A DNA stretch of 64,000 nucleotides, taken from contig NZ_JAHKPH010000016.1 in the NCBI RefSeq assembly GCF_018860385.1, forward strand, positions 124,001 through 188,000. The letters run 5' to 3'. Positions 1 through 64,000 of the stretch are shown in pieces (positions within the stretch are counted from its first letter, which is position 1; every line of letters begins with the position of its first letter). Source of the stretch: Reinekea forsetii (GTDB lineage Bacteria; Pseudomonadota; Gammaproteobacteria; Pseudomonadales; Natronospirillaceae). A model generated the notes under the pieces. That model ran no database searches, was not told where the DNA came from, and saw only the letters and a program-made list of their open reading frames with translations. The position numbers were made by a program, and so were the translations under genes.

Positions 1-825
1 CACTTGACTCGAAGCACAATTCGCCTTCTCACCCGCATCGGTAATAGCCTGCTTAGCTTCATAAGGGTTCGGTTCATTAAACTCTGTTATTTCACCGATG
101 TTGTGTGGCCAATCGATACGGCTGGAATCTATTTCAGTCCAATCGCGAGGCGTTTCTTTCAGTAAAATAGTGGTGCCACGAACGTTTTTTATACTTTCGA
201 TAGGCACATTATTAGCAAGCTTGTGTGTCACCTCAACCAATGCTCTCTCAGCATTTCCGTACAACAAAATATCGGCATTGGCATCAAACAACACTGAATG
301 CCGAACCTTGTTGCTCCAATAATCATACTGAGCAATGCGACGCAGACTTGCTTCTATTCCGCCAAGAACAACAGGAACATCCGAAAAGGCTTCTTTGCAT
401 TTCTGGCTATACACCAAAACAGCGCGCTCTGGGCGTTTACCACCTTCGTTATTCGGCGTGTAGGCATCGTCATTGCGAACTTTTAAGTCTGCGGTGTAGC
501 GGTTAATGAGTGAATCCATGTTCCCCGCAGTCACCCCAAAGTAGAGGTTCGGTTTTCCCAAAGCCTTAAATGGTTCGGTCGATGTCCAGTCGGGTTGGCT
601 AATGATTCCAACACGATACCCTTGGGCCTCTAACAATCGCCCCATCACCGCCATGCCAAAACTCGGATGATCTACATAGGCATCGCCTGTCACCAAAATC
701 ACATCACAACTGTCCCACCCGAGCTGTTCCATTTCGTCACGACTCATGGGCAAAAAGGGTGCAGGATCAAAGCAAGAAGCCCAATATTTGGGGTATTTAA
801 AGAGGTGAGGCGCAGTTTTATACAT
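1..825 (-). CDS. ygiQ: YgiQ family radical SAM protein (5' part only)
   Basis: The reading frame is open from the ATG at 825 to the left edge, giving the first 275 residues; the 3' end lies outside the window. The N-terminus ([19 protein letters not shown]) and the stretch reading [17 protein letters not shown] are typical of the large YgiQ/UPF0313 proteins, which carry an N-terminal B12-binding-like domain before a radical SAM domain. The Cys cluster expected for the iron-sulfur site would lie beyond the edge, so it cannot be checked here. The substrate of YgiQ is not known to me. It is transcribed away from the divergent PstS-like gene at 984. Confidence 0.88.
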
Positions 826-983
826 GTAGATCTACTAAGACGATATTGAACGCCATAGGATAGCAGAAATTCCGATCTAGCAGAATGCTCACCGACTATA
901 TGAACAGAGTATGAAGACCTTGTCATCAAAATGACATATAACTTAGCTAGTGTAGCGGTAATTATTAGTTGCCGGGTGACCCG

Positions 984-2333
984 ATGAAAAAAGCAAACGC
1001 TCTCTTTTTACTCCTGACTTTATTCTTAGCGCCGCTGTCATATTCAACCACTCTAGAACTTAATAAGCCTTCTTTAAACTCTAGAGGTTATCTTTTTGAA
1101 ATACATGGTTCGAATACCATTGGCGCTCACTTAGCGCCCACATTGGTTGAGCAATGGCTAAGGCACCACCAGTTTGAAGCGATCGAACGGAGAAAAACGA
1201 CACTCACTAATGAAGTAGAGATATGGGCTCGAACACCTGCCAGCGGCATGACAATCAAGGTGAAAATCGCTGCTCATGGCTCAAGTACCGGATTTTTAGA
1301 ATTGCAATCAAACACTGCGGATATCGCAGCCGCCTCACGACCCGTTAAACACTCTGAAAATGCCCTTTTTCCGAGTATAAACCTCGCCCAGTATGAAAAC
1401 GAAACTGTTCTCGCAATAGACGGTTTAGCAATTATTGCTCATCCAGCTTTAAATATTTCTCATCTCACCATCACACAATTAGGGCAAATATTTTCAGGTG
1501 AAATAACCAATTGGGCAGACTTAGGTGGGCCTAATTTAGATGTTACGGTGCATTCTCGTGATGGTAATTCAGGGACTTTTGATACCTTTAAAGCGCTGGT
1601 GCTTTCTCGTGGTTATTCTTTGACAGAAGAAGCGCTGCGCTACGAATCGAATGAGGCGCTTTCTCGCCAAGTGGCAATGTCGCCAGGCGCTATTGGATTC
1701 ACCGCTTTTGCAAGTATCGGCCAGGCCAAAGTTATTGCCATTGTAGATGGTGAAAGTTTACCTATGCCTCCAGTTACAACGAGTATCGCCACAGAAGACT
1801 ACCCCCTTTCACGCCGACTCTACTTGTATCAAGCCAACACAGAAAATAACTACGCTTTAGATTTTCTTTCTTTTGTGAAATCTCAAGCAGGTCAACGTAG
1901 CGTAGAACAAGCGGGGTTTGTTTCTCAGAATTTATCCGAAGTACAGATCACCCCAAATGAACACATGCCTCAGGGTTATCGATTTTTAGTGAGCCAAGCC
2001 CATCGATTGACCACAAATTTCAGGTTTGTGCCGGGTACAAAGCAGCTTGATAATAAAGCCCTCGACGATCTTGAGCGCTTATCCAATTATATGAATCGGC
2101 CAGAAAACCAAACGCGGGAAGTGTTTTTAGTGGGCTTCGTTAACAAACAATCCAATGAGTTTCGCGCGCAAATTTTATCGGAAGCCCGAGTTCAATCGGT
2201 TAAAAACAAGCTTCGCTTGACCGGTGTTGAAACAAACGCAATGACAGGCTACGGTGAATTAAACCCTGTTTCTGATAATTCCGATGAGCGCTATGCGTTG
2301 CGCAATCAACGCGTGGAAGTTTGGATAAAATAA
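984..2333 (+). CDS. PstS-like periplasmic binding protein fused to OmpA-like domain
   Basis: A 449-residue exported protein. A signal peptide (about residues 1-21, ending near LAPLSYS) precedes a phosphate-binding-protein-like domain. Family-typical stretches are EIHGSNTIGAHLAP, HGSSTGF, ADIAAASRPVK, FSGEITNWADLGG and HSRDGNSGTFDTFK. The last ~110 residues resemble an OmpA-like peptidoglycan-binding domain (VFLVGFVN, then LSEARVQSVKNKL and NQRVEVWIK). The frame extends upstream to a TTG at 969. I place the start at ATG 984, directly before a classic signal peptide and after GGGTGA at 974-979. No pstCAB or pho gene is nearby, so a transport role is not supported. A cell-wall-anchored ligand-binding or sensing role is an inference. 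Confidence 0.85.
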   Translation: MKKANALFLLLTLFLAPLSYSTTLELNKPSLNSRGYLFEIHGSNTIGAHLAPTLVEQWLRHHQFEAIERRKTTLTNEVEIWARTPASGMTIKVKIAAHGSSTGFLELQSNTADIAAASRPVKHSENALFPSINLAQYENETVLAIDGLAIIAHPALNISHLTITQLGQIFSGEITNWADLGGPNLDVTVHSRDGNSGTFDTFKALVLSRGYSLTEEALRYESNEALSRQVAMSPGAIGFTAFASIGQAKVIAIVDGESLPMPPVTTSIATEDYPLSRRLYLYQANTENNYALDFLSFVKSQAGQRSVEQAGFVSQNLSEVQITPNEHMPQGYRFLVSQAHRLTTNFRFVPGTKQLDNKALDDLERLSNYMNRPENQTREVFLVGFVNKQSNEFRAQILSEARVQSVKNKLRLTGVETNAMTGYGELNPVSDNSDERYALRNQRVEVWIK

Positions 2334-2343
2334 CCTAGAGAGA

Positions 2344-2844
2344 CTAGCGCCGTTCGAATAGAACGGGTGCTAACGCTTGCTTGGATTGATCAAATTGCTG
2401 CCATAATTGTGCATAGGTTTCAGATTTACCTGGCACTTTCTCATTTGGCAGCAGATCGGCCATAGGTCGTAACACAAAAGCATTTTTAAATAGCTCAGCC
2501 CTGGGTAATTCAATCCCCTCATATTCGCCAGAAATATCCCCATAGGTCACTACATCGATGTCTAAAGTACGAGGGCTGAACTTAGGTCCAGAACGATCTC
2601 GACCATTGTCATCTTCAATACGCTTTAAAATTTCTATAGTTCGGGTCAAGCTTTCATGAGTGTAAACAATCGCGATGGAATTCAAAAAAGCACTGCCATC
2701 GAACCCAACGGCATCGCTTTCATAAATAGGGGAGCTGATCACCTTACCAAATGCATCTTCAAGTGCGTTTAACCCAGCGTTTAAGTGCTTGTATCGATCA
2801 ATATTGCTGCCTAAACTCAAGGTAACTTGTATCGCTTTACTCAT
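2344..2844 (-). CDS. folK: 2-amino-4-hydroxy-6-hydroxymethyldihydropteridine pyrophosphokinase
   Basis: FolK transfers pyrophosphate from ATP to 6-hydroxymethyl-7,8-dihydropterin in folate synthesis. The 166-residue protein has the family start VTLSLGSN, the substrate/metal signature GPKFSPRTLDIDVVTYGD and the late PRAELFKNAFVLRPMADL. The frame extends up to 2895 inside folB. ATG 2844 is preferred because it sits 4 bases after the folB stop and gives the expected N-terminus (MSKAIQVTLSLGSN). It is the last gene of a tsaD-folB-folK reverse operon, and its 3' end faces the PstS-like gene. Confidence 0.95.
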   Translation of the reverse strand: MSKAIQVTLSLGSNIDRYKHLNAGLNALEDAFGKVISSPIYESDAVGFDGSAFLNSIAIVYTHESLTRTIEILKRIEDDNGRDRSGPKFSPRTLDIDVVTYGDISGEYEGIELPRAELFKNAFVLRPMADLLPNEKVPGKSETYAQLWQQFDQSKQALAPVLFERR

Positions 2845-2848
2845 AAGA

Positions 2849-3202
2849 TTAAAACCGTCGCTCAATATGCAACCCAACGGCAGCACAACCTGCAACTGCA
2901 GCAGGTTTATTAATTTTTAAATTAACGCAGCCTATTCCAAACTCGCTATGTATTAGCTCACATAATTGCTGAGCATAAGACTCTAACAACTCAAAAGTTT
3001 GCTCCAGAGACCAAGCCCGAACGCGCTTGGATAATGCATCGTAGTCGAGCGCAAACTGCAAATCATCGGTTTCACCCGCGCGCCGACAATCAAACTCTAG
3101 CGTTAAATCAAGTAAAAGTGTTTGCTTTGCTTCGCGTTCGAAATCGTACACACCAATCAATGTTTCGACACTGAGTGCTTCAATATAAACCTGGTCTTGC
3201 AT
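2849..3202 (-). CDS. folB: Dihydroneopterin aldolase
   Basis: FolB converts dihydroneopterin to 6-hydroxymethyldihydropterin, the substrate of the neighbouring FolK. The 117 residues match the family length and show DQVYIEALSVETLIGVYDFE at the N-terminus, FALDYDALSKRVR, and the C-terminal INKPAAVAGCAAVGLHIER. ATG 3202 is chosen because the Shine-Dalgarno AGGAGTG overlaps the last codons of tsaD just upstream. An upstream in-frame start at 3229 would lie inside tsaD. The 7-base gap to tsaD and the 4-base gap to folK point to one transcript. Confidence 0.95.
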   Translation of the reverse strand: MQDQVYIEALSVETLIGVYDFEREAKQTLLLDLTLEFDCRRAGETDDLQFALDYDALSKRVRAWSLEQTFELLESYAQQLCELIHSEFGIGCVNLKINKPAAVAGCAAVGLHIERRF

Positions 3203-3209
3203 AAAAACT

Positions 3210-4241
3210 TCACTCCTGAATTGGATCAAGCGTATTCAAAGGCCAGCGTGGTTTTATATTTAATTCATAACCCGAATGCTGCCCCACACGCATACGTAAC
3301 CACCCGGCGTAAGCAATCATAGCGCCGTTATCGGTACAGAACTCAGCACGCGGGTAAAACAACTGGCAACGTTCTTTTTTTACAATGTCCGCCAAACGCT
3401 CCCGCAAACGAGAGTTAGCGCTTACTCCACCAGCAATTACTAAATTTTTATGCCCAGTTTGCTGCAAAGCACGCCGACATTTAATCGCTAACGTATCAAC
3501 CACCGCCTCTTGAAAACCGCACGCTATATCGGCCATATCTTGTTCCGGAACTACCTCATTTTCAGCGTGGTCGGCAATCACTAATCGGACCGCTGTTTTT
3601 AGTCCAGAAAAACTAAAATCTAAACCTGGTCGATCAACCATTGGTCGTGGAAACTTAAATCGACCTACTTCACCCTTACACGCAATTTTACTGAGCATAG
3701 GGCCACCAGGATAAGGAAGCCCCATCATCTTCGCCGTTTTATCAAAAGCCTCACCCGCGGCATCATCGAGGGTCTCGCCTAAAATGCTATAGCAGCCCGG
3801 GCTTTGGACATCGACCAGCATGGTGTGGCCACCACTGACCAACAATGTCACAAACGGGTAAGGCGGTGGCACTTCTTCGAGCATTGGAGCAAGCAAATGC
3901 CCCTCCATATGATGCACACCTAAAGCCGGCACTCCCCAGCCAAACGCCAAAGAACGAGCCGTAGCAGCGCCAACCATCAGAGCACCAACCAACCCAGGAC
4001 CCGCAGTATATGCAACGCCATCAACCTCACCCAACTTAAGACCGGCCTTAGCAAAAGCTTCTTTTATAAGCGGAAGTAATTTACGGATATGATCACGAGA
4101 GGCCAACTCCGGCACCACGCCACCAAACTCAGCGTGCATTTTTACCTGACTATAAAGCACATGCGACACAAGCCCCCGTTCACTATCATAAATAGCAACA
4201 CCGGTTTCATCACAAGAGGTTTCAATGCCTAGCACTCGCAT
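3210..4241 (-). CDS. tsaD: tRNA N6-adenosine threonylcarbamoyltransferase TsaD
   Basis: TsaD, working with TsaB and TsaE, transfers threonylcarbamoyl to A37 of ANN-decoding tRNAs (t6A). The 343 residues begin [19 protein letters not shown] and carry the metal-binding HHMEGH motif near residue 110. Further family motifs are [28 protein letters not shown] and [13 protein letters not shown]. The frame extends to 4259, but ATG 4241 gives the universal family start. It heads the tsaD-folB-folK operon and lies divergent from rpsU across a repeat-filled spacer, an arrangement known from many gammaproteobacteria. Confidence 0.97.
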
Positions 4242-4327
4242 AAATAAAGGGTTCCACAAGGTCTCAAAAAAGGCGCGTAGTTTAGCGGCTAACGGCAGAA
4301 GAGTATAGGTTAGGGTTGGGATCGGTT

Positions 4328-4540
4328 TATGGCTGCGAGCTTCGGGCTGCGGGTAGGGTCAAAACATTTTAAACATTCGCGGCTTTGCTTTGCGCGCTCC
4401 TACTTTGGAGAGGTGCTATATGTTAGCCTTGGTGGGTGGCTTTGCTGGAGTGGGAATCTGAGCCATGGATGGCGAGGTTTAGCGGTGCATGGATGCACGA
4501 AAAGCGACCCGCGGAAGTGAAGCCAGCCACCGAGGCGGAG
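4328..4540 (+). repeat. Structured intergenic repeat, copy 1
   Basis: First copy of a dispersed element also present at 4555, 56755, 59341, 59562 and 59779. A leader (TTCGGGCTGCGGGTAGGGTC, then AAAACATTTT and a CTCC-loop-GGAG hairpin) is followed by a core that can fold. The outer helix is 4426-4435 with 4527-4536, with an inner extension GGCTT 4438-4442 with AAGCC 4520-4524. Hairpin A is GCCAT/ATGGC at 4462-4473 and hairpin B is GTGCAT/ATGCAC at 4485-4498. A 63-codon open frame across it looks like a by-product of the repeat. The whole spacer 4242-4935 otherwise holds only copy 2, one hairpin and the rpsU promoter. Confidence 0.75.
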
Positions 4541-4554
4541 ATTGATTTCTGAGT

Positions 4555-4753
4555 TTTAGGCTGCGGGCTGCGAGTTTCGGGGAAGGTCAAAACAATCGCG
4601 GCTTCGCTTTGCTTTGCGCGCTCCTACTTTGGAGAGGTGCTATAGCTAGCCTTGGTGGGTGGCTTTAATCTGAGCCATGGATGGCGAAGTTTAGCGGCGC
4701 AGGATGCGCGAACAGCGACCCGCGGAAGTGAATCCTGCCGCCAAGGTGGGTTG
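4555..4753 (+). repeat. Structured intergenic repeat, copy 2
   Basis: Second, adjacent copy in the same orientation. The leader is shortened, reading GGTCAAAACAATCGCGGCTT. The core has the outer helix 4649-4658 with 4738-4747 (CCTTGGTGG with CCGCCAAGG, one G-T pair). Hairpin A is GCCAT/ATGGC at 4674-4685 and hairpin B is GCGCA/TGCGC at 4697-4709. Compared with copy 1, both arms of hairpin B changed together (GTGCAT/ATGCAC to GCGCA/TGCGC), so pairing is kept. The inner helix is weaker than in the other copies. Confidence 0.75.
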
Positions 4754-4793
4754 TGGGGATGTATTTAAACCCGCCGCCCGAAGCCAGCAGCTC

Positions 4794-4812
4794 GCGAAGC
4801 CAAAGGCTTCGC
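4794..4812. other. Perfect 8-bp hairpin upstream of the rpsU promoter
   Basis: GCGAAGCC, a 3-base loop AAA, then GGCTTCGC. No T-run follows it on either strand and no gene ends here, so it does not look like an intrinsic terminator. It lies 20 bases before the -35 element of the rpsU promoter candidate and could be a protein-binding site or just another repeat remnant. Confidence 0.5.
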
Positions 4813-4831
4813 TCCCTTCCCAACAAAACCC

Positions 4832-4860
4832 TTGCTTCAACCCTGCCCAATCAGTACAAT
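4832..4860 (+). promoter_or_regulatory. Sigma-70-type promoter of rpsU
   Basis: TTGCTT at 4832-4837 and TACAAT at 4855-4860 are separated by exactly 17 bases. The -10 box matches the consensus at 5 of 6 bases and the -35 box at 3 of 6. Transcription would start near 4867, leaving a leader of about 70 bases before the rpsU ATG. It would drive the rpsU-yqeY-dnaG-rpoD block. Confidence 0.6.
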
Positions 4861-4935
4861 TACGCGCCTCGAAAATCGGTTGAACCACGCTTTTTGAGAT
4901 AACCCACATTAATTGGTTCATTTAGGAAATATTGA

Positions 4936-5151
4936 ATGCCACACGTTAAAGTTAAAGATAACGAGCCATTTGACGTAGCACTACGTCGTTTCAAACGTTC
5001 TTGCGAAAAAGCGGGTGTACTTTCTGAAGTACGTCGTCGTGAGCACTATGAGAAGCCAACTTGGGTTCGTCAGCGCGCTAAAGCGTCTGCAGTTAAGCGT
5101 CACCTGAAGAAACTACAGCGCGAAAACAAGCGTTTAGTTCGCCAGTACTAA
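4936..5151 (+). CDS. rpsU: 30S ribosomal protein bS21
   Basis: A 71-residue basic protein of the small ribosomal subunit, needed for efficient initiation at Shine-Dalgarno sites. The sequence ([20 protein letters not shown], then [18 protein letters not shown]) is the standard bS21 sequence at the standard length. AGGAAA lies just upstream of the ATG. It is the first gene of the macromolecular-synthesis block that continues with yqeY, dnaG and rpoD. I see no convincing terminator between rpsU and yqeY, only a weak TTTGTT/AACAAA hairpin at 5156-5175. Confidence 0.98.
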
Positions 5152-5177
5152 TTTCTTTGTTCGTGGGTTAACAAACT

Positions 5178-5624
5178 ATGTCTGAGCTCAAGCAGCGTCT
5201 TAATCAAGCAATGAAAGACGCCATGCGGGCTAAAGATAAGCCTCGTTTAGGTACGATTCGCTTAATTTTAGCCGAGCTCAAACGCATAGAAGTTGACGAA
5301 CAGATTGAAATTGATGATAGCAGAGTACTTGCCGTACTCGATAAAATGAACAAACAACGACGGGATTCCATAGCCCAATTTAAGGCTGCGGACCGCGATG
5401 ATCTTGCCGCGATCGAACTAAATGAACAGGAGGTGATATCTACTTTTCTCCCGGCGGCGATGACAGCAAACGAAATAGCTGACTTAGTTAAAGAAGCAAT
5501 GACAGCAACAAATGCCACTTCAATGGCAGATATGGGCAAGGTAATGGGTTACATTAAGCCTAAAGCTCAGGGTCGAGCCGATATCGGCGAAGTGAGTAAA
5601 CTGATTAAAAAAGCACTCACTTAA
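5178..5624 (+). CDS. yqeY: GatB/YqeY domain-containing protein
   Basis: A 148-residue protein of the GatB/YqeY family (YqeY is related to the tRNA-binding tail of GatB). Family features are LKQRLNQAMKDAMRAKDKPR at the N-terminus, LAELKRIEVDEQ and IAQFKAADRDDLAAIE. The C-terminus carries DMGKVMGYIKPKAQGRADIG. The cellular role is not established; an amidotransferase-like contact with tRNA is suggested by homology only. It lies 26 bases after rpsU and 63 bases before dnaG, its usual place in gammaproteobacteria. No strong Shine-Dalgarno is visible, and a 6-bp inverted repeat sits right before its ATG. Confidence 0.93.
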   Translation: MSELKQRLNQAMKDAMRAKDKPRLGTIRLILAELKRIEVDEQIEIDDSRVLAVLDKMNKQRRDSIAQFKAADRDDLAAIELNEQEVISTFLPAAMTANEIADLVKEAMTATNATSMADMGKVMGYIKPKAQGRADIGEVSKLIKKALT

Positions 5625-5687
5625 ACAGATCGACCACAACACCGCGCGAATTGACGCATTCGTCACCTTTTTCAAGCGAGAAACTGC

Positions 5688-7583
5688 ATGGCTGGTTTGA
5701 TTCCCAATGACTTTATCGAAGAGCTCCAAGAACGCTCTGACATTATTGAAATTATTGGCAACCGAATTGACCTCAAGAAAAAAGGCAAAGACCATTGGGC
5801 CTGCTGCCCATTTCATAACGAAAACTCCCCTTCATTCTCGGTAAATCAAGCCAAAGGCTTTTACTATTGTTTTGGTTGTGGCGCTTCTGGCACCTCACTA
5901 AAGTTTCTTCAAGAATACGAAAACTTAGGCTTTGTCGAAGCCGTTGAAGAGCTCGCGAGACAGGTTGGTGTTGAAGTTCCTCGCGAAGAAGTCAGCGAAA
6001 AAACCAAACACAAGCAACAGCAACGTAAAACACTGCATGACCTAATGGCAAGTTGCTCAGAATACTTTGTGCATCAGCTTTATAATCATCAAGATGCCTT
6101 ACCTGTACAACAATACGCATTAGGCCGAGGCTTAAGCGAAGAGATTATACAAACCTACCAAATTGGCTTCGCCCCTCAGGGCTGGAGCAATCTAATTAAT
6201 CACTTTCGCAGTGATGAAATTACGGGAAAATTGCTGACAGCAGGCATGCTCACGCAAAATGAAAAGGGTCGAACCTATGACCGCTTCCGAAATCGGCTTA
6301 TGTTCCCGATTCGTGACATTCGCGGCCGAGTCATAGCCTTCGGTGGTCGCGTCATGTCGGCCGATGAAAAGCCTAAGTACTTAAACAGCCCAGAAACGCC
6401 CATTTTCCACAAAGGCCAAGAACTGTATGGCCTTTATGAGGCTCGTAAAGCCTTAAAAGACTTTGAAAACATCATAATCGTAGAAGGTTACATGGACGTA
6501 GTGGCCTTGGCGCAACACGGTGTGCGCAATGCGGTGGCAACCTTAGGTACCGCCACCAGCAGCGACCACGTCAAGCGGCTCTTTAAGCTGACACCAGAGA
6601 TTGTGTTCTGCTTTGACGGAGATGCTGCCGGCAAGCGAGCGGCCGAACGCGCTCTAGCTAACACCTTGCCTGAACTGGCCGATGGCCAACAGGCACGATT
6701 CTTATTTTTACCCGACGGTGAAGACCCAGATACCATCGTACGTGAAGAAGGCTTTGAAGGCTTTATGCGCCGCGTCAAGCAATCGCTCACTTTACCTGAC
6801 TTTCTGTTTCAACATTTGCAAACTCAGGCCGACATTTCTCGGCTCGACGGCAAAGCCAAATTGGTGAGCCTTGCCAAGGGATGGATCAACACCGCACCTG
6901 ACGGTATTTTAAAACAACTTTTGATGAAACAGCTGTCCACAATAGTTGGGTTAGAGCTAGAGCAGATCCAGCAATCTTTTGAGCCCGAAGCCCCCATTAT
7001 TGCTGAACCTGAGAACCACGCCCCAGAACCTTACGGTGACTATGGCTATACTGATCCCAGTGGTTATGACGATTACGCTCAATCATATGCGCCGAACACC
7101 ACACAAAATAACAATTTTGCCCGAAAATCAGGACTCACAGTACGCATTGGCTTTGTCCACAGAGCCTTAGCTTGGCTTATTCGCTTCCCCCAGCTTGCGG
7201 TTGAAGTAGATGTCACCAAAGTACACAAGCTACCAGGGCAAGATGGCGGCGCTTTATTGGCCCAAGTAATCGAATTGTTACAAAAAGCCCCAAAACATGA
7301 TGTTTACTTTGCCTTTGACTATTTATGTCAGCATGGTTTACGTGAAATATTGGCGCCAATCGCGTCTTCTGACTATCTTTGGTTAGAAGCTTCGAATGAA
7401 AACCACGACAATGAGTTGATTTTCGCTCGCCAAGAACTTGAAAAAATCATCAGCGCCCTAACCAATAAGGCCCCTGATAATGAATACGACAGTTTAAAAA
7501 AACGCGTAATAGCGTCGGATCCATCCTTAACGGATGAAGAAAAGCAGCGATACCGCGAGCTGCTAAAACAAAAAAAGCAGTAA
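5688..7583 (+). CDS. dnaG: DNA primase
   Basis: DnaG makes the RNA primers for replication. The 631 residues contain an N-terminal zinc-binding domain (C40, H43, C61, C64 in CPFH and YYCFGCG). The catalytic core follows with FRNRLMFPIRDIRGRVIAFG, then a TOPRIM domain with IIVEGYMDVVAL and the metal-binding FCFDGDAAG. The helicase-binding C-terminal domain comes last. Between core and C-terminal domain, around residues 430-475, there is a linker rich in Glu, Pro, Asp, Gly and Tyr, followed by Asn; it looks disordered. It lies in the classic rpsU-dnaG-rpoD order. Confidence 0.98.
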   Translation: MAGLIPNDFIEELQERSDIIEIIGNRIDLKKKGKDHWACCPFHNENSPSFSVNQAKGFYYCFGCGASGTSLKFLQEYENLGFVEAVEELARQVGVEVPREEVSEKTKHKQQQRKTLHDLMASCSEYFVHQLYNHQDALPVQQYALGRGLSEEIIQTYQIGFAPQGWSNLINHFRSDEITGKLLTAGMLTQNEKGRTYDRFRNRLMFPIRDIRGRVIAFGGRVMSADEKPKYLNSPETPIFHKGQELYGLYEARKALKDFENIIIVEGYMDVVALAQHGVRNAVATLGTATSSDHVKRLFKLTPEIVFCFDGDAAGKRAAERALANTLPELADGQQARFLFLPDGEDPDTIVREEGFEGFMRRVKQSLTLPDFLFQHLQTQADISRLDGKAKLVSLAKGWINTAPDGILKQLLMKQLSTIVGLELEQIQQSFEPEAPIIAEPENHAPEPYGDYGYTDPSGYDDYAQSYAPNTTQNNNFARKSGLTVRIGFVHRALAWLIRFPQLAVEVDVTKVHKLPGQDGGALLAQVIELLQKAPKHDVYFAFDYLCQHGLREILAPIASSDYLWLEASNENHDNELIFARQELEKIISALTNKAPDNEYDSLKKRVIASDPSLTDEEKQRYRELLKQKKQ

Positions 7584-7710
7584 ATAGGTTAGCAAAGCCT
7601 GAAAATCACGTTTTAGTTTGAGCATCGCTCGTTGGCTAACCTGTTGATTTAATATACACTATCCGGCTATTTGCTTGCGTAACAACCACTTAATTGCTTA
7701 CAGGTAACCT

Positions 7711-9552
7711 ATGGCTGAAAAATCTCAGCGACAGTCTCGTTTAAAAGAACTGATCGCCAAAGGTAAAGAACAAGGCTTCCTTACTTTTGCCGAAGTAAAC
7801 GATCACCTACCCGAGGAGATTAACTCTCCCGATCAGGTAGAAGATATCATTGCAATGATCAACGATATTGGCATTGAAGTATTTGAAACGGCACCGGATG
7901 CCGATCAACTTGCCTTAGCTGACAGTAAAGATACCGATGACGACGCAACCGAAGAAGCTGCAGCTGCATTGGCCGCCGTTGAAACTGATACCGGCCGCAC
8001 AACAGACCCTGTTCGCATGTATATGCGTGAAATGGGCACCGTTGAGCTTTTGACCCGAGAAGGTGAAATTGTCATCGCTAAGCGTATCGAAGAAGGTACG
8101 CGCGAAGTCATGCAAGCAATGGCGTATTACCCTGGCGTTATCAAAGATATCATCGGCGCTTATGAAACCACTCAAAGTGAAGAAGAAGGCACAGGCCGTC
8201 TATCTGACATCTTGACCAGTTTCCAAGACCCAGACGACGAAGATCCGTTACCGGCGGCCGACTCTCCCGATGCAGTCAAAGAAGAAGACGAAGCAGTGGA
8301 AGAAGTTGAAGATGATTCCGATGACGAAGATGAAGTTGATAATGGTCCAGACCCTGAACTAGCCCGTGAACGTTTTACGTTGCTTTCAGAGCAGCTAGCA
8401 ACCTTAGAAAGCATCATCGAAGAAAAAGGTCGCTATTGCAAAGAAGCCAATGAAGCGCTAATTGCCATGGGTGAAAACTTTTCTTGCTTTAAGCTTACGC
8501 CTAAAGCGTTTGAAGAATCTATATCGCCGATCAAATCTGCTGTTGCTGAAATTCGCGATCAAGAACGCCGCATCATTCAAATTTGTGTTCGTACGTTAAA
8601 AATGCCAAGAAAACAGTTTATTGAATTGTTTGTAGGCCGCGAAACCGAAGATGAATGGTTGAATACAGTATTAGAAGATCCACAGTTTGCTGAAGAAGCG
8701 TTCCGCTACGAAGTTGAATTGCGTCGTGCACAGCGTAAAATGCGCAACATTCAAAAAGCAACGGGTATCACGCTTGGCGAAATCAAAGATATCCACCGTC
8801 GTATTTCTATTGGTGAAGCGCGCGCGCGTCGTGCCAAAAAAGAAATGGTTGAAGCGAACTTACGTTTGGTTATTTCTATCGCTAAGAAATACACCAACCG
8901 TGGTTTACAGTTCCTTGATTTAATCCAAGAAGGCAACATTGGCTTAATGAAAGCCGTGGATAAGTTTGAATACCGTCGTGGTTATAAGTTCTCTACTTAT
9001 GCCACCTGGTGGATTCGTCAGGCAATTACACGCTCAATTGCCGACCAAGCTCGTACCATCCGTATTCCTGTTCACATGATAGAGACGATTAACAAGCTTA
9101 ACCGTATCTCTCGCCAAATGTTGCAAGAAATGGGTCGTGAAGCAACGCCAGAAGAACTGGCTGAGCGTATGGACATGCCTGAAGATAAGATTCGCAAGGT
9201 TTTAAAAATCTCTAAAGAGCCTATCTCGTTAGAAACGCCAATCGGCGATGACGAAGACAGCTCATTAGGAGATTTCATCGAAGATACCACAATGGATGCA
9301 CCGATTCACTCAGCCACATCAACCGGCCTACGTGATGCAACCAAAGAAGTTTTAGCGGGATTAACCGCCCGTGAAGCAAAGGTATTAAGAATGCGCTTTG
9401 GTATTGAAATGAATACCGACCACACCTTAGAAGAGGTAGGCAAACAGTTCGATGTAACGCGTGAGCGTATTCGTCAGATTGAAGCGAAGGCACTTCGAAA
9501 GCTTCGCCACCCTTCTCGCTCAGACCATCTACGCAGCTTTATCGACGAATAG
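7711..9552 (+). CDS. rpoD: RNA polymerase sigma factor RpoD (sigma-70)
   Basis: The primary sigma factor, 613 residues. Region 1.1 is at the N-terminus and region 1.2 reads [21 protein letters not shown] very acidic stretch (about residues 170-215, Asp/Glu-rich) lies in the non-conserved region. Region 2 has [39 protein letters not shown] and [15 protein letters not shown]; region 3 follows. Region 4 has the helix-turn-helix [20 protein letters not shown]. The length matches other gammaproteobacterial RpoD proteins. The 127-base gap from dnaG has no obvious terminator. An intrinsic terminator follows directly, so this gene ends the block. Confidence 0.99.
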
Positions 9553-9571
9553 TCGAAGCCTCTGCGTTAAG

Positions 9572-9600
9572 AAAAGCCCAGCAATTGCTGGGCTTTTTTA
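9572..9600 (+). terminator. Intrinsic terminator after rpoD (bidirectional)
   Basis: GCCCAGC (9576-9582), loop AATT, GCTGGGC (9587-9593), followed by six T on this strand and preceded by AAAA. On the other strand the A-run becomes a T-run, so the same hairpin could also end the converging PLP-enzyme gene that stops at 9626. Confidence 0.9.
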
Positions 9601-9625
9601 TTGGAAACCATTTCGCCAGCTCGCG

Positions 9626-10915
9626 CTAACTTACCAAGACTTTAAATGCATTGGATAAATCAGCAATCAAATCTTCTGGGTGTTCTAATCCAATAGACAA
9701 TCGAATCAACCCTTCTTCAATGCCAACGTCTTTACGCACTTCTTCGGGAACACCGGAGTGCGTTGTAGAGGCTGGGTGGCTCACCAATGATTCGGTGCCC
9801 CCTAAGCTGACAGCAGATTTGAACAACACCAGAGCGTTGATAAATTTAAAGGCCTTTGTTCTTGGTGCATCCAACACAAATGAAAAAGTTGAACCTGGAC
9901 CGCTGCATTGTTTAGCGTAAACGGTTTGGTATAACTCATCTTCAATCAGATTCGGGTGCAACACCTTAACCTTCATGTATGGGTTGTTGGCCAACCACTG
10001 AGCTATTTTTAGGCCGGTTTCTGCTTCTCTTTGCATGCGAATTGACAAGGTCTCCAACGACCGTGAAATCATCCAACAAGTATGAGGATCTGAATTTAGC
10101 CCCATACAATTACGGATGGTTCTAACCGCTTTAATCGTGTCGCCATTACCACACACTGCGCCAGCAACGAGGTCACTGTGCCCTCCAACATATTTGGTCA
10201 AGGAGTATACAGCTAAGTCAATTCCACGAGGAACAACCTGTGAAAATATAGGCCCCATCAGAGTGTTATCGATCGCCGTCAACGGTCGCTTGCCCTGTTC
10301 GGCTTCAATCAGGTTCGCGGTTTTTACAATGAGATCTATGTCGATTAACGCATTGGTTGGATTACCTGGTGACTCAGCAAAGATCATCGCTATTGGTCCA
10401 AGCGACTTAGCCTCTTCAACAGCGGCCATAATAGAGGCTTCGCTGCAACCATCATGAAACTCTACCAGCTGTATACCAAACTCTGTCATGATATTGCGAA
10501 ACATAACCTCTGTGCCGCCGTAGAGCGGCGAGCTGTGCATCAACACATCACCAGGCCGCAATGTCGAAAGTAGTGTGGCCGTTATCGACCCCATGCCACT
10601 GGCGCAAACAACGGCTTCCTCAGAGCCCTCTAACAACGCTAAACGGTCTTCCACCATCTCTACGTTAGGTTGATTGAATCGAGAATAGATAAGCCCCGCA
10701 GACTCACCTTCTGGGACGGATTTTCTACCCGATGCAACGTGAAAAAATTCTTCGCCGGCTTCGGCGGTTGGGTAGCTGAAAGTTGACGTTAGGAAAACAG
10801 GTGGCTTAACAGCCCCTTCAGATAAGTCGGAATCGTAACCGTAGGACATCATTAACGATTCAGGGTGAAGCTCGTGTTCACCAATTCGTTTTTTGGCGTT
10901 TATTATTTTTTTCAT
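9626..10915 (-). CDS. Cystathionine gamma-synthase family PLP-dependent enzyme
   Basis: A Cys/Met-metabolism PLP enzyme of about 430 residues. Typical stretches are YSRFNQPNVEMVEDRLALLE, VCASGMGSITATLLSTLRPG, FAESPGNPTN and the PLP-binding lysine in YSLTKYVGGHSD. The C-terminus has SLGGTESLVSHPASTTHSG. Cystathionine gamma-synthase, cystathionine lyase and methionine gamma-lyase share these features, so the exact reaction cannot be fixed from sequence alone. Two starts are possible, ATG 10915 and ATG 10927, with no Shine-Dalgarno for either. TATAAT lies at 10928-10933 on this strand, which would give a very short or leaderless mRNA; I therefore prefer 10915. Confidence 0.88.
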   Translation of the reverse strand: MKKIINAKKRIGEHELHPESLMMSYGYDSDLSEGAVKPPVFLTSTFSYPTAEAGEEFFHVASGRKSVPEGESAGLIYSRFNQPNVEMVEDRLALLEGSEEAVVCASGMGSITATLLSTLRPGDVLMHSSPLYGGTEVMFRNIMTEFGIQLVEFHDGCSEASIMAAVEEAKSLGPIAMIFAESPGNPTNALIDIDLIVKTANLIEAEQGKRPLTAIDNTLMGPIFSQVVPRGIDLAVYSLTKYVGGHSDLVAGAVCGNGDTIKAVRTIRNCMGLNSDPHTCWMISRSLETLSIRMQREAETGLKIAQWLANNPYMKVKVLHPNLIEDELYQTVYAKQCSGPGSTFSFVLDAPRTKAFKFINALVLFKSAVSLGGTESLVSHPASTTHSGVPEEVRKDVGIEEGLIRLSIGLEHPEDLIADLSNAFKVLVS

Positions 10916-11062
10916 TGCGCATACCAAATTATAAGGGAAATTCAGTATGCGCCTATTCTATTGACTAATTGTAGCTAATAAAGTGAATTTACCTTCACAC
11001 ATTAGTTCAAAACATCAAAATAAATAATAATTTAGCATAATATGCTACTTGTGCCGTGTTGT

Positions 11063-11803
11063 TTACTTTTTAGATTGATCCACCATCAAATCATCTAAAG
11101 GCAAGTGAGTAAGCTTCTTTAGCTGAGTGAATAAGTACCACATGGCAAACCCTAAAACGACCATGCTTGGGATTACGATGACAGGGTAACTGAGCGCTGT
11201 CATTCGACCCAACTCTTCTGCGAACTCAGTGGTTCCCGGTGCGCTTTTTAAAACTATTTTAGCCAAAATATAATTCAATGCCGAAGAGACAAAAAATGAC
11301 GCTGCAACAAGATAAGTTACTATCGTCATCTTTTGCTCAAACACTTTCTCATTATCATGTTCAGCTAACGAGCTGTGCACTCGATCTAACCGAAAAATTT
11401 GGTCGTTAAACAAGATAAGTTTGACCACCGATTTATGAGATTTTTGGGAGATAATCACCGCCAAGCCTATGAGCCCAGGAATAGCCGCCTCTTTGATGGC
11501 AATGTATTTTGGGTCTAGCTGCAATAAACTGATACCACCCGTCAACAAAACGCTGACAACGCCTAATACCGAAAACCCATTCACCTTTTTAGTCAGCCGC
11601 ATTTCCCAAATACCGTACCCCACCGGGAAAGCGAGAGCGACAGCAATGCTATATAGTGGGCCTAACATATCATCGCCACTCAGCTTTGACATGATCAGTA
11701 CAGGAAGCACAATATTAAACATTAGGTTGCTAAAAAAGCCGCCCTGCTTAGCTTTTGCTGGCTTTGCTGCTTCCTGTGCAGGTGAATTATCGCTATGATC
11801 CAT
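11063..11803 (-). CDS. VC0807-type integral membrane protein
   Basis: A 246-residue polytopic membrane protein. A short, charged, Ala/Lys-rich N-terminus precedes about six hydrophobic segments. Family-like stretches are NIVLPVLIMSKLS, LAFPVGYGIWE, SVLGVVSVLLTGGISLLQLD and EAAIPGLIGLAVIISQKS. This matches what I know as the VC0807 family, of unknown function, distantly similar to intracellular septation protein A. It is monocistronic and divergent from trmK. Confidence 0.7.
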   Translation of the reverse strand: MDHSDNSPAQEAAKPAKAKQGGFFSNLMFNIVLPVLIMSKLSGDDMLGPLYSIAVALAFPVGYGIWEMRLTKKVNGFSVLGVVSVLLTGGISLLQLDPKYIAIKEAAIPGLIGLAVIISQKSHKSVVKLILFNDQIFRLDRVHSSLAEHDNEKVFEQKMTIVTYLVAASFFVSSALNYILAKIVLKSAPGTTEFAEELGRMTALSYPVIVIPSMVVLGFAMWYLFTQLKKLTHLPLDDLMVDQSKK

Positions 11804-11869
11804 CTTTAAGTTACCTTACTTCTGTTTAGGCGACACTTTACCTTAATTTTTTGAATTCGGCACGACTCA

Positions 11870-12583
11870 ATGACCCATCTCCCGTTAAAAACTAAGCTAG
11901 GTTCCCGTCTTCGACATTTGGTTGAATCCATTCCGACCGATACTGAGCTTGTTTGGGACATGTGCTGTGACCACGGAGCATTGGGAAGAGCTATTATTGA
12001 ATCTCGCCCACAATGCCAAGTCATATTTAATGACATTCACAAAGACATCATGGCTCGCTTAAAGGAACAGCTGATTCGACTCAACGCCCAACGATATCGC
12101 TTGGCAGTTTGCCCAGCAGAAGCCGTTTCGCTGGAAGAGACAAGTAGACAGGTTGTGGTCATCGCTGGGATTGGCGATGAACAAACCATTACCATTTTAG
12201 AGGCCCTGCGCACGCAAGCTCACGCCAAACATTGCACCTTTATAATATCTCCCACGACTAAGGTTGCACTGGTTCGTCAGTATATGATTGAAGCCGGGTT
12301 TTATCGTGTGAATGAGACCATCGTGACTGAAAACAAGCGCAGCTATGAAGTTATTACCGTTGCAACCCAGCCAACTCAAAATGCTCAACCTATGAATGAA
12401 AAAAATGGAGATCTAATCGGCCGGTGCTGGCAACCGATCGAATCGCATCGACAACACCTTAAAAAGCTCATAGGCTACTACCAAGGGCAAGCATTGAATC
12501 CTGAAAAATCTTATGCCAAATTTTTATTACAACGTTATAAATTACAATTAAAAATTTTAAACGAAAGCCTTGAAAAAAAATAA
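11870..12583 (+). CDS. trmK: tRNA (adenine(22)-N(1))-methyltransferase, TrmK-like
   Basis: A 237-residue SAM-dependent methyltransferase of the TrmK/COG2384 type, which modifies A22 in tRNA. It has the N-terminal LKTKLGSRLRHLVESIP, the SAM-binding motif WDMCCDHGALGRAI, and VVVIAGIGDEQTITIL in the position of the family's VAGMGG-type motif. The C-terminal half is helical, as in TrmK. The third motif is less canonical (GIGDE rather than GMGG), so substrate identity is inferred. The 3' end overlaps the sigma-32 promoter candidate of ibpA. Confidence 0.8.
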   Translation: MTHLPLKTKLGSRLRHLVESIPTDTELVWDMCCDHGALGRAIIESRPQCQVIFNDIHKDIMARLKEQLIRLNAQRYRLAVCPAEAVSLEETSRQVVVIAGIGDEQTITILEALRTQAHAKHCTFIISPTTKVALVRQYMIEAGFYRVNETIVTENKRSYEVITVATQPTQNAQPMNEKNGDLIGRCWQPIESHRQHLKKLIGYYQGQALNPEKSYAKFLLQRYKLQLKILNESLEKK

Positions 12584-12596
12584 TGCAATCTCATAT
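12568..12596 (+). promoter_or_regulatory. Sigma-32 (heat-shock) promoter of ibpA
   Basis: CCTTGAAA at 12568-12575 contains the complete -35 consensus CTTGAAA. TCTCATAT at 12589-12596 matches the -10 consensus CCCCATNT at 6 of 8 positions, with a 13-base spacer within the normal range. It lies over the last codons of trmK, and transcription would begin near 12603, about 112 bases before the ibpA start. Confidence 0.65.
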
Positions 12597-12610
12597 TTAG
12601 ATTAGCGACG

Positions 12611-12712
12611 CCGAATTCGGGTTGCGAATTTAAACCAGTCTGTTGTGTAACCTAAGTTAGCAGCAGCATAAATCCGCTGAATATTCAGCACTAATGCTCA
12701 TCAGGAGATTAG
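12611..12712 (+). promoter_or_regulatory. ROSE-like RNA thermometer in the ibpA leader
   Basis: The leader can form serial hairpins: CCGA/TCGG (12611-12620), TAAC/GTTA (12648-12659), GCTGA/TCAGC (12676-12689), and a final one at 12691-12712. In the last, CTAAT pairs with ATTAG and CTC pairs with GAG of the Shine-Dalgarno AGGAGA. A single G in TGCTC is left bulged opposite the ribosome-binding site. That bulged G in a TGCT-type anti-Shine-Dalgarno strand is the hallmark of ROSE elements. Melting at high temperature would free the site. Confidence 0.6.
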
Positions 12713-12714
12713 CT

Positions 12715-13164
12715 ATGAGAACTGCATTTGATTTTTCACCTTTATACCGAAACACTGTTGGCTTTGATCGTTTTGCATCGTTACTAGACAGTGCAGCACA
12801 ATCATCCAATAACAGTACAAATTACCCGCCTTACGATATTGAGTCGACGGGCGAGAACACTTACGCCATTACAATTGCCGCTGCTGGTTTCACAGAAGAT
12901 GAACTCAACATCACCAGTGAAAACGGAACCCTCGTAGTAAAAGGCAAAAAAGAAAAAACCGATGAAGAGCGCAAATATTTACATCAAGGCATTGCCTTCC
13001 GTTCTTTCGAACGCAAATTTCAGTTAGCCGACCATGTAGAAGTCACCGGTGCGAATTTGCAAAATGGTTTGTTAAGAATTGATTTACTCAAAGAGCTGCC
13101 TGAAGCCATGAAGCCAAAGAAGATTGCTATCAACAGTAATCGAGTTTTAGAGCAAAAGGCTTAG
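12715..13164 (+). CDS. ibpA: Small heat-shock protein (Hsp20/IbpA family)
   Basis: A 149-residue ATP-independent holdase that binds unfolding proteins. The N-terminus MRTAFDFSPLYRNTVGFDRF is that of IbpA/IbpB. The alpha-crystallin domain contains YAITIAAAGFTEDELNI, GTLVVKGKK and FRSFERKFQLADHVEV, and NGLLRIDLLKELPE ends it. ATG 12715 is chosen over an in-frame upstream ATG at 12694 because AGGAGA at 12703-12708 has ideal spacing to it. The upstream choice would also destroy the thermometer. It is controlled by the sigma-32-like promoter and the ROSE-like leader. Confidence 0.95.
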   Translation: MRTAFDFSPLYRNTVGFDRFASLLDSAAQSSNNSTNYPPYDIESTGENTYAITIAAAGFTEDELNITSENGTLVVKGKKEKTDEERKYLHQGIAFRSFERKFQLADHVEVTGANLQNGLLRIDLLKELPEAMKPKKIAINSNRVLEQKA

Positions 13165-13176
13165 TACGATACACAA

Positions 13177-13203
13177 GAACCTCTAGGGTAACTCTAGAGG
13201 TTC
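13177..13203. terminator. Hairpin between convergent ibpA and acetyltransferase genes
   Basis: GAACCTCTAG (13177-13186) and CTAGAGGTTC (13194-13203) form a perfect 10-bp stem with a 7-base loop, between two genes that converge. Neither side has a clear T-run, so termination is likely but not certain. Confidence 0.5.
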
Positions 13204-13212
13204 CATTAAGCT

Positions 13213-13758
13213 TTAACGTGCAGGGTTGCCTTTTACGACACAACCTTCTGCTACATCTTTAGTAACAACACTCCCTGCTCCTACGACCGCATTTTTTGCA
13301 ATGGTTACCCCGGGCAATATAATGGCCCCTGCACCTATCCAAGCATTTTCCCCAACATGAATTGGCTCGGCCCATTCAACTCCGCTTTTACGTTGCTCTG
13401 CATCAAGGGGGTGTTGCACCGTACAAAATTTAACACCCGGCCCTACTAACACATGATCGCTCAATACAATGGGCGCAACATCCAAGAATACACAATGCGC
13501 GTTTACGTAGACTTGTTCACCAAAAGATAAATGGCAACCGTAATCTATATGCACACCCGCTTCAATAAAACACCGCTTTCCTACTCGTTCAAACAAGCCG
13601 AACATGTGCTTTAGATGGCCTTTACTCGGTGCGCGATTAAATTGCGCTACGCTCTGCCTAATTAAGGCTCGTTGCGCAACCAATTCAGAATCGAACGGAT
13701 TAAAGGTTTCCCCGCTTCGCATTTTTTCCCACGTATCGCTTAGATAGGTTTGGCTCAT
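13213..13758 (-). CDS. maa: Sugar O-acetyltransferase (maltose/galactoside type)
   Basis: A 181-residue left-handed beta-helix acetyltransferase that uses acetyl-CoA to acetylate sugars. The N-terminal helical cap has DTWEKMRSGETFNPFDSEL. Hexapeptide repeats follow (IEAGVHIDYGCHLSFGEQVY, VGPGVKFCTVQHPLD, IGAGAIILPGVTIAKNAVVG). The catalytic His is in FCTVQHPL, and VVKGNPAR closes the fold. Its ATG overlaps the stop of the GH13 gene (ATGA), so the two are translationally coupled. Acting on maltose or glucose released from glucosides is an inference from that pairing. Confidence 0.88.
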   Translation of the reverse strand: MSQTYLSDTWEKMRSGETFNPFDSELVAQRALIRQSVAQFNRAPSKGHLKHMFGLFERVGKRCFIEAGVHIDYGCHLSFGEQVYVNAHCVFLDVAPIVLSDHVLVGPGVKFCTVQHPLDAEQRKSGVEWAEPIHVGENAWIGAGAIILPGVTIAKNAVVGAGSVVTKDVAEGCVVKGNPAR

Positions 13759-15404
13759 TCAGTCCTCATTATTATAGCTTGCCAAGGTAACAACTCGGAC
13801 ATAGTCATTGAGTCATAGTTATTCAGTGTAACTTGCCACGGCGTATTGACGATATGATTTGGAAGATCTAGGACTGCTTTTTCGTCAGACAAATTCACCA
13901 ACACCAGTATTCTTGTTTCGTTCTGATCACGAAGAAAGGCAAAGACCTGTTCGGAAGATTCCATCATGGGCGTATAGCGGCCATACACAAGCACTTTGTT
14001 CTCTTTTCTCAGAGCAATCAACGATTGATACCACGGCCAAATACCTTCAGCTTGCTGTTGCGCTCGCGCTACGTTGATTTCTGGGTAATTGGGGTTCACT
14101 TTCAGCCAAGGATCACCAACCGTGAACCCGGCATGCTCTTGATCATTCCACTGCATGGGAGTTCGAGCATTATCCCTCCCCATTAAGTGAATACTGCGCA
14201 AGAGAGTTTTTGACTCAGCACCTTTTTGCAACTGTTCGTTATACCAATTAAGTGTCTCTAAATCTTTATAGTCTTCAATGGAATATTGTACGTTGGTCAT
14301 ACCAATTTCTTCACCCATGTAAATATAGGGTGTTCCTGGCAGCGTTAATGTGACGGCGGCTAAAGCTTGCGCACTTTCTATTCGAAAGTGCTGATCATTA
14401 CCAAATCGACTGACGGCTCTAGGTTGATCATGGTTCATCCAGAACTGACTGTTCCAACCATCGCCATCCAAACCTTGAATCCAACGGTTCAGTATTTGCT
14501 TTAACGCCACTCGAGACCAAGAATGCTGAACATCCCATTTGGTCTCTCCATGATCTAAAGCCATGTGTTCCATTTGAAAGATCATGTGCAATTCTTTTCG
14601 GTCGGCACCGACAAGCTTTTTGCCTTCCTCAACATCAACATCAAAACATTCGCCAACGGTCATACAGTTATAATGCTGTAACACTTGCTCATGCATTTCC
14701 CGCATGAATTCGTGTTGTCTTGGACCGTTCATAAAATGTTGACCGCCCCACTCGAGGTGAGACGGGTCTCCCACGGAAGGAAGCTCAGGGTTTTTCGAAA
14801 TCATATTAATAACGTCCATTCGGAAGCCGTCTACGCCCTTTTCAAACCAGCGTCGCATCATTGCGTATATGTCTTTCCGTAATGCTTCATTTTCCCAATT
14901 CAGATCTGGCTGTTTTTTTGAAAACAGATGCAAATAGTATTGCTCACTTTCAAGATGGTACTGCCAAGCAGAACCTGAGAACACGCTGACCCAATTATTG
15001 GGAGGCTGATGGTTCACACCATCTCGCCAAAAGAAATAATCTCGGTATGGGCTGTCGGGGTTTTCTTTGCTTTCGACAAACCAAGGATGTTCGTCGGAAC
15101 AATGATTCACAACCAAATCCATAATTAACTTGATACCGCGCTGGTGTAATCCGGCCAGTAAGGCGTCAAAGTCTTCCATGGTCCCAAATTCGGCCATAAT
15201 GGATTCGTAATCGGAAATATCGTAACCATTATCATCATTGGGCGATGCGTAAATTGGGTTTAGCCAAACAATAGTCACGCCCAATTCTTGGAGATAATCT
15301 AGTTTACTTATTATGCCTTGTAAGTCGCCCACGCCATTGCCCGTGCTGTCCGCAAAACTGCGTGGGTAAATTTGATAAACAACACCTTCTTTCCACCAAG
15401 ACAT
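13755..15404 (-). CDS. GH13 alpha-glucosidase (oligo-1,6-glucosidase type)
   Basis: A 549-residue cytoplasmic enzyme with no signal peptide. It shows all GH13 conserved regions: DLVVNHCSDEHPWF, the nucleophile Asp in GFRMDVINM, the general acid Glu in TVGECFD, and WMNHDQPRAVSRFGN with the transition-state Asp. The start MSWWKEGVVYQIYPRSFADS is typical of alpha-glucosidases, sucrose isomerases and trehalose-6-phosphate hydrolases. The MDVIN context after the nucleophile fits enzymes acting on alpha-1,4 or alpha-1,6 glucosides. The exact substrate is open. It forms a two-gene unit with the acetyltransferase; no regulator or transporter is adjacent. Confidence 0.9.
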   Translation of the reverse strand: MSWWKEGVVYQIYPRSFADSTGNGVGDLQGIISKLDYLQELGVTIVWLNPIYASPNDDNGYDISDYESIMAEFGTMEDFDALLAGLHQRGIKLIMDLVVNHCSDEHPWFVESKENPDSPYRDYFFWRDGVNHQPPNNWVSVFSGSAWQYHLESEQYYLHLFSKKQPDLNWENEALRKDIYAMMRRWFEKGVDGFRMDVINMISKNPELPSVGDPSHLEWGGQHFMNGPRQHEFMREMHEQVLQHYNCMTVGECFDVDVEEGKKLVGADRKELHMIFQMEHMALDHGETKWDVQHSWSRVALKQILNRWIQGLDGDGWNSQFWMNHDQPRAVSRFGNDQHFRIESAQALAAVTLTLPGTPYIYMGEEIGMTNVQYSIEDYKDLETLNWYNEQLQKGAESKTLLRSIHLMGRDNARTPMQWNDQEHAGFTVGDPWLKVNPNYPEINVARAQQQAEGIWPWYQSLIALRKENKVLVYGRYTPMMESSEQVFAFLRDQNETRILVLVNLSDEKAVLDLPNHIVNTPWQVTLNNYDSMTMSELLPWQAIIMRTE

Positions 15405-15472
15405 AACGAATCCTTTAATCGGTTAAAAGTTAAGATTAAAAGACTGGTCTCAATACGCCTAGTTTTAATTCT

Positions 15473-16084
15473 TCAGTGGGTTGATTTTAACAAAGACCAA
15501 GCCACCCAAAACATGATTACTCCTATGATCGCATCAAATATTTGCCAGCGACGGGCCGATATCAGCCAGACACTCAGTGGCTTACCGAGTGCCGCCAACA
15601 TTAAAAACCAAGCCACCGATGCACTGGCCGAACCCAGCCAAAATATCCATGGTTGTTCTTGAATAGCGGCAATATTGCCAATGAGCACGACGGTATCTAA
15701 ATAAACATGCGGGTTTAGCAAAGACAGTGTCATCGCCAGTACGATCACATGAGTGCGACTTTTAACGGCCGCTTCAGGTCTACTGACTTTAAGCCCTTGA
15801 TGTGTCGTGAATACACGATAAAAGGCTTGTATACCCAACCCTATTAACATCGCCACTCCGATGTAAGTCAGATACGGGATGATAGACGGTAATAGTCTCT
15901 GGATATGACCAAGAGCGACAACCCCAACTGCCATTAACAGGGCATCGATCGTGAAACACACGGTAGCAATGGTATAAGGGTATTGTCGCCGAATACTCAT
16001 GCCAAGCACCCATGCGTTTTGCGCGCCAATGGCGACGATAAGACCAATGGCAACCACAAAACCTGATAAATATTGAGCAAACAT
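15473..16084 (-). CDS. argO: LysE/ArgO family amino acid exporter
   Basis: A 203-residue inner-membrane exporter with five to six hydrophobic segments. The LysE-family signature GLIVAIGAQNAWVLGMSIRR lies near the N-terminus and LLNPHVYLDTVVLIGNIAA in the middle. ArgO exports arginine (and LysE lysine) when it is in excess. A good Shine-Dalgarno (TTAGGAGT) precedes ATG 16084. It is divergent from an ArgP-type LysR regulator across about 90 bases, the known regulatory pairing, so induction by ArgP with arginine is likely. Confidence 0.93.
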   Translation of the reverse strand: MFAQYLSGFVVAIGLIVAIGAQNAWVLGMSIRRQYPYTIATVCFTIDALLMAVGVVALGHIQRLLPSIIPYLTYIGVAMLIGLGIQAFYRVFTTHQGLKVSRPEAAVKSRTHVIVLAMTLSLLNPHVYLDTVVLIGNIAAIQEQPWIFWLGSASASVAWFLMLAALGKPLSVWLISARRWQIFDAIIGVIMFWVAWSLLKSTH

Positions 16085-16174
16085 ATAAAACTCCTAAGCG
16101 ATGGTAACTCGCAGTTTAATAAGCTATATTCAAACAATCCAATTAATATTACTTTAAGGTTATTAAATTATCTT

Positions 16175-17047
16175 ATGATGGATTATAAAGCGCTGCACGC
16201 CTTAGCTGCGGTTGTTCGCTGCGGTGGATTTGAACCCGCCGCACAAGACTTGTGTGTAACCCAATCTGCTGTGAGCCAACGGGTAAAAGGCTTGGAAAAT
16301 CGATTGGGTCAACCGGTGTTAATTCGACAGACTCCGCCTATCGCTACTGAGCTGGGTCAAAAACTAATCAGTCATTTGCATCGTGTTGAACATTTAGAAA
16401 AAGACTTAACCCTTGCCAACCCTCAAGTAGACCGAGTTCATGCGCGTATCGCCATTAACGCCGATTCGATGGCTACATGGTTTCCTGAAGCCATTGGAAA
16501 GATCACTGACGAAATGGACGTCGATATCGTTATCGCTGATCAAGATAAAGGCATCGAACTCATGCGTCGTGGCGAGGTACTGGCCTGTTTGTGCTCTGAA
16601 GATACCGCTATAAATGGCGCCAGAGTGGATCGCCTTGGCGTTGTGCGTTACCGTGCCTATGCTAGTCCAGATTTTTTACTAAGGTACAAAATACTCGACC
16701 AGCCCGATAAATTGCACCTAGCGCCTTGCTTGCAATTTAATGAAGACGACAAGTTACAACATCAATTTTTAAACATACTCGGTATGCCCGACCCATTGAA
16801 TCCTATTCGCTGCCCTTCTTCCGAAGGGTTTGTGCAAATGGCCGCCAACGGCTGTGGCTTTGGTATGATCCCTGAAATGCAAGCGGCCATAGGGGTTGCC
16901 AGTGGCAGTTTGATTGACCTAGCCCCTACAAACCCAATTGATATACCTCTCTATTGGCATACTTGGCGATCTGGTGGGTCAGCCATGAAACGGCTGCGCG
17001 CATCGGTCATTAAGTCGGCACACCGTTGGTTAAGACAAGACAGGTGA
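16175..17047 (+). CDS. argP: ArgP (IciA) family LysR-type regulator
   Basis: A 290-residue LysR-type activator. The N-terminal helix-turn-helix (YKALHALAAVVRCGGFEPAA, then LCVTQSAVSQRVKGLENRLG) closely follows the ArgP pattern, including PVLIRQTPP. The effector-binding half contains CPSSEGFVQMAANGCGFGMI. The frame runs back to 16073 inside argO. ATG 16175 gives the family start (MMDYKALHAL) and leaves a normal divergent promoter region. ArgP senses lysine/arginine and activates argO, its neighbour here. Confidence 0.92.
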   Translation: MMDYKALHALAAVVRCGGFEPAAQDLCVTQSAVSQRVKGLENRLGQPVLIRQTPPIATELGQKLISHLHRVEHLEKDLTLANPQVDRVHARIAINADSMATWFPEAIGKITDEMDVDIVIADQDKGIELMRRGEVLACLCSEDTAINGARVDRLGVVRYRAYASPDFLLRYKILDQPDKLHLAPCLQFNEDDKLQHQFLNILGMPDPLNPIRCPSSEGFVQMAANGCGFGMIPEMQAAIGVASGSLIDLAPTNPIDIPLYWHTWRSGGSAMKRLRASVIKSAHRWLRQDR

Positions 17048-17050
17048 TGG

Positions 17051-18070
17051 TTAGAGACTGTAGGCGGCTATTTGCGGCGCGCTGACTGCAACGGTGAGCT
17101 CACTGAGCTTATCCCACGGGTCAGCCTTGATCTGGCCTTTTATCATGGCATCAATCTCAGAGCAGGCTAGCAAACATTGTTGATAGTGAACAAGACTAGC
17201 GCGATTCAAAGCCTGCTTATAATCATTTTGCCGTTTATCAAACACGCGCAGACGCTTAAATGCAGAGGCTAAGCCCTGTGGCCCGGCTTCGGCAAGTTCA
17301 ATAACCAGTCGCAATTCGCGCGTTAACAGCCAGAGTACGATTGGAGGCTCGACACCCTCGCCTCGCAACCCTGATAAGATTTTGAGCGATCGAGTTAAAT
17401 CACCAGACAACACAGCACTGGCTAAGTCAAAAACCGTATAACGAGAGCTGTCTGAAACGCTGGCCAAGACTGTCTCTGCGGTAATATGCTGGTTGTCTGT
17501 CAGCAACGCTAGCTTTTCTATTTCTTGCTTCGCCGCCAATAAATTCCCATCAATTCGCTCAACCATCAATGCGATGGCGTCTTGATCGGCCGTTAAATTC
17601 ATTTGCGCAAAGCGCTGTTTTAACCAGCCGCCCAATTGATGATGCTCGATAGGCCAAATGGGTACCCACCAACCGGCTTCGACCACCTTGTTAAACCATT
17701 TCGCTTTCGATTGCGCCGCTTCGACACGGTCAGAAATAATCAATAAACAATTATCAGGGTTCGCCGTATCGATGTACTCCATCAACGCCTTGCGACCTTT
17801 GTCATTGAATTTACTGGTTAAGCGTAATTCAATCAGCTCTCTATCACCGAACAGAGACATAGATTGGTTCGAAGCAATCAGCTCAGCGCCATCAAATTTG
17901 GCGTCAACTTCAATCACTTTACGTTCGGTAATGCCAGCTTGCTTAGCCGATGCACGCACTAAATCACTGGCTTCTATCACTAACAGAGGTTCATCTCCAC
18001 TTAGCCATATCACCGGTGGCAATGCGGCTTGATTGAGTTGAGTCGATAATTGAGTCACCGATAATTTCAT
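17051..18070 (-). CDS. holA: DNA polymerase III delta subunit
   Basis: The delta subunit of the clamp loader opens the beta clamp. The 339 residues match the family: LPPVIWLSGDEPLLVIEASD at the N-terminus, FGDRELIELRL in the clamp-contact region, GWWVPIWPIEHHQLGGWLKQ and DGNLLAAKQEIEKLALL. The C-terminal collar domain follows. The ATG overlaps the stop of lptE (ATGA), and leuS-lptE-holA is the usual gammaproteobacterial order. Its 3' end lies 3 bases from the converging argP. Confidence 0.95.
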   Translation of the reverse strand: MKLSVTQLSTQLNQAALPPVIWLSGDEPLLVIEASDLVRASAKQAGITERKVIEVDAKFDGAELIASNQSMSLFGDRELIELRLTSKFNDKGRKALMEYIDTANPDNCLLIISDRVEAAQSKAKWFNKVVEAGWWVPIWPIEHHQLGGWLKQRFAQMNLTADQDAIALMVERIDGNLLAAKQEIEKLALLTDNQHITAETVLASVSDSSRYTVFDLASAVLSGDLTRSLKILSGLRGEGVEPPIVLWLLTRELRLVIELAEAGPQGLASAFKRLRVFDKRQNDYKQALNRASLVHYQQCLLACSEIDAMIKGQIKADPWDKLSELTVAVSAPQIAAYSL

Positions 18071-18561
18071 GAGGCCGACTCCGACGATCGTGCAAGCTGA
18101 TCTGGCGTTATTCGACTGAGCTGAACAACAAAACTGTCGGCGAGGTTTTCAAATAATTGAGTTTGCAACAGATTCAATGCGCTGTCCGACTCTACGTTTG
18201 ACTCACTCGCTATTGCTGTGCTGATATGCCGGTACACGATCGTTTCACCCCACGCATTGGTAACGCTCCAAATAGCGGTTGCACGCAAACTGCGCACTTT
18301 ACCCAACACGCTGTCTGCCACGTCCAATGCATGCAAGGTTAACAGTACATCCGCTGGTTTATTCGACAACTCTGCTTGATAGTTTGCTAGAGCTTGTTTT
18401 AACACCGGGTAAAAACGATCGGCGTCTATTTCTGCCTGCCAAACAATGGTCTTAAGACCAGCATCTAATACCGCTTGTTGCCTCAGCTGGTAACCGCAGG
18501 CTGATAGCATAACTATCAACCCACTGATAACCAAAGACGACCATAGAAACTTAGTTTGCAA
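18067..18561 (-). CDS. lptE: LPS-assembly lipoprotein LptE
   Basis: LptE plugs the LptD barrel and helps insert lipopolysaccharide into the outer membrane. The 164-residue protein has a lipoprotein signal (hydrophobic stretch to VMLSACGYQ, lipidated Cys in LSAC) followed by the family's GYQLRQQ and a weakly conserved body. The start overlaps the end of leuS by 11 bases and the stop overlaps the start of holA, giving a tightly coupled operon. The match is mostly by position, lipobox and the GYQLR motif. Confidence 0.9.
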
Positions 18562-21118
18562 CGATACTTACCAACTTGTTTGGTACAACAATGACTTTGC
18601 GAATCGTTTTACCATCGGTAAACGACTGGACACGCTCATCGGCTAAAGCCATAGCTTCGAGTTCATCTTTTCCAGTGTTTGCGCTCACTTCGAGCTTCGC
18701 ACGCACCTTTCCGTTCACCTGAACGACATACAACAAAGTATCTTTCACCAATGCTGAAGTATCGACCACTGGCCATTGGGCATCAATAACAAGATCTTCA
18801 TGACCTAGCTGCTGCCATAGCTCTTGGCAAATATGAGGCGCAATGGGCGATAAAACTAACACCGCTGTCTCTAACGCCTCTCCGATCACAGGAGATTGAC
18901 CTTCAAAACGATTTACTGCATTGATCAGTTCCATCACTTTAGCAATGGCTGTATTAAAGGTTTTGCGCTCACCAAAGTCGGCCGTGACGCCTTCTATGGT
19001 TTCATGGGTTTTACGTCGTAATGTTTTTTCGGCATCGCTTAAAGAAGCTACATCGAGCTCAGCATGATCACCTTGTTCTACAAACTGATGAACTGCACGC
19101 CATAAGCGCTCTAAAAACTTCTTAGAACCTTGCACGCCCGATTCAGTCCATTCCAAAGTTTGCTCTGGAGGTGCGGCAAACATTGAGAACAAACGAACGG
19201 TGTCGGCACCGTATTCATCAATAGCGGCTTGGGGGTCTTTTCCATTCATTTTAGACTTAGACATCTTAGCAATGCCACCGAAGGTCACTGTTTCACCTGT
19301 CGATTTTTGAACACCACCAATTATCTTACCTTGATCATCTTTGGTTGGTTCGACATCATCTGGTGAAACCCAAACACGAGTTGAACCTTCCATTTTGTAC
19401 CAAGTTTCCGCTAAAACCATGCCTTGGCAAAGCAAGTTGGTGAACGGCTCATTGGATTCAACTAAGCCTTCATCACGTAACGCTTTATGGAAAAAGCGAG
19501 CGTACATAAGGTGCATTGTTGCATGTTCAATGCCGCCGATGTATTGATCTACCGGTAGCCAGTAGTTAGCTTCTTTCGGTTCAAGCATACCTTCATCGTA
19601 ATGAGGAGTGCAGTAACGCGCAAAATACCAACTCGACTCCATGAAGGTATCAAAAGTATCGGTTTCTCGTATCGCTGGTCGGCCTCGCCAGGTGGTTTGC
19701 TCAAACTCAGGGTTATTCTTGATCGGTGAATTCGAGCCATCAAACACTACATCGTATGGGAGTTCTATCGGGAAGTCTTCTGCGGGTTTTGCTTCGCCAT
19801 CAACATATACAACCGGCACTGGCGTGCCCCAATAACGTTGTCGACTTACGCCCCAATCTCGCAAACGATAATTCGTTGTTACAGAGCCTTTACCGGCATT
19901 TGCCAATGCGCTTGAAATCGCCTCAAAAGCAGCATCAAATTCAAGGCCATTGAACTCACCTGAATTAACTAAGACGCCTTTCTCAGTGAATGCGGCTTCA
20001 GACAAATCACATGTTACTTCCGAGCTTTGCGCAGGCTCTACAACTTGTTTAATACTTAAGCCGTATTTGTTAGCGAATTCATAATCTCGTTGATCGTGAC
20101 CTGGAACAGACATTACTGCGCCTGTGCCGTAATCCATTAATACAAAATTAGCGGCCCAAACGGGTACTTCTTCACCCGTTAATGGATGAATCGCCATGAC
20201 GCCAGTGGCACAGCCCTTTTTCTCCATGGTGGCCATATCGGCCTCGGAGGTTGTAGAGGTTTTACACTCTTCAATAAAGGCGGCTAACTCTGGGTTTTGT
20301 TCAGCGGCTTTCGCTGCAATAGGATGCCCAGCGGCAACGGCCACATAAGTAACACCATAAAGCGTATCAGGGCGTGTCGTATAAACTTCCAACGATTCAT
20401 CGCTGTCTTTTATGGTAAAACTCAGGTTTACGCCTTTCGATTTACCGATCCAGTTTCGTTGCATCGCGACAACTTCTTCTGGCCAGCCGGTTAAATTATC
20501 TAACTCAGAAAGCAATTCTTCGGCATAGGCAGTGGTACGCACAAACCATTGGTCCATCTCTTTACGCTCTACCGGCGTATCGCAACGCCAACAACAGCCA
20601 TCATGAACCTGTTCATTTGCCAAAACGGTTTGATCGTGAGGACACCAGTTTACAAAGGAAGACTTTTTGTAAGCGAGATCTTTTTCAATTAACCGAGTAA
20701 AAAACCATTGCTCCCACTTATAATATTCCGGTTTACAGGTCGTGACTTCACGACTCCAATCGTAAGCAAAGCCTAAGGTTTTTAACTGGTCTCGCATGTA
20801 ATCAATGTTTTCAAACGTCCATTTGGCTGGCGCAACATTGTTTTGTATCGCTGCATTTTCAGCTGGCATTCCGAACGCATCCCAACCTATGGGTTGAATT
20901 ACATTTTTGCCTTGCATGCGTTGAAAACGACTGATGACATCGCCAATGGTGTAGTTACGAACATGCCCCATGTGCAGCGCACCGCTGGGGTATGGCAGCA
21001 TAGACAGGCAATAAAACTTTTCTTTGTTGCTGTCGACAACGGCCTTAAAGACCTGCTTTTCATCCCAGACTTTCTGGATTTTGCGCTCAATTGAGGCGGG
21101 GGAGTAACTAGCTTCCAT
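18551..21118 (-). CDS. leuS: Leucyl-tRNA synthetase
   Basis: Class Ia synthetase, 855 residues, charging tRNA-Leu. The HIGH motif appears as [14 protein letters not shown] and the KMSKS loop as [14 protein letters not shown]. The CP1 editing domain contains [13 protein letters not shown]-like sequence ([18 protein letters not shown]), and [13 protein letters not shown] with CCWRCD forms the zinc-knuckle region. The C-terminal [14 protein letters not shown] domain is complete. ATG 21118 gives the usual [20 protein letters not shown] start. It is the first gene of leuS-lptE-holA. Confidence 0.98.
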
Positions 21119-21249
21119 GGATTTAAAAACTCACATCGTTAACGAATGAATGACCAAGCGAATGGCTCAGATTTAAGAGTCGTAAGAATACCTTAGTCGT
21201 GCGGTCTTTTAAACGGCAAAGGCTTAAGAATAGAGGCTTTAAAAAACCA

Positions 21250-21280
21250 TTGACTTTATATTAGAAAAATATAATATAAG
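21250..21280 (+). promoter_or_regulatory. Promoter with palindromic operator upstream of rhodanese gene
   Basis: TTGACT at 21250-21255 is a good -35 box, with AT-rich -10 candidates at 21270-21280. Between them lies a perfect inverted repeat TTATATT (21256-21262), 5 bases, AATATAA (21268-21274). A repressor bound there would block RNA polymerase. AT-rich dyads like this are typical of ArsR-type sulfur-sensing repressors (BigR/SqrR) that control rhodaneses, but no such regulator is in the window. Confidence 0.5.
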
Positions 21281-21313
21281 AAACATCTAATTTACTAACC
21301 AGGAAATACTCCA

Positions 21314-21556
21314 ATGCTATATCTAATCGACGTTCGTTCACCTGCAGAATATCAACAAGGTCATGCCCAAGGTGCGATTAATGTGCCTGTTGATCAACTT
21401 GCCATTCAACTCAGCAATGGGGTGAATTTTGAGAAAACAGACGGTATTACCGTTTATTGCCTCTCTGGCGGTAGGGCTGGTGTGGCTAAAAAGTTTCTCG
21501 AGCGGGCAGGCTTTTCAAATGTTACTAATGCGGGCGGTGTTAGCAACTTAATGTAA
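21314..21556 (+). CDS. Small single-domain rhodanese
   Basis: An 80-residue rhodanese domain without signal peptide. It has the family start YLIDVRSPAEYQQGHAQGAI, the active-site Cys in VYCLSGGRAG and a C-terminal NAGGV. Rhodaneses move sulfane sulfur through a persulfide on that Cys. The domain is somewhat short, resembling PspE-type or stand-alone cytoplasmic rhodaneses. AGGAAA precedes the ATG. Expression is probably controlled by the operator just upstream. A role in sulfide or cyanide detoxification is an inference. Confidence 0.87.
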   Translation: MLYLIDVRSPAEYQQGHAQGAINVPVDQLAIQLSNGVNFEKTDGITVYCLSGGRAGVAKKFLERAGFSNVTNAGGVSNLM

Positions 21557-21567
21557 GCTATCCATTT

Positions 21568-21595
21568 GGCATGAGCTTGAATATAAGCTCATGCC
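21568..21595. terminator. Hairpin between convergent rhodanese and oxidoreductase genes
   Basis: GGCATGAGCTT (21568-21578), loop GAATAT, AAGCTCATGCC (21585-21595): a perfect 11-bp stem between two convergent genes. An A-run (21601-21607) follows rather than a T-run, so it fits a shared hairpin barrier better than a textbook terminator. Confidence 0.5.
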
Positions 21596-21607
21596 GATCA
21601 AAAAAAG

Positions 21608-22618
21608 CTATGCTTCGAACCCGGCTAGTACGATTTTTCCTTTAGCCTTATTACTTTCCAGCAACGCATGAGCGGCTTTTAAGTTACTAGCGTTAATCAA
21701 TCCGAGGCTCTCGTTTGCTGTACTCTTTATATTTTTCGAATCGACTAAGCTGGATACGCGTCTCAGTATTTTATGCTGCTGAATCATGTCGCTTGTTTGG
21801 AACAACGATCGAGTAAACATAAACTCCCAATGTATTGACACACTCTTACGCTTAAACGGCATTATATCGAGCACATCCGCGTCATCAATTAGGCCAAATT
21901 TACCTTGTGGTGCAATAACTTCTGCAATAGTTGCCAAATGCTGCCCCGTTCCATTTAGGCTTGCAATGTAATTAATGGGTCCTAATTCAAGAGCTTCTAA
22001 TTGTGATTGTAGGTTTTGACTGTGATCAACGACGAAATCGGCGCCAAGCTCTTTAACCCACTCTTGCGTTTCTTGCCGTGACGCTGACGCAATAACGGTG
22101 AGTTCGGTCAAAGCTTTTGCCAGCTGAATCATTATAGAGCCGACCCCTCCAGACGCACCCAAAATCAATAGGGTTCCTGTGCTGTCTTTGCTGAGCCCAA
22201 AACGATCAAATAATAATTCCCAGGCGGTGATTGCCGTTAATGGCAACGCCGCAGCCTGCTCAAAACTTAACGATAGTGGCTTATCGGCTACAAGGCGTTC
22301 ATCGACTAACTGAAATTGAGCATTGGACCCCTGGCGATTCATCGCACCGGCATACCAAACTTTATCCCCAGGCTTAAATAATCGAACATCCGGCCCAACG
22401 GCTTCAACCACACCGGCAGCATCATACCCCAGCACATTATATTGGCCCGCTTCAGCAGCAGCGCGCATACGAATTTTAGTATCAACAGGGTTAACCGACA
22501 CGGCCTCAACACGAACCAGAATATCTTGTCCACTTGCGACAGGGACTGGCAATTCAATATCCAACAGAGCCTGATCTTCATTTATAGGCAAGGAAGCTTG
22601 GTATCCGACAGCTTTCAT
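21608..22618 (-). CDS. MDR superfamily zinc-less NADPH:quinone oxidoreductase-like protein
   Basis: A 336-residue medium-chain dehydrogenase/reductase. The N-terminal GroES-like domain has VRVEAVSVNPVDTKIRM and LGYDAAGVVEAVG. The Rossmann fold has LLILGASGGVGSIMIQLAK, and the end reads KAKGKIVLAG. The Cys ligands for structural zinc and the catalytic zinc set are missing, as in quinone-oxidoreductase/enoyl-reductase subgroups annotated as zinc-binding alcohol dehydrogenase family. The likely cofactor is NADPH; the substrate is unknown. It is monocistronic. Confidence 0.85.
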   Translation of the reverse strand: MKAVGYQASLPINEDQALLDIELPVPVASGQDILVRVEAVSVNPVDTKIRMRAAAEAGQYNVLGYDAAGVVEAVGPDVRLFKPGDKVWYAGAMNRQGSNAQFQLVDERLVADKPLSLSFEQAAALPLTAITAWELLFDRFGLSKDSTGTLLILGASGGVGSIMIQLAKALTELTVIASASRQETQEWVKELGADFVVDHSQNLQSQLEALELGPINYIASLNGTGQHLATIAEVIAPQGKFGLIDDADVLDIMPFKRKSVSIHWEFMFTRSLFQTSDMIQQHKILRRVSSLVDSKNIKSTANESLGLINASNLKAAHALLESNKAKGKIVLAGFEA

Positions 22619-22653
22619 AACAATTCCTCAAGAGTCGATTTATTTTAATCTAT

Positions 22654-22682
22654 AACAAAAAAAGCCACGCAACCGTGGCTTT
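22654..22682 (-). terminator. Intrinsic terminator after aapP
   Basis: Read on the reverse strand: AAAGCCACG, loop GTTG, CGTGGCTTT, then a continuous T-run. It lies 30 bases after the stop of the ATPase gene and closes the aapJQMP operon. Confidence 0.88.
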
Positions 22683-22711
22683 CAATTTGATTTTACAGCA
22701 CTTTGAGTAAC

Positions 22712-23479
22712 TTAGTGCCCTAAAATTTGGCTTAAGAATAACTTAGTACGATCATTCTCTGGCCGCTCGAAGAAATCTTCAGGGTTGTTTTCTTCGATAA
22801 TTTGCCCTGCATCCATAAAGATAACTCGGTCAGCTACTTTCTTTGCGAAACCCATTTCGTGGGTTACACAAATCATCGTCATGCCTTCTTCTGCTAATGT
22901 CACCATTACATCGAGTACTTCGGCAATCATTTCAGGGTCTAGTGCAGACGTAGGTTCGTCAAATAACATCACTTCTGGCTTCATGCACAGTGAACGCGCA
23001 ATCGCTACACGTTGCTGCTGGCCACCAGAAAGTTGACCTGGATATTTATTAGCCTGATCTGGTATTTTAACACGCTCTAAATAATGCATGGCGGTCGCTT
23101 CGGCTTCCGCTTTAGGTATTTTACGTACCCACATTGGCGCTAAAGTTAAGTTTTCCAGAATGGTTAAGTGCGGAAATAGGTTAAAGTGCTGAAAGCACAT
23201 TCCGACTTCGCGACGAACTTCTTCAATGTGCTTAACATCGCTCGTTAACTCAGTACCGTTTACGATGATGCTGCCCTGTTGGTGCTCTTCTAGACGGTTA
23301 ATACAACGAATCATCGTTGACTTACCAGAACCAGAAGGACCACACACTACAATACGCTCGCCTTTCTTAACATTTAAATTGATGTCTTTCAAAACATGAA
23401 AGTCACCGTACCATTTGTGCATTTTATCAATCTTGATGACGATCTCATCAGATAGTTCACGAGAATTTGCTTCTGTCAT
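22712..23479 (-). CDS. aapP: Polar amino acid ABC transporter ATP-binding protein
   Basis: The ATPase of a general L-amino-acid ABC transporter, 255 residues. Walker A is in [19 protein letters not shown], the Q-loop in [13 protein letters not shown], the signature in [15 protein letters not shown], Walker B in [13 protein letters not shown], and the switch His in CVTHEMGF. It is last in the order J-Q-M-P and is followed by a terminator. The nearby ntrBC genes suggest nitrogen control of uptake, but no NtrC site is visible before aapJ. Confidence 0.95.
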
Positions 23480-23490
23480 GACCTAAATCC

Positions 23491-24606
23491 TTAATTGCTG
23501 TGTCCAGTATCCAACATGCGCTCTAAACGTTGAGAGTAACGACTCATGCTGAAACAAAATATAAAGAAACCAAATGCAGCGAAGACATAGCCTTCAATAG
23601 TAAACCCTAACCAATTAGGGTTCGTTGCTGCCATTTGAGCCATACCAAGCAAGTCAAATAAACCAATAATCAATACCAGCGTGGTGTCTTTAAACAGGCC
23701 AATAAATGTATTCACAATACCAGGAATCACCATCTTCAATGCTTGAGGAAGAATAATCAGCATGGTGCTCTTGGTGTAGTTTAACCCTAATGCCGCTGCA
23801 GCTTCATACTGCCCTTTAGGCATAGCTTGTAAGCCCCCGCGCACTACTTCGGCCATGTAGGCTGAAGAGAACAAGGTAACTCCCACCAAGACTCTTAAGA
23901 GCTTATCTGGGCTGATGTCTTCTGGTACGAATAAAGGAAACATCACCGAAGCCATAAACAATACGGTAATCAACGGGATACCACGCCAAAATTCGATGAA
24001 GACGACACAGAATGATTTTACAACCGGCATATTAGATCGGCGACCAAGGGCAAGTAATATCCCGATTGGAAGCGACATGACAATACCCGTTACAGCAATC
24101 ACTAAGGTTAAGAACAAACCACCCCATACCGATGTTTCAACAATTTCCAAACCAAAGCCACCTCCATAATAAAGGTAGAAACAAATGATTGGGTAAATGA
24201 CCAACAAGAAGCCTATTAAAGCTAACTTTATGGTGCGTGAAACGGCATTGATGAATAAAGGAATAGCCGCAGCGATGCCTAAAATATAGGAAAAGTTAAT
24301 TCGCCATACCTGATCATCTGGGAATCGGCCATACATTAACTGATCGAACCATACTCGAATAAAGACCCAGCAAGCGCCTTCTTTAGAGCATGAGTCTCGG
24401 CTATCGCCAGACCAATCAGCTGAAATAATGACCCAATCTATCAAGGGCGGTAAAAACTTAATGATGATGTACAGTGCAAAAAACGTAAATAAGGTATTTA
24501 TCCAGTTACTAAATAAATTCTCACGCATCCAATGCACAACACCTACCGAACTGCTCGGAGGTGGTAAGTTAGGATGCTGGCCAACAGGATATTTTTGAGT
24601 TGTCAT
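23491..24606 (-). CDS. aapM: General amino acid ABC transporter permease AapM
   Basis: A 371-residue inner-membrane permease with a long N-terminal hydrophobic extension before the core. The core has the HisM/GlnP-type permease motif EVVRGGLQAMPKGQYEAAAA and the EAA-like loop ALGLNYTKSTMLIILPQALK. The long N-terminal part with an extra periplasmic loop (CSKEGACW) is typical of AapM rather than of short HisM-type permeases. It lies between aapQ and aapP with 11-base gaps. Confidence 0.93.
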   Translation of the reverse strand: MTTQKYPVGQHPNLPPPSSSVGVVHWMRENLFSNWINTLFTFFALYIIIKFLPPLIDWVIISADWSGDSRDSCSKEGACWVFIRVWFDQLMYGRFPDDQVWRINFSYILGIAAAIPLFINAVSRTIKLALIGFLLVIYPIICFYLYYGGGFGLEIVETSVWGGLFLTLVIAVTGIVMSLPIGILLALGRRSNMPVVKSFCVVFIEFWRGIPLITVLFMASVMFPLFVPEDISPDKLLRVLVGVTLFSSAYMAEVVRGGLQAMPKGQYEAAAALGLNYTKSTMLIILPQALKMVIPGIVNTFIGLFKDTTLVLIIGLFDLLGMAQMAATNPNWLGFTIEGYVFAAFGFFIFCFSMSRYSQRLERMLDTGHSN

Positions 24607-24617
24607 AATATGGCCCC

Positions 24618-25805
24618 TTACCGCTCAATTAACGCATTGCGTGCGTTATACCAGTTCATAAGCATAGAAATAAACAAGCTCAAGAATAAATAAACCGCTA
24701 ATGTCATGCCCATAATCTCAACAGCCTGACCCACTTGGTTAAGCGCCGTACCTGCAAATACCGCGACTAAATCTGGGTATGCAATAGCGGCTGCTAACGA
24801 TGAGTTCTTCGTTAAGTTTAAGTACTGAGACGTTAATGGTGGAATGATCACTCGCAACGCCTGAGGAACAATAATCAGTTTCGTTGTCCAGCTTGGCTTA
24901 ATGCCGAGCGAATAAGCCGCTTCGGTTTGACCATTGTCGACAGATAAAATACCGGCGCGAACAATTTCAGCAATAAATGATGACGTATAAACTGATAACG
25001 CAAACACAAGTGCCGCAAACTCAGGTGTCAGTACCATACCGCCTTGAAAGTTAAAGCCTTTTAGAGCTGGGACATCCCAAGAAAGTGGCAACCCAGTTAC
25101 AAGGAAAGCCACCAATGGTAAGCCGATGAGCAACCCGAGGGCCGTATATAACACAGGGAATTGTTCGCCGGTTTTCTCTTGACGAATTCGTGCCCACCGA
25201 CGTATCACAAATACCGAAATAATTGCGATAATAACAGCGGCAACTACAAGCCCAAAGCCATCTTCAAAAATGGGTTTTGGTGCAAATAGTCCACGATTGG
25301 ATAAGAATAAACTCTCACCAAACTCTAAGGCCTGCTTAGGATTCGGCAGAGGTCTAAGTACAGCGAAATACCAGAAGAACAGCTGTAATAAGAGTGGTAT
25401 GTTTCTAAGCGTATCTACATAAATTGCCGCCAAACGCGCAATTAGCCAGTTATTTGATAACCGGGCAACACCCATAGTAAAACCTAGCATTGTCGCAAAA
25501 ATAATACCGACGACAGACACCAGAATAGTGTTTAGTAAGCCAACAAAGAATACGTCTAAATAAGTGGCACTCTGAGTATACTCAATAAGCGTCTCTGAAA
25601 TTTTAAAGCCCGTAGTGGTGCCTAAAAAGTCAAAACCGGTTGAAATACCTCGAGCATCAAGGTTAGTTAGAGTGTTTCGAACAAGGATATAAATAACATA
25701 CAAGACTAAGGCTAAAAACACACCTTGGAAAATCAGCGCACGTTTTTCAGGATCGCGCCAAAAAGGTGGTTTTGCCGGAGCGTCCGATTTGATTTGATCA
25801 GTCAC
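24618..25805 (-). CDS. aapQ: General amino acid ABC transporter permease AapQ
   Basis: A 395-residue permease with the AapQ layout: an N-terminal membrane segment, a periplasmic stretch, then the permease core. The core has VGLLNTILVSVVGIIFATML, YVDTLRNIPLLLQLFFWYF and EIVRAGILSVDNGQTEAAYS. The start codon is GTG 25805, preceded by a GGGAG Shine-Dalgarno. It pairs with AapM. It is separated from aapJ by about 215 bases that carry a strong hairpin, which would lower its expression relative to the binding protein. Confidence 0.93.
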   Translation of the reverse strand: MTDQIKSDAPAKPPFWRDPEKRALIFQGVFLALVLYVIYILVRNTLTNLDARGISTGFDFLGTTTGFKISETLIEYTQSATYLDVFFVGLLNTILVSVVGIIFATMLGFTMGVARLSNNWLIARLAAIYVDTLRNIPLLLQLFFWYFAVLRPLPNPKQALEFGESLFLSNRGLFAPKPIFEDGFGLVVAAVIIAIISVFVIRRWARIRQEKTGEQFPVLYTALGLLIGLPLVAFLVTGLPLSWDVPALKGFNFQGGMVLTPEFAALVFALSVYTSSFIAEIVRAGILSVDNGQTEAAYSLGIKPSWTTKLIIVPQALRVIIPPLTSQYLNLTKNSSLAAAIAYPDLVAVFAGTALNQVGQAVEIMGMTLAVYLFLSLFISMLMNWYNARNALIER

Positions 25806-25970
25806 AAATCAGTCTCCCTCAGTGAAAGGTGATACATCAAATTACTTTTTATAATTATGACTCGCTAAAACTAAGCGAATACCTAACTAACAAAACCGAG
25901 TCTTAATAACTTTTTTATTTTGGGTTTCATTAGAACGAGACAAAACTACAATAAGCCTCTTTAAAACAAT

Positions 25971-25999
25971 AAACGCTGAGAGCAATACTCTCAGCGTTT
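25971..25999 (-). terminator. Hairpin between aapJ and aapQ (partial terminator)
   Basis: A perfect 12-bp stem AAACGCTGAGAG / CTCTCAGCGTTT with a 5-base loop lies about 20 bases after the aapJ stop. Only a mixed ATTGTTTT follows on the reverse strand. It is likely a leaky terminator or mRNA-stabilising hairpin that lets aapJ be made in excess over the permease genes. Confidence 0.65.
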
Positions 26000-26020
26000 A
26001 ACTTAGTTACGCTATAAAAC

Positions 26021-27043
26021 TTAGCGTACTGGTGGTGCGTACATGATGCCACCGTCTTTCCACAAGGTGTTTAGACCGCGTGGTAGTTCAAGTGGTTTAA
26101 CGTTACGATCCCAGATTTCACCGTAGTTACCTACTTGGCTAACAATGTTGTAAGCCCACTCTGCATCTAGACCTAGGTTTGCACCTAAAGAACCGTCTGC
26201 ACCAATGAAGCGCTTAACACCTGGTGATGCAGAAGCGTCACCTTTTACTTTGCCAATGTTAGATGAGTTTAGACCCATCTCTTCGGCTTCTACTGTTGCA
26301 TTGATAGACCAAGCAACGATGTCTAGCATTTGGTCGTCACCGTGAGCAACTGCAGGGCCTAATGGCTCTTTAGAAATAATCTCAGGTAATACCATGTGAG
26401 CCGCTGGCTCTGCTAACTTAGTACGTTGAGCCGCAAGACCTGAAGCATCCGTGGTGTATACATCACAACGACCATTGTCGTAGGCTGCAACAACTTCATC
26501 TGCTTTTTCAAATACAACTGGCTCAAAGCTCATGCCATTTGCACGGAAATAGTCTGCTAAGTTCAATTCTGTCGTAGTACCTTGGTTAGTACATACAGAT
26601 GCACCATCTAATTCCAATGCACTGGTAACACCTAGATCTTTACGAACCATGAAACCTTGACCGTCGTAGTAAGTTACGCCAGCAAAGTTAATACCTAAAG
26701 AGGTATCACGAGTCTGAGTCCAAGTAGTGTTACGAGATAACATATCGATTTCACCAGACTGAAGTGCGGTGAAACGCTCTTTAGCTGATAATGGAGTGTA
26801 TTTAACTTTAGATGCATCGCCGAAAATTGCGGCTGCTACAGCACGACAAAAATCAACGTCTAGACCTGTCCAGTTACCATTTTCGTCAGAGTTAGAGAAG
26901 CCTGGTAGACCTTGGCTCACACCACACTGTAAAAAACCTTTTTCTTTAACTCCATCTAGAACTTCACCGGCTTGAGCGGTAGACATCATCATAGTTGATG
27001 AAATTGCAACGCCAAGGGTGGTAAGGACTGCCTTCTTAAACAT
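26021..27043 (-). CDS. aapJ: General amino acid ABC transporter substrate-binding protein AapJ
   Basis: A 340-residue periplasmic binding protein. The signal peptide ends near STAQA. The mature part shows LQCGVSQGLPGFSNSDENG, WTGLDVDFCRAVAAAIFGD, FTALQSGEIDMLSRNTTWT and YTTDASGLAAQR, all typical of AapJ/BztA. ATG 27043 is chosen because AGGAGATTCTT precedes it and the signal peptide begins MFKKAVLTTL; the frame runs on to 27103 without support. It is the first gene of aapJQMP. The 290-base upstream spacer (27044-27334) holds no promoter I can name with confidence. Confidence 0.95.
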   Translation of the reverse strand: MFKKAVLTTLGVAISSTMMMSTAQAGEVLDGVKEKGFLQCGVSQGLPGFSNSDENGNWTGLDVDFCRAVAAAIFGDASKVKYTPLSAKERFTALQSGEIDMLSRNTTWTQTRDTSLGINFAGVTYYDGQGFMVRKDLGVTSALELDGASVCTNQGTTTELNLADYFRANGMSFEPVVFEKADEVVAAYDNGRCDVYTTDASGLAAQRTKLAEPAAHMVLPEIISKEPLGPAVAHGDDQMLDIVAWSINATVEAEEMGLNSSNIGKVKGDASASPGVKRFIGADGSLGANLGLDAEWAYNIVSQVGNYGEIWDRNVKPLELPRGLNTLWKDGGIMYAPPVR

Positions 27044-27334
27044 AAGAATCTCCTGCATTTTTTTATTATTAACTTCCTTCAGCCAACATGGGTAATGTGG
27101 CATCGGTTTGTTTGCCCAGCCAGCCTAGCACGCTTCCATGTAAAGTCGAACCTTTTAATGAATTCGCCCTAGTGCAACTGTTCTGTGTGAAAAGTTACAT
27201 AAAGGTGCGGAGCGAGTCAACCATTATGGTTCAGTGCCATTCAGGAAATAAATGATCAACATACTAAGCAAAACTGAGCGCCTAAACCTCAATATGCACA
27301 ACCTAGGCCAAGTCTCGATTCGCGGCTAATCAGG

Positions 27335-27793
27335 CTATTTTTTTAACGATGTTTTAAATTCGTCCCAGTTCCGCTCAGCCAGTGCAATCTGTGACGATTG
27401 CCTCATTGCCCATTGTGCCCGCCCCCACTTAGAAAAGAATAAATAAAGCTTTCCATCGATCACTCTAAAAAGGCTTGGATCAGCCAATACTAAGTGCCCA
27501 TCACTGAGTCCATTGGCGCAATGACCAGCAAATTTGGGGGTGTATTTGGGTGGATTTTGTTCAAAAATATTTTTATTTTTTTGTGATGAAAAGTACCAAA
27601 TTGCACCAGCATGTTGCACTTGGTAATCAGATTGACCCATTACAGCCCGTGAGCTTGTAAAATAGGCAACAGTGTCATAGCCATTAATAGCTACGTTCTG
27701 GTCATTTTTATTTCTGAAGGTATCAGAATAAGCCACCGAAGTGCCGATCAATATGATACATATTAGAGATAATATATTGGAAAAGCGTTTCAT
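27335..27793 (-). CDS. YHS domain-containing exported protein
   Basis: A 152-residue protein with a signal peptide (to about IGTSVAYS) and a YHS-type domain: NVAINGYDTVAYFTSSRAVM, IWYFSSQKNKNIFEQNP, YTPKFAGHCANGLSDGH and the late KLYLFFSKWGRAQW. YHS domains often bind metals. This exported subgroup is common in marine gammaproteobacteria and has no settled function that I know. It is monocistronic. Confidence 0.82.
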   Translation of the reverse strand: MKRFSNILSLICIILIGTSVAYSDTFRNKNDQNVAINGYDTVAYFTSSRAVMGQSDYQVQHAGAIWYFSSQKNKNIFEQNPPKYTPKFAGHCANGLSDGHLVLADPSLFRVIDGKLYLFFSKWGRAQWAMRQSSQIALAERNWDEFKTSLKK

Positions 27794-27857
27794 GAGAGGT
27801 CTCGTTTTTTACTTGTAGAGATCAAGACACGCAAATGTTGAGATAGTTTCAATTCTT

Positions 27858-28265
27858 CTATCTGGGGAAGTCGCCAGCATACTTGTCAATCCATTCTTCG
27901 GCGGCTTGCTGACCATCTAAATCGCGCCCTTCTCGGTTTAACACATATCGTTTGTAATGCTCTATGTGGCAGACCTGCTCAACCATTCGAAAGCCGAAAG
28001 CCTCTGCTTCGTTTTCAAACTTAACGCCGACATGATAGTAATGGTCCACCTTTTTACACCACATGACCTTACAGGTAGCTTCAAAGCTAGGCTCTTGAAC
28101 GTATATATTTACTTGAATCAGCTCGCCTGGCGGAAGGTAATAATCGGTACTAAAACTGAGGCCACCAGCACTAACATCTAGCAATGCATTACGTATACAG
28201 TAATAGTGATCTTGCAACACACAGTTGATAGGAATGTCTGTTGGGTGTCGGATAAAGCTACGCAT
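27858..28265 (-). CDS. PilZ domain protein
   Basis: A 135-residue single-domain PilZ protein, a cyclic-di-GMP receptor family. Both binding motifs are visible: RxxxR in RSFIRHP at the N-terminus and the D-x-S-x-x-G type motif in LLDVSAGGLSF. A beta-barrel with VNIYVQEPSFEATCKVMWC and YHVGVKFE follows, then a short charged C-terminal tail. Binding of c-di-GMP is well supported; its output partner is unknown. It lies 51 bases after argG in the same direction, so it may be co-transcribed. Confidence 0.9.
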   Translation of the reverse strand: MRSFIRHPTDIPINCVLQDHYYCIRNALLDVSAGGLSFSTDYYLPPGELIQVNIYVQEPSFEATCKVMWCKKVDHYYHVGVKFENEAEAFGFRMVEQVCHIEHYKRYVLNREGRDLDGQQAAEEWIDKYAGDFPR

Positions 28266-28316
28266 ACTTCCCCTTATTGCACCGTATTTCGCACAATAAG
28301 AGGAGTATAGACTGGT

Positions 28317-29537
28317 TTAAAGAGGGCTGCGTCCTTTTGAGGCGGCTATTTTTAATCGCAGTGCGTTCAGCTTAATGAAGCCTTCGGCATCTTGTTGATC
28401 ATAGGCGCCTGCATCGTCTTCCATCGTGGCAATATTTTCGTCAAACAATGTGTCATTTGAGCGGCGACCCACAACGATAACATTCCCTTTGTAAAGTTTA
28501 AGGCGAACGTCTCCATTTACATGCTCTTGAGAAGAGTCGATCATCTCTTGCATCATTTTACGTTCTGGGCTCCACCAGTAGCCATTATAAATTAACTCGG
28601 CGTACTTCGGCATGAGACTGTCTTTTAAATGCGCTACTTCACGATCTAAGGTAATAGACTCTATCGCACGGTGAGCACGTAACATGATGGTGCCGCCCGG
28701 CGTTTCATAGCATCCACGCGCCTTCATACCGACGTATCGGTTTTCAACGATATCTATTCTACCAATGCCATTGTCACCGCCCACTTTGTTCAAGTAAGTC
28801 AGCACTTCAGCGGGTGACATTGCTTTGCCATCAATTGCAACAATATCACCTTTTTCATAGGTTAATTCGATATAGGTAGGTGTATCTGGTGCGGCCTCTG
28901 GGCTAACAGACCAACGCCACATATCTTCTTCTGCTTCAACCCAAGGGTCTTCTAGAATGCCACTCTCGTAAGAAATGTGTAGCAGATTAGCGTCCATGGA
29001 ATAAGGCGATTTCTTACCGGCTTTGTTGAAATCTACCGGAATATCATGCTCTTCACAGTAGGCCATTAAAGTTTCTCGAGAGGTTAGCTCCCACTCGCGC
29101 CAAGGCGCTACAACTTTCACACCTGGTTTCAACGCATAAGCGCCTAGTTCAAAACGCACTTGATCATTACCTTTACCCGTCGCGCCATGAGCAATGGCAT
29201 CAGCGCCAGTTTCGTTGGCAATTTCGATTAAGCGTTTTGCAATTAACGGTCGTGCAATAGAGGTGCCCAGCAAATATTCACCTTCATAAATGGTGTTTGC
29301 CCGAAACATTGGATATACATAATCGCGCACAAACTCTTCGCGTAAGTCTTCGATAAAAATTTCTTTAATGCCTAACGCCTGTGCTTTTGCACGAGCAGGC
29401 TCTACTTCTTCACCTTGGCCTAAGTCGGCTGTAAAAGTCACTACTTCACAGTTGTATGTTTCACTGATCCATTTTGCGATCACAGACGTGTCTAGCCCGC
29501 CTGAATAAGCAAGGACGACTTTTTTGATATCGGACAT
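28317..29537 (-). CDS. argG: Argininosuccinate synthase
   Basis: ArgG joins citrulline and aspartate, using ATP, in arginine synthesis. The 406 residues carry the P-loop-like [17 protein letters not shown], the [19 protein letters not shown] stretch, [15 protein letters not shown] and [11 protein letters not shown]. The frame extends to 29558; ATG 29537 gives the standard [14 protein letters not shown] start with GGGGTA upstream. An arginine-exporter pair (argO/argP) is elsewhere in the window, but no arginine-regulator box is clear here. Confidence 0.98.
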
Positions 29538-29638
29538 GTATACCCCGTTTTGTATCACTGGATTGAATGGAATGGTACTTTCGTATTCTAAGTAGAATAG
29601 CCAATAATCACCAGTGAATTAGATGCAATTCATTCTTT

Positions 29639-31057
29639 TCATTCTTCATCACTGCTCTCAAGCCCTAGCTCCTTTATTTTTCGAGTCAAGGTATTACGCC
29701 CCCACCCTAATAACTCGGCCGCATCACGTTTACGGCCTGCGGTTTGTTTGAGTGCCGCTTCAATCATCACCTGCTCAAATGCGGGCAAGGCGCTGTCTAA
29801 AATTCTCTTTTCGCCATTAGCCAACTCACTGGATGCCCAGTTTCTCAAGGCTTGCTGCCAACTGCCCTGACCCACTTCAACAACGGCAGATTCATCACGC
29901 AATTCTGGTGGTAGGTCATTCAGTAATACCTCATGGCTTGAGGCCATTACGGTGATCCATCGACAGGTATTTTCTAACTGACGAACATTACCCGGCCAAG
30001 GCAAGTTCGATAAAAATGCTTCGGTTTCAGGGCGCAAGATTTTCGGTTCAACATCGAGTTCTTTAGCGGCCTTATGAAGAAAGAAATTCAAAAGCTTTGG
30101 AATATCTTCTCGTCGATCGCTGAGCTTAGGAATGTGAATTCGTATAACATTAAGGCGATGAAACAAATCTTCGCGAAATCGCCCTTGCTCCACCAGTTTT
30201 TCTAAGTCTTGATGTGTCGCGGCAATAATCCTAACGTTCACTTTTACGGGAGTATGACCCCCTACTCGATAAAACTCACTGTCGGCAAGTACTCGCAATA
30301 ATCTAGTTTGCGTTTCTGCCGGCATGTCGCCTATTTCATCTAAAAACAAGGTGCCACCATCGGCCTGTTCAAAGCGGCCTCTACGCTGATTTTGCGCGCC
30401 GGTAAAAGCACCTTTTTCATGCCCAAACAACTCAGATTCCATCAAATCTTTGGGAATGGCCGCCATGTTTAAAGCAATGAATGGCTCTTCTTTTCGTGGA
30501 CTATGGCGATGCAGTGCTTGAGCGACGAGCTCCTTACCTGTACCCGATTCGCCGTTAATCAAGACAGTGATGTTACTTTGCGCCAACCGTCCAATCGCTC
30601 GAAACACTTCTTGCATGGCTGGCGCTTCACCAATAATTTCCATCGCAGCACTTTGGCTATTCGATAACGCAGCTGGACCTTGTTGCGCGCTATGCTCAAG
30701 CGCTCTTTCCACAAGTGCCGTGGCTTCATCTACATCAAAAGGCTTGGGTAAGTACTCAAAAGCTCCGCCTTGAAAAGAAGCCACGGCACTGTCTAGATCG
30801 GAATGCGCGGTCATGATGATTACCGGCAAGTCTGGATGCGTTTCATGGATTTTATTTAACAATTCTAATCCATCCATTCCTTCCATTCTTACATCGCTGA
30901 TAATCACATCTGGCGCCCGGTTCTCTAGCCTCGCTAACAAGGATTCACCGTTTTCAAATACCGAGCATTCATAGCCTTGCTTGCCCATAGCTCGTTCGAG
31001 CACCCAACGAATAGAGCGGTCGTCATCGACCACCCAAACCAGCGGTTGATCAGTCAT
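29639..31057 (-). CDS. ntrC: Nitrogen regulation response regulator NtrC
   Basis: NtrC (GlnG) is a sigma-54 activator. The 472 residues contain a receiver domain ([18 protein letters not shown]; the phosphorylated Asp is in [17 protein letters not shown]). The AAA+ domain has Walker [16 protein letters not shown], the sigma-54-contact motif [13 protein letters not shown], and Walker [15 protein letters not shown] Fis-type DNA-binding helix-turn-helix follows ([20 protein letters not shown]). ATG 31057, after GGAGGG, overlaps the ntrB stop by 8 bases. With NtrB it answers low nitrogen. Confidence 0.97.
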
Positions 31058-32126
31058 GCGCACCCTCCAAAGGTAAATAAACACTAAACACAGTTTGTTC
31101 GGAGTCGCTATCGCACTCGACTAAGCCACCGTGTAGATGAACTAATTGCTGAACCAATGAAAGCCCTAACCCTGTACCAGAGGCACGACCCGAGATCATT
31201 GGATAAAATATTTTTTCTAACAAGTCTTTATCGACTCCAGGCCCGTTATCGATGACATCGACGCGAGCAACTAAGCGGTGACGTTGCTGACGAATCGTAA
31301 ACTGTCTCACTGTTCGGGTACGGAGAATGATTTCACCATGAGACGGCTCGCCATCGCTCAACGATTGCCAAGCATTGCGACAGATATTCAGGAACACTTG
31401 AATAAGTTGCGCCTCATCAGCGATAAAATCAGGAATGCTGGGGTCGTAATCACGTTTAATGATAATTTTATCACCCGCTTCCGCACTCATGAGAGCAAAC
31501 ACTCGCTCGAGCGCTTGATGCACATTCATGGACGTGAATTTCGGCAACTGGTTAGAACCGAGCAGTCGGTCAACCAACGTTCTAAGCCGATCAGCCTCCT
31601 CAATAATCACTTGAGTATATTCTTTCAACTCCGCGCTATTAAGCTCCAAAGCCAGTAGCTGAGCCGCACCTCGAATGCCACCTAAGGGGTTTTTAATTTC
31701 ATGCGCCAACCCTCGAACAAGGTGGCGACTGGTTTCCGTTTGATCAATCAGACCTTCATCTCGGCTAATTTTCATGGCCCGATCCGCCGGCAGCATTTCT
31801 ACAATGACACTGAGCTTTTGATCTTCTAAAAACGGACTGACGATAAAATCTAAGGTCACCGACTCTCGATGCACCAACGCCCAAGTACTAGAACGGACGG
31901 AAACTGAAGCACCTTCTTTCACCGCCGCCTGTAATACTTCGCTCACTTCTGTTGAATCTAAAAATGAGTCTAAAAATGACTGACCAACGATCTGATTCGC
32001 TGAGCGCACCATAAGCAATTCAGCCGACGGGTTTACATGCACAACTCTAAAGTCAGCATCTAAAACAGCTACGGCTGTAAATTGATGTTCAATAATGCGT
32101 TTGAATGACTGTTCTTGGGCTAACAA
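31050..32126 (-). CDS. ntrB: Nitrogen regulation sensor kinase NtrB
   Basis: NtrB (GlnL) phosphorylates NtrC when nitrogen is low and acts as phosphatase with PII. The 358-residue soluble protein has an N-terminal PAS domain (AVAVLDADFRVVHVNPSAEL). The H-box is RGLAHEIKNPLGGIRGAAQL, the N-box is FLNICRNAWQSL, and the glycine-rich ATP lid reads VIDNGPGVDKDL and SGRASGTGLGLSLVQQL. The start codon is TTG at 32126, after AGGGTGT; no ATG fits. glnA is not in the window, but the upstream region has a sigma-54-like promoter and two NtrC-like sites. Confidence 0.96.
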   Translation of the reverse strand: MLAQEQSFKRIIEHQFTAVAVLDADFRVVHVNPSAELLMVRSANQIVGQSFLDSFLDSTEVSEVLQAAVKEGASVSVRSSTWALVHRESVTLDFIVSPFLEDQKLSVIVEMLPADRAMKISRDEGLIDQTETSRHLVRGLAHEIKNPLGGIRGAAQLLALELNSAELKEYTQVIIEEADRLRTLVDRLLGSNQLPKFTSMNVHQALERVFALMSAEAGDKIIIKRDYDPSIPDFIADEAQLIQVFLNICRNAWQSLSDGEPSHGEIILRTRTVRQFTIRQQRHRLVARVDVIDNGPGVDKDLLEKIFYPMISGRASGTGLGLSLVQQLVHLHGGLVECDSDSEQTVFSVYLPLEGAHD

Positions 32127-32160
32127 TGTTCACACCCTACTTTTTAATTGCTAAAGAGAA

Positions 32161-32178
32161 ACGCAAAAAGTAGGCCAG
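32161..32178 (-). promoter_or_regulatory. Sigma-54-type promoter of ntrBC
   Basis: On the reverse strand the sequence reads CTGGCCTACTTTTTGCG. It has the invariant GG (32176-32175) and GC (32164-32163) separated by exactly 10 bases, with the flanking C-T and T-T-G-C of the consensus. The inner CAC part of the -24 element is not kept. Transcription would begin near 32152, about 26 bases before the TTG start of ntrB. Confidence 0.6.
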
Positions 32179-32251
32179 CCAACAAACCAAGGATAAAACT
32201 AGGGTATATCGGCTATTTCGCACAGCTTTAGCGCTTAATACTGGAATTAAA

Positions 32252-32297
32252 GCACCAAAATAGTACAATTAGTAGTTTTAACGCACCAAATCTGTGC
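32252..32297 (-). promoter_or_regulatory. Two NtrC-like enhancer sites upstream of ntrBC
   Basis: On the reverse strand, GTACTATTTTGGTGC (32266-32252) and GCACAGATTTGGTGC (32297-32283) resemble the NtrC dyad GCACY-N5-GGTGC. The first has one diverged half-site, the second 9 of 10 consensus positions. Their centres are 31 bases apart, three helical turns, and lie about 107 and 138 bases before the predicted sigma-54 start. The right-hand site overlaps the 3' end of the methyltransferase gene. Confidence 0.55.
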
Positions 32298-32298
32298 G

Positions 32299-33084
32299 TT
32301 AACGGTAAGCGATAAAGAAGCCCGACGCGGGGGTGAGCCTTATCTTTCCTGACTGAGACAGGAGCGTTTCTAACGAATGGGACAACTCTGCTTCATGCTG
32401 TGTCACCCAAGGAGACAATGCTCCCTTCATCGTTTTATGTAGGTAAGTCAATATTGGCTCTATTGAAGTGACATGCAGCTTGTTGTCGTATTCAAATTGA
32501 TCGACACGGTCAAAATTCTTTATTAATTGTTGATAGCCATTTTCAAGACCAAAGACGCCTGCCCATTTCTCCGAGGACCAAGGTAGTTCGCGATCTATTT
32601 GGCGTAAAAGTGCGACCAATTCGTGCAAGTGTTGAGAGCCAACCGTAGAGCACACCAACATACCACCAGGCTTTATATGCTCTGCAATCTGCGACAAAAC
32701 CAACTCTATGTCCTTTGCGTAAAACAAATTATGGTTTGCTATCACGACATCGAAGCGCTGCTCTCCTAAATTTAACGCATTGATATCCATGGTGCCGAAA
32801 CTCAACTGGCAATCGTTTGTTATGCTTTCGCTTAGCTCTACCTTAGCTTGATTTAAGTAGCCTTCGTTTATATCAGTCAATAGAAGTTCGGTATTCCGAC
32901 ACTGAGCCATAAGCGAATGCCAAAGGTGCCCGTTTCCGGCTCCCAGCTCTAACACTCGCTTATCAGATAACGATGGCAATAGCCCTGCAAGCCATTGATA
33001 AAAATTTTGTTGCCCCGTGGTGAAATCATATAAACGGATTCGAGAATGAGATTCAGCATCGATATTTACGGTATAAGACGGCAT
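32299..33084 (-). CDS. Class I SAM-dependent methyltransferase
   Basis: A 261-residue methyltransferase with motif I in RVLELGAGNGHLWHSLM, motif II as the acidic end of LLLTDINEGYL, and FDVVIANHNLFYAKDIELVL with IKPGGMLVCSTVGS further on. It is of the Methyltransf_11/25 type. The C-terminal third is less conserved, and I cannot name the substrate. It reads toward ntrB, and its stop codon lies next to the candidate NtrC site, so the two transcription units touch. Confidence 0.8.
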   Translation of the reverse strand: MPSYTVNIDAESHSRIRLYDFTTGQQNFYQWLAGLLPSLSDKRVLELGAGNGHLWHSLMAQCRNTELLLTDINEGYLNQAKVELSESITNDCQLSFGTMDINALNLGEQRFDVVIANHNLFYAKDIELVLSQIAEHIKPGGMLVCSTVGSQHLHELVALLRQIDRELPWSSEKWAGVFGLENGYQQLIKNFDRVDQFEYDNKLHVTSIEPILTYLHKTMKGALSPWVTQHEAELSHSLETLLSQSGKIRLTPASGFFIAYR

Positions 33085-33156
33085 ATTACTACTTACCTAT
33101 TTCTATTATTGTTTTACTGTAATGCAATATTTTCACTGTTCAGTGATGGTGCTTTT

Positions 33157-33486
33157 TTATTTTTGCTTAAACTGCTGTAATGAATTTGGCCATTTTATCG
33201 AGGGGTAATGCGCATTGATGAGCTGAGCCATGCGCGAGCCGACACCTCGCCCTTGGGTTGCTAAATGCACCGCAAACCCCTGAATACACTGGTCTTCTAA
33301 CCATATAATGCCAACCACTCGTTCATTAAACCACCCCAACCACAAGGTATATTGATCGGGCTTATTTAGGTATTGTTGCCAAAGCGAGTTGAGCGCAGAT
33401 GATTCAGGTATTGACGCTACAATACGTTCACAAGCGGCTAATGTCGTTGGCTCAATAGAGCTTATTTTGGAAATTGTAACTGGCAC
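33157..33486 (-). CDS. Small GNAT-fold protein, PanZ-like
   Basis: A 109-residue GNAT-fold protein. The acetyl-CoA-binding loop is clear (HLATQGRGVGSRMAQLINAH), preceded by LWLGWFNERVVGIIWLED. The layout resembles PanZ/PanM, the acetyl-CoA sensor that activates and controls aspartate decarboxylase PanD, including a shortened C-terminus and the FNER turn. That assignment is tentative; panD is not in the window. The start is GTG 33486, after GGAG. It is divergent from the his genes. Confidence 0.55.
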   Translation of the reverse strand: MPVTISKISSIEPTTLAACERIVASIPESSALNSLWQQYLNKPDQYTLWLGWFNERVVGIIWLEDQCIQGFAVHLATQGRGVGSRMAQLINAHYPSIKWPNSLQQFKQK

Positions 33487-33499
33487 GAGGACTCCGGAC

Positions 33500-33528
33500 T
33501 GGTTTGATTCGATGCATACTTATATAAT
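33500..33528 (+). promoter_or_regulatory. Candidate promoter of hisBHF
   Basis: A perfect -10 box TATAAT at 33523-33528 lies 17 bases after a weak -35 (TGGTTT, 33500-33505). Transcription would begin near 33535, about 60 bases before hisB. No leader peptide rich in His codons is visible. Confidence 0.45.
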
Positions 33529-33598
33529 GGATTTTATTCAAAGCGACGGCAAGATACGTTGCCACCGTATTTAAATCAATGATCAAAGAGAGATGACT

Positions 33599-34189
33599 AT
33601 GGGTCGCCAAGCGACGGTTGAACGCAACACCAATGAAACTAAGATCAAAGTATCCGTGAATTTAGACGGTACTGGCCAAGCCAAACTTAATTCTGGCATG
33701 CCATTCCTTGATCATATGCTTGACCAAATCGCACGCCACGGACTCATAGATTTAGATATTGTGTGCGATGGCGACACCCACATCGACGATCACCACAGTG
33801 CCGAAGATGTCGGCATAACACTGGGCATGGCCATCGCTCAAGCCGTAGGTGACAAAAAAGGGCTCACTCGATATGGACACAGCTATGTTCCGCTTGATGA
33901 GGCTTTATCTCGCGTTGTCATCGATTTTTCTGGTCGCCCAGGATTAGACCTCAACTGCGAATTTACACGCGGACGTATCGGTTCTTTCGATGTTGATTTA
34001 TTCGGTGAATTTTTCCAAGGCTTCGTGAATCACGCCCTAGTTACGTTGCACATTGATAACCTCAAAGGTAAAAACTCTCACCATCAGGCTGAGACAATTT
34101 TTAAAGCATTTGGGCGCGCGCTTCGCATGGCCTTGTCGGTTGATGAGCGCATGGGCAATGTTATTCCTTCCACAAAGGGCAGCTTGTGA
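33599..34189 (+). CDS. hisB: Imidazoleglycerol-phosphate dehydratase
   Basis: HisB (single-function form) dehydrates imidazoleglycerol phosphate in histidine synthesis. The 196 residues show the two metal-binding His motifs [11 protein letters not shown] and [18 protein letters not shown], with [15 protein letters not shown] and [15 protein letters not shown]. No phosphatase domain is present, unlike in E. coli. ATG 33593 is also possible, but GAGAG (33588-33592) is well spaced only for ATG 33599, giving [11 protein letters not shown]. The stop overlaps the hisH start. Confidence 0.96.
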
Positions 34190-34836
34190 GTCAAAAACTT
34201 CTCACCATTATTGATTACGGCATGGGCAATTTGCACTCGGTCGCTAAAGCGCTAGAAGCTGTTGCCCCGCAATTTCAAATAGAAATCACCAACGACCGCG
34301 CGCGCATCTTAGAAGCCGATCATGTGGTTTTGCCGGGCGTTGGAGCTATACGTGATTGCATGGCTGAAATACGCCAGCAACAAGTTGATGAAGTAGTTGC
34401 TGAAAATTTAGCCAGCGGCAAACCTTTTTTGGGCATCTGCGTAGGCATGCAAGCGCTAATGGCCCACAGTGATGAAAATCAAGGCATAGCCTGTTTGAAT
34501 CACTTTGACGGCCATGTTCATCGCTTTCCTTCAGGGCTAATAGATTCGCACGGCTTACCCATGAAGGTCCCTCACATGGGCTGGAATCATGTTACAAAAA
34601 CCAATGATCACCCTATTTGGAATAGCATTGAATCGGATAGCCACTTTTATTTTGTGCACAGCTACTTCGTAGAACCGCACGAGAATTACAGTGCAGGTAT
34701 ATGTCATTACGGCACCGATTTCGCTGCCATGATTTATCGCGATAACCTGTTTGCAACCCAATTCCACCCAGAAAAAAGTGCTGAAGCAGGCTTGCAACTG
34801 TTGAAAAATTTCACCCAATGGAACGGAACCTTATAA
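34186..34836 (+). CDS. hisH: Imidazole glycerol phosphate synthase subunit HisH
   Basis: The glutamine amidotransferase subunit of IGP synthase, 216 residues, feeding ammonia to HisF. It starts with GTG 34186, overlapping the hisB stop. Motifs are the N-terminal [18 protein letters not shown], the nucleophile Cys in [19 protein letters not shown], and the catalytic His/Glu in QFHPEKS. The gene ends TAA directly before the hisF ATG with no spacer. In most relatives hisA stands between the two. Confidence 0.97.
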
Positions 34837-35607
34837 ATGCCCCTGGCAAAACGAATTATCCCCTGCTTAGACGTAGATCAAGGCCGTGTCGTAAAAGGCG
34901 TCAATTTTTTAAATATCCGTGACGCTGGGGATCCAGTCGAAGTAGCGCGCCGTTACAATGAACAAGGCGCGGACGAAATTACCATGCTCGACATAACCGC
35001 GACGCATGAAGGTCGCGACACAATGATTGACACCGTAAAGGCTATTGCTGGCCAAGTGTTTATACCGCTTACGGTAGGCGGCGGCATCCGCAAAGTTGAC
35101 GATATCCGCGCAATGCTCAATGCGGGTGCCGATAAAGTCGGCATAAACAGTGCAGCCATACATAACCCTGAGTTTGTGAAAGAGGCCTCTCAACGGTTTG
35201 GCGCTCAGTGTATTGTGGTGGCCATAGATGCAAAGCAAGTCGGTGATCATTGGGAAATATTCACCCACGGTGGGCGAAACCCTACCGGGATAAATGCGGT
35301 TGAATGGGCCAAAAAAATGGCCGACTACGGAGCCGGTGAGATACTTCTGACCAGCATGGATCAAGACGGCGTAAAAAATGGTTTTGATTTGGCTTTAACA
35401 CGCGCCGTTGCTGATGCCGTAGATATACCGGTCATTGCCAGTGGTGGCGTTGGAAATTTAGATCACTTAGCGCAGGGTGTGCTTGAAGGCCATGCTGATG
35501 CCGTTTTAGCGGCGAGCATTTTCCACTTCGGGGAATACTCGATTCAGGAAGCCAAACAACACATGATGGATCGTGGAATCGAAATGAGACTGCCGGCTAA
35601 GCGGTAG
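34837..35607 (+). CDS. hisF: Imidazole glycerol phosphate synthase subunit HisF
   Basis: The synthase subunit, 256 residues, a (beta-alpha)8 barrel. It begins [20 protein letters not shown] with the catalytic Asp of CLDVD. It continues with [36 protein letters not shown] and [14 protein letters not shown] with the second catalytic Asp, and ends with [13 protein letters not shown]. It is clearly HisF and not HisA: it has the KGVNF and LLTSMDQDG signatures. The last 11 bases overlap the converging serine-hydrolase gene. Confidence 0.98.
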
Positions 35608-36736
35608 TCATCGCTTTTTTTAGGTTTTTAGCAATTGAATTAAATAAGAACCCGAACGCCGGCACGCGCAATGCGTTTGATGAGTTATCTAGAATGACTA
35701 TGAGGCTTTCATTGGTTAAGTCACGATAGATAAACGAAGAAAACCCTTGCCAACCGCCGGCATGCTCTACGCTCTGTCTTTGAGGGTCAATGACCCAGCC
35801 AAAACCATATCGAGAAAGCTTACCCGAGTTCAGTTGGGTGGGTTCAAAAGCTTGTTGAATTTTATCTAATGGCAAAAGTGTGCCTTGATACAAGGCTTTA
35901 TCCCATAATGCTAAATCTGATGCGCTTGAGTATACGCTGCCATCTCCGTACACCCCGTCCATTTCGTTTAGGTCCTTCGACTGCTTAGCGCCCCCGAACA
36001 ACCCATGTTTTTTCCCATAACCAAACACTCTAAATTCGGGCTCTTGTGCACTCAACAGGTTAAAAATTTGACTATCTCGCATATTGAGAGGCAGAAAAAC
36101 GGCCTCGCTCATAAAGTCTGGAAATGACTGGCCGCTTACGCGATGAATTATCTCAGCCAAAACTACATAGCCCGTATTGCTATAGGCAAACTTTGCACCG
36201 GGCTCAAACTGGCTGCTGGGCTTTTGGGATTGAAAAGCCGCTAAAACTTTGTCGGTTGTTATTAGTTTTTCCTCTTTATAGAACGAACTAACAACACGCA
36301 TATAATCGGGTAAGCCTGATGTATGATTCAACAGATGTCGAATGGTTATTCCTGAATAAAATGACAGTTCAGGAATATGGTTTGCCAATGGGTCCTCTAG
36401 TGACAACTGCCCTCGATGCTCTAGAATAAGGATGCCCATAGCCGTGAACTGCTTTGAAACAGACGCTAAATTAAAAGACGAACGTTCGTTTAGTAAGGTG
36501 GATTCAGATTCATCGCTATAGCCGAACGGTTTATGAAACAGCACCTCTCCTTTTTGCGCTAACAAAACAGCCCCGTTAAATTTACCGACCTTATAGACGT
36601 TTGTGAGCCAATGATCAATAGCCGTCATTTTATCTTCTATAGACAAGTCCTGCGACAAATTCAGTTTAGGAATTCGAATAAAAAGATAGATCGTAAACAA
36701 GAGCGTATTCAACACCAATACAATAGCCGTTAACAT
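35597..36736 (-). CDS. Membrane-anchored beta-lactamase-class-C-like serine hydrolase
   Basis: A 379-residue protein with an N-terminal hydrophobic segment (about residues 2-22), then a class C beta-lactamase/esterase fold. The nucleophile is in the SxxK motif of [16 protein letters not shown] and the Tyr-x-Asn motif is [22 protein letters not shown] and [19 protein letters not shown] follow, the latter with the HxG-type third motif. Such proteins include D-aminopeptidases, esterases and PBP4*-like enzymes, so true beta-lactamase activity should not be assumed. Confidence 0.88.
35599..35621 (+). terminator. Intrinsic terminator overlapping the hisF stop codon
   Basis: AAGCGG (35599-35604), loop TAGTCA, TCGCTT (35611-35616) followed by more T up to 35621. 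The stem begins inside the last hisF codons and lies over the 3' end of the opposite gene. Confidence 0.55.
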
Positions 36737-36785
36737 AAACCCTCTCCTAATTTATCTTTATCTATATCTATACGCATTTGCTCTG

Positions 36786-37004
36786 CTATTGACCAGAAAG
36801 CACCATCTGCTTAATTTTAACAGCCTTTTCAAAATGATCGAGCTGATGCGTCTCAATCCACCAGCGAGCCGCTTCCATCAAAACTTCGGGCTGATCATTT
36901 TTATTTTTAAAAAACGCATAAAAGGATAATCCAACCGACGCTCCCTTTTTGCCAATTTTTTCATCGCAAACTTGAACTATTTTATCTCGTAGATCTGATC
37001 TCAC
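36786..37004 (-). CDS. Small conserved protein (DUF6500-like)
   Basis: A 72-residue protein beginning at GTG 37004 after AGGATTCAC. The sequence has SVGLSFYAFFKNKNDQPEVL and WWIETHQLDHFEKAVKIKQM, and resembles small proteins I recall as the DUF6500 family. No catalytic motif is visible and it has no signal peptide. It is last in a GST-GNAT-monooxygenase-DUF reverse cluster, 23 bases after the ABM gene. Confidence 0.65.
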   Translation of the reverse strand: MRSDLRDKIVQVCDEKIGKKGASVGLSFYAFFKNKNDQPEVLMEAARWWIETHQLDHFEKAVKIKQMVLSGQ

Positions 37005-37027
37005 GTGAATCCTATTATTTTTACAGA

Positions 37028-37309
37028 TTAAACTTCATTAATAATACGGTAATGCCGATCAAAGTCTTTGGTAATTTCATACCAAGCTGAGTTTTGCGTA
37101 CGGCATTGATGCGCTTCAAAGGCCGCGCTGTCAATAAATACCTCCTCTACCAACAGCTTGCAAGGCTCGTTTTCATCTTGATTAACGTTAAATTTTAAGC
37201 ACCCCGGTTCTGACCGAGTAAGTGCCAAATGTAACGATAAATGCTCTAAAACTGCTGCTAGGCTCTGAGTCGGTATCATTATATGACCAGTTAAACGTAC
37301 TTTAGGCAT
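37028..37309 (-). CDS. Antibiotic biosynthesis monooxygenase (ABM) domain protein
   Basis: A 93-residue ferredoxin-like ABM-type domain: HLALTRSEPGCLKFNVNQDE, KLLVEEVFIDSAAFEAHQ and AWYEITKDFDRHYRI. ABM domains act as small heme-type or quinol monooxygenases, or bind such molecules. ATG 37309 is preferred because GGGAGGC precedes it at good spacing, and the gene then overlaps the GNAT stop by 8 bases. The reaction is unknown. Confidence 0.8.
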   Translation of the reverse strand: MPKVRLTGHIMIPTQSLAAVLEHLSLHLALTRSEPGCLKFNVNQDENEPCKLLVEEVFIDSAAFEAHQCRTQNSAWYEITKDFDRHYRIINEV

Positions 37310-37763
37310 CGCCTCCCTCAAATGGTTTTCGAAACAATAGAAAGTGCTCTTCTTCGCCACTCAAGTGATACCCTAGGGATCGATAAAGACTCACTGCTTT
37401 GGTATTTATTTTAAAACTAGAAAGCGTAATATCTCGCTGCTCTAAACTTGCCATAGAATGGACAAACTCCATTACTTTGCGCCCGTACCCTCTATTTTGC
37501 CATTGTGGTTTTAAAATAAGTAAATGAACATGGATAGCCTGTTCATAGCGTTTAAAACAAAGGTACCCTATTTCCTCTTTTTCAAACTCCAGCCAATAAA
37601 ACCAATGTGGTTCATAGTCATCCTTCATGCGTTGCTTCTGAAAAGCATCGTCCCAGCCAAAAACTTCGTCAACGAATGGGAAAAGCCCTGCCTTGGTCAG
37701 ATCAAAAAACTTGTGATGAAAAAGGGTCTTCCATGGGTTTAATTGAAACGCCCTTAATAGCAT
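37302..37763 (-). CDS. GNAT family N-acetyltransferase
   Basis: A 153-residue GNAT enzyme. The core is YWLEFEKEEIGYLCFKRYEQ, then LLILKPQWQNRGYGRKVMEF with the acetyl-CoA loop Q-N-R-G-Y-G, then INTKAVSLYRSLGYHLSGEE. The N-terminus (residues 1-45) is less conserved. The substrate is unknown. It lies 3 bases after the GST gene and overlaps the ABM gene, so all are co-transcribed. Confidence 0.85.
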   Translation of the reverse strand: MLLRAFQLNPWKTLFHHKFFDLTKAGLFPFVDEVFGWDDAFQKQRMKDDYEPHWFYWLEFEKEEIGYLCFKRYEQAIHVHLLILKPQWQNRGYGRKVMEFVHSMASLEQRDITLSSFKINTKAVSLYRSLGYHLSGEEEHFLLFRKPFEGGDA

Positions 37764-37766
37764 TCA

Positions 37767-38372
37767 TCAGACTCTTGCCTTCATTGGCATAAAATTGGGG
37801 AGTTTTCTAACTCGATCAAGCCAAGCCAAAATAGACGGGTAGGCTTCTAAATCAAAACCACCTTGATCCGCTACATGGGTGTAAGCAAACAATGAAATAT
37901 CGGCGGTTGTCGGGTGTGCACCTGTTAAAAATGGCGTTTGAGACAACTGCTGTTCCATAACACTTAAGGCCTTATAGCCACCGTCTTTTTTGGCTTCAAA
38001 TTCAGCCTGTTTAGAATCGGGCAAACCTAAATATAACTTAATGAAGCGCGCCACGGCGATATATGGCTCGTGACTGTATTGCTCAAAGAACTGCCACTGC
38101 TGTGTTTTTGCAAACTCGAAACCATCACCGGGCAATAGCGTTGTACCGTGAGCTATGTAATTAACGATAGCGTTCGACTCTGAAATGCAACGCCCATCTT
38201 CAAGCTCTAACAAGGGTATTTTGCCCAATGGATTTTTCGCTAAAAACGCTTGTTGAGATTGATCGCCAGATAAAATATCAACAGGCACCCATTCATAGTC
38301 AACGGATAAAAGCGCGCAAATCAATTGCACTTTATAACAATTACCCGATTGGCTATCTCCATATATTTTCAT
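37767..38372 (-). CDS. Glutathione S-transferase
   Basis: A 201-residue cytosolic GST: thioredoxin-like N-terminal domain MKIYGDSQSGNCYKVQLICA with the catalytic Ser region, NPLGKIPLLELEDGRCISES binding glutathione, and the helical C-terminal domain with TADISLFAYTHVADQGGF. The frame extends to 38399, but AAGGA is correctly spaced only for ATG 38372. It is first in the four-gene reverse cluster, which suggests a detoxification or small-molecule modification role for the group; this is an inference. Confidence 0.9.
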   Translation of the reverse strand: MKIYGDSQSGNCYKVQLICALLSVDYEWVPVDILSGDQSQQAFLAKNPLGKIPLLELEDGRCISESNAIVNYIAHGTTLLPGDGFEFAKTQQWQFFEQYSHEPYIAVARFIKLYLGLPDSKQAEFEAKKDGGYKALSVMEQQLSQTPFLTGAHPTTADISLFAYTHVADQGGFDLEAYPSILAWLDRVRKLPNFMPMKARV

Positions 38373-38397
38373 CACCATTCCTTTTAATAATACCCAC

Positions 38398-38431
38398 AAA
38401 AAAAGCAGCGCTCGTTGATAGAGGCACTGCT
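38398..38431 (-). terminator. Intrinsic terminator after the E1-like gene
   Basis: On the reverse strand AGCAGTGC pairs with GCGCTGCT (one G-T pair), followed by seven T. It separates the acyltransferase/E1 operon from the GST cluster downstream. Confidence 0.7.
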
Positions 38432-38496
38432 ATTTTATCAATGTTAATGCCTTGCGGCTAACCTTCTACTGGAAAAAACTGTCGCTGTCGAAAAGG

Positions 38497-39399
38497 TTAA
38501 CCAACTTTAGCGTTTACTAATTGATCCCACAGGCCAATTTTTTGCATTAGCTGCTTACCTGCCAACAGTTTTAGCCGCTGCATGGGGTGTTTGTTTCCTC
38601 CAAACAAATATCGTTTCACCCATTGTTGCTTATAAGCATCAAACTGGCGATACCAGGGCGCCGGCAGTGTTCCACCTCGCTGAAGCAACAAACGAACGGC
38701 TTCGCCGCCAATCATTGCCGCCGCCAGTTGCGTGCCCAGAATTGAGCTCGGACCCGTTTGCTGTTCTCCGTCTGCGAATGATAAATCCATATAAGAGCGC
38801 TGCAGCCCTTTCGGGGCTAGCCCAACTAAGAATTTTAATATTTGCTCGGCATAGGTATCGGTTTTTTTAAAATTAAAGAACTCATCAAAGCTCATCCCCT
38901 TGTTCGGTAAATATACTTGCAAGGTGGCGGAAAAGCCTAAAGGGGCGGCCGTCATAGCCGGCAGCTGCGCGTAACGTGCCGCTTCAAAAAGGGCACGGCG
39001 AGCGTCTATGGCATAAAAATCGATGCCATCCAGTACAAGGTCACAACCGAAGACAAACTTATCGGCATTTGCTCTTTTTACAGGCTCACGAAATATTTCG
39101 ACAACTGCAGACGGATTAATACTCAAGATACGATCACGTACCGCCTCGGCCTTATTTTGATTCAAACTGTGAGAAGTCGCGCCTAATTGCCGATTAATAT
39201 TGGCGACATCAAACGTATCTGGATCGCATAATCGAAACTTCCCCACCCCCAATCGTGCCAGAGTTTCAGCAACGGTACTGCCAATACCGCCGCAGCCGGG
39301 AATTGCGACTAAACAATTGAGCAGTTGCTTTTGTTCCGAAGCATTGATTAAACCTGCGTTACGCGAAAATGCCGCATCACATGACCACTGAGAATTCAT
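38497..39399 (-). CDS. ThiF/MoeB/E1-like adenylyltransferase
   Basis: A 300-residue E1-like protein. The Rossmann core shows VAIPGCGGIGSTVAETLARL and the ATP-contacting FRLCDPDTFDVANINRQLGA, then DLVLDGIDFYAIDARRALFE. No CxxC zinc pairs are present, and there is no Cys after about residue 118, so a conjugating catalytic Cys is absent. Adenylation without thioester transfer is the likely chemistry. The C-terminal part (PAPWYRQFDAYKQQWVKRY) is unlike MoeB or TcdA. Its start overlaps the end of the FeeM-like gene by 23 bases and has a strong GGAGG site. The substrate is unknown. Confidence 0.8.
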   Translation of the reverse strand: MNSQWSCDAAFSRNAGLINASEQKQLLNCLVAIPGCGGIGSTVAETLARLGVGKFRLCDPDTFDVANINRQLGATSHSLNQNKAEAVRDRILSINPSAVVEIFREPVKRANADKFVFGCDLVLDGIDFYAIDARRALFEAARYAQLPAMTAAPLGFSATLQVYLPNKGMSFDEFFNFKKTDTYAEQILKFLVGLAPKGLQRSYMDLSFADGEQQTGPSSILGTQLAAAMIGGEAVRLLLQRGGTLPAPWYRQFDAYKQQWVKRYLFGGNKHPMQRLKLLAGKQLMQKIGLWDQLVNAKVG

Positions 39400-40057
39400 T
39401 TGAAATACCTCCGTCGTATATAGGTTGATTCGCTAAGTTTTCTTCTAACGGGCAGGCATAGAGCAAAACAGGTAATTGTGCTTTACCATCGAAAGAAATA
39501 GTCTTAGATGCAACTACCTCACCGACCATCTTTCGTTTATAGAAATTCAACAACCGTTCGTTAAAGTAAAGTACCACCGTATCAACATTAAAGGTCCCCG
39601 CCTGCGCCCAAAAGTACTCGAATGATTGTTTCCGCAGTAACGCGCTGTGAAATAAAGGGGACATCGAAAAACGCCACGCATTTAACAATTTGTGCTGCTG
39701 CCTCAACCGCGCTATGTCATCTTCAAAGTGTCGACTTACCGGCATACCGTCAACACCGTCTAACGTGAATGAAAACGTGCCCGCCAAACGACCGCTTTGG
39801 TGTTCAATGGAGATGATATGCGTGTGATCGTGATCATCGAAGACAGGGTCTTGAACCGCTTGAAGGGCTTTTTCTGGTGTAACATCACCTTCCATAGATA
39901 AATTAGCTGCGGCCATCCGATGTAAGCGATCCAACCGAGCCAAATGACCCCCTGGTTGCAGCCGAGCGTATTTAAAGGTTTGAATGCGACTGTCCGTTTC
40001 CGATTCAGTTTGTTGAGATTGCGTATCTTGAGCTAAAGCATTTGCGGTAAAAGTCAT
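39377..40057 (-). CDS. FeeM-like N-acyltransferase (GNAT/autoinducer-synthase fold)
   Basis: A 226-residue protein without signal peptide and with a polar N-terminus. HIISIEHQSGRLAGTFSFTL, then GMPVSRHFEDDIARLRQQHK, LLNAWRFSM and the late TVVLYFNERLLNFYKRKMVG follow the pattern of N-acyl amino acid synthases (FeeM) and related autoinducer-synthase-like acyltransferases. In these, the GxLR, LP, LR-x-x-x and SRL-type positions line up. These enzymes use acyl-ACP. The identification is by motif pattern only. AGGTAA precedes ATG 40057. It forms an operon with the E1-like gene. Confidence 0.55.
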   Translation of the reverse strand: MTFTANALAQDTQSQQTESETDSRIQTFKYARLQPGGHLARLDRLHRMAAANLSMEGDVTPEKALQAVQDPVFDDHDHTHIISIEHQSGRLAGTFSFTLDGVDGMPVSRHFEDDIARLRQQHKLLNAWRFSMSPLFHSALLRKQSFEYFWAQAGTFNVDTVVLYFNERLLNFYKRKMVGEVVASKTISFDGKAQLPVLLYACPLEENLANQPIYDGGISNEFSVVM

Positions 40058-40517
40058 AGAGTTACCTATCGTTGAAGTGGCACTTTCATCTTTAGAGTAC
40101 TAAGTGATTTCGCCACTAAGTATAAAAATGACGCTGCGCAAATTTTTTTTTTCGACACAGGTCACAACTTCGATCGGGAAATACCCCTTCACAGACAACA
40201 ATTTGACAGTTTCTCAATTTACTGACGAAATTTTCACCGACTATCTGTCATATTGCAAAGCAAATGCCAAAGATTTCTCACACTAGCGAATCACTATAAA
40301 TAGCTAAATATGTATCTCTAGAGCGGTGTTTGAATGCACAATTCCACTTTTGTAAAAATCCTCCTTAATTTCGCCCGATTATTGGTGAGAATTACCTATA
40401 AACATGGACGAAATGGGTCAAAATGTAGTTTAATTACATTTTTCCTATATTAAATTGCGCTTTCCCTCGATATATATAGAGGGAGGTGTGAGAATTTATC
40501 CAAAAGGTGAGCTTTCC
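40058..40517. promoter_or_regulatory. Divergent control region between FeeM-like gene and pfkA
   Basis: A 460-base AT-rich spacer; the 60-codon frame at 40104-40286 has no family features and looks spurious. On the reverse strand TATACT (40124-40119) could be the -10 box of the acyltransferase gene. It overlaps a 7-base direct repeat ACTAAGT at 40099-40105 and 40115-40121, 16 bases apart. Toward pfkA there is a hairpin AAAATGTA/TACATTTT (40420-40442) followed by T, and a second hairpin CCCTC/GAGGG (40464-40483) close to the pfkA ribosome-binding site. The length and these structures suggest regulated expression on both sides. Confidence 0.45.
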
Positions 40518-41480
40518 ATGATTAAGAAGATCGGTGTTTTAACTAGTGGCGGTGACGCTCCTGGCATGAACGCAGCACTTCGTGCCGTAGTACGAACCGC
40601 CCTAGGCAAAGGCCTAGAAGTTTATGGTATTCGTGACGGCTACCTAGGTTTGCACCAAAACCGCATTTCAAAGCTTGAGCGATTTGATGTGTCGAACATG
40701 ATAAACCGAGGCGGTACCTTCTTAGGGTCTGCTCGTTTCCCTGAATTCAAAGAAAAATCCGTTCGAGAAGAAGCCATAGAAAACCTAAAAGAGCATGGCA
40801 TTGAAGCCCTCGTGGTCGTTGGGGGCGATGGTTCTTATATGGGAGCAAAAGCTCTGACTGAAATGGGATTCCCTTGTATTGGCTTGCCCGGTACGATTGA
40901 TAACGACATCACTGGAACCGATTATACCATTGGTTTCCACTCAGCGTTGAACACTGTATTAGATGCTATCGACCGTTTACGTGACACCTGCTCGTCACAT
41001 CATCGAATCTCCATTGTAGAAATAATGGGTCGTTACTGCGGTGACTTAACAATACAAGCCTCTATTGGCGGTGGAGCTGAATTCACGGTCATTCCTGAAA
41101 AAGAGTTTGATGAAGAAGAACTCATCAGCGCAATAAGCAACGATGTAGAGCAAGGTAAAGATCATGGCATTATAGCCATTACTGAACACGTCACCGATGT
41201 AAACGCCTTAGCTCGTCGTATTGAGTCTCGCACGGGATTAGAAACACGGGCCACAATTTTAGGGCACACTCAGCGCGGCGGTGCACCCTGTGCCTTTGAC
41301 CGTGTGATGGCCAGCCAAATGGGAGCCTTTGCTGTCGATTTGCTGCTCGAAGGCGAAGGAGGCCGATGTGTCGGTATCCAATCTAACAAACTGGTTCACC
41401 ACGACATTATTGAAAGTATTGAAAACATGAGCCGCCCCTTTAATCAAGAACTCTACGATTTAACCAAAACTCTTTCATAG
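40518..41480 (+). CDS. pfkA: 6-phosphofructokinase
   Basis: ATP-dependent PfkA, 320 residues, the same length as the E. coli enzyme. It starts [20 protein letters not shown] and has [27 protein letters not shown] and the catalytic Asp in [34 protein letters not shown] and [20 protein letters not shown] complete the set. The Gly after the second Asp of GGDG is the ATP-type signature. AGGTGA (40505-40510) supports ATG 40518; longer in-frame starts to 40455 have no good site. A terminator follows. Confidence 0.98.
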
Positions 41481-41492
41481 CTTTTCATCTAC

Positions 41493-41530
41493 AAACCTAT
41501 TGATCAGCTGATCGGTAGGTTTGATTCTTT
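41493..41530 (+). terminator. Intrinsic terminator after pfkA
   Basis: AAACCTATTGATC (41493-41505), loop AGCT, GATCGGTAGGTTT (41510-41522) with two G-T pairs, followed by GATTCTTT. It is a long stem with a short mixed T-run. Confidence 0.6.
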
Positions 41531-41617
41531 ACCACCCTAAACTTTACATTCTTGTCATCCAGATTCTAATTGTGTGCGTACTCTTTGGTAATTCTCACAA
41601 TTCTGGAGCGTTGGCCA

Positions 41618-42856
41618 ATGACCAGCCGCAAAAAAAAATTCTTTTACCCTATTGTCGTTATCGCCGTAGGTGCCTTAATCATTAGCTGGATGGTTGCAAA
41701 ACCAAAATCAAGTTTAGAAGCTGAAGACTCGCAAGCCATAGACCCTCTTCTCAATGCGCCCAATGTAGAAACCATAGTAGCGACCTCTGCCGAAATAGCG
41801 CCACAGGTCGTTTTATACAGTCAATTCAAAAGTGCTCAACAAATTGAGTTAAAAGCCCCCATATCAACAGATGTCATTAGTGTGAACATTCAAGAAGGAC
41901 AGCGCGTTTCAGAAGGCGATCAACTGGTTATTCTCGACACAGCCGCGTTGCAAAGGCAACTCAACCAACTAGTAGCCAGAAAACAGGAAATTTCAGCGCG
42001 TCTGGCGCTCGAATCGAAAAATCATCAGGCCAACATAACGGCATTACCCATAGAACAAAACTTAGTCGACATAGCGCAACGCAGTGTAGATAGACTCATC
42101 GGATTGCAAAACATTAATTTAGCATCAAATGCCGACTTAGAAAATGCTGAGCGTACGTTGGCAAACCAGCAGTTAGCGATTCAAAACAGACAGTTGGCTA
42201 TCAGCCGATTTACAGCCATTGATAGCCAATATCAAGCACAATTGAACGACATTGATAGCCAAATAACGCAAGCCCAACGCAATATAGAAAACGCCTCTAT
42301 TTTTGCACCTTTCACGGGTGTTGTTTCAGGTCTACAAGTTCAACCTGCAGATTCGGTGATTTCTGGCAGCGTGTTGCTTAGCCTAGCTAATGAACAGCAG
42401 CAGCAATTAGAGGCTTGGATTTCCGTAGAAACCTTACCAAGTACTGATGAACTAGATTCGCTCACCGGTATTGTAGAAACACAATTTGGTGCAATAGACG
42501 CGCAACTTCAAAGTATAGACCCAGTATCTCAGGCTGGTAGCATTCGATTGCTCTTTCAACTGGTCGATTCTTCTAACGCGCTAACGCTAAATCGCTACTA
42601 TCGACTATGGCTGAACTTACCGAAAGTTACTTCAACTGCCGTTCCACAGAGCTCAGTGTACAGCGATCAATATGTTTACGCCGTTGAAAATAATGCATTA
42701 ACGCGACACAGCATAAAAGTAGTGGGTGAGCGCATGATTGATGGAAAGTTATGGCGGCTTGTTCAAGGCAGCATTCAAGATAAAAATATTTTAGTGACTC
42801 GCTTACAAGATGCCGTCAATGGGCTTGCCGTTAAACCAACATCAAACACGCTTTAG
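41618..42856 (+). CDS. RND efflux periplasmic adaptor (membrane fusion protein)
   Basis: A 412-residue HlyD/AcrA-type adaptor. An uncleaved N-terminal membrane anchor (FFYPIVVIAVGALIISWMVA) is followed by a lipoyl half-motif (QIELKAPISTDVISVNIQEG), a long coiled-coil hairpin (about residues 105-215) and ASIFAPFTGVVSGLQVQPAD, the returning lipoyl half. Beta-barrel and membrane-proximal domains follow. ATG 41618 is chosen for the GGAG upstream and the membrane anchor. The stop is 10 bases before the GTG of the RND pump. No outer-membrane factor gene is present. Confidence 0.9.
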   Translation: MTSRKKKFFYPIVVIAVGALIISWMVAKPKSSLEAEDSQAIDPLLNAPNVETIVATSAEIAPQVVLYSQFKSAQQIELKAPISTDVISVNIQEGQRVSEGDQLVILDTAALQRQLNQLVARKQEISARLALESKNHQANITALPIEQNLVDIAQRSVDRLIGLQNINLASNADLENAERTLANQQLAIQNRQLAISRFTAIDSQYQAQLNDIDSQITQAQRNIENASIFAPFTGVVSGLQVQPADSVISGSVLLSLANEQQQQLEAWISVETLPSTDELDSLTGIVETQFGAIDAQLQSIDPVSQAGSIRLLFQLVDSSNALTLNRYYRLWLNLPKVTSTAVPQSSVYSDQYVYAVENNALTRHSIKVVGERMIDGKLWRLVQGSIQDKNILVTRLQDAVNGLAVKPTSNTL

Positions 42857-42866
42857 GGAAAACACT

Positions 42867-45800
42867 GTGAATTCAATCATTGAAGCTTTTGCTCGACATA
42901 AAATCGCCCCTAATGCCGTTATGTTTATCGTCATTTTCTTAGGCTTAGTTGGGCTCAATAGAATCAACACTCAATATCTACCCGATTTTGATTTAAGCTT
43001 GATTATCGTCAGTACCCCTTGGGAAGGTGCAAGCACAGAAGACGTTCAAAAAGGCTTAGCGATCCCAGTCGAAAATGCCATTTTGGCATTAAAGGATGTC
43101 GATCGAGTTTCCACCACGAGCATCGAAGGTCGAGCATCAATGACGGTCACTTTAAAAGACTCTGCTGAATCCGTCAGCCAAATGATTTCGGAGATCGAAA
43201 AAGCGATAGCGACGCTTCAACTGCCTGACGGTGTTGGCGATTCAGTCGTCGAGGCGTTATCCATTCCCGACCCAGTTGCAGACGTGCTCATTTATGGTGA
43301 TTTAAGTTACGATGAATTGTCATCCATCGCTAAACGCGCTGAACAAAGCTTGAAAAGCGCAGGTATCAGCCAAATAGAAATTACAGGTTTACCTACTGAG
43401 CGCGTTGTTGCCGAGCTTAACATTGACACCCTGTTAAGTTTGAATGTTGGCATTGGCGCATTAGCGGATCAAATCAATCGAAATAATGCAACCGCTCCAG
43501 CCGGCATAGCCGGTGAAAGCAATATTGCCAGCCAACTCAGATTTAACGAAAAAGAATCTACCGCTGAAGACATTGCAAGACAAGTGGTGCGCATCAACAA
43601 TCAACCTATGCCGCTGAATCAAATTGCTACAGTTTCAACCCAATACGATGAATCTGAGGCCAAGATTTACTTTCAAGACCTTCCCGCTATCAAACTGTCT
43701 TTAAGCCGTGGGGCTGGTGAAGATACTCTTGCAGCAGCCGAAAGTTTAACTCAGTGGCAAGCAAGTTTTGGTAGCACTTTACCTAAAGATGTAAACATTC
43801 ACGTTTACAATGAAGCCTACGACTTTGTGAAGTCACGGATAAAAATCATCCTAGACAATGGCATCGGTGGCTTACTCATCGTACTTATTGTGTTATTTAT
43901 ATTTTTAAATCACCGATTAGCCTGGTGGGTTGCGGTCGGAGTGCCGGTTAGTTTTTTAGCAACCTTCATATTTTTAGAGTTAAGCGGCAACTCAATTAAT
44001 GTGATCAGTTTACTTGGCTTTTTAATCGCGCTAGGTGTCATCGTAGATGATGCCATTGTTGTAGGTGAAAATGCTTACGCAAACATGGAAAACGGCGATG
44101 ATGCTGAAACTGCAGCCATAAAAGCAGCAAAGAAAATGCTGCCCGCTGTGTTTGCGAGTTCCGTTACGACCGTCGCCGCCTTTTTACCTTTGCTTTTAGT
44201 AGGTGGTGTGGCTGGAGCATTTGCTAAAGGTGTACCCATCGTAATCATCATGGCGATCGCGGCTTCTCTGATCGAATGTTTCATTATATTACCTGGGCAT
44301 CTAGCACACTCTTTCAAAAAAGGTAACGTGAATAAGCCGAACAAATTTCGCCAAAGCTTTGAACAAAAATTTAATTGGTTTAGAGAAAACGTCATCAGAA
44401 AATTGGTCACTCATGCGGTGAACTATAGAGCGACTACGTTCAGCTTGGTAGTACTTTTGCTGGTATTATCGATCACCTTGTTAACCACCGGCCGCGTGAA
44501 GTTTGTTTTTTTCCCAGCCATTCAAGCCCCAGAATTGCAAATAAATGTGGAGTTTTCTGAAGGCACTAAAGCCAACGTTGTTGAAGACTACTTAATGGAT
44601 TTAAAAACAGCACTGCAAAATATTGAGCAAGAAGCAGAAAGCAAGTTCATCAATACCATTGTCTTAGAAACCAATAAGGGCGCCATTGAGCAAGGGGCGT
44701 TATTTATACAGTTTGAAACTGACCGCAGTGAAACAGTGAACAACAAAGTAATAACCAACACTTTAGATAAAGAAGTACCTAAACCGGCTAACTTAATCTC
44801 GATCGCATTTGTAGAAGGTGAGCAAGGTCCTTCTAACAACGGCATTAACCTAAGGCTGGTGAACGAAGATACAGCTCAGCTACTGCGAGCCAGTCAATTT
44901 ATAAGAAATGAACTAGCTAAGCTAAACAGCCTAACAGAAATCAAAGATGACCTACCGTTGGGTGCAGAGCAAATCAGCTTAACTCTCACGCCAGACGCTC
45001 AAGCGCTTGGTGTTACGACGGCTGATTTGGCTAGAAATATTCGGACCCTTGTCGATGGAACCCTAGTACAAAACCTACAATTAAATGGTGATGAATTTGA
45101 ACTCACATTGCGCGTATATGCCGAACAAACAGACAACTGGTTTTTGCTGTCTCAGTTACCCATTGCACTCGGTAATGGAGACAGCAAACCTTTATCAGCG
45201 TTAGCGGTACCTACAGCGAATCGTTCTATCGCACAATTAGGGCGCGTCAATGGTGAATTAAGTGCCGAAATCACGGCGAATAAACTCAACGACACAGTGA
45301 ATATCAATGAAGTTAATCGGATCATTGATACCGAGTTAAGAGCCAAGTTTAGTGAACAGTTTCCTAACGTAAAACTGTTGCTAGAAGGCGACCAGGCATC
45401 GCAAGGTGATTTTTTCGAAGACGTTAAAATTGGCGGTATGCTGGGCTTGCTACTGATATTCATTGCACTGGCGTGGGTATTCGAAAGCTGGGTGTGGCCG
45501 TTTGCAGTGATGAGTGCTATTCCATTTGCCCTCACAGGCGCAATTGCGGGTCATTGGATCTTAGGGTTAGAACTCAGTGTTCTCAGCATTTATGGAATAT
45601 TTGGTTTATCGGGCATTATCATCAACGATTCAATCGTATTGGTCAGTTTTTATCGCGACTTACGTGCTAAAGGCATGGCTATTAAAGAAGCGGTTGTCGA
45701 GGCTAGCGTACAACGCTTCAGAGCGGTTTTATTGACTACTTTGACAACGGTTGGTGGCTTAAGCCCATTATTGTTTGAGTCTTCTTTTGATGCACAGTTT

Positions 45801-45959
45801 TTAATACCCCTAGCCGCTGTCATTGCGTTTGGTTTAATGTACGGCATTGTACTTATTCTTTTCTTTGTACCCGCAATGTTAGTGAGTTTAGAAAATGCGA
45901 CCGCCATGATTAAACGAGAGAAACCCGGTGAGGAACACGCAGTAGTTCAACACGGTTAG
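42867..45959 (+). CDS. RND family efflux transporter permease
   Basis: A 1030-residue inner-membrane pump of the AcrB/HAE1 superfamily with 12 membrane segments and two large periplasmic loops. It begins MNSIIEAFARHKIAPNAVMF. The proton-relay aspartates are in LGVIVDDAIVVGENAYANME in segment 4. Conserved VASSVTTVAAFLPLLLVGG-like sequence (FASSVTTVAAFLPLLLVGGV) and GIFGLSGIIINDSIVLVSFY follow. The start is GTG 42867 after AGGGAA, since the longer frame overlaps the adaptor gene. With the adaptor it should export toxic compounds; the substrate is unknown and an outer-membrane channel must come from elsewhere. Confidence 0.95.
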   Translation: MNSIIEAFARHKIAPNAVMFIVIFLGLVGLNRINTQYLPDFDLSLIIVSTPWEGASTEDVQKGLAIPVENAILALKDVDRVSTTSIEGRASMTVTLKDSAESVSQMISEIEKAIATLQLPDGVGDSVVEALSIPDPVADVLIYGDLSYDELSSIAKRAEQSLKSAGISQIEITGLPTERVVAELNIDTLLSLNVGIGALADQINRNNATAPAGIAGESNIASQLRFNEKESTAEDIARQVVRINNQPMPLNQIATVSTQYDESEAKIYFQDLPAIKLSLSRGAGEDTLAAAESLTQWQASFGSTLPKDVNIHVYNEAYDFVKSRIKIILDNGIGGLLIVLIVLFIFLNHRLAWWVAVGVPVSFLATFIFLELSGNSINVISLLGFLIALGVIVDDAIVVGENAYANMENGDDAETAAIKAAKKMLPAVFASSVTTVAAFLPLLLVGGVAGAFAKGVPIVIIMAIAASLIECFIILPGHLAHSFKKGNVNKPNKFRQSFEQKFNWFRENVIRKLVTHAVNYRATTFSLVVLLLVLSITLLTTGRVKFVFFPAIQAPELQINVEFSEGTKANVVEDYLMDLKTALQNIEQEAESKFINTIVLETNKGAIEQGALFIQFETDRSETVNNKVITNTLDKEVPKPANLISIAFVEGEQGPSNNGINLRLVNEDTAQLLRASQFIRNELAKLNSLTEIKDDLPLGAEQISLTLTPDAQALGVTTADLARNIRTLVDGTLVQNLQLNGDEFELTLRVYAEQTDNWFLLSQLPIALGNGDSKPLSALAVPTANRSIAQLGRVNGELSAEITANKLNDTVNINEVNRIIDTELRAKFSEQFPNVKLLLEGDQASQGDFFEDVKIGGMLGLLLIFIALAWVFESWVWPFAVMSAIPFALTGAIAGHWILGLELSVLSIYGIFGLSGIIINDSIVLVSFYRDLRAKGMAIKEAVVEASVQRFRAVLLTTLTTVGGLSPLLFESSFDAQFLIPLAAVIAFGLMYGIVLILFFVPAMLVSLENATAMIKREKPGEEHAVVQHG

Positions 45960-45994
45960 ATATTAATACTTTAAGAAATGATTCACCCCACTTT

Positions 45995-46030
45995 GGCATG
46001 TTAGAACTGACACTAACATGCCATTTTTTT
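45995..46030 (+). terminator. Intrinsic terminator after the RND operon
   Basis: GGCATGTTAG (45995-46004), 8-base loop, CTAACATGCC (46013-46022), then A and seven T. It is a strong terminator that also separates the convergent ferritin-like gene. Confidence 0.92.
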
Positions 46031-46042
46031 ATGGTGAAGTAC

Positions 46043-46330
46043 TTAGCTGTGAGAGATTTTTTTACTGGTAAACAGGTAGTCTTTTAATTCTTTATCAAAG
46101 GTTTTATCTTTGCGACGAATCCACTCTAAAACCATAGCCGCGTGCTCTTTTTCTTCATCGCGGTTATGGATAAGAATGGCTTTTAGTTCTTCGTCTTTAC
46201 AAGCATCTACGCGTTGATTATACCAATCTACCGCTTCTAACTCTTCCATTAGTGAGCTAATGGCTCGATGCATATCGCGGGTTTCATCTGATATTTCATT
46301 AATGGGTTCGTGATAACCTTCATTGGCCAT
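46043..46330 (-). CDS. Encapsulated-ferritin-like protein (EncFtn family)
   Basis: A 95-residue half-ferritin. The sequence RDMHRAISSLMEELEAVDWY, then QRVDACKDEELKAILIHNRD and EEKEHAAMVLEWIRRKD, carries the Glu-Glu-Trp-Tyr and Glu-x-x-His ferroxidase residues of EncFtn, which oxidises ferrous iron at a dimer interface. EncFtn proteins normally end in a linker and an encapsulin-targeting peptide. This one stops at TSKKISHS without it, and no encapsulin gene is adjacent. ATG 46330 is chosen for GAGGAG upstream. A free-standing iron-oxidising role is an inference. Confidence 0.85.
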   Translation of the reverse strand: MANEGYHEPINEISDETRDMHRAISSLMEELEAVDWYNQRVDACKDEELKAILIHNRDEEKEHAAMVLEWIRRKDKTFDKELKDYLFTSKKISHS

Positions 46331-46431
46331 GCTGTTCTCCTCATTGATGGATAAGACAGAAAACACTCTATCAAATGCCTAATGAGATTGAAATTAATCA
46401 ACATCATAGTTATTACTTATCAACCCATAAA

Positions 46432-46770
46432 TCAGGCACGTTTTTGTTTCGCTTCAATGGGCCACAATTGAACAGCTTGTTGTTCTGGCTCGTAACGTAG
46501 CAAGGCATCGTAATTAAAACCACGCCAGCTCGATAAGTATTGCCGAATAATAGGCATTCCCATGGTTTGCTCAGGAATCACTGCAATATTGTTATGTTGA
46601 TCAATCAAGTGCCAAAATACTTGATCTTGATAACTGAACACACTCACGTTACGTAGCTCGTCTATAACCAGCCGAGTTAACACGCCATTGTGTCGATACC
46701 AGTGCAATTCACCTTGTTCAATGAACACTCCTTTGGGGTGCTGTTTGTCTAAAGACCACCATTTAACCAT
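46432..46770 (-). CDS. Hypothetical protein downstream of motY
   Basis: A 112-residue soluble protein that I do not recognise. It is rich in aromatic residues (MVKWWSLDKQHPKGVFIEQG, then VFWHLIDQHNNIAVIPEQTM) and has no signal peptide, membrane segment or known motif. It begins 3 bases after the motY stop, so it is translated from the same mRNA and may be functionally linked to it, but I cannot assign a function. Confidence 0.65.
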   Translation of the reverse strand: MVKWWSLDKQHPKGVFIEQGELHWYRHNGVLTRLVIDELRNVSVFSYQDQVFWHLIDQHNNIAVIPEQTMGMPIIRQYLSSWRGFNYDALLRYEPEQQAVQLWPIEAKQKRA

Positions 46771-46772
46771 CG

Positions 46773-47708
46773 TTACGGCGCCTCGAATTTAGGTAAGCCC
46801 ATCAAGGGGTCGTTTGGATCATCTTTGATTCGATCAAACTGTAACGTCACTCGCCTATTTTTAGCGCGACCCGCGGCTGTTTCATTGCTAGCAATAGGAT
46901 AACGCTCGCCGTGATAACGGGTCAGAATCATTGCGGCATTGATGCCCTTGTTAACAAGGTAGTCTGTCACTAAATAGGCGCGCTTTTCCGTGAGTCTGCG
47001 GTTGTCGTAGCGGGTGCCCGTACTGTCACTGTGAGCATCGACATAAACCGCGGTTACTAAATCATCCGCTTTTAAGTAAGTGACAATGTCGTCCAGTTGA
47101 ATTTTTGCGCGCTCATCAAGTTCAACACCCCCATTTGCAAAGCTGAGGGTAGTTCGTTCAATTTGGCTAAAATTCACCGGCAATAGACCCGCCTGACACG
47201 CAAGATAATCGTTATAATATTGTTTGAAATTAACGGGTGATATTTGCACACGAACTCTGTCATCACCGTATTTCGCTTTACGGGTGAGAGTCGGCGCCAT
47301 CCCTAAACCTAATTCGTCCATCATTCGGCCAGCTCGCGCCGTTTCAATTCGTATGGGTATTTGCTTATCTCGAACTCGCGTGTAGCCCAGCTCGGTAGTC
47401 AAAGCGCTTGAACGCCAAGATGGCGCTTCAATGGTAATGGCCGCGCTGCCTTCCGCCATTAAATTGCGAGTAGATTCTAAGTAAAACTCTAACGTTTCGC
47501 CGGCTTGGTGAAAAAACACCGCCAACCCATACTGAGGGATAGGCTGATAAAAGCTGCAATAGTACTGGTTGGCTTCCATATGCCACTCTGTATCGGTTAA
47601 ACCAGTCCCAAACTGGACGGCAGGTGCAAAGCCGGATAATAAGAAGGCAAGGCACAACACCGCTAAAAAGGAAAAGACTCGCCTATTTGATACCTGTTTT
47701 TGCCGCAT
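46773..47708 (-). CDS. motY: Sodium-type flagellar protein MotY
   Basis: MotY forms the periplasmic T-ring of the flagellar motor, which helps hold the stator; it is found with both sodium- and proton-driven polar motors. About 311 residues: an N-terminal signal segment (VFSFLAVLCLAFLLSGFAPA), the MotY-specific N domain (TEWHMEANQYYCSFYQPIPQ, PQYGLAVFFHQAGE), and a C-terminal OmpA-like peptidoglycan-binding domain (VYVDAHSDSTGTRYDNRRLT and RAKNRRVTLQFDR). Another ATG at 47726 is in frame and possible. It is divergent from rnt, as in pseudomonads where motY, pyrC and rnt cluster. Confidence 0.9.
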   Translation of the reverse strand: MRQKQVSNRRVFSFLAVLCLAFLLSGFAPAVQFGTGLTDTEWHMEANQYYCSFYQPIPQYGLAVFFHQAGETLEFYLESTRNLMAEGSAAITIEAPSWRSSALTTELGYTRVRDKQIPIRIETARAGRMMDELGLGMAPTLTRKAKYGDDRVRVQISPVNFKQYYNDYLACQAGLLPVNFSQIERTTLSFANGGVELDERAKIQLDDIVTYLKADDLVTAVYVDAHSDSTGTRYDNRRLTEKRAYLVTDYLVNKGINAAMILTRYHGERYPIASNETAAGRAKNRRVTLQFDRIKDDPNDPLMGLPKFEAP

Positions 47709-47850
47709 TTTGTGGGTTCCATTCATTCTTATGTATCTCAAATGCAAAGCGTGCGCCAACTTTTCATGATTGGACAGCGAGCGCTTGCGGCATTACCATA
47801 TGCCGCCTTGCTAGGCTTAGTCCCTACCCCATATCAAATCTGGAGACCGT

Positions 47851-48519
47851 GTGACCGACATCGCCCCTGAAAACCTGCTTTCTCATCGCTTTCGCGGTTA
47901 TTACCCTGTTGTTATCGACGTAGAAACAGCCGGCTTTAATGCACAAACCGATGCCTTGCTCGAAATTGCTGCCGTTACGCTAAAAATGGACGAAAACGGC
48001 ATCATTATGCCCGATCAAACTCAATTCTTTAACGTCGAGCCATTTGAAGGCGCGAATTTAGAAAAAGCGGCGCTCGAATTTACCGGAATTGACCCTTATA
48101 ACCCGTTAAGAGGGGCTGTTGATGAAGCCGAGGCGCTCAAAGAAATTTTTAAAACCGTGCGAGCTGGCATGAAAGCCGCTGGCTGTAAGCGAGCCATACT
48201 TGTTGGTCATAACGCTACTTTCGATCATAACTTTGTCATGGCGGCCGCCACTCGTGTTAATAATAAACGCAATCCGTTCCACCCCTTTTCAACGTTTGAT
48301 ACCTCGGCCCTTTCTGGCCTTGCCTATGGCCAAACGGTGCTTAAAAAGGCCTGTGAATTATCGGGCATAGAGTTTTCTGACAAAGAAGCGCATAACGCTG
48401 AATACGACACCGTAAAAACGGCTGAATTGTTTTGTAATATCGTGAATAAGTGGAAAGCTTTGGGGGGCTGGCCGTTACCAGAAGAATCGGAACCTTCCTC
48501 TTCAAGCTCAGTGGAGTAA
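47851..48519 (+). CDS. rnt: Ribonuclease T
   Basis: A 3'-exoribonuclease that trims tRNA and other stable RNA ends. The 222 residues have the DEDDh exonuclease motifs: [35 protein letters not shown], and [17 protein letters not shown] with the final His and Asp. The start is GTG 47851 after TGGAGA. RNase T-specific [11 protein letters not shown] and [18 protein letters not shown] distinguish it from other DEDD enzymes. It is first of an rnt/thiamine-binding/MATE group in one direction. Confidence 0.97.
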
Positions 48520-48523
48520 TTTT

Positions 48524-48832
48524 ATGAAATGCATGGCTGATTTATGTGTCATTCCGTTTAACGGAAAAATATCCGTCGCTGACGAAATTGCAAAGTGCCA
48601 TACTATTCTAAAGCAATTTGATATTGAAATAGCTTTACATGGTTACGGGACAAACCTTTATGGGGAGTGGGATGAAGTGTTCGCGGCCATTAAGGCTTGC
48701 CATGTGCAACTGCATGAGCATGGCATAGTTCGCATTTCATCTACCATTAAAGTGGGCACTCGCACCGATAAAGACCAACGCATCGATGATAAAATTCAAG
48801 CCGTTGAAACCCGATTAAATCAATCGACTTAA
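48524..48832 (+). CDS. MTH1187 family thiamine-binding protein
   Basis: A 102-residue member of the MTH1187/YkoF-like family: MADLCVIPFNGKISVADEIA, IALHGYGTNLYGEWDEVFAA and VRISSTIKVGTRTDK. These small ferredoxin-fold proteins bind thiamine in relatives. It begins 4 bases after the rnt stop, after GGAG, and precedes a MATE pump. Whether the pump moves thiamine-related compounds is unknown. Confidence 0.85.
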   Translation: MKCMADLCVIPFNGKISVADEIAKCHTILKQFDIEIALHGYGTNLYGEWDEVFAAIKACHVQLHEHGIVRISSTIKVGTRTDKDQRIDDKIQAVETRLNQST

Positions 48833-48901
48833 CGCGACTATATTGCGCCGGTTATAAGCTTTCAGTTTAAACCGGTACCTACCCTTTTATTGAAGGTACT
48901 T

Positions 48902-50257
48902 ATGACGAATCAAACCGATAAACTCGGCACCGCGCCTATTGGGAAATTATTTTTCACCATGTCTCTGCCGATTATTATGGCCATGTTAGTCAATGGGTTA
49001 TATAGCATTGTCGATGCAATTTTTATCGCACGCGGTGTTGGCAGTTTAGCCATAGGTGGCGTATCTATTGTGTTCCCTGTACAAATGTTGATATTTGCGT
49101 TTGCAGCGATTATCGGCAGCGGTTCAGCTTCCATTGTATCCCGTAAACTGGGTGCCAGGAAAAATGATGATGCTCGTCATACAGCGCAAACAGCACTGAC
49201 CTTTAGCATACTTTTTTCGATTGTTTTGGCTGGCATCGTATTACTTGCCATGGAGCCCATATTACGTTTGCTCGGAGTAACAGACGCGCTGTGGGATTAC
49301 TCAGTGGACTATTTAAAGCCATTACTCTTTGCAACGCCCGTGGCCATTGTTGGAACCGTGTTTAATGACATGCTTCGCGCCGAAGGTAAAATGCAATTCA
49401 TGATGATGGTGATGCTGTTAGGGTCTCTTTTGAATGTAACCTTCGATGCTATCTTTATTTTTGGCTTAGATATGGGCGTTACGGGCGCAGCACTGGCGAC
49501 AGTCATTGCTCAAATCAGCTCTATGTTACTGGCTTTTAGTTTTTATTTTCGCGGTAAAACTACGCTGCATTTATCAATCAAAGATTGGCGCATAGATACA
49601 AAGGTACTTGCGGGGATCATTGCGCTTGGCTTACCGTTTTTCATTTCACATGCAGGTGCCAGTTTTATGATTGCTACTGCCAACAATGCGCTGTCAAACG
49701 TTGGCGGAGACGCGGCCGATATCTACATCAGTGCTTACGGTTTAGTAGGTCGAGTCATCATGTTTGTTATTCTCCCTTTAATAGGCATTATGATTTCTTT
49801 TCAAACGCTAGCCGGTTACAACTACGGTGCTCAAAAATTTGATCGGGTGCGAAGCATTGTTAACATAGGCATAGGGTCTTCCACCCTACTGTGCGTACTG
49901 ATCAGTACCTTAATGGTATTCAGACCAGAATTAATGCTGGGGCTATTTACCGACGACCCCGTATTACTTGCGAAAGCGATTGAAATTGCCAAAGTCATCT
50001 TTATGTTGTTTTCATTTGCGGGCATCACCTTCATCATAACGGGTTACTTTCAGGCAACCGGCCACGCCCGAATGGCACTTATTGCCTCAAGTGCGAGGGT
50101 ATATATATTCTTGATCCCATTGTTGATTTTATTACCAAGGCAACTGGGCATCGACGGCATTTGGTATGCCTTTCCGATAGCCGATGGTTCAGCTTGCTTG
50201 CTTGCGGTTGTTTTGTTCATTCGTTACTACCGCCGATTGTTAAACCATAATCAATAA
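48902..50257 (+). CDS. MATE family efflux transporter
   Basis: A 451-residue protein with 12 hydrophobic segments arranged as two halves, as in MATE transporters. Family motifs are PIGKLFFTMSLPIIMAMLVN, NGLYSIVDAIFIARGVG and LLNVTFDAIFIFGLDMGVTG; the second half has GRVIMFVILPLIGIMISFQT and FIITGYFQATGHARMALI. ATG 48902 is chosen for the adjacent AAGG and the MTNQTDKLGT start. MATE proteins exchange drugs or metabolites for sodium or protons. A bidirectional terminator follows. Confidence 0.93.
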   Translation: MTNQTDKLGTAPIGKLFFTMSLPIIMAMLVNGLYSIVDAIFIARGVGSLAIGGVSIVFPVQMLIFAFAAIIGSGSASIVSRKLGARKNDDARHTAQTALTFSILFSIVLAGIVLLAMEPILRLLGVTDALWDYSVDYLKPLLFATPVAIVGTVFNDMLRAEGKMQFMMMVMLLGSLLNVTFDAIFIFGLDMGVTGAALATVIAQISSMLLAFSFYFRGKTTLHLSIKDWRIDTKVLAGIIALGLPFFISHAGASFMIATANNALSNVGGDAADIYISAYGLVGRVIMFVILPLIGIMISFQTLAGYNYGAQKFDRVRSIVNIGIGSSTLLCVLISTLMVFRPELMLGLFTDDPVLLAKAIEIAKVIFMLFSFAGITFIITGYFQATGHARMALIASSARVYIFLIPLLILLPRQLGIDGIWYAFPIADGSACLLAVVLFIRYYRRLLNHNQ

Positions 50258-50279
50258 AAAAGGGCTTTCGCCCTTTTTT
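50256..50279. terminator. Bidirectional terminator between MATE and trxA genes
   Basis: AAAAAAGGGC (50256-50265), loop TTTC, GCCCTTTTTT (50270-50279). It has a T-run on either strand and serves both converging genes. Confidence 0.88.
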
Positions 50280-50295
50280 ACTTACCTGTTTAGTA

Positions 50296-50619
50296 TTACA
50301 AACTTTTATCAATAAACTGTTTTAACGCTGCACCAGGTTGTGCACCTACGGCGACATCGACCGGCTTGCCATCTTTAAACATCATTAATGTAGGTAAGCC
50401 TCGTACGCCATATTTTGATAACACTTCTGGGTGATCATCAGCGTTTAATTTAACAATTGAAACTTTACCATCGTATTCACTACTCAAAGTATCTAACACG
50501 GGCGCGATCATTTTACATGGGCCACACCAGTCGGCGAAAAAATCGACCAATGTTAACCCTGAGCCCTGCTCAACTTGGTCATTAAATTGTGCGGCATCTA
50601 ACATAGCAACGTTCGACAT
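50296..50619 (-). CDS. trxA: Thioredoxin
   Basis: A 107-residue cytoplasmic thioredoxin with active site FFADWCGPCKMIAPVL, the cis-proline in GLPTLMMFKDGK, and KLNADDHPEVLSKYGVRG. It reduces disulfides in target proteins using thioredoxin reductase. Its length and motifs are standard for TrxA. It is divergent from a LysR regulator with a dyad-symmetric site in between, so that regulator could influence trxA. Confidence 0.95.
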   Translation of the reverse strand: MSNVAMLDAAQFNDQVEQGSGLTLVDFFADWCGPCKMIAPVLDTLSSEYDGKVSIVKLNADDHPEVLSKYGVRGLPTLMMFKDGKPVDVAVGAQPGAALKQFIDKSL

Positions 50620-50698
50620 TTGTACTCTCCTCTATTTGAATGAGCACAGTGTATCGCCGCAATTTTCACTGCACTAGATGGCGATATAAGGCTACACT

Positions 50699-50714
50699 GT
50701 TCCATAAATGGAAC
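50699..50714. promoter_or_regulatory. Dyad-symmetric operator candidate of the LysR gene
   Basis: GTTCCAT, AA, ATGGAAC is a perfect 16-base palindrome and contains the T-N11-A pattern (T at 50701, A at 50713) of LysR-type binding sites. It lies 15 bases before the preferred GTG start of the LysR gene, as expected for negative autoregulation, and about 80 bases upstream of trxA. Confidence 0.6.
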
Positions 50715-50728
50715 AATGCGAGCAAATC

Positions 50729-51613
50729 GTGGAACTGGATAATTTAAATCTATTTATAGAAACCATTAACCAAGGCTCAATTACCAAGGCAGCAGAAAAG
50801 CTCGGCAAACCTAAGTCGACGGTATCGCGGCAACTCACTGCCTTAGAAACAAGTTTAGGGGTTAAGTTAATGGAGCGAACAACTCGGAAACTACATTTGA
50901 CCGAAGCCGGAGAAGCGCTTTACGCCCGCTCAGCCCCTTTTATTGAAGAGTTAAACGACATTGGGCAGGAGATCAACGCCTTTGCGCTCGAACCAAAAGG
51001 TCAGCTGAGCATTTTGTGGCCGCAAGAGCTTTTCACTCAAACCATGTCGGAGCTAATTTCAGAATTTTTAAACGAATACCCAAAGGTTTCTTTCTGCGGT
51101 ACGCAATACAATGGCGTGGCACCGAAGCTAAACCCTCAGATAGATTTACATTTTGTTCTGCACCAACACCCATTACCGGACAGTGATTGGATTGCACAAT
51201 CGCTCATGAGTATTCCACAGGGTCTGTATATTGCCGCTCATTGCGCCAATAAAGCGCCGAAACATTTAACAGAGGTCTCTGACTTCCCGTGTATTCTTCA
51301 AGGAGGCGAGTACCAATGGTTGTTTCGCAGGGAGCGTTCTTTAGACGCGATAGAAGTAAGCGGAAGGTTAACACTGAATAGCCCAGATATGCGCTTACAG
51401 GCGGCCATTCGTGGACTTGGCTTAGTTAGGTTACCTGTCTATTTAGCCGAACCTTATATAAGAAGGGGCGCGCTTGCGGCCGTAGCGTTAGAAGGAAAAC
51501 CTGTTGCAGAGGAGCTTAGTGTTATTTACAAAAGCCGCCACTTGCCCCTAAAAACGCGTTTATTTTTAGAGCATTTTCAAGGGCATCTCGGGCGGTTATA
51601 CAGCCAAATTTAA
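50729..51613 (+). CDS. LysR-type transcriptional regulator
   Basis: A 294-residue LysR regulator. The N-terminal helix-turn-helix is FIETINQGSITKAAEKLGKP and KSTVSRQLTALETSLGVKLM. RTTRKLHLTEAGEALYARSA follows, then the effector domain ending RLFLEHFQGHLGRLY. An ATG at 50708 is in frame but lies inside the palindromic operator. GTG 50729, giving MELDNLNLFIETI, is typical of LysR starts and has GCGAG upstream. Target genes are unknown. Confidence 0.9.
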   Translation: MELDNLNLFIETINQGSITKAAEKLGKPKSTVSRQLTALETSLGVKLMERTTRKLHLTEAGEALYARSAPFIEELNDIGQEINAFALEPKGQLSILWPQELFTQTMSELISEFLNEYPKVSFCGTQYNGVAPKLNPQIDLHFVLHQHPLPDSDWIAQSLMSIPQGLYIAAHCANKAPKHLTEVSDFPCILQGGEYQWLFRRERSLDAIEVSGRLTLNSPDMRLQAAIRGLGLVRLPVYLAEPYIRRGALAAVALEGKPVAEELSVIYKSRHLPLKTRLFLEHFQGHLGRLYSQI

Positions 51614-51617
51614 GCGG

Positions 51618-52163
51618 CTAAGGTAAAGAGATTAAATGCTCACGATAGTATTTGAGCTCTTCGATAGACTCGATGATGTCATCTAAGGCTCTATGGCTGC
51701 CCTTTTTCTGAAAGCCTTTCAAAATTTCAGGGTTCCAACGTGCGGCCAGTTCTTTCAAGGTGCTGACATCGATATTACGATAATGGAAATAGGCATCTAA
51801 ATCGGGCATGTACTTAATAAGAAAACGACGATCCTGCCAGATTGAGTTCCCGCATAATGGCGACGCACCTTGATCAACCCACTCTTTCACAAAATTGAGC
51901 GTTTGTTGCGCCGCAACTTCAACACTGATGCTGCTTTGCTGAACTTTCGCGGTTAGGCCAGACTCACCATGATGCGTTGTACACCATTCATCCATCGCAT
52001 TTAACACACTGTCGGGTTGGTGAATGACTAACTCTGGCCCTTCGGCGATAATGTTAAGGTCTTTATCGGTGACTAGCGTGGCAATCTCTAAAATATGGTC
52101 AGTTTCTGGCTTCAACCCTGACATTTCGAGGTCTATCCAGATTAAATTCGTTTTTTTGTCCAT
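51618..52163 (-). CDS. orn: Oligoribonuclease
   Basis: Orn degrades RNA dinucleotides, including pGpG from cyclic-di-GMP breakdown. The 181 residues carry the DEDDh motifs [34 protein letters not shown] and [15 protein letters not shown], with [16 protein letters not shown]. The frame starts with TTG 52172, but ATG 52163 ([14 protein letters not shown]) is the usual start with AGGTTGAG upstream. It is divergent from rsgA, the common gammaproteobacterial arrangement. Confidence 0.97.
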
Positions 52164-52233
52164 TAAGCTCAACCTTTAGCGCGTGAAACTGTAAACTGTC
52201 GGTTATTGTAACCGATCTCAACACAGAGCGCGC

Positions 52234-53259
52234 ATGAGTAAACGAAAACTATCTCGACAACAGCAATTTCGCATCGACAAAGTCCAGCAAGAACGCCTTG
52301 CGCGAGCGCAAAAGAAAGACCAAAAAATAGAACAAGCCTTTGCAACCGATCAACTCGGCAAACCGCGTCAAGGGTTAGTGATTGCTCACTTCGGCGCAAC
52401 TTTAGATATTGAAGGCGAAAACGGCGAAATAACACGCTGTTCGGTGCGCAGCAACCTACCTGTGTTGGTCACGGGCGATAAAGTGATTTGGCACGCCGAT
52501 GAGAAAGGCGAAGGTCAAGGAGTTATAGTCGCACTTCAAGAACGCCAATCAATTCTTACTCGCCCAGATTACCGCGGTAAACTGCGACCCGTGGCCGCCA
52601 ATGTCGATCGCATTATTATCGTTGCGTGCCCATCACCCCGCACGCCAGTAAATTTGATAGACCGTTATCTTGTAGCCACGGCACACGACGACATTCAGCC
52701 CGTTATCTTGCTCAACAAACACGATTTAATTGACCAAGCCCCTGAAATGCTTGAAGAGTTAAAACAATACGAAGACCTTGGCTGCATCACCTTAATTGCC
52801 AGTATTCACAATGAAGAAGAGCTTGCTGCCATTAAAACGTTAGTCGCAGAAGGTAACTCTGTCTTTGTCGGGCAATCGGGTGTGGGTAAATCTTCAATCA
52901 TATCCGCACTCTTGCCAGGGGAAGATATTCGCGTCGGTGAAATATCAGAAGCCACCGGCAAAGGCCGACACACCACCACCACGGCTAAAATTTATCACAT
53001 TCCCAGCGGCGGACAGCTCATCGACAGCCCCGGTATACGCGAATTTGGCTTGTGGCACATTACCGAAGAAGACTTAGACAAAGGCTTCCCAGATGTCACC
53101 GAACACTCACACTACTGCAAGTTTAATAATTGCACTCATACACACGAACCCAAATGCGCGGTTAAAATAGCCGTTGAAAACGGAGAGTTGCTTGAGCGCA
53201 GGTTAAACAGCTACTTAGCCATTCGTGATTCGATAGACGAAGTCACCATGCGAACCTAA
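52234..53259 (+). CDS. rsgA: Small ribosomal subunit biogenesis GTPase RsgA
   Basis: A circularly permuted GTPase that helps mature the 30S subunit. The 341 residues include an N-terminal basic tail and an OB-fold. The G motifs appear in permuted order: G4 LLNKHDLI, G1 FVGQSGVGKSSIISALLPGE, then the G2 region GRHTTTTAKIYHI and G3 IDSPGIREFGLWH. The C-terminal zinc domain has HYCKFNNCTHTHEPKCAVK. The length is standard. It is divergent from orn and precedes the gene at 53278. Confidence 0.97.
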   Translation: MSKRKLSRQQQFRIDKVQQERLARAQKKDQKIEQAFATDQLGKPRQGLVIAHFGATLDIEGENGEITRCSVRSNLPVLVTGDKVIWHADEKGEGQGVIVALQERQSILTRPDYRGKLRPVAANVDRIIIVACPSPRTPVNLIDRYLVATAHDDIQPVILLNKHDLIDQAPEMLEELKQYEDLGCITLIASIHNEEELAAIKTLVAEGNSVFVGQSGVGKSSIISALLPGEDIRVGEISEATGKGRHTTTTAKIYHIPSGGQLIDSPGIREFGLWHITEEDLDKGFPDVTEHSHYCKFNNCTHTHEPKCAVKIAVENGELLERRLNSYLAIRDSIDEVTMRT

Positions 53260-53277
53260 ACTGTACCGAGGGAGACT

Positions 53278-53802
53278 ATGAGCCAATCTTCAGAGCCAGC
53301 AATAGAGGCAGAGAGCCAAACTGGCGTTATTCAATTAGATTCCATCGCAGGTTTTATCAACCAATCAACACCGTTAATTGATGCAGGTTTGCGCAGCATT
53401 AATATCATCAGCCAAGACCTAAACCGCCCTTGGCTCGGCAACGAAGCCGTAGTTTCAGCACTTAAGCAATTTATACTGACTAATCGCCGAGCCCAAATGA
53501 AATTACTCATTGCACAAACTACCCATGCATTAAATACCGACCACCCAATGGTGCCACTTATTAAAAAGTTATCCCGAATAGAAGCCAGAATCATCGAACC
53601 AGAAATACTCGAAAAAGAGCCGATTAACTGCGAATTTATATTGGTAGACAGAGGAGGCGTGGTAATACGACAAAAATTAGACAACTACATTGGCTTTGCA
53701 CATACAGATGATAAAACCACGGTAAAGAGCCTGCAATCGAGCTTTGATCAGTATTGGCGATACAGCCAACCATCACCAGAGTTGCGATACTTTTCGATAT
53801 AA
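53278..53802 (+). CDS. Conserved RsgA-adjacent protein (DUF7931-like)
   Basis: A 174-residue soluble protein. IIKLDS-like start motifs (VIQLDSIAGFINQSTPLIDA), then IISQDLNRPWLGNEAVVSAL, MKLLIAQTTHALNTDHPMVP and FILVDRGGVVIRQKLDNYIG, give the alternating pattern of proteins annotated as DUF7931 or histone-acetyltransferase-associated, with a phospholipase-D-like fold. No HKD motif is present, so PLD activity is unlikely. The function is unknown. It begins 18 bases after rsgA with GGGAGAC upstream. Confidence 0.6.
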   Translation: MSQSSEPAIEAESQTGVIQLDSIAGFINQSTPLIDAGLRSINIISQDLNRPWLGNEAVVSALKQFILTNRRAQMKLLIAQTTHALNTDHPMVPLIKKLSRIEARIIEPEILEKEPINCEFILVDRGGVVIRQKLDNYIGFAHTDDKTTVKSLQSSFDQYWRYSQPSPELRYFSI

Positions 53803-53804
53803 GA

Positions 53805-54140
53805 TTATCGAGTTTGAACTCGATTCATGTAGCGAACATCATTTTTGAAGGTTATCAATGAATCACCAAAGCGATAATGAAACGATAATCGAATTAACGA
53901 CGGCGCTGCGCGGCAAAGATCTGGTTTTATTTGGCGTAACGTCACTTTATCGCCCTTCACCAACAAATAAAAATCATCTTCCGTAGTACAACCATGAGAC
54001 ATCACAGACACCTCAACTCGATCACTGAACACAACCGGGTTTAGTAGCAAAGGCACCGAATAATCGCGACCCGACAAGGTACTGCACCCTGCCGAAAACA
54101 CAACTATTAGCGAACATAAAAAAAGCTTGAATTTAGCCAC
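53805..54140 (-). CDS. Small lipoprotein coupled to the protease gene
   Basis: A 111-residue lipoprotein: an N-terminal hydrophobic stretch ends in VVFSAGCST, with a lipobox Cys. The mature part has two more Cys ([10 protein letters not shown] and [10 protein letters not shown]) that could form a disulfide. I do not know the family. The start is GTG 54140 and overlaps the end of the protease gene by 8 bases, so the two are translationally coupled. A role as chaperone, inhibitor or anchor for the protease is possible but not shown. Confidence 0.75.
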
Positions 54141-55251
54141 GTCGTCGCCCAGCCCATAACAATCCCGCTAACGCTATCATGCCGAACATCGGTAACGAGC
54201 CAGCGCCCAAACGACTCACCTGACCATCAGAATTACGAGTGGTGTCTGCATTAAGATCCATCGATAAACTGCCCTCATTAATCCAATCGCGCAAGTTATA
54301 GACGTTCGAATAAACACCATAAGCATTCGCACTATTAATACCACACTGAGATGGCCCCCAACTAACCACCCCCAACAAAGTATCGGTATCAGGATCAATC
54401 AACGGACCACCACTGTCACCCTGACAAGAGTCGTATCCTGGGTCTCCTGCACAAATCATCGTAAAAGCATCAAAATTGTTACCAATATTCGAGTTATTAC
54501 ATTCTTGTACGGTACGAGGTGTGAGATCAACATCGAGCAATTGAGCGCTGGCCGAAAATGTCGCATCGTTGTTATCACTTAACGTATCACCATGACCAAT
54601 AACTTGTACTTTAGAAGAAGTATTTTTCGCTAAATGATCGAATAAATCCATGGTCGGTAACGCCAGAGACGGCTTATTTGAAACCTGAGGCAAATGCAAA
54701 ATAGCAATGTCATATTCAAGCGTTGCACTGTTATAAAGTGGGTGAACTTCTATATTTTCAGAGGGTATTTCGATAGGTGTTTCACTGCCCGTGTAAATCG
54801 TATAACCCGTAAAGTGGTACCCTATTGGTTCAGCTTCTTTTGAATCTTCTCCAATACAATCATAAGGAACTAAGCCCTTATCTTTACAAAACTCATATTG
54901 CATACCCTTACCCGTGGTTACATTTGAGTAATCACCGATCAGCAAATGTACCGAAGCGCCAGCGGGATAACCATCAACACAATGGGCCGCAGTCACCACC
55001 TTGCCGCCACCTATATGGCTAGCACCACAAAAAGCATTCCAACTATATCCAGCAGAGTTACCTGGGCTCGCGTATGACTTGCCATCTGCCCAGTTATAAA
55101 CCCTAAGTAACGCGACAAAATATTCATGCTCATTAGCAGCCGTAGCCGAACCATTAATGATACGTGGCGCAATACCGCGTTCACCGAACGAATCATCCAC
55201 AGCAAATGCAAATAACGGTAAACATAAAATAAAAGCGAAGAGTTTATTCAA
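54133..55251 (-). CDS. Trypsin-like serine protease with GlyGly-CTERM tail
   Basis: A 372-residue secreted S1 protease. The signal peptide (to about LFAFAVDD) is followed by [20 protein letters not shown]. The catalytic triad is in [19 protein letters not shown] and [15 protein letters not shown]. The C-terminus has a Gly-Ser patch, a hydrophobic segment ([14 protein letters not shown]) and a final AGRRRG. This is the GlyGly-CTERM layout, whose processing by a rhombosortase delivers proteins to the cell surface. No rhombosortase gene is in the window. Confidence 0.92.
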
Positions 55252-55621
55252 ATGATCGGCCTCAACTAGTCAGAATTTAATCCTAACTCAAGGATTCAAA
55301 TCATGCGAATTTTAGGTCCTATTTTTATGAAGTTCGTCAAAGAAATGGCGGTGTTTGTCTATTGCTGCGGGCATCGTGTTGCGGCTTAGGTCAAAACATT
55401 CGCGTCTCCGCTCCACTTCGAACGCGCCTGCAACTTAGCGCGGTCTCTTCATTGTAGGAGTCTTCGGAACGAAGTGGAGAGACGAATGTTTTTGAATATG
55501 CTGTTTGATTTAGATTTTGTCATTTCTTAGATATTTCTTACTAATAACTCGATCTAGGTCATGTATTTGGAAGGCTGTTAGGTTAACCTTTAAAATAACA
55601 TCCGCATTTTAAACTTTAACT
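55252..55621. repeat. Spacer with degenerate repeat leader and imperfect inverted repeat
   Basis: A 370-base non-coding spacer. 55364-55435 is a degenerate copy of the leader of the structured repeat (GGTCAAAACATTCGCGTCT) without a core. An imperfect inverted repeat pairs CATTCGCGTCTCCGCTCCAC (from 55397) with CGAAGTGGAGAGACGAATG (55470-55488). 55452-55485 is nearly identical to 59177-59210 (34 bases, 2 differences). I see no gene and no clear promoter for the GNAT gene that follows. Confidence 0.6.
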
Positions 55622-56104
55622 ATGTTTGAATTTAAGACAATTGACCCCTCTCTCGATCGGAGTATTTGTATTGAGCATCGACTTGATGCCTATATTTGTA
55701 CCCACGGAAATAGTGATGGATTTCTGAGCCAGATTGGAGGCGAACAGGGTGATGAGTATATAAGCCGCCTTGAAAAGAGAATCAGTCAAATTCCACAAGG
55801 CAATTGCCTTTGCTATTTCAACGATCAATTAGCGGGACAACTGGAAATGAAATGGCATGAAAGCCCAAACGTTGGCTATGTTAATTTATTTTACTTGCGT
55901 CCAGAATATAGAGGTGTTGGTTTTGGCCGAATGCTACATGATAAAAGCATTGATATTTTTCATACATTGGGGGCAGATTCATTGTTACTCAGTGTCGGGA
56001 AAAAGAATAGGAAAGCAAAAGCATTTTATGAAAAACTCGGTTGGCATAATTTAGGAACTCGATCGGATAAACCATACGCCGAGCTTTATGAGTTTAGAAT
56101 TTAA
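55622..56104 (+). CDS. GNAT family N-acetyltransferase
   Basis: A 160-residue GNAT enzyme with the acetyl-CoA-binding segment LFYLRPEYRGVGFGRMLHDK and the terminal FYEKLGWHNLG. The middle part LCYFNDQLAGQLEMKWHESP is typical of the fold. The substrate is unknown. Its 3' end overlaps the converging GNAT gene by 4 bases. Confidence 0.87.
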   Translation: MFEFKTIDPSLDRSICIEHRLDAYICTHGNSDGFLSQIGGEQGDEYISRLEKRISQIPQGNCLCYFNDQLAGQLEMKWHESPNVGYVNLFYLRPEYRGVGFGRMLHDKSIDIFHTLGADSLLLSVGKKNRKAKAFYEKLGWHNLGTRSDKPYAELYEFRI

Positions 56105-56595
56105 GACTCTGTAATTTGAACAGACGCACTTAACCGGTGATTGCCCATCCAATACACCATCGGCTGAAAGGTACTATCCTTATACAAAAAGGCATTGGCT
56201 GATTTTCTGAATCCTAGTTTTTCATATACTGGTACAGCATATTCCGTTGAAGTCAGCTCAATGTAATCAACAGAGTCATCAACTTCTAATTTTGCAGCAT
56301 CAAATAATTTCCTCGCTATTCCCTTACCGTTTTCCTCAGGACTAACGAATAAGTAAGCGAGTTTTCTTTTCGAAGAAAACAAAATCACACCAGAAATACA
56401 GCCATCAACTGTACATTTCAAACAAATATTATCGTTGTCGATCAACGACTCTAACTTATCTACAGCAAGGTCTTTCGTGTAAAACACCTCTATCGCGGTT
56501 GGCGACCAAGAAGCTTTCACATAAGTTTCAAACGAAGCTTTGATTACAGTGATGGCTTCTGCAAGATCACTTTTTAAGAGTGGTTTAATCTTCAT
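56101..56595 (-). CDS. GNAT family N-acetyltransferase
   Basis: A 164-residue GNAT enzyme: FETYVKASWSPTAIEVFYTK, LAYLFVSPEENGKGIARKLF with the acetyl-CoA loop, and YAVPVYEKLGFRKSANAFLY. The pattern fits the broad acetyltransferase family with the ending MVYW-MG (PMVYWMGN) seen in many members. The substrate is unknown. It is tail-to-tail with another GNAT of different sequence, so it is not a recent duplicate. Confidence 0.87.
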   Translation of the reverse strand: MKIKPLLKSDLAEAITVIKASFETYVKASWSPTAIEVFYTKDLAVDKLESLIDNDNICLKCTVDGCISGVILFSSKRKLAYLFVSPEENGKGIARKLFDAAKLEVDDSVDYIELTSTEYAVPVYEKLGFRKSANAFLYKDSTFQPMVYWMGNHRLSASVQITES

Positions 56596-56754
56596 GTTAT
56601 TCAGTCGCTATGGGTTTATTCTTTTTAATGGGCGTTTGAATTCAGAGTATAACTTCTATTTGGTGGTTGGTAGAGGGGAACGGTTTAGAGCTGTGGTAAT
56701 TAAGCGGCCAGTTCATAGCTGCAAGCTGGGTCAAAGCATTTAAAAGTGGTTGGT

Positions 56755-56965
56755 TTTAGGCTTCGGGCTGCAAGTAAGGTCAAAACATTTAAACCATCGC
56801 GTCTTCGCTTTGCTTCGAGCGCTCCTACTTGAATTTGTTAGTGATTATTAGCTTTGGGTGTGGGTTTCACTGGAGTGGGCATCGTAAGCCATGGATGGCT
56901 AAGTTAAGCGGTGCAAGGATGCACGAACAGCGACCCGCGGAAGTGGAACGCGCCACCGAAGCGAA
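56755..56965 (+). repeat. Structured intergenic repeat, copy 3
   Basis: It lies in the 56596-57057 spacer, which holds no gene. Leader from 56757 (TTCGGGCTGCAAGTAAGGTC). Core: outer helix GCTTTGG (56851-56857) with CCGAAGC (56956-56962), inner helix GTTTCACT (56864-56871) with AGTGGAAC (56942-56949). Hairpin A is GCCAT/ATGGC (56888-56899) and hairpin B is GTGCA/TGCAC (56911-56924). Leader fragments without core flank it on both sides (56709-56745 and 56973-57010). The spacer also contains the run-in to aacS. Confidence 0.75.
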
Positions 56966-57057
56966 GAAAAAGCGGCCAGTTAAAAGCCGGAGGCTGGGCC
57001 AAAGGTTAGACTGATGGACTAACCTTTGACTGCTTAAGCTTGCTATTTTGAAAATAA

Positions 57058-58992
57058 TTAAGCCAAGTACTTTGCTTTGATCGCTTCGTACTCTTCTAAG
57101 CATTCAGCATTTGCCATGGCCGTTGTATTTTTGGGTGTATCACCCCGTAAGATTTGAGTTACGGCTAGTTCCACTTTTTTACCTGAGCGAGTATAGGGGA
57201 TATCTGTTACCGCAAAGATATGTTTTGGAACGTGTCTCGGAGTGGTGTTTTCGCGGATACGCTGTTTGATGGCTTTAATCAACGTATCATCAAGCTCAGT
57301 CGGTGAGTTGAGTTTTACGAATAAAACGACTTCTACATCATTATCGGTTTGATGACCCACCACTAGCGAATCAGTGACTTGTTCTATAGTTTCCACCTGG
57401 CGATAAATTTCAGCGGTGCCAATTCTCACGCCACCTGGATTTAGTGTGGTATCACTTCGTCCAAGAATAACGACTTGGCCCTGCTCATCTATTTCGCAAA
57501 AATCACCTTGTGCCCAAACATTGTCGAATCGCTCAAAGTAAGCGCTTTTATAGCGCGACTTATCAGGGTCATTCCAGAACCCTATGGGCATGCATGGGGC
57601 GGGTAAACGGCACACCAATTCACCACGTTGGTTTAAGATAGATTCACCTTCATCGCTCCAAGACTCTACAGCCATACCTAAGTTAGCGGCTTGTATCTTA
57701 CCTTTGACTACGGGTGACCAGGGGTTGCCACCGACAAAACACGACACAATGTCTGTACCACCTGAAATAGAGTGCAACATGACATCGGATTTAACTTCAT
57801 CGTATACCCAATCGAAGTCTTCTGGTGACAGAGGCGAGCCAGTGGAAAACACCACACGTAAAGCGTCTAAATTGTTTTCTTTCGGAGCAACGCCTAACTT
57901 TTGACAAGCGCTCAGATACTTAGCACTGGTGCCAAAGTGAGTCACCCGGTACTTTGAAGCCAACTCCCATAGCACCGACTCGGTTGGGTACATCGGGTTG
58001 CCATCAAAAATTATAAGAGTCGCACCTGTCACTAAGCCAGAGGCAAGCCAATTCCACATCATCCAACCGGTCGTGGTGAAATAGAAAAAAGTCGACTCTT
58101 TGGATATATCACCGTGTAAACGTAGCTCTTTAATATGCTGAAGCAAAGTACCGCCAGCACTGTGAATAATACATTTAGGCTTACCTGTGGTACCCGATGA
58201 ATAAAGCACAACCAATGGGTGGTCAAACGGAAACTCAACAAGCTCTGGCGCAGCACGGTTTTGCTTAAATATATCCTCTAGCTCTGTAGCACGTTCAATG
58301 CTCGCAATACTAGGCACCACAGAAACATTGATCGTTTGCCGTATAGAAGGCACCGAAGCACGCAATTGATCGACAACCTCGCGACGATCAAATAGTTTTC
58401 CGCCATAACCGTAGCCATTACCCGCCAACAACACCACCGGCTCAACCTGACCAAGCCGATCAAAGACACCTTCATAGCCAAAATCAGGCGAGGCTGATGT
58501 CCAAATAGCGCCCAAGTAAGTGGTCGCCAGCATACCTATTAGCGCTTCCTGAGTATTACCAATATAACCGGCCACAACGTCTTTAGGTTGTACACCACAC
58601 TCTTGCTGAAGATAGGCCGCCAACTGCATCACGCTTTCTCGCAGCTGCTTATAGCTAATCTCTTGTGCTTCACGAGATTCACTCACCGCAACAATGGCGT
58701 TTCTATCGTTTTCACCATGGTGCAGTAAATTATTGGCGAAATTCAGCTTAGCGTTAGGAAACCACTTCGCATCAGGCATTTGCGCATGCCCTAAAACAAC
58801 ATCACCCGCAGACCCTTGGACATCGCCGAAATCCCAAACAGCCTGCCAAAACTCGCTGAGATTATTAATACTGTAGTGATGAAGGGCGCTGTAATTGTAA
58901 TCAAAAGCTTGAGCATCGAAACGTTTGGCAAAATCACTCAACTGGGTTTGTTCCATTTGAGACTGAGACGGACGGAATAGTATTGTCGACAT
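57058..58992 (-). CDS. aacS: Acetoacetate-CoA ligase
   Basis: An ANL-superfamily synthetase of 644 residues that activates acetoacetate to acetoacetyl-CoA with ATP. The N-terminal part HAQMPDAKWFPNAKLNFANN is of the acetoacetyl-CoA synthetase type. The phosphate-binding loop is LVVLYSSGTTGKPKCIIHSA and the adenylate motif region reads ISGGTDIVSCFVGGNPW. The C-terminal domain carries GRSDTTLNPGGVRIGTAEIY and the catalytic Lys in YTRSGKKVELAV. This points to use of ketone bodies or polyhydroxybutyrate. It is monocistronic, framed by repeats. Confidence 0.95.
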   Translation of the reverse strand: MSTILFRPSQSQMEQTQLSDFAKRFDAQAFDYNYSALHHYSINNLSEFWQAVWDFGDVQGSAGDVVLGHAQMPDAKWFPNAKLNFANNLLHHGENDRNAIVAVSESREAQEISYKQLRESVMQLAAYLQQECGVQPKDVVAGYIGNTQEALIGMLATTYLGAIWTSASPDFGYEGVFDRLGQVEPVVLLAGNGYGYGGKLFDRREVVDQLRASVPSIRQTINVSVVPSIASIERATELEDIFKQNRAAPELVEFPFDHPLVVLYSSGTTGKPKCIIHSAGGTLLQHIKELRLHGDISKESTFFYFTTTGWMMWNWLASGLVTGATLIIFDGNPMYPTESVLWELASKYRVTHFGTSAKYLSACQKLGVAPKENNLDALRVVFSTGSPLSPEDFDWVYDEVKSDVMLHSISGGTDIVSCFVGGNPWSPVVKGKIQAANLGMAVESWSDEGESILNQRGELVCRLPAPCMPIGFWNDPDKSRYKSAYFERFDNVWAQGDFCEIDEQGQVVILGRSDTTLNPGGVRIGTAEIYRQVETIEQVTDSLVVGHQTDNDVEVVLFVKLNSPTELDDTLIKAIKQRIRENTTPRHVPKHIFAVTDIPYTRSGKKVELAVTQILRGDTPKNTTAMANAECLEEYEAIKAKYLA

Positions 58993-59340
58993 AGGCGCTT
59001 AAATTCTGTTTATTGTTGTTGCTGTTAGGGTACCGAGCACAGCGGTAATGACAAGATCTGTTTTTGAAAAAAGAAGGGGTTGGGTGTCAGCAATTCGTAC
59101 CAGTTTTTTTGAGCTGCAAGTTAATAGCTTCAAGTTTCAAGTATGGTCAAAAGAGGGTTTGTGCTGATAATTGCACTTGTAGGAGTCGTCGGAACGTAGT
59201 GGAGAGACGATTTTATAGATTTGAGAAGTTTTGGGTTGAGGGGGAAAAGCTGCAAGCTGCAAGCTGCAAGCTGCAAGACAAGATCAAATCGCCGTCGCTT
59301 TTGAAATTCAATGATGATTGGCGAATTTTTTTGGGTTATT
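58993..59340. repeat. Spacer with simple repeats and leader fragments
   Basis: No gene is visible. 59111-59153 is a leader-like fragment (GCTGCAAGTTAATAGCTTCA), similar to 59925-59960. 59177-59210 repeats 55452-55485 with two differences. 59247-59274 is four perfect tandem copies of the heptamer AAGCTGC, a likely slippage site. It is the left part of the 1-kb repeat block between aacS and the purL-side genes. Confidence 0.65.
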
Positions 59341-59552
59341 AAGTGCGGCTTTTGGTTTCGGGCTGCGGGTCAGGTCAACACATTTCGCGTCTTCGCTTTG
59401 CTTCGAACGCTCCTACTTGGGAGTGGTGTTGGTGATTAGCTTTGGTGGTGGGTTTCACTGGAGCGGGCATCTGAGGCATGGATGCCGAAGTTTAGCGGCG
59501 CACGGAGGCGCGAACAGCGACCCGCGGAAGTGGAACGCGCCACCGAAGCGGG
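59341..59552 (+). repeat. Structured intergenic repeat, copy 4
   Basis: A complete copy. Leader from about 59355 (TTTCGGGCTGCGGGTCAGGT). Outer helix GCTTTGGTGG (59439-59448) with CCACCGAAGC (59540-59549), inner helix GTTTCACT (59452-59459) with AGTGGAAC (59529-59536). Hairpin A is GGCAT/ATGCC (59475-59486) and hairpin B is GCGC/GCGC (59498-59511). Hairpin A has both arms changed relative to copies 1-3. Confidence 0.8.
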
Positions 59553-59561
59553 TTTTAGTGA

Positions 59562-59778
59562 ACCAGTTTTAGGCAATGAGCTGCGGGTAAGGCCAAAATA
59601 TTTAAACCATCTCGGTTTCGCTTTATTTCGCGCGCTCCTACTTGGGAGTGGTGTTGGAGACTAGCTTTGGTGGTGGGTTTCACTGGAGCGGGCATCTGAG
59701 GCATGGATGCCGAAGTTTAACGGCGCACGAAGGCGCGAACAGCGACCCGCGGAAGTGGAACGCGCCACCGAAGCGGGA
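59562..59778 (+). repeat. Structured intergenic repeat, copy 5
   Basis: A complete copy. Outer helix 59664-59673 with 59765-59774, inner helix 59677-59684 with 59754-59761. Hairpin A is 59700-59711 and hairpin B is 59723-59736, whose loop differs by one base from copies 4 and 6 (ACGAAG against ACGGAG). The two helices are otherwise identical to copy 4. Confidence 0.8.
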
Positions 59779-59912
59779 ATGTGGTGTTGGAGACTAGCTT
59801 TGGTGGTGGGTTTCACTGGAGCGGGCATCTGAGGCATGGATGCCGAAGTTTAGCGGCGCACGGAGGCGCGAACAGCGACCCGCGGAAGTGGAACGCGCCA
59901 CCGAAGCGGGAA
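59779..59912 (+). repeat. Structured intergenic repeat, copy 6 (core-only tandem duplicate)
   Basis: It repeats the core of copy 5 with a period of 133 bases and lacks the leader. Outer helix 59797-59806 with 59898-59907, inner helix from 59810 with 59887-59894. Hairpin A is 59833-59844 and hairpin B is 59856-59869. A leader fragment without core (59920-60005) follows up to the next gene, so a leader-core-core-leader array resulted. Confidence 0.8.
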
Positions 59913-60005
59913 TTAAGCTGGAAGTTAATAGCTTCAAGCTACAAGCAGGGTCTAAACACTTAAAGCCATCGCGCCTTCGTGTTGCTTTGAGCGATCCTGC
60001 TTTTA

Positions 60006-60356
60006 TTAAAAGCTTCGGCTGCCGGCTTGTTCTAGTTTGGATAAAATGAAGCGGAGTTTGATTTCGCCTTCTTCGCGGAAGCGAATTTGGTTGTTTCTGA
60101 CTCTTAGTGCGTAGAGTTCGTTAATGCTTTGGCATTGTAGGCGGATGTTATCGAGTTCTTCGTTGTGACGAATAGGCATGTCGATGAAAAAGTTCCATTC
60201 GTTTGGCGTGAGTTGACCTTCAAGCAAGCGCGTTAACGTGGCTTGAAGGTCTTCGATTTCCGGCTGGTAAACTGGTTTTTTGCCGAATGCCATGGCTAGG
60301 GCGACACCGCCCACGACCAAAAACGTAACCACAAAAACCAGAATAAACTCAGCCAT
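60006..60356 (-). CDS. Small membrane-anchored protein downstream of purL
   Basis: A 116-residue protein with one N-terminal hydrophobic segment (ILVFVVTFLVVGGVALAMAF) and a cytoplasmic-type helical tail (EIEDLQATLTRLLEGQLTPN, EWNFFIDMPIRHNEELDNIR, REEGEIKLRFILSKLEQAG). I do not know its family well enough to name it; similar short genes occur beside purL. It begins 5 bases after the purL stop, so it is co-transcribed. The function is unknown. Confidence 0.7.
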   Translation of the reverse strand: MAEFILVFVVTFLVVGGVALAMAFGKKPVYQPEIEDLQATLTRLLEGQLTPNEWNFFIDMPIRHNEELDNIRLQCQSINELYALRVRNNQIRFREEGEIKLRFILSKLEQAGSRSF

Positions 60357-60361
60357 GAAAC

Positions 60362-63300
60362 TTACTTAACCCAAGCGCGAGCGTTGCGGAACATACGCAT
60401 CCAAGCGCCGTCTTCATCCCAGGCTTCTGGTGCCCACGAATTAGTCACGGAACGGAACACACGCTCTGGGTGTGGCATCATAATGGTGATACGACCATCG
60501 GGGGTGGTAAAACCGTTCATACCCAATGCCGAACCGTTCGGGTTCGCCGGGTATTGCTCAGTCACCTTACCGTAATTATCAACATACTGGAGCGCAACTA
60601 AACCACTTTGCGCGGCTAGGTTTTGATGCGCCTCGTCTTTATATTCCGCACGACCTTCACCATGAGCCACCGCAATCGCCATTTTAGAGCCCGCCATGCC
60701 CGTCAAAAAGATTGACGGAGACTCTGGTACTTCAACCATCGCCACGCGAGCTTCAAACTGCTCAGATTCATTGCGAACAAAGTGCGGCCAATGATCCGTG
60801 CCATCAATGATGGACCGTAAATTGGAAAGCATCTGACACCCATTACAAACGCCCAATGCAAACTTAGACTGATCGGCAAAGAAGTCTTTGAACTGCTGCT
60901 TGGCACCCTCGTTAAATAAAATCGATTTTGCCCAACCTTCACCGGCACCTAATACATCACCGTATGAGAAGCCACCACAGGCCACTAACCCGCTGAATTG
61001 ATCAAGGGTAACCGAGCCCGATAAAATGTCACTCATGTGAACGTCTATCGAATCAAAACCTGCGCGGTCAAAAGCCGCCGCCATTTCAATTTGCCCGTTT
61101 ACACCCTGCTCTCTCAAAATGGCCATTTTAGGACGAACACCCTTTGCAATAAACGGCGCGGCAATGTCTTGTGCTGGGTCAAAACTTAACTCAGCATGTA
61201 AGCCAGGATCATTCGCATCGAGTAACGAATCGTATTCTTGTTGCGCGCATTTTTCATTATCACGTAGCGATTGAATGCGGAAACTGGTTTCGCTCCACAT
61301 ACGCAATAAATCGGTACGTGGCTTCACATAAAGCTCATCGTCATCGGCTGTAATGCGCACCAAGTCATCATCATTTGGTCGGCCAATAACACTCACACAC
61401 TCAGCCAACCCTGCCGCATTAAACTGCGCCAAAACGGCTTCAGATTCAGACTGCTTCACTTGAATAACAGCGCCCAACTCTTCACTGAACAAAGCCGCCA
61501 TAACATCGTCGCCAGCAAATCGATCAGTCGCAATATCGACACCGGTTCGGCCTGCAAACGCCATTTCGGCTAAAGTGACAAACACGCCGCCATCGGAGCG
61601 GTCATGGTAGGCCAATAGTTTTTGATCTTGCAATAAACCTTGGATGACAGCCCAGAAAGCTTTCAAATCTTCGGCATCATCAACATCGGGTGCTTCATCA
61701 CCTACTTTTCGATACACCTGAGCAAGCGCACTGCCCGCCAAGCGGTTTTGCCCTTTACCTAAGTCTATCAATATTAAATCGGTCTCACCTTTATTCGTTT
61801 TAATTTCAGGTGTAACCGTTAAGCGCACATCTTTCACCGGTGCACCGCCAGTAACAATTAAACTCAACGGCGAAGTGACTGATTTTTCTTTTCCGTCTTC
61901 TTGCCAAGTGGTTCGCATAGACATTGAATCTTTGCCAACAGGGATCGTTAAATCTAAGGCTGGGCATAACTCTAAGCCAACCGCTTTTACGGTATCGTAT
62001 AACGCTTCGTCTTCTCCTGGGTGGCCGGCGGCAGCCATCCAGTTTGCCGAGAGACGAACGTTTTTCATTTCACCGATATAAGTTGAAGCAATGTTCGTTA
62101 ACGTTTCTGCAACTGCTAAACGGCCAGAGGCCGCTGGGTTGATTACAGCAACTGGGGTACGCTCACCCATTGCCATCGCTTCACCCGTATAAGACTCAAA
62201 ACCAGAGGTAGTCACTGCCGCGTTCGCTACTGGAATTTGCCAAGGCCCTACCATTTGATCGCGTGCGACCATACCTGTTATCGAACGATCACCAATGGTT
62301 ATTAAAAAGCTTTTACTCGCCACAGCAGGTAATCGCAGCACACGCTCTATGGTGTCGTTAATATCTAAATTGTGCGTAGTAAAAGTATCTTTCTTAAATT
62401 CTACACGATCGAATGCGCGCTGCATTTTAGGTGGCTTGCCTAACAATACGTCGAGTGGCATATCGACAGCGTTGTTATTAAAATGCGAATCACTCACGAC
62501 TAGGTTTGCACTGTCATTCGCTTCACCAATTACGGCATACGGGCAACGCTCGCGTTTGCACAGTGCTTCGAAAACAGGCATTTGTTCTGGCGTTACAGCC
62601 AAAACATAACGTTCTTGTGATTCGTTCGACCAGACCGCCAACGGCGACATGCCCGGTTCATCATTTGGAATATCGCGCAATTCAAATTTACCGCCACGAC
62701 CGCCATCGGCAACAAGCTCCGGCATCGCGTTTGATAAACCACCCGCACCGACATCATGTATGAAGGCAATAGGATTGTTATCTCCCAATTCCCAGCATCG
62801 ATCAATAACTTCTTGGCAGCGGCGTTCCATTTCTGGATTCCCACGTTGCACCGAAGCAAAATCTAAATCTTCGTTGCCTTCTGCACTGTCAACTGAACTG
62901 GCCGCGCCTCCGCCTAAACCAATTTGCATGGCTGGCCCACCGAGCACAATCAATTGCGCGCCAACAGGAATGTTATCCCACGCTTTTTCAACATGCTCTT
63001 CTTTGATGTTTCCGTATCCACCAGCAATCATAATCGGTTTATGATAACCGCGAATCTCTGTACCGTTTGCACCTGCAGCCGATGCTTCATAAGTGCGGAA
63101 GTAACCGACTAAATTAGGGCGGCCAAATTCATTGTTAAAAGCGGCTCCACCTAAAGGACCTTCGATCATAATATCGAGTGCGCTCACAATACGCGCGGGT
63201 TTGCCGTAGTAACTTTCCCACGGTTGCTCGAATCCAGGAATGCGAAGATCGGACACACTGAAGCCAGCTAAACCGGCTTTCGGCTTACCGCCCATGCCTG

Positions 63301-64000
63301 TTGCGCCTTCATCACGAATTTCACCACCTGAACCTGTGGCCGCTCCTGCAAAAGGTGCAATGGCCGTTGGGTGGTTATGGGTTTCAACTTTAAATAAAAT
63401 ATGAATATTTTCTTCGTTGTAACCGTACTGATGCTGATCGTTGGTATAAAAGCGTTTGCCATTAAAGCCTGAAAACACGGCGGCATTGTCTTTGTATGCC
63501 GACAGCACACCTTCGCTATTATTTTCGTAGGTGTTTTTGATCATTTTGAACAACGACCAAGGCGATTCTTCGCCATCGATGATCCAACTCGCATTAAAAA
63601 TTTTGTGACGACAATGTTCAGAGTTTGCCTGTGCAAACATCATCAATTCAACATCGGTTGGGTTACGATTTAAGGCAGTGTAAGATGCGACTAAATATTC
63701 AATTTCATCGCTTGCTAGCGCCAACCCTAATTGAGAATTTGCGGTTTCTAATGCCGCCTTACCACCTTGAAGAATATCTACTTTCGTTAAAGGTGCTGGC
63801 TCTTGTTCTGCAAACAAGGTATTGGCCGTTGGTTCGTTGAAATAAACAGATTCAGTCATTCGATCGAATAACGCAGCCGATGCCACTTTAACTTGTTCTT
63901 CCGACAAAGGCTGTTCTGATTTCAATACGTAGCGAACACCGCGCTCAAGTCGCTTAACATTAGATAAAGCGCTATTATGAGCAATGTCGGTGGCTTTCGT
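60362..64000 (-). CDS. purL: Phosphoribosylformylglycinamidine synthase (5' end outside window)
   Basis: PurL makes FGAM from FGAR, glutamine and ATP in purine synthesis. The gene enters from the right edge: the frame is open to base 64000 ([20 protein letters not shown]), so about 1212 residues are visible of roughly 1290. The FGAR-binding and ATP domains show [56 protein letters not shown] and [16 protein letters not shown]. The C-terminal glutaminase has the nucleophile in [14 protein letters not shown] and ends [10 protein letters not shown]. This is the large single-chain type. A TTG at 63925 is not the start. Confidence 0.98.

Follow-up and report, generated by a model that had tools for sequence, protein, structure and literature searches.

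The window, the whole 64,000-nucleotide stretch of Reinekea forsetii DNA analysed here, contains six copies of a structured repeat, all on the + strand and all intergenic, as an earlier note on this DNA had described; they are recovered both by a direct-repeat search and by a covariance model (R1) built from copies of this genome only. The copies and the repeats that accompany them are as follows:

4378-4403, + strand: REP-like module upstream of copy 1 (read by eye; repeat family D3)
4425-4538, + strand: structured copy 1, between two divergent genes (R1 match, 127.8 bits)
4597-4627, + strand: REP-like module upstream of copy 2 (by eye and direct-repeat search)
4648-4749, + strand: structured copy 2 (R1 match, 78 bits); hairpin B loop AGGAU
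56702-56736, + strand: left 35-nt direct repeat bounding copy 3 and its module (D9)
56798-56828, + strand: REP-like module upstream of copy 3 (by eye and direct-repeat search)
56850-56964, + strand: structured copy 3 (R1 match, 117.6 bits)
56970-57004, + strand: right 35-nt direct repeat bounding copy 3 (D9)
59386-59416, + strand: REP-like module upstream of copy 4 (by eye and direct-repeat search)
59438-59551, + strand: structured copy 4 (R1 match, 136.9 bits), opening a three-copy array
59611-59641, + strand: REP-like module upstream of copy 5 (by eye and direct-repeat search)
59663-59776, + strand: structured copy 5 (R1 match, 134.2 bits); hairpin B loop ACGAAG, without GGA
59796-59909, + strand: structured copy 6 (R1 match, 136.9 bits), identical in sequence to copy 4

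Copy 1 comprises an outer helix, an inner helix, and two hairpins (A and B), both of which carry C-AUGGAU-G hexaloops. Copy 2 is missing 11 nt in our alignment of copies from this genome (A1); the gap takes in one strand of the inner helix, on its 5' side, so that this helix is lost. The starts first given for copies 1–5 lie too far upstream because a second, REP-like module precedes each of them; the structured units begin 93–101 nt downstream of those starts, and 17 nt downstream in copy 6, which no such module precedes. The compensatory changes reported among the copies hold: hairpin A pairs GCC/GGC in copies 1–3 and GGC/GCC in copies 4–6, hairpin B pairs GTGC/GCAC in copies 1 and 3 and GCGC/GCGC in the others, and the C-G to T-A change in the outer helix corresponds to columns 4/111 of A1, with C-G in copy 2 as well. 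RNA folding z-scores of −2.8 to −7.2 across the six copies (copy 1, −7.19; copy 2, −2.76) indicate that the fold is not due to chance. In the minimum-energy fold of copy 1 the two loop regions pair with each other, which counts against the explanation favoured below.

Copy number, site variation, and mobility

The repeat is real and is not limited to six copies. A covariance-model search of this genome and its relatives, the check proposed in the earlier note, returned dozens of copies here, at least 77 in the fetched stretches, as well as 70 in G057, a second genome of the same species (72 matches minus two antisense shadows), and 149 matches in one genome, G304. Relatives are present in 76 of 369 sampled Gammaproteobacteria genomes. 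Where a search scored 9, 10, or 65 candidates per genome, its result is a lower bound. For comparisons within this genome, 74 of 100 matches were kept (antisense shadows and one weak match were dropped), 70 of them full length and 68 distinct. What is new is the behaviour of the repeat: it is lineage-specific, dispersed, and tandem-amplified, it occupies sites that vary among species and strains, and its outer arms differ in sequence while their pairing is retained.

The suggestion of a mobile non-autonomous element remains plausible but unproven. Five congeners lack the insert at one site, the two genomes of the species differ in where copies lie and in the size of arrays, and at the site of copy 3 G057 contains the 35-nt segment once and no copy, as expected of an empty site; a further candidate empty site, L087, was rejected, since G057 matches its right flank only. 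Like REP elements, the copies are intergenic and palindromic, and a DNA element whose hairpins a transposase recognizes in single-stranded form, in the style of REP-Y1/RAYT, with pairing kept because only foldable copies move, could account for the dispersed, species-specific expansions and for the REP-like module before five of the six window copies. A strand preference relative to replication also fits this possibility (29 vs 10 clusters in G057, with 39 of 42 judged; 71 vs 48 copies in G304, with 119 of 133 listed positions scored and 149 matches found; replichore borders placed by eye from GC skew). We nonetheless consider such an element unlikely. The structured core of the repeat is longer than that of REP/RAYT elements and RNA-like, and no match to Y1_Tnp (PF01797) was found in this 98.5% complete genome, on which ground REP/RAYT was rejected as the current mover. 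At the four cleanly comparable sites, repeats of 12, 35, 83, and 137 nt delimit the difference between strains, with no short target-site duplication. Compared with MITEs, the arms pair but differ between subfamilies, and these four differences show no short duplication of fixed length. The favoured orientation in G057 gives the nascent lagging strand the sense sequence, leaving the antisense strand, which folds less stably, exposed on the lagging template; IS200/IS605 elements behave the other way round. Finally, a mobile DNA element leaves unexplained the C-ANGGAN-G loops described below.

The replication-strand bias is clear in G057 and weaker in G304. Spread via plasmids or phages was rejected, as one member gave no match in them at E 1e-3, the matches that appeared once the limits were relaxed were short and weak, and two exact patterns had zero matches in viral contigs.

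Selection on structure and strand sense

The earlier note had argued for selection on structure rather than on coding, and had named a lack of significant covariation over many copies as the result that would speak against it. For a test with a tree-based null devised here, 116 of 123 sequences were kept and then reduced to 102 with less than 93% identity; significant covariation is seen at 30 of the 34 base pairs. Alignment A1 (32 of 35 extracted rows, after dropping a non-element, an N-containing, and a truncated row), with 30 distinct BLAST-found copies from this genome, has 95.9% of its cells paired, compared to 89.9% when shuffled, and 59 double-changed cells, compared to 18.1. The 56 model matches from across genomes, of which 52 are distinct and some antisense or weak, contain 637 double-changed cells vs 183.5 in shuffled and 90–143 in slid alignments. 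In loci L104–L183, the conservation of hairpin A is partly imposed by the pattern used to fetch them. No overlap with a gene exceeds 30 nt for any of the 42 clusters of this genome (gene calls by our own script), and the loops do not preserve an AUG, with AAGGAU, AGGGAU, and AGGAU all found. These observations bear out selection on structure.

Whether the structure is RNA or cruciform DNA had been left undecided. Stem mismatches in the 68 copies of this genome are G-U in 204 cases and A-C in 14. The 30 copies give 100 vs 7 (column-shuffled, 122 vs 31), and 42 of the 56 cross-genome matches, from several genomes, give 70 vs 9 (shuffled, 162 vs 124). On the tree, one-sided changes from Watson-Crick to G-U and to A-C stand at 36:4 for internal branches and at 40:12 for terminal ones; the transitions behind them are themselves balanced, at 69:65 and 67:63, respectively. 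Within the species, 24 copies that could be paired one to one across the two genomes show 31 Watson-Crick/G-U and 11 Watson-Crick/A-C differences (p 0.003), and the 31 single changes to or from G-U compare with 30 that break a pair (11 A-C, 19 other). Singleton letters among the 68 copies are without G-U bias (3 G-U, 6 A-C). In addition, the sense strand folds more stably than the antisense strand in 68 of 68 copies of this genome and in 97 of 102 family members. From the large excess of G-U over A-C and the greater fold stability of the sense strand, we conclude that one strand of fixed sense is selected, which most simply would be RNA; the same ratio and fold asymmetry argue against cruciform DNA.

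These comparisons also bear on a reading without function, in which palindromes are kept perfect by template-switch correction and covariation reflects mutation. It would fit the outer arms of distant genera, which are nearly perfect over up to about 30 bp and have little sequence in common. Template switching predicts double changes and no G-U excess, whereas the within-species pairs show 65 single vs 5 double changes, with G-U favoured over A-C, and it does not explain the conserved loops; it is already disfavoured, and we regard it as very improbable. The unique, near-perfect arms had also suggested de novo arm creation at insertion, an idea that was dropped and is not claimed here, since the inner arm sequence is common to copies in one genome.

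Loop signature, known relatives, and a possible role with CsrA

The least variable feature of the element is a pair of C-G-closed hexaloops, A-N-G-G-A-N, whose positions are its most conserved part; the earlier note had overlooked these two CANGGANG loops. Of the 102 non-redundant members, 95 have both; each of the four key bases (A, G, G, and A) occurs in 98–102 of 102 in both loops, and the closing C and G are kept in 97–100 of 102 while neighbouring pairs covary. Position 2 of the hairpin B loop is free (T 63, G 26, A 5, C 3, and 5 gaps in the 102 members). Within this genome, 57 of 68 copies have ANGGAN in both loops (one N may be missing). The two GGA motifs are spaced by 24 alignment columns. 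The genome encodes CsrA (PF02599, E 1.3e-25), and the loops match the ANGGAN hexaloop consensus and the bridging range of 10–63 nt given for CsrA/RsmA in PMC7652899.

The repeat is a divergent relative of the Rfam family TwoAYGGAY (RF01731). It has the arrangement that defines RF01731, in which a long outer helix precedes two hairpins whose loops are of the CAYGGAYG type, and likewise a GCGUC motif after the second. It differs in having 114 positions rather than 168, in a hairpin B loop that is often the five-base AGGAU, and in its dozens of tandem-amplified copies. The window copies are also unmatched by RF01731, which gave no match in the window at the gathering threshold of 43 bits and none at E≤10 in 59300-60020 and 59425-59565; another copy in this genome (L071) scores 27.5 bits, below the threshold. 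R1 and RF01731 coincide at four of eight RF01731 loci (L031, L032, L034/L062, and L035), of which L031 and L032 exceed the Rfam threshold, and R1 is without a match at the other four (L033 and L036–L038). Both of two further gathering-level RF01731 loci are matched by R1 (L054, and L056 at E 0.0067). TwoAYGGAY RNA is listed in PMC2864571, and a CsrA-binding role for RF01731 was predicted in 2014 (PMC4333381), so the statement that no function had been described for such repeats needs correction; the portions of these two papers available to us do not mention multi-copy, dispersed behaviour. Ysr224 was considered as the antisense of the family and rejected, its five loci scoring 23–32 bits against a threshold of 70. 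Many microRNA models match the long hairpin by shape alone, and sub-threshold matches of this kind therefore carry little weight.

Taken together, the repeat evolves like a folded RNA presenting two CsrA-like sites, a pattern that hints at a sponge or tether for this regulator spreading across the genome. We lean, with modest confidence, toward a module of the TwoAYGGAY kind that acts as a repeat-borne CsrA decoy or tether. Each copy would encode a structured RNA module of ~114 nt, in which the long outer and short inner helices lock a junction from which the two C-ANGGAN-G hairpins project; with GGA motifs 24 nt apart, the loops would be spaced and shaped for both RNA-binding faces of one CsrA/RsmA dimer. 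The module has multiplied into a dispersed, locally tandem repeat. Its fold, covariation, strand sense, loop signature, distribution, and variation in site and copy number are observed; that copies are transcribed and bind and titrate CsrA, and how new ones are seeded, we infer. A transcribed copy could hold a CsrA dimer as a decoy in trans, many copies forming a distributed sponge, or could instead tether CsrA on whichever transcript bears it.

Gene orientation does not favour sense transcription of the copies: of 33 single-strand clusters in this genome with a gene on each side, 14 are co-oriented with the downstream gene and 19 opposed to it, and between tandem genes, 7 clusters are sense and 13 antisense in this genome, and 7 and 17, respectively, in other genomes. 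Promoter-like sites beside the scanned copies show no excess (1 vs 0.4 expected; 0 vs 0.4). The copies might alternatively be 3'-end or RNA-stability elements, such as terminators or blockers of antisense transcription, with incidental CsrA-like loops. In other genomes the 3' end of the downstream gene faces the element in 35 cases vs 13, and divergent sites are rare (6 of 48); these tallies rest on crude ORF calls and include paired copies that are not independent (62 copies taken, of which 48 were judged, the other 14 overlapping crude ORFs of ≥80 aa; the G123 copies, L270, L271, L282, L291, and two weak matches were left out). In this genome the preference is slight (the 19 vs 14 given above); there are no terminator-like sites (GC-rich stem plus T run) around window copies 1–2 and 4–6, and the loops, which a terminator does not require, are conserved more than any other part. 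We judge a 3'-end element to be quite improbable.

The CsrA decoy or tether that we prefer resembles CsrB, CsrC, RsmX, RsmY, and RsmZ in its C-G-closed GGA hexaloops at CsrA-bridging distance. Those decoys are single genes with many sites each, whereas a copy of the repeat has just two and the genome carries tens of copies; no match to RF00166 (PrrB_RsmZ) was found in this genome. It is also possible, although we hold this only tentatively, that a selfish or domesticated repeat spreads as a CsrA/RsmA ligand, its tens to >100 copies forming a sponge that sets free CsrA, such that strain-variable copy number tunes a global regulator and CsrA binding protects or aids the repeat. If so, the availability of CsrA would be set by a family of repeats and not by a single sRNA gene, and variation among strains in the number of repeats would be regulatory. 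No function is known for many of the long palindromes between gammaproteobacterial genes, and one widespread class would gain a testable candidate ligand. In Pseudomonas putida, according to PMC7937890, the RNAs bound in vivo by all three of RsmA, RsmE, and RsmI include flanks of ISPpu8 and a long palindromic sequence lying downstream of PP_3547. These regions are likewise palindromic and intergenic, whether or not they belong to the same family, and a CsrA-binding repeat could explain such palindromic RNA in Rsm pull-downs.

Some resident copies are decaying, since changes in the key loop positions fall mostly on terminal branches of the tree (9, with 1 internal); at least one intact loop is missing in 11 of the 68 copies of this genome.

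Structured repeat copies and their fold

The ~114-nt structured repeat is present in six copies in the window, five of which have a second, REP-like module upstream, and BLAST with the repeat core gives 43 matches in the window's genome (G000). The covariance model R1, built from 30 distinct BLAST-found copies of this genome, finds at least 64 matches there (65 candidates scored) and, across the window and a further 34 stretches fetched from the genome, 74 structured copies, confirming the six-copy dispersed structured repeat proposed in the earlier note; three more copies are found in later-fetched stretches of the same genome (L374, L376, and L378). The 74 copies make up 42 clusters, frequently with 2–4 tandem copies ~200 nt apart, and no cluster overlaps a gene called by our in-house hexamer script by more than 30 nt. 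Several copies are carried by contig ends. Four closely similar inverted pairs belonging to other subfamilies also occur near contig ends of this genome (L098, L100, L101, and L102), perhaps adjoining a longer repeated region, for instance an rRNA operon. Outside the structured core, a two-copy repeat, TTGTAGGAGTCKTCGGAACGWAGTGGAGAGACGA, occurs at window positions 55452-55485 and 59177-59210 (94% identity).

In the fold, a 20-pair outer helix leads through a three-by-three internal loop (GGA/GGA) into an inner helix of five pairs, followed by hairpin A, which has a GA/AG step at its flanks, and hairpin B. In own-genome copies 95.9% of stem cells are paired, with 59 double-changed cells vs 18.1 when shuffled. 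In relatives the sequence of the outer helix is almost wholly changed and its pairing kept (637 double-changed cells vs 183.5 shuffled and 90-143 slid). With an in-house tree-based null (30 null sets) rather than R-scape, and on an alignment whose fitting to the model biases the test in favour of structure, 34 column pairs are significant, 30 of them among the 34 structure pairs. Of the other four, three extend the same helices and one lies outside the structure. The unsupported structure pairs comprise two near-invariant loop-closing pairs, the mostly gapped 61-74, and 34-53, which varies without support. The selection on structure suggested earlier is thus upheld by these pairs and by the double changes. 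Loci L294-L322, from three further genomes (G359, G294, and G241), have near-perfect outer arms of 20-30 bp; within one genome the copies often have the inner portion of these arms in common, while the outer portion varies by copy and is still paired.

Strand sense and the loop signature

Across 68 distinct copies the stem cells comprise 1952 Watson-Crick (WC), 204 G-U, 14 A-C, and 93 other combinations. In the 30 copies retrieved with BLAST instead of the model, G-U exceeds A-C by 100 to 7; shuffled columns give 122 to 31, so column make-up accounts for the excess partly, not wholly. On the tree, one-sided changes from WC to G-U outnumber those from WC to A-C by 76:16 (p 1.6e-10), and because the two transition classes are balanced on the same tree, mutation bias is not the cause. 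Taken alone, singleton letters exhibit no G-U bias (3 G-U, 6 A-C); this runs counter to the trend, though the count is small. Between the two genomes of the species, 24 one-to-one copy pairs have WC/GU and WC/AC differences in a ratio of 31:11 (p 0.003), or 24:8 in the 22 pairs with at least 90% identity, and 19 more single changes in the 24 break a pair otherwise. The sense strand gives the stabler fold in 68/68 own copies and 97/102 family members. Together, the G-U excess and sense-strand folding match what is expected of an RNA or of one DNA strand whose sense is fixed.

With replication inferred from GC skew, the sense sequence lies on the lagging strand in 29/39 clusters on contig C1 of G057, the second genome of the species, and in 71/119 copies on contig C1 of G304, a genome rich in matches. 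The G057 bias is also seen at sites with convergent or divergent neighbouring genes (13/17).

An A-N-G-G-A-N loop, in which one N may be absent, occurs in hairpin A of 101, hairpin B of 96, and both hairpins of 95 of the 102 non-redundant members, where hairpin A conservation, and not that of hairpin B, is partly imposed in L104-L183 by a retrieval pattern that included its loop. For hairpins A and B, respectively, 98 and 97 members have the loop-closing C, and 100 and 98 have the loop-closing G; the N positions of the hairpin B loop are free. In 18 of 68 own copies this loop is one base shorter, reading AGGAU in 16 of the 18, and AGGAU with its closing pair is, we assume, the CsrB repeat motif. 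The distance from GGA to GGA in the repeat is 24 nt. CsrA/RsmE recognizes an ANGGAN hexaloop, and sites 10-63 nt apart are bridged by one dimer (PMC7652899). The favoured reading is of a structured RNA that would, if the copies are transcribed and the loop signature reflects binding, hold a CsrA dimer in a clamp, as decoy or tether. Counting against simple read-through transcription, there is no sense bias in gene orientation around the copies and no excess of promoter-like sites flanking the copies scanned. In Pseudomonas putida, palindromic intergenic RNA that may or may not belong to this family was bound by all three Rsm proteins in a pull-down (PMC7937890).

Relation to TwoAYGGAY and distribution

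The Rfam family TwoAYGGAY (RF01731), which presumably belongs to a CsrA-binding clan (CL00106), scores above cut-off in 3/19 genomes (own included) and 0/14 controls, with no such match in the window's genome. R1 lands on the same place at four of eight RF01731 loci (L031, L032, L034/L062, and L035) and has no match at L033 and L036-L038; another two gathering-level RF01731 hits both coincide with R1 matches, at L054 and, weakly, L056 (E 0.0067). Elsewhere in the family, RF01731 matches are sub-threshold: E<=1 is reached in 4/18 loci, L270 scores 39.7 bits, and 0/20 loci exceed the threshold. The sub-threshold scores and R1 overlaps indicate a family that is TwoAYGGAY-like in a broad sense, of which the window copies form an outlying branch. 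CsrA binding has already been predicted for RF01731 (PMC4333381), which also appears in a table of PMC2864571. Excerpted literature on the family name or CsrA-linked repeats yielded no description of TwoAYGGAY as a dispersed repeat. The repeat family is a dispersed, amplified version of a candidate RNA that was already known and for which a functional guess has been published. Rfam Ysr224 (Yersinia sRNA 224) matches antisense at 23-32 bits (threshold 70) in L265, L270, L286, L288, and L290, and might be an annotated transcript antisense to a related repeat.

R1 matches occur in 18/57 genomes, own included. The wider-family model R2 has matches in 76/369 genomes (68/272 genera) of the Gammaproteobacteria and, across the phylum, in 35/398 genomes, all 35 of this class, the non-class share of the 398 not being stated. 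G304 has at least 149 matches (150 candidates scored). Expansions are lineage-specific: of five other Reinekea species one has 9 copies by R1 and four have none, among them G005, which has 12 RF01731 matches. Saccharospirillum and its genus-mates have head-to-head copy pairs (- then +) with starts 157-365 nt apart (L059, L061, L126, L128, L143, and L152), unlike the window's genome, where same-strand tandem arrays predominate.

Copy-number and site differences between related genomes

The insert that separates window genes 3210-4259 and 4936-5151, which we take to be tsaD and rpsU, is absent from 5/5 other Reinekea species and present in a different arrangement in G057. At orthologous sites in the two genomes of the species, copy number is often unequal (e.g., 4/2, 1/3, 3/1, and 1/0 at window 56850), and five more sites have a copy in one genome only (L072, L080, and L099 in G000; L236 and L259 in G057). 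In the clean comparisons (window 56850, L080, L088, and L236), repeats of 12-137 nt border the differing segment, among them GCTGCRR heptad tracts, a pattern consistent with recombination adding and removing copy units. Heptad tracts (GCTGCAA/GCTGCGG) flank the arrays and persist at copy-free sites (window 59245-59281 and 56702-56736; L080, L088, and L236), as if arrays were expanding and contracting between them.
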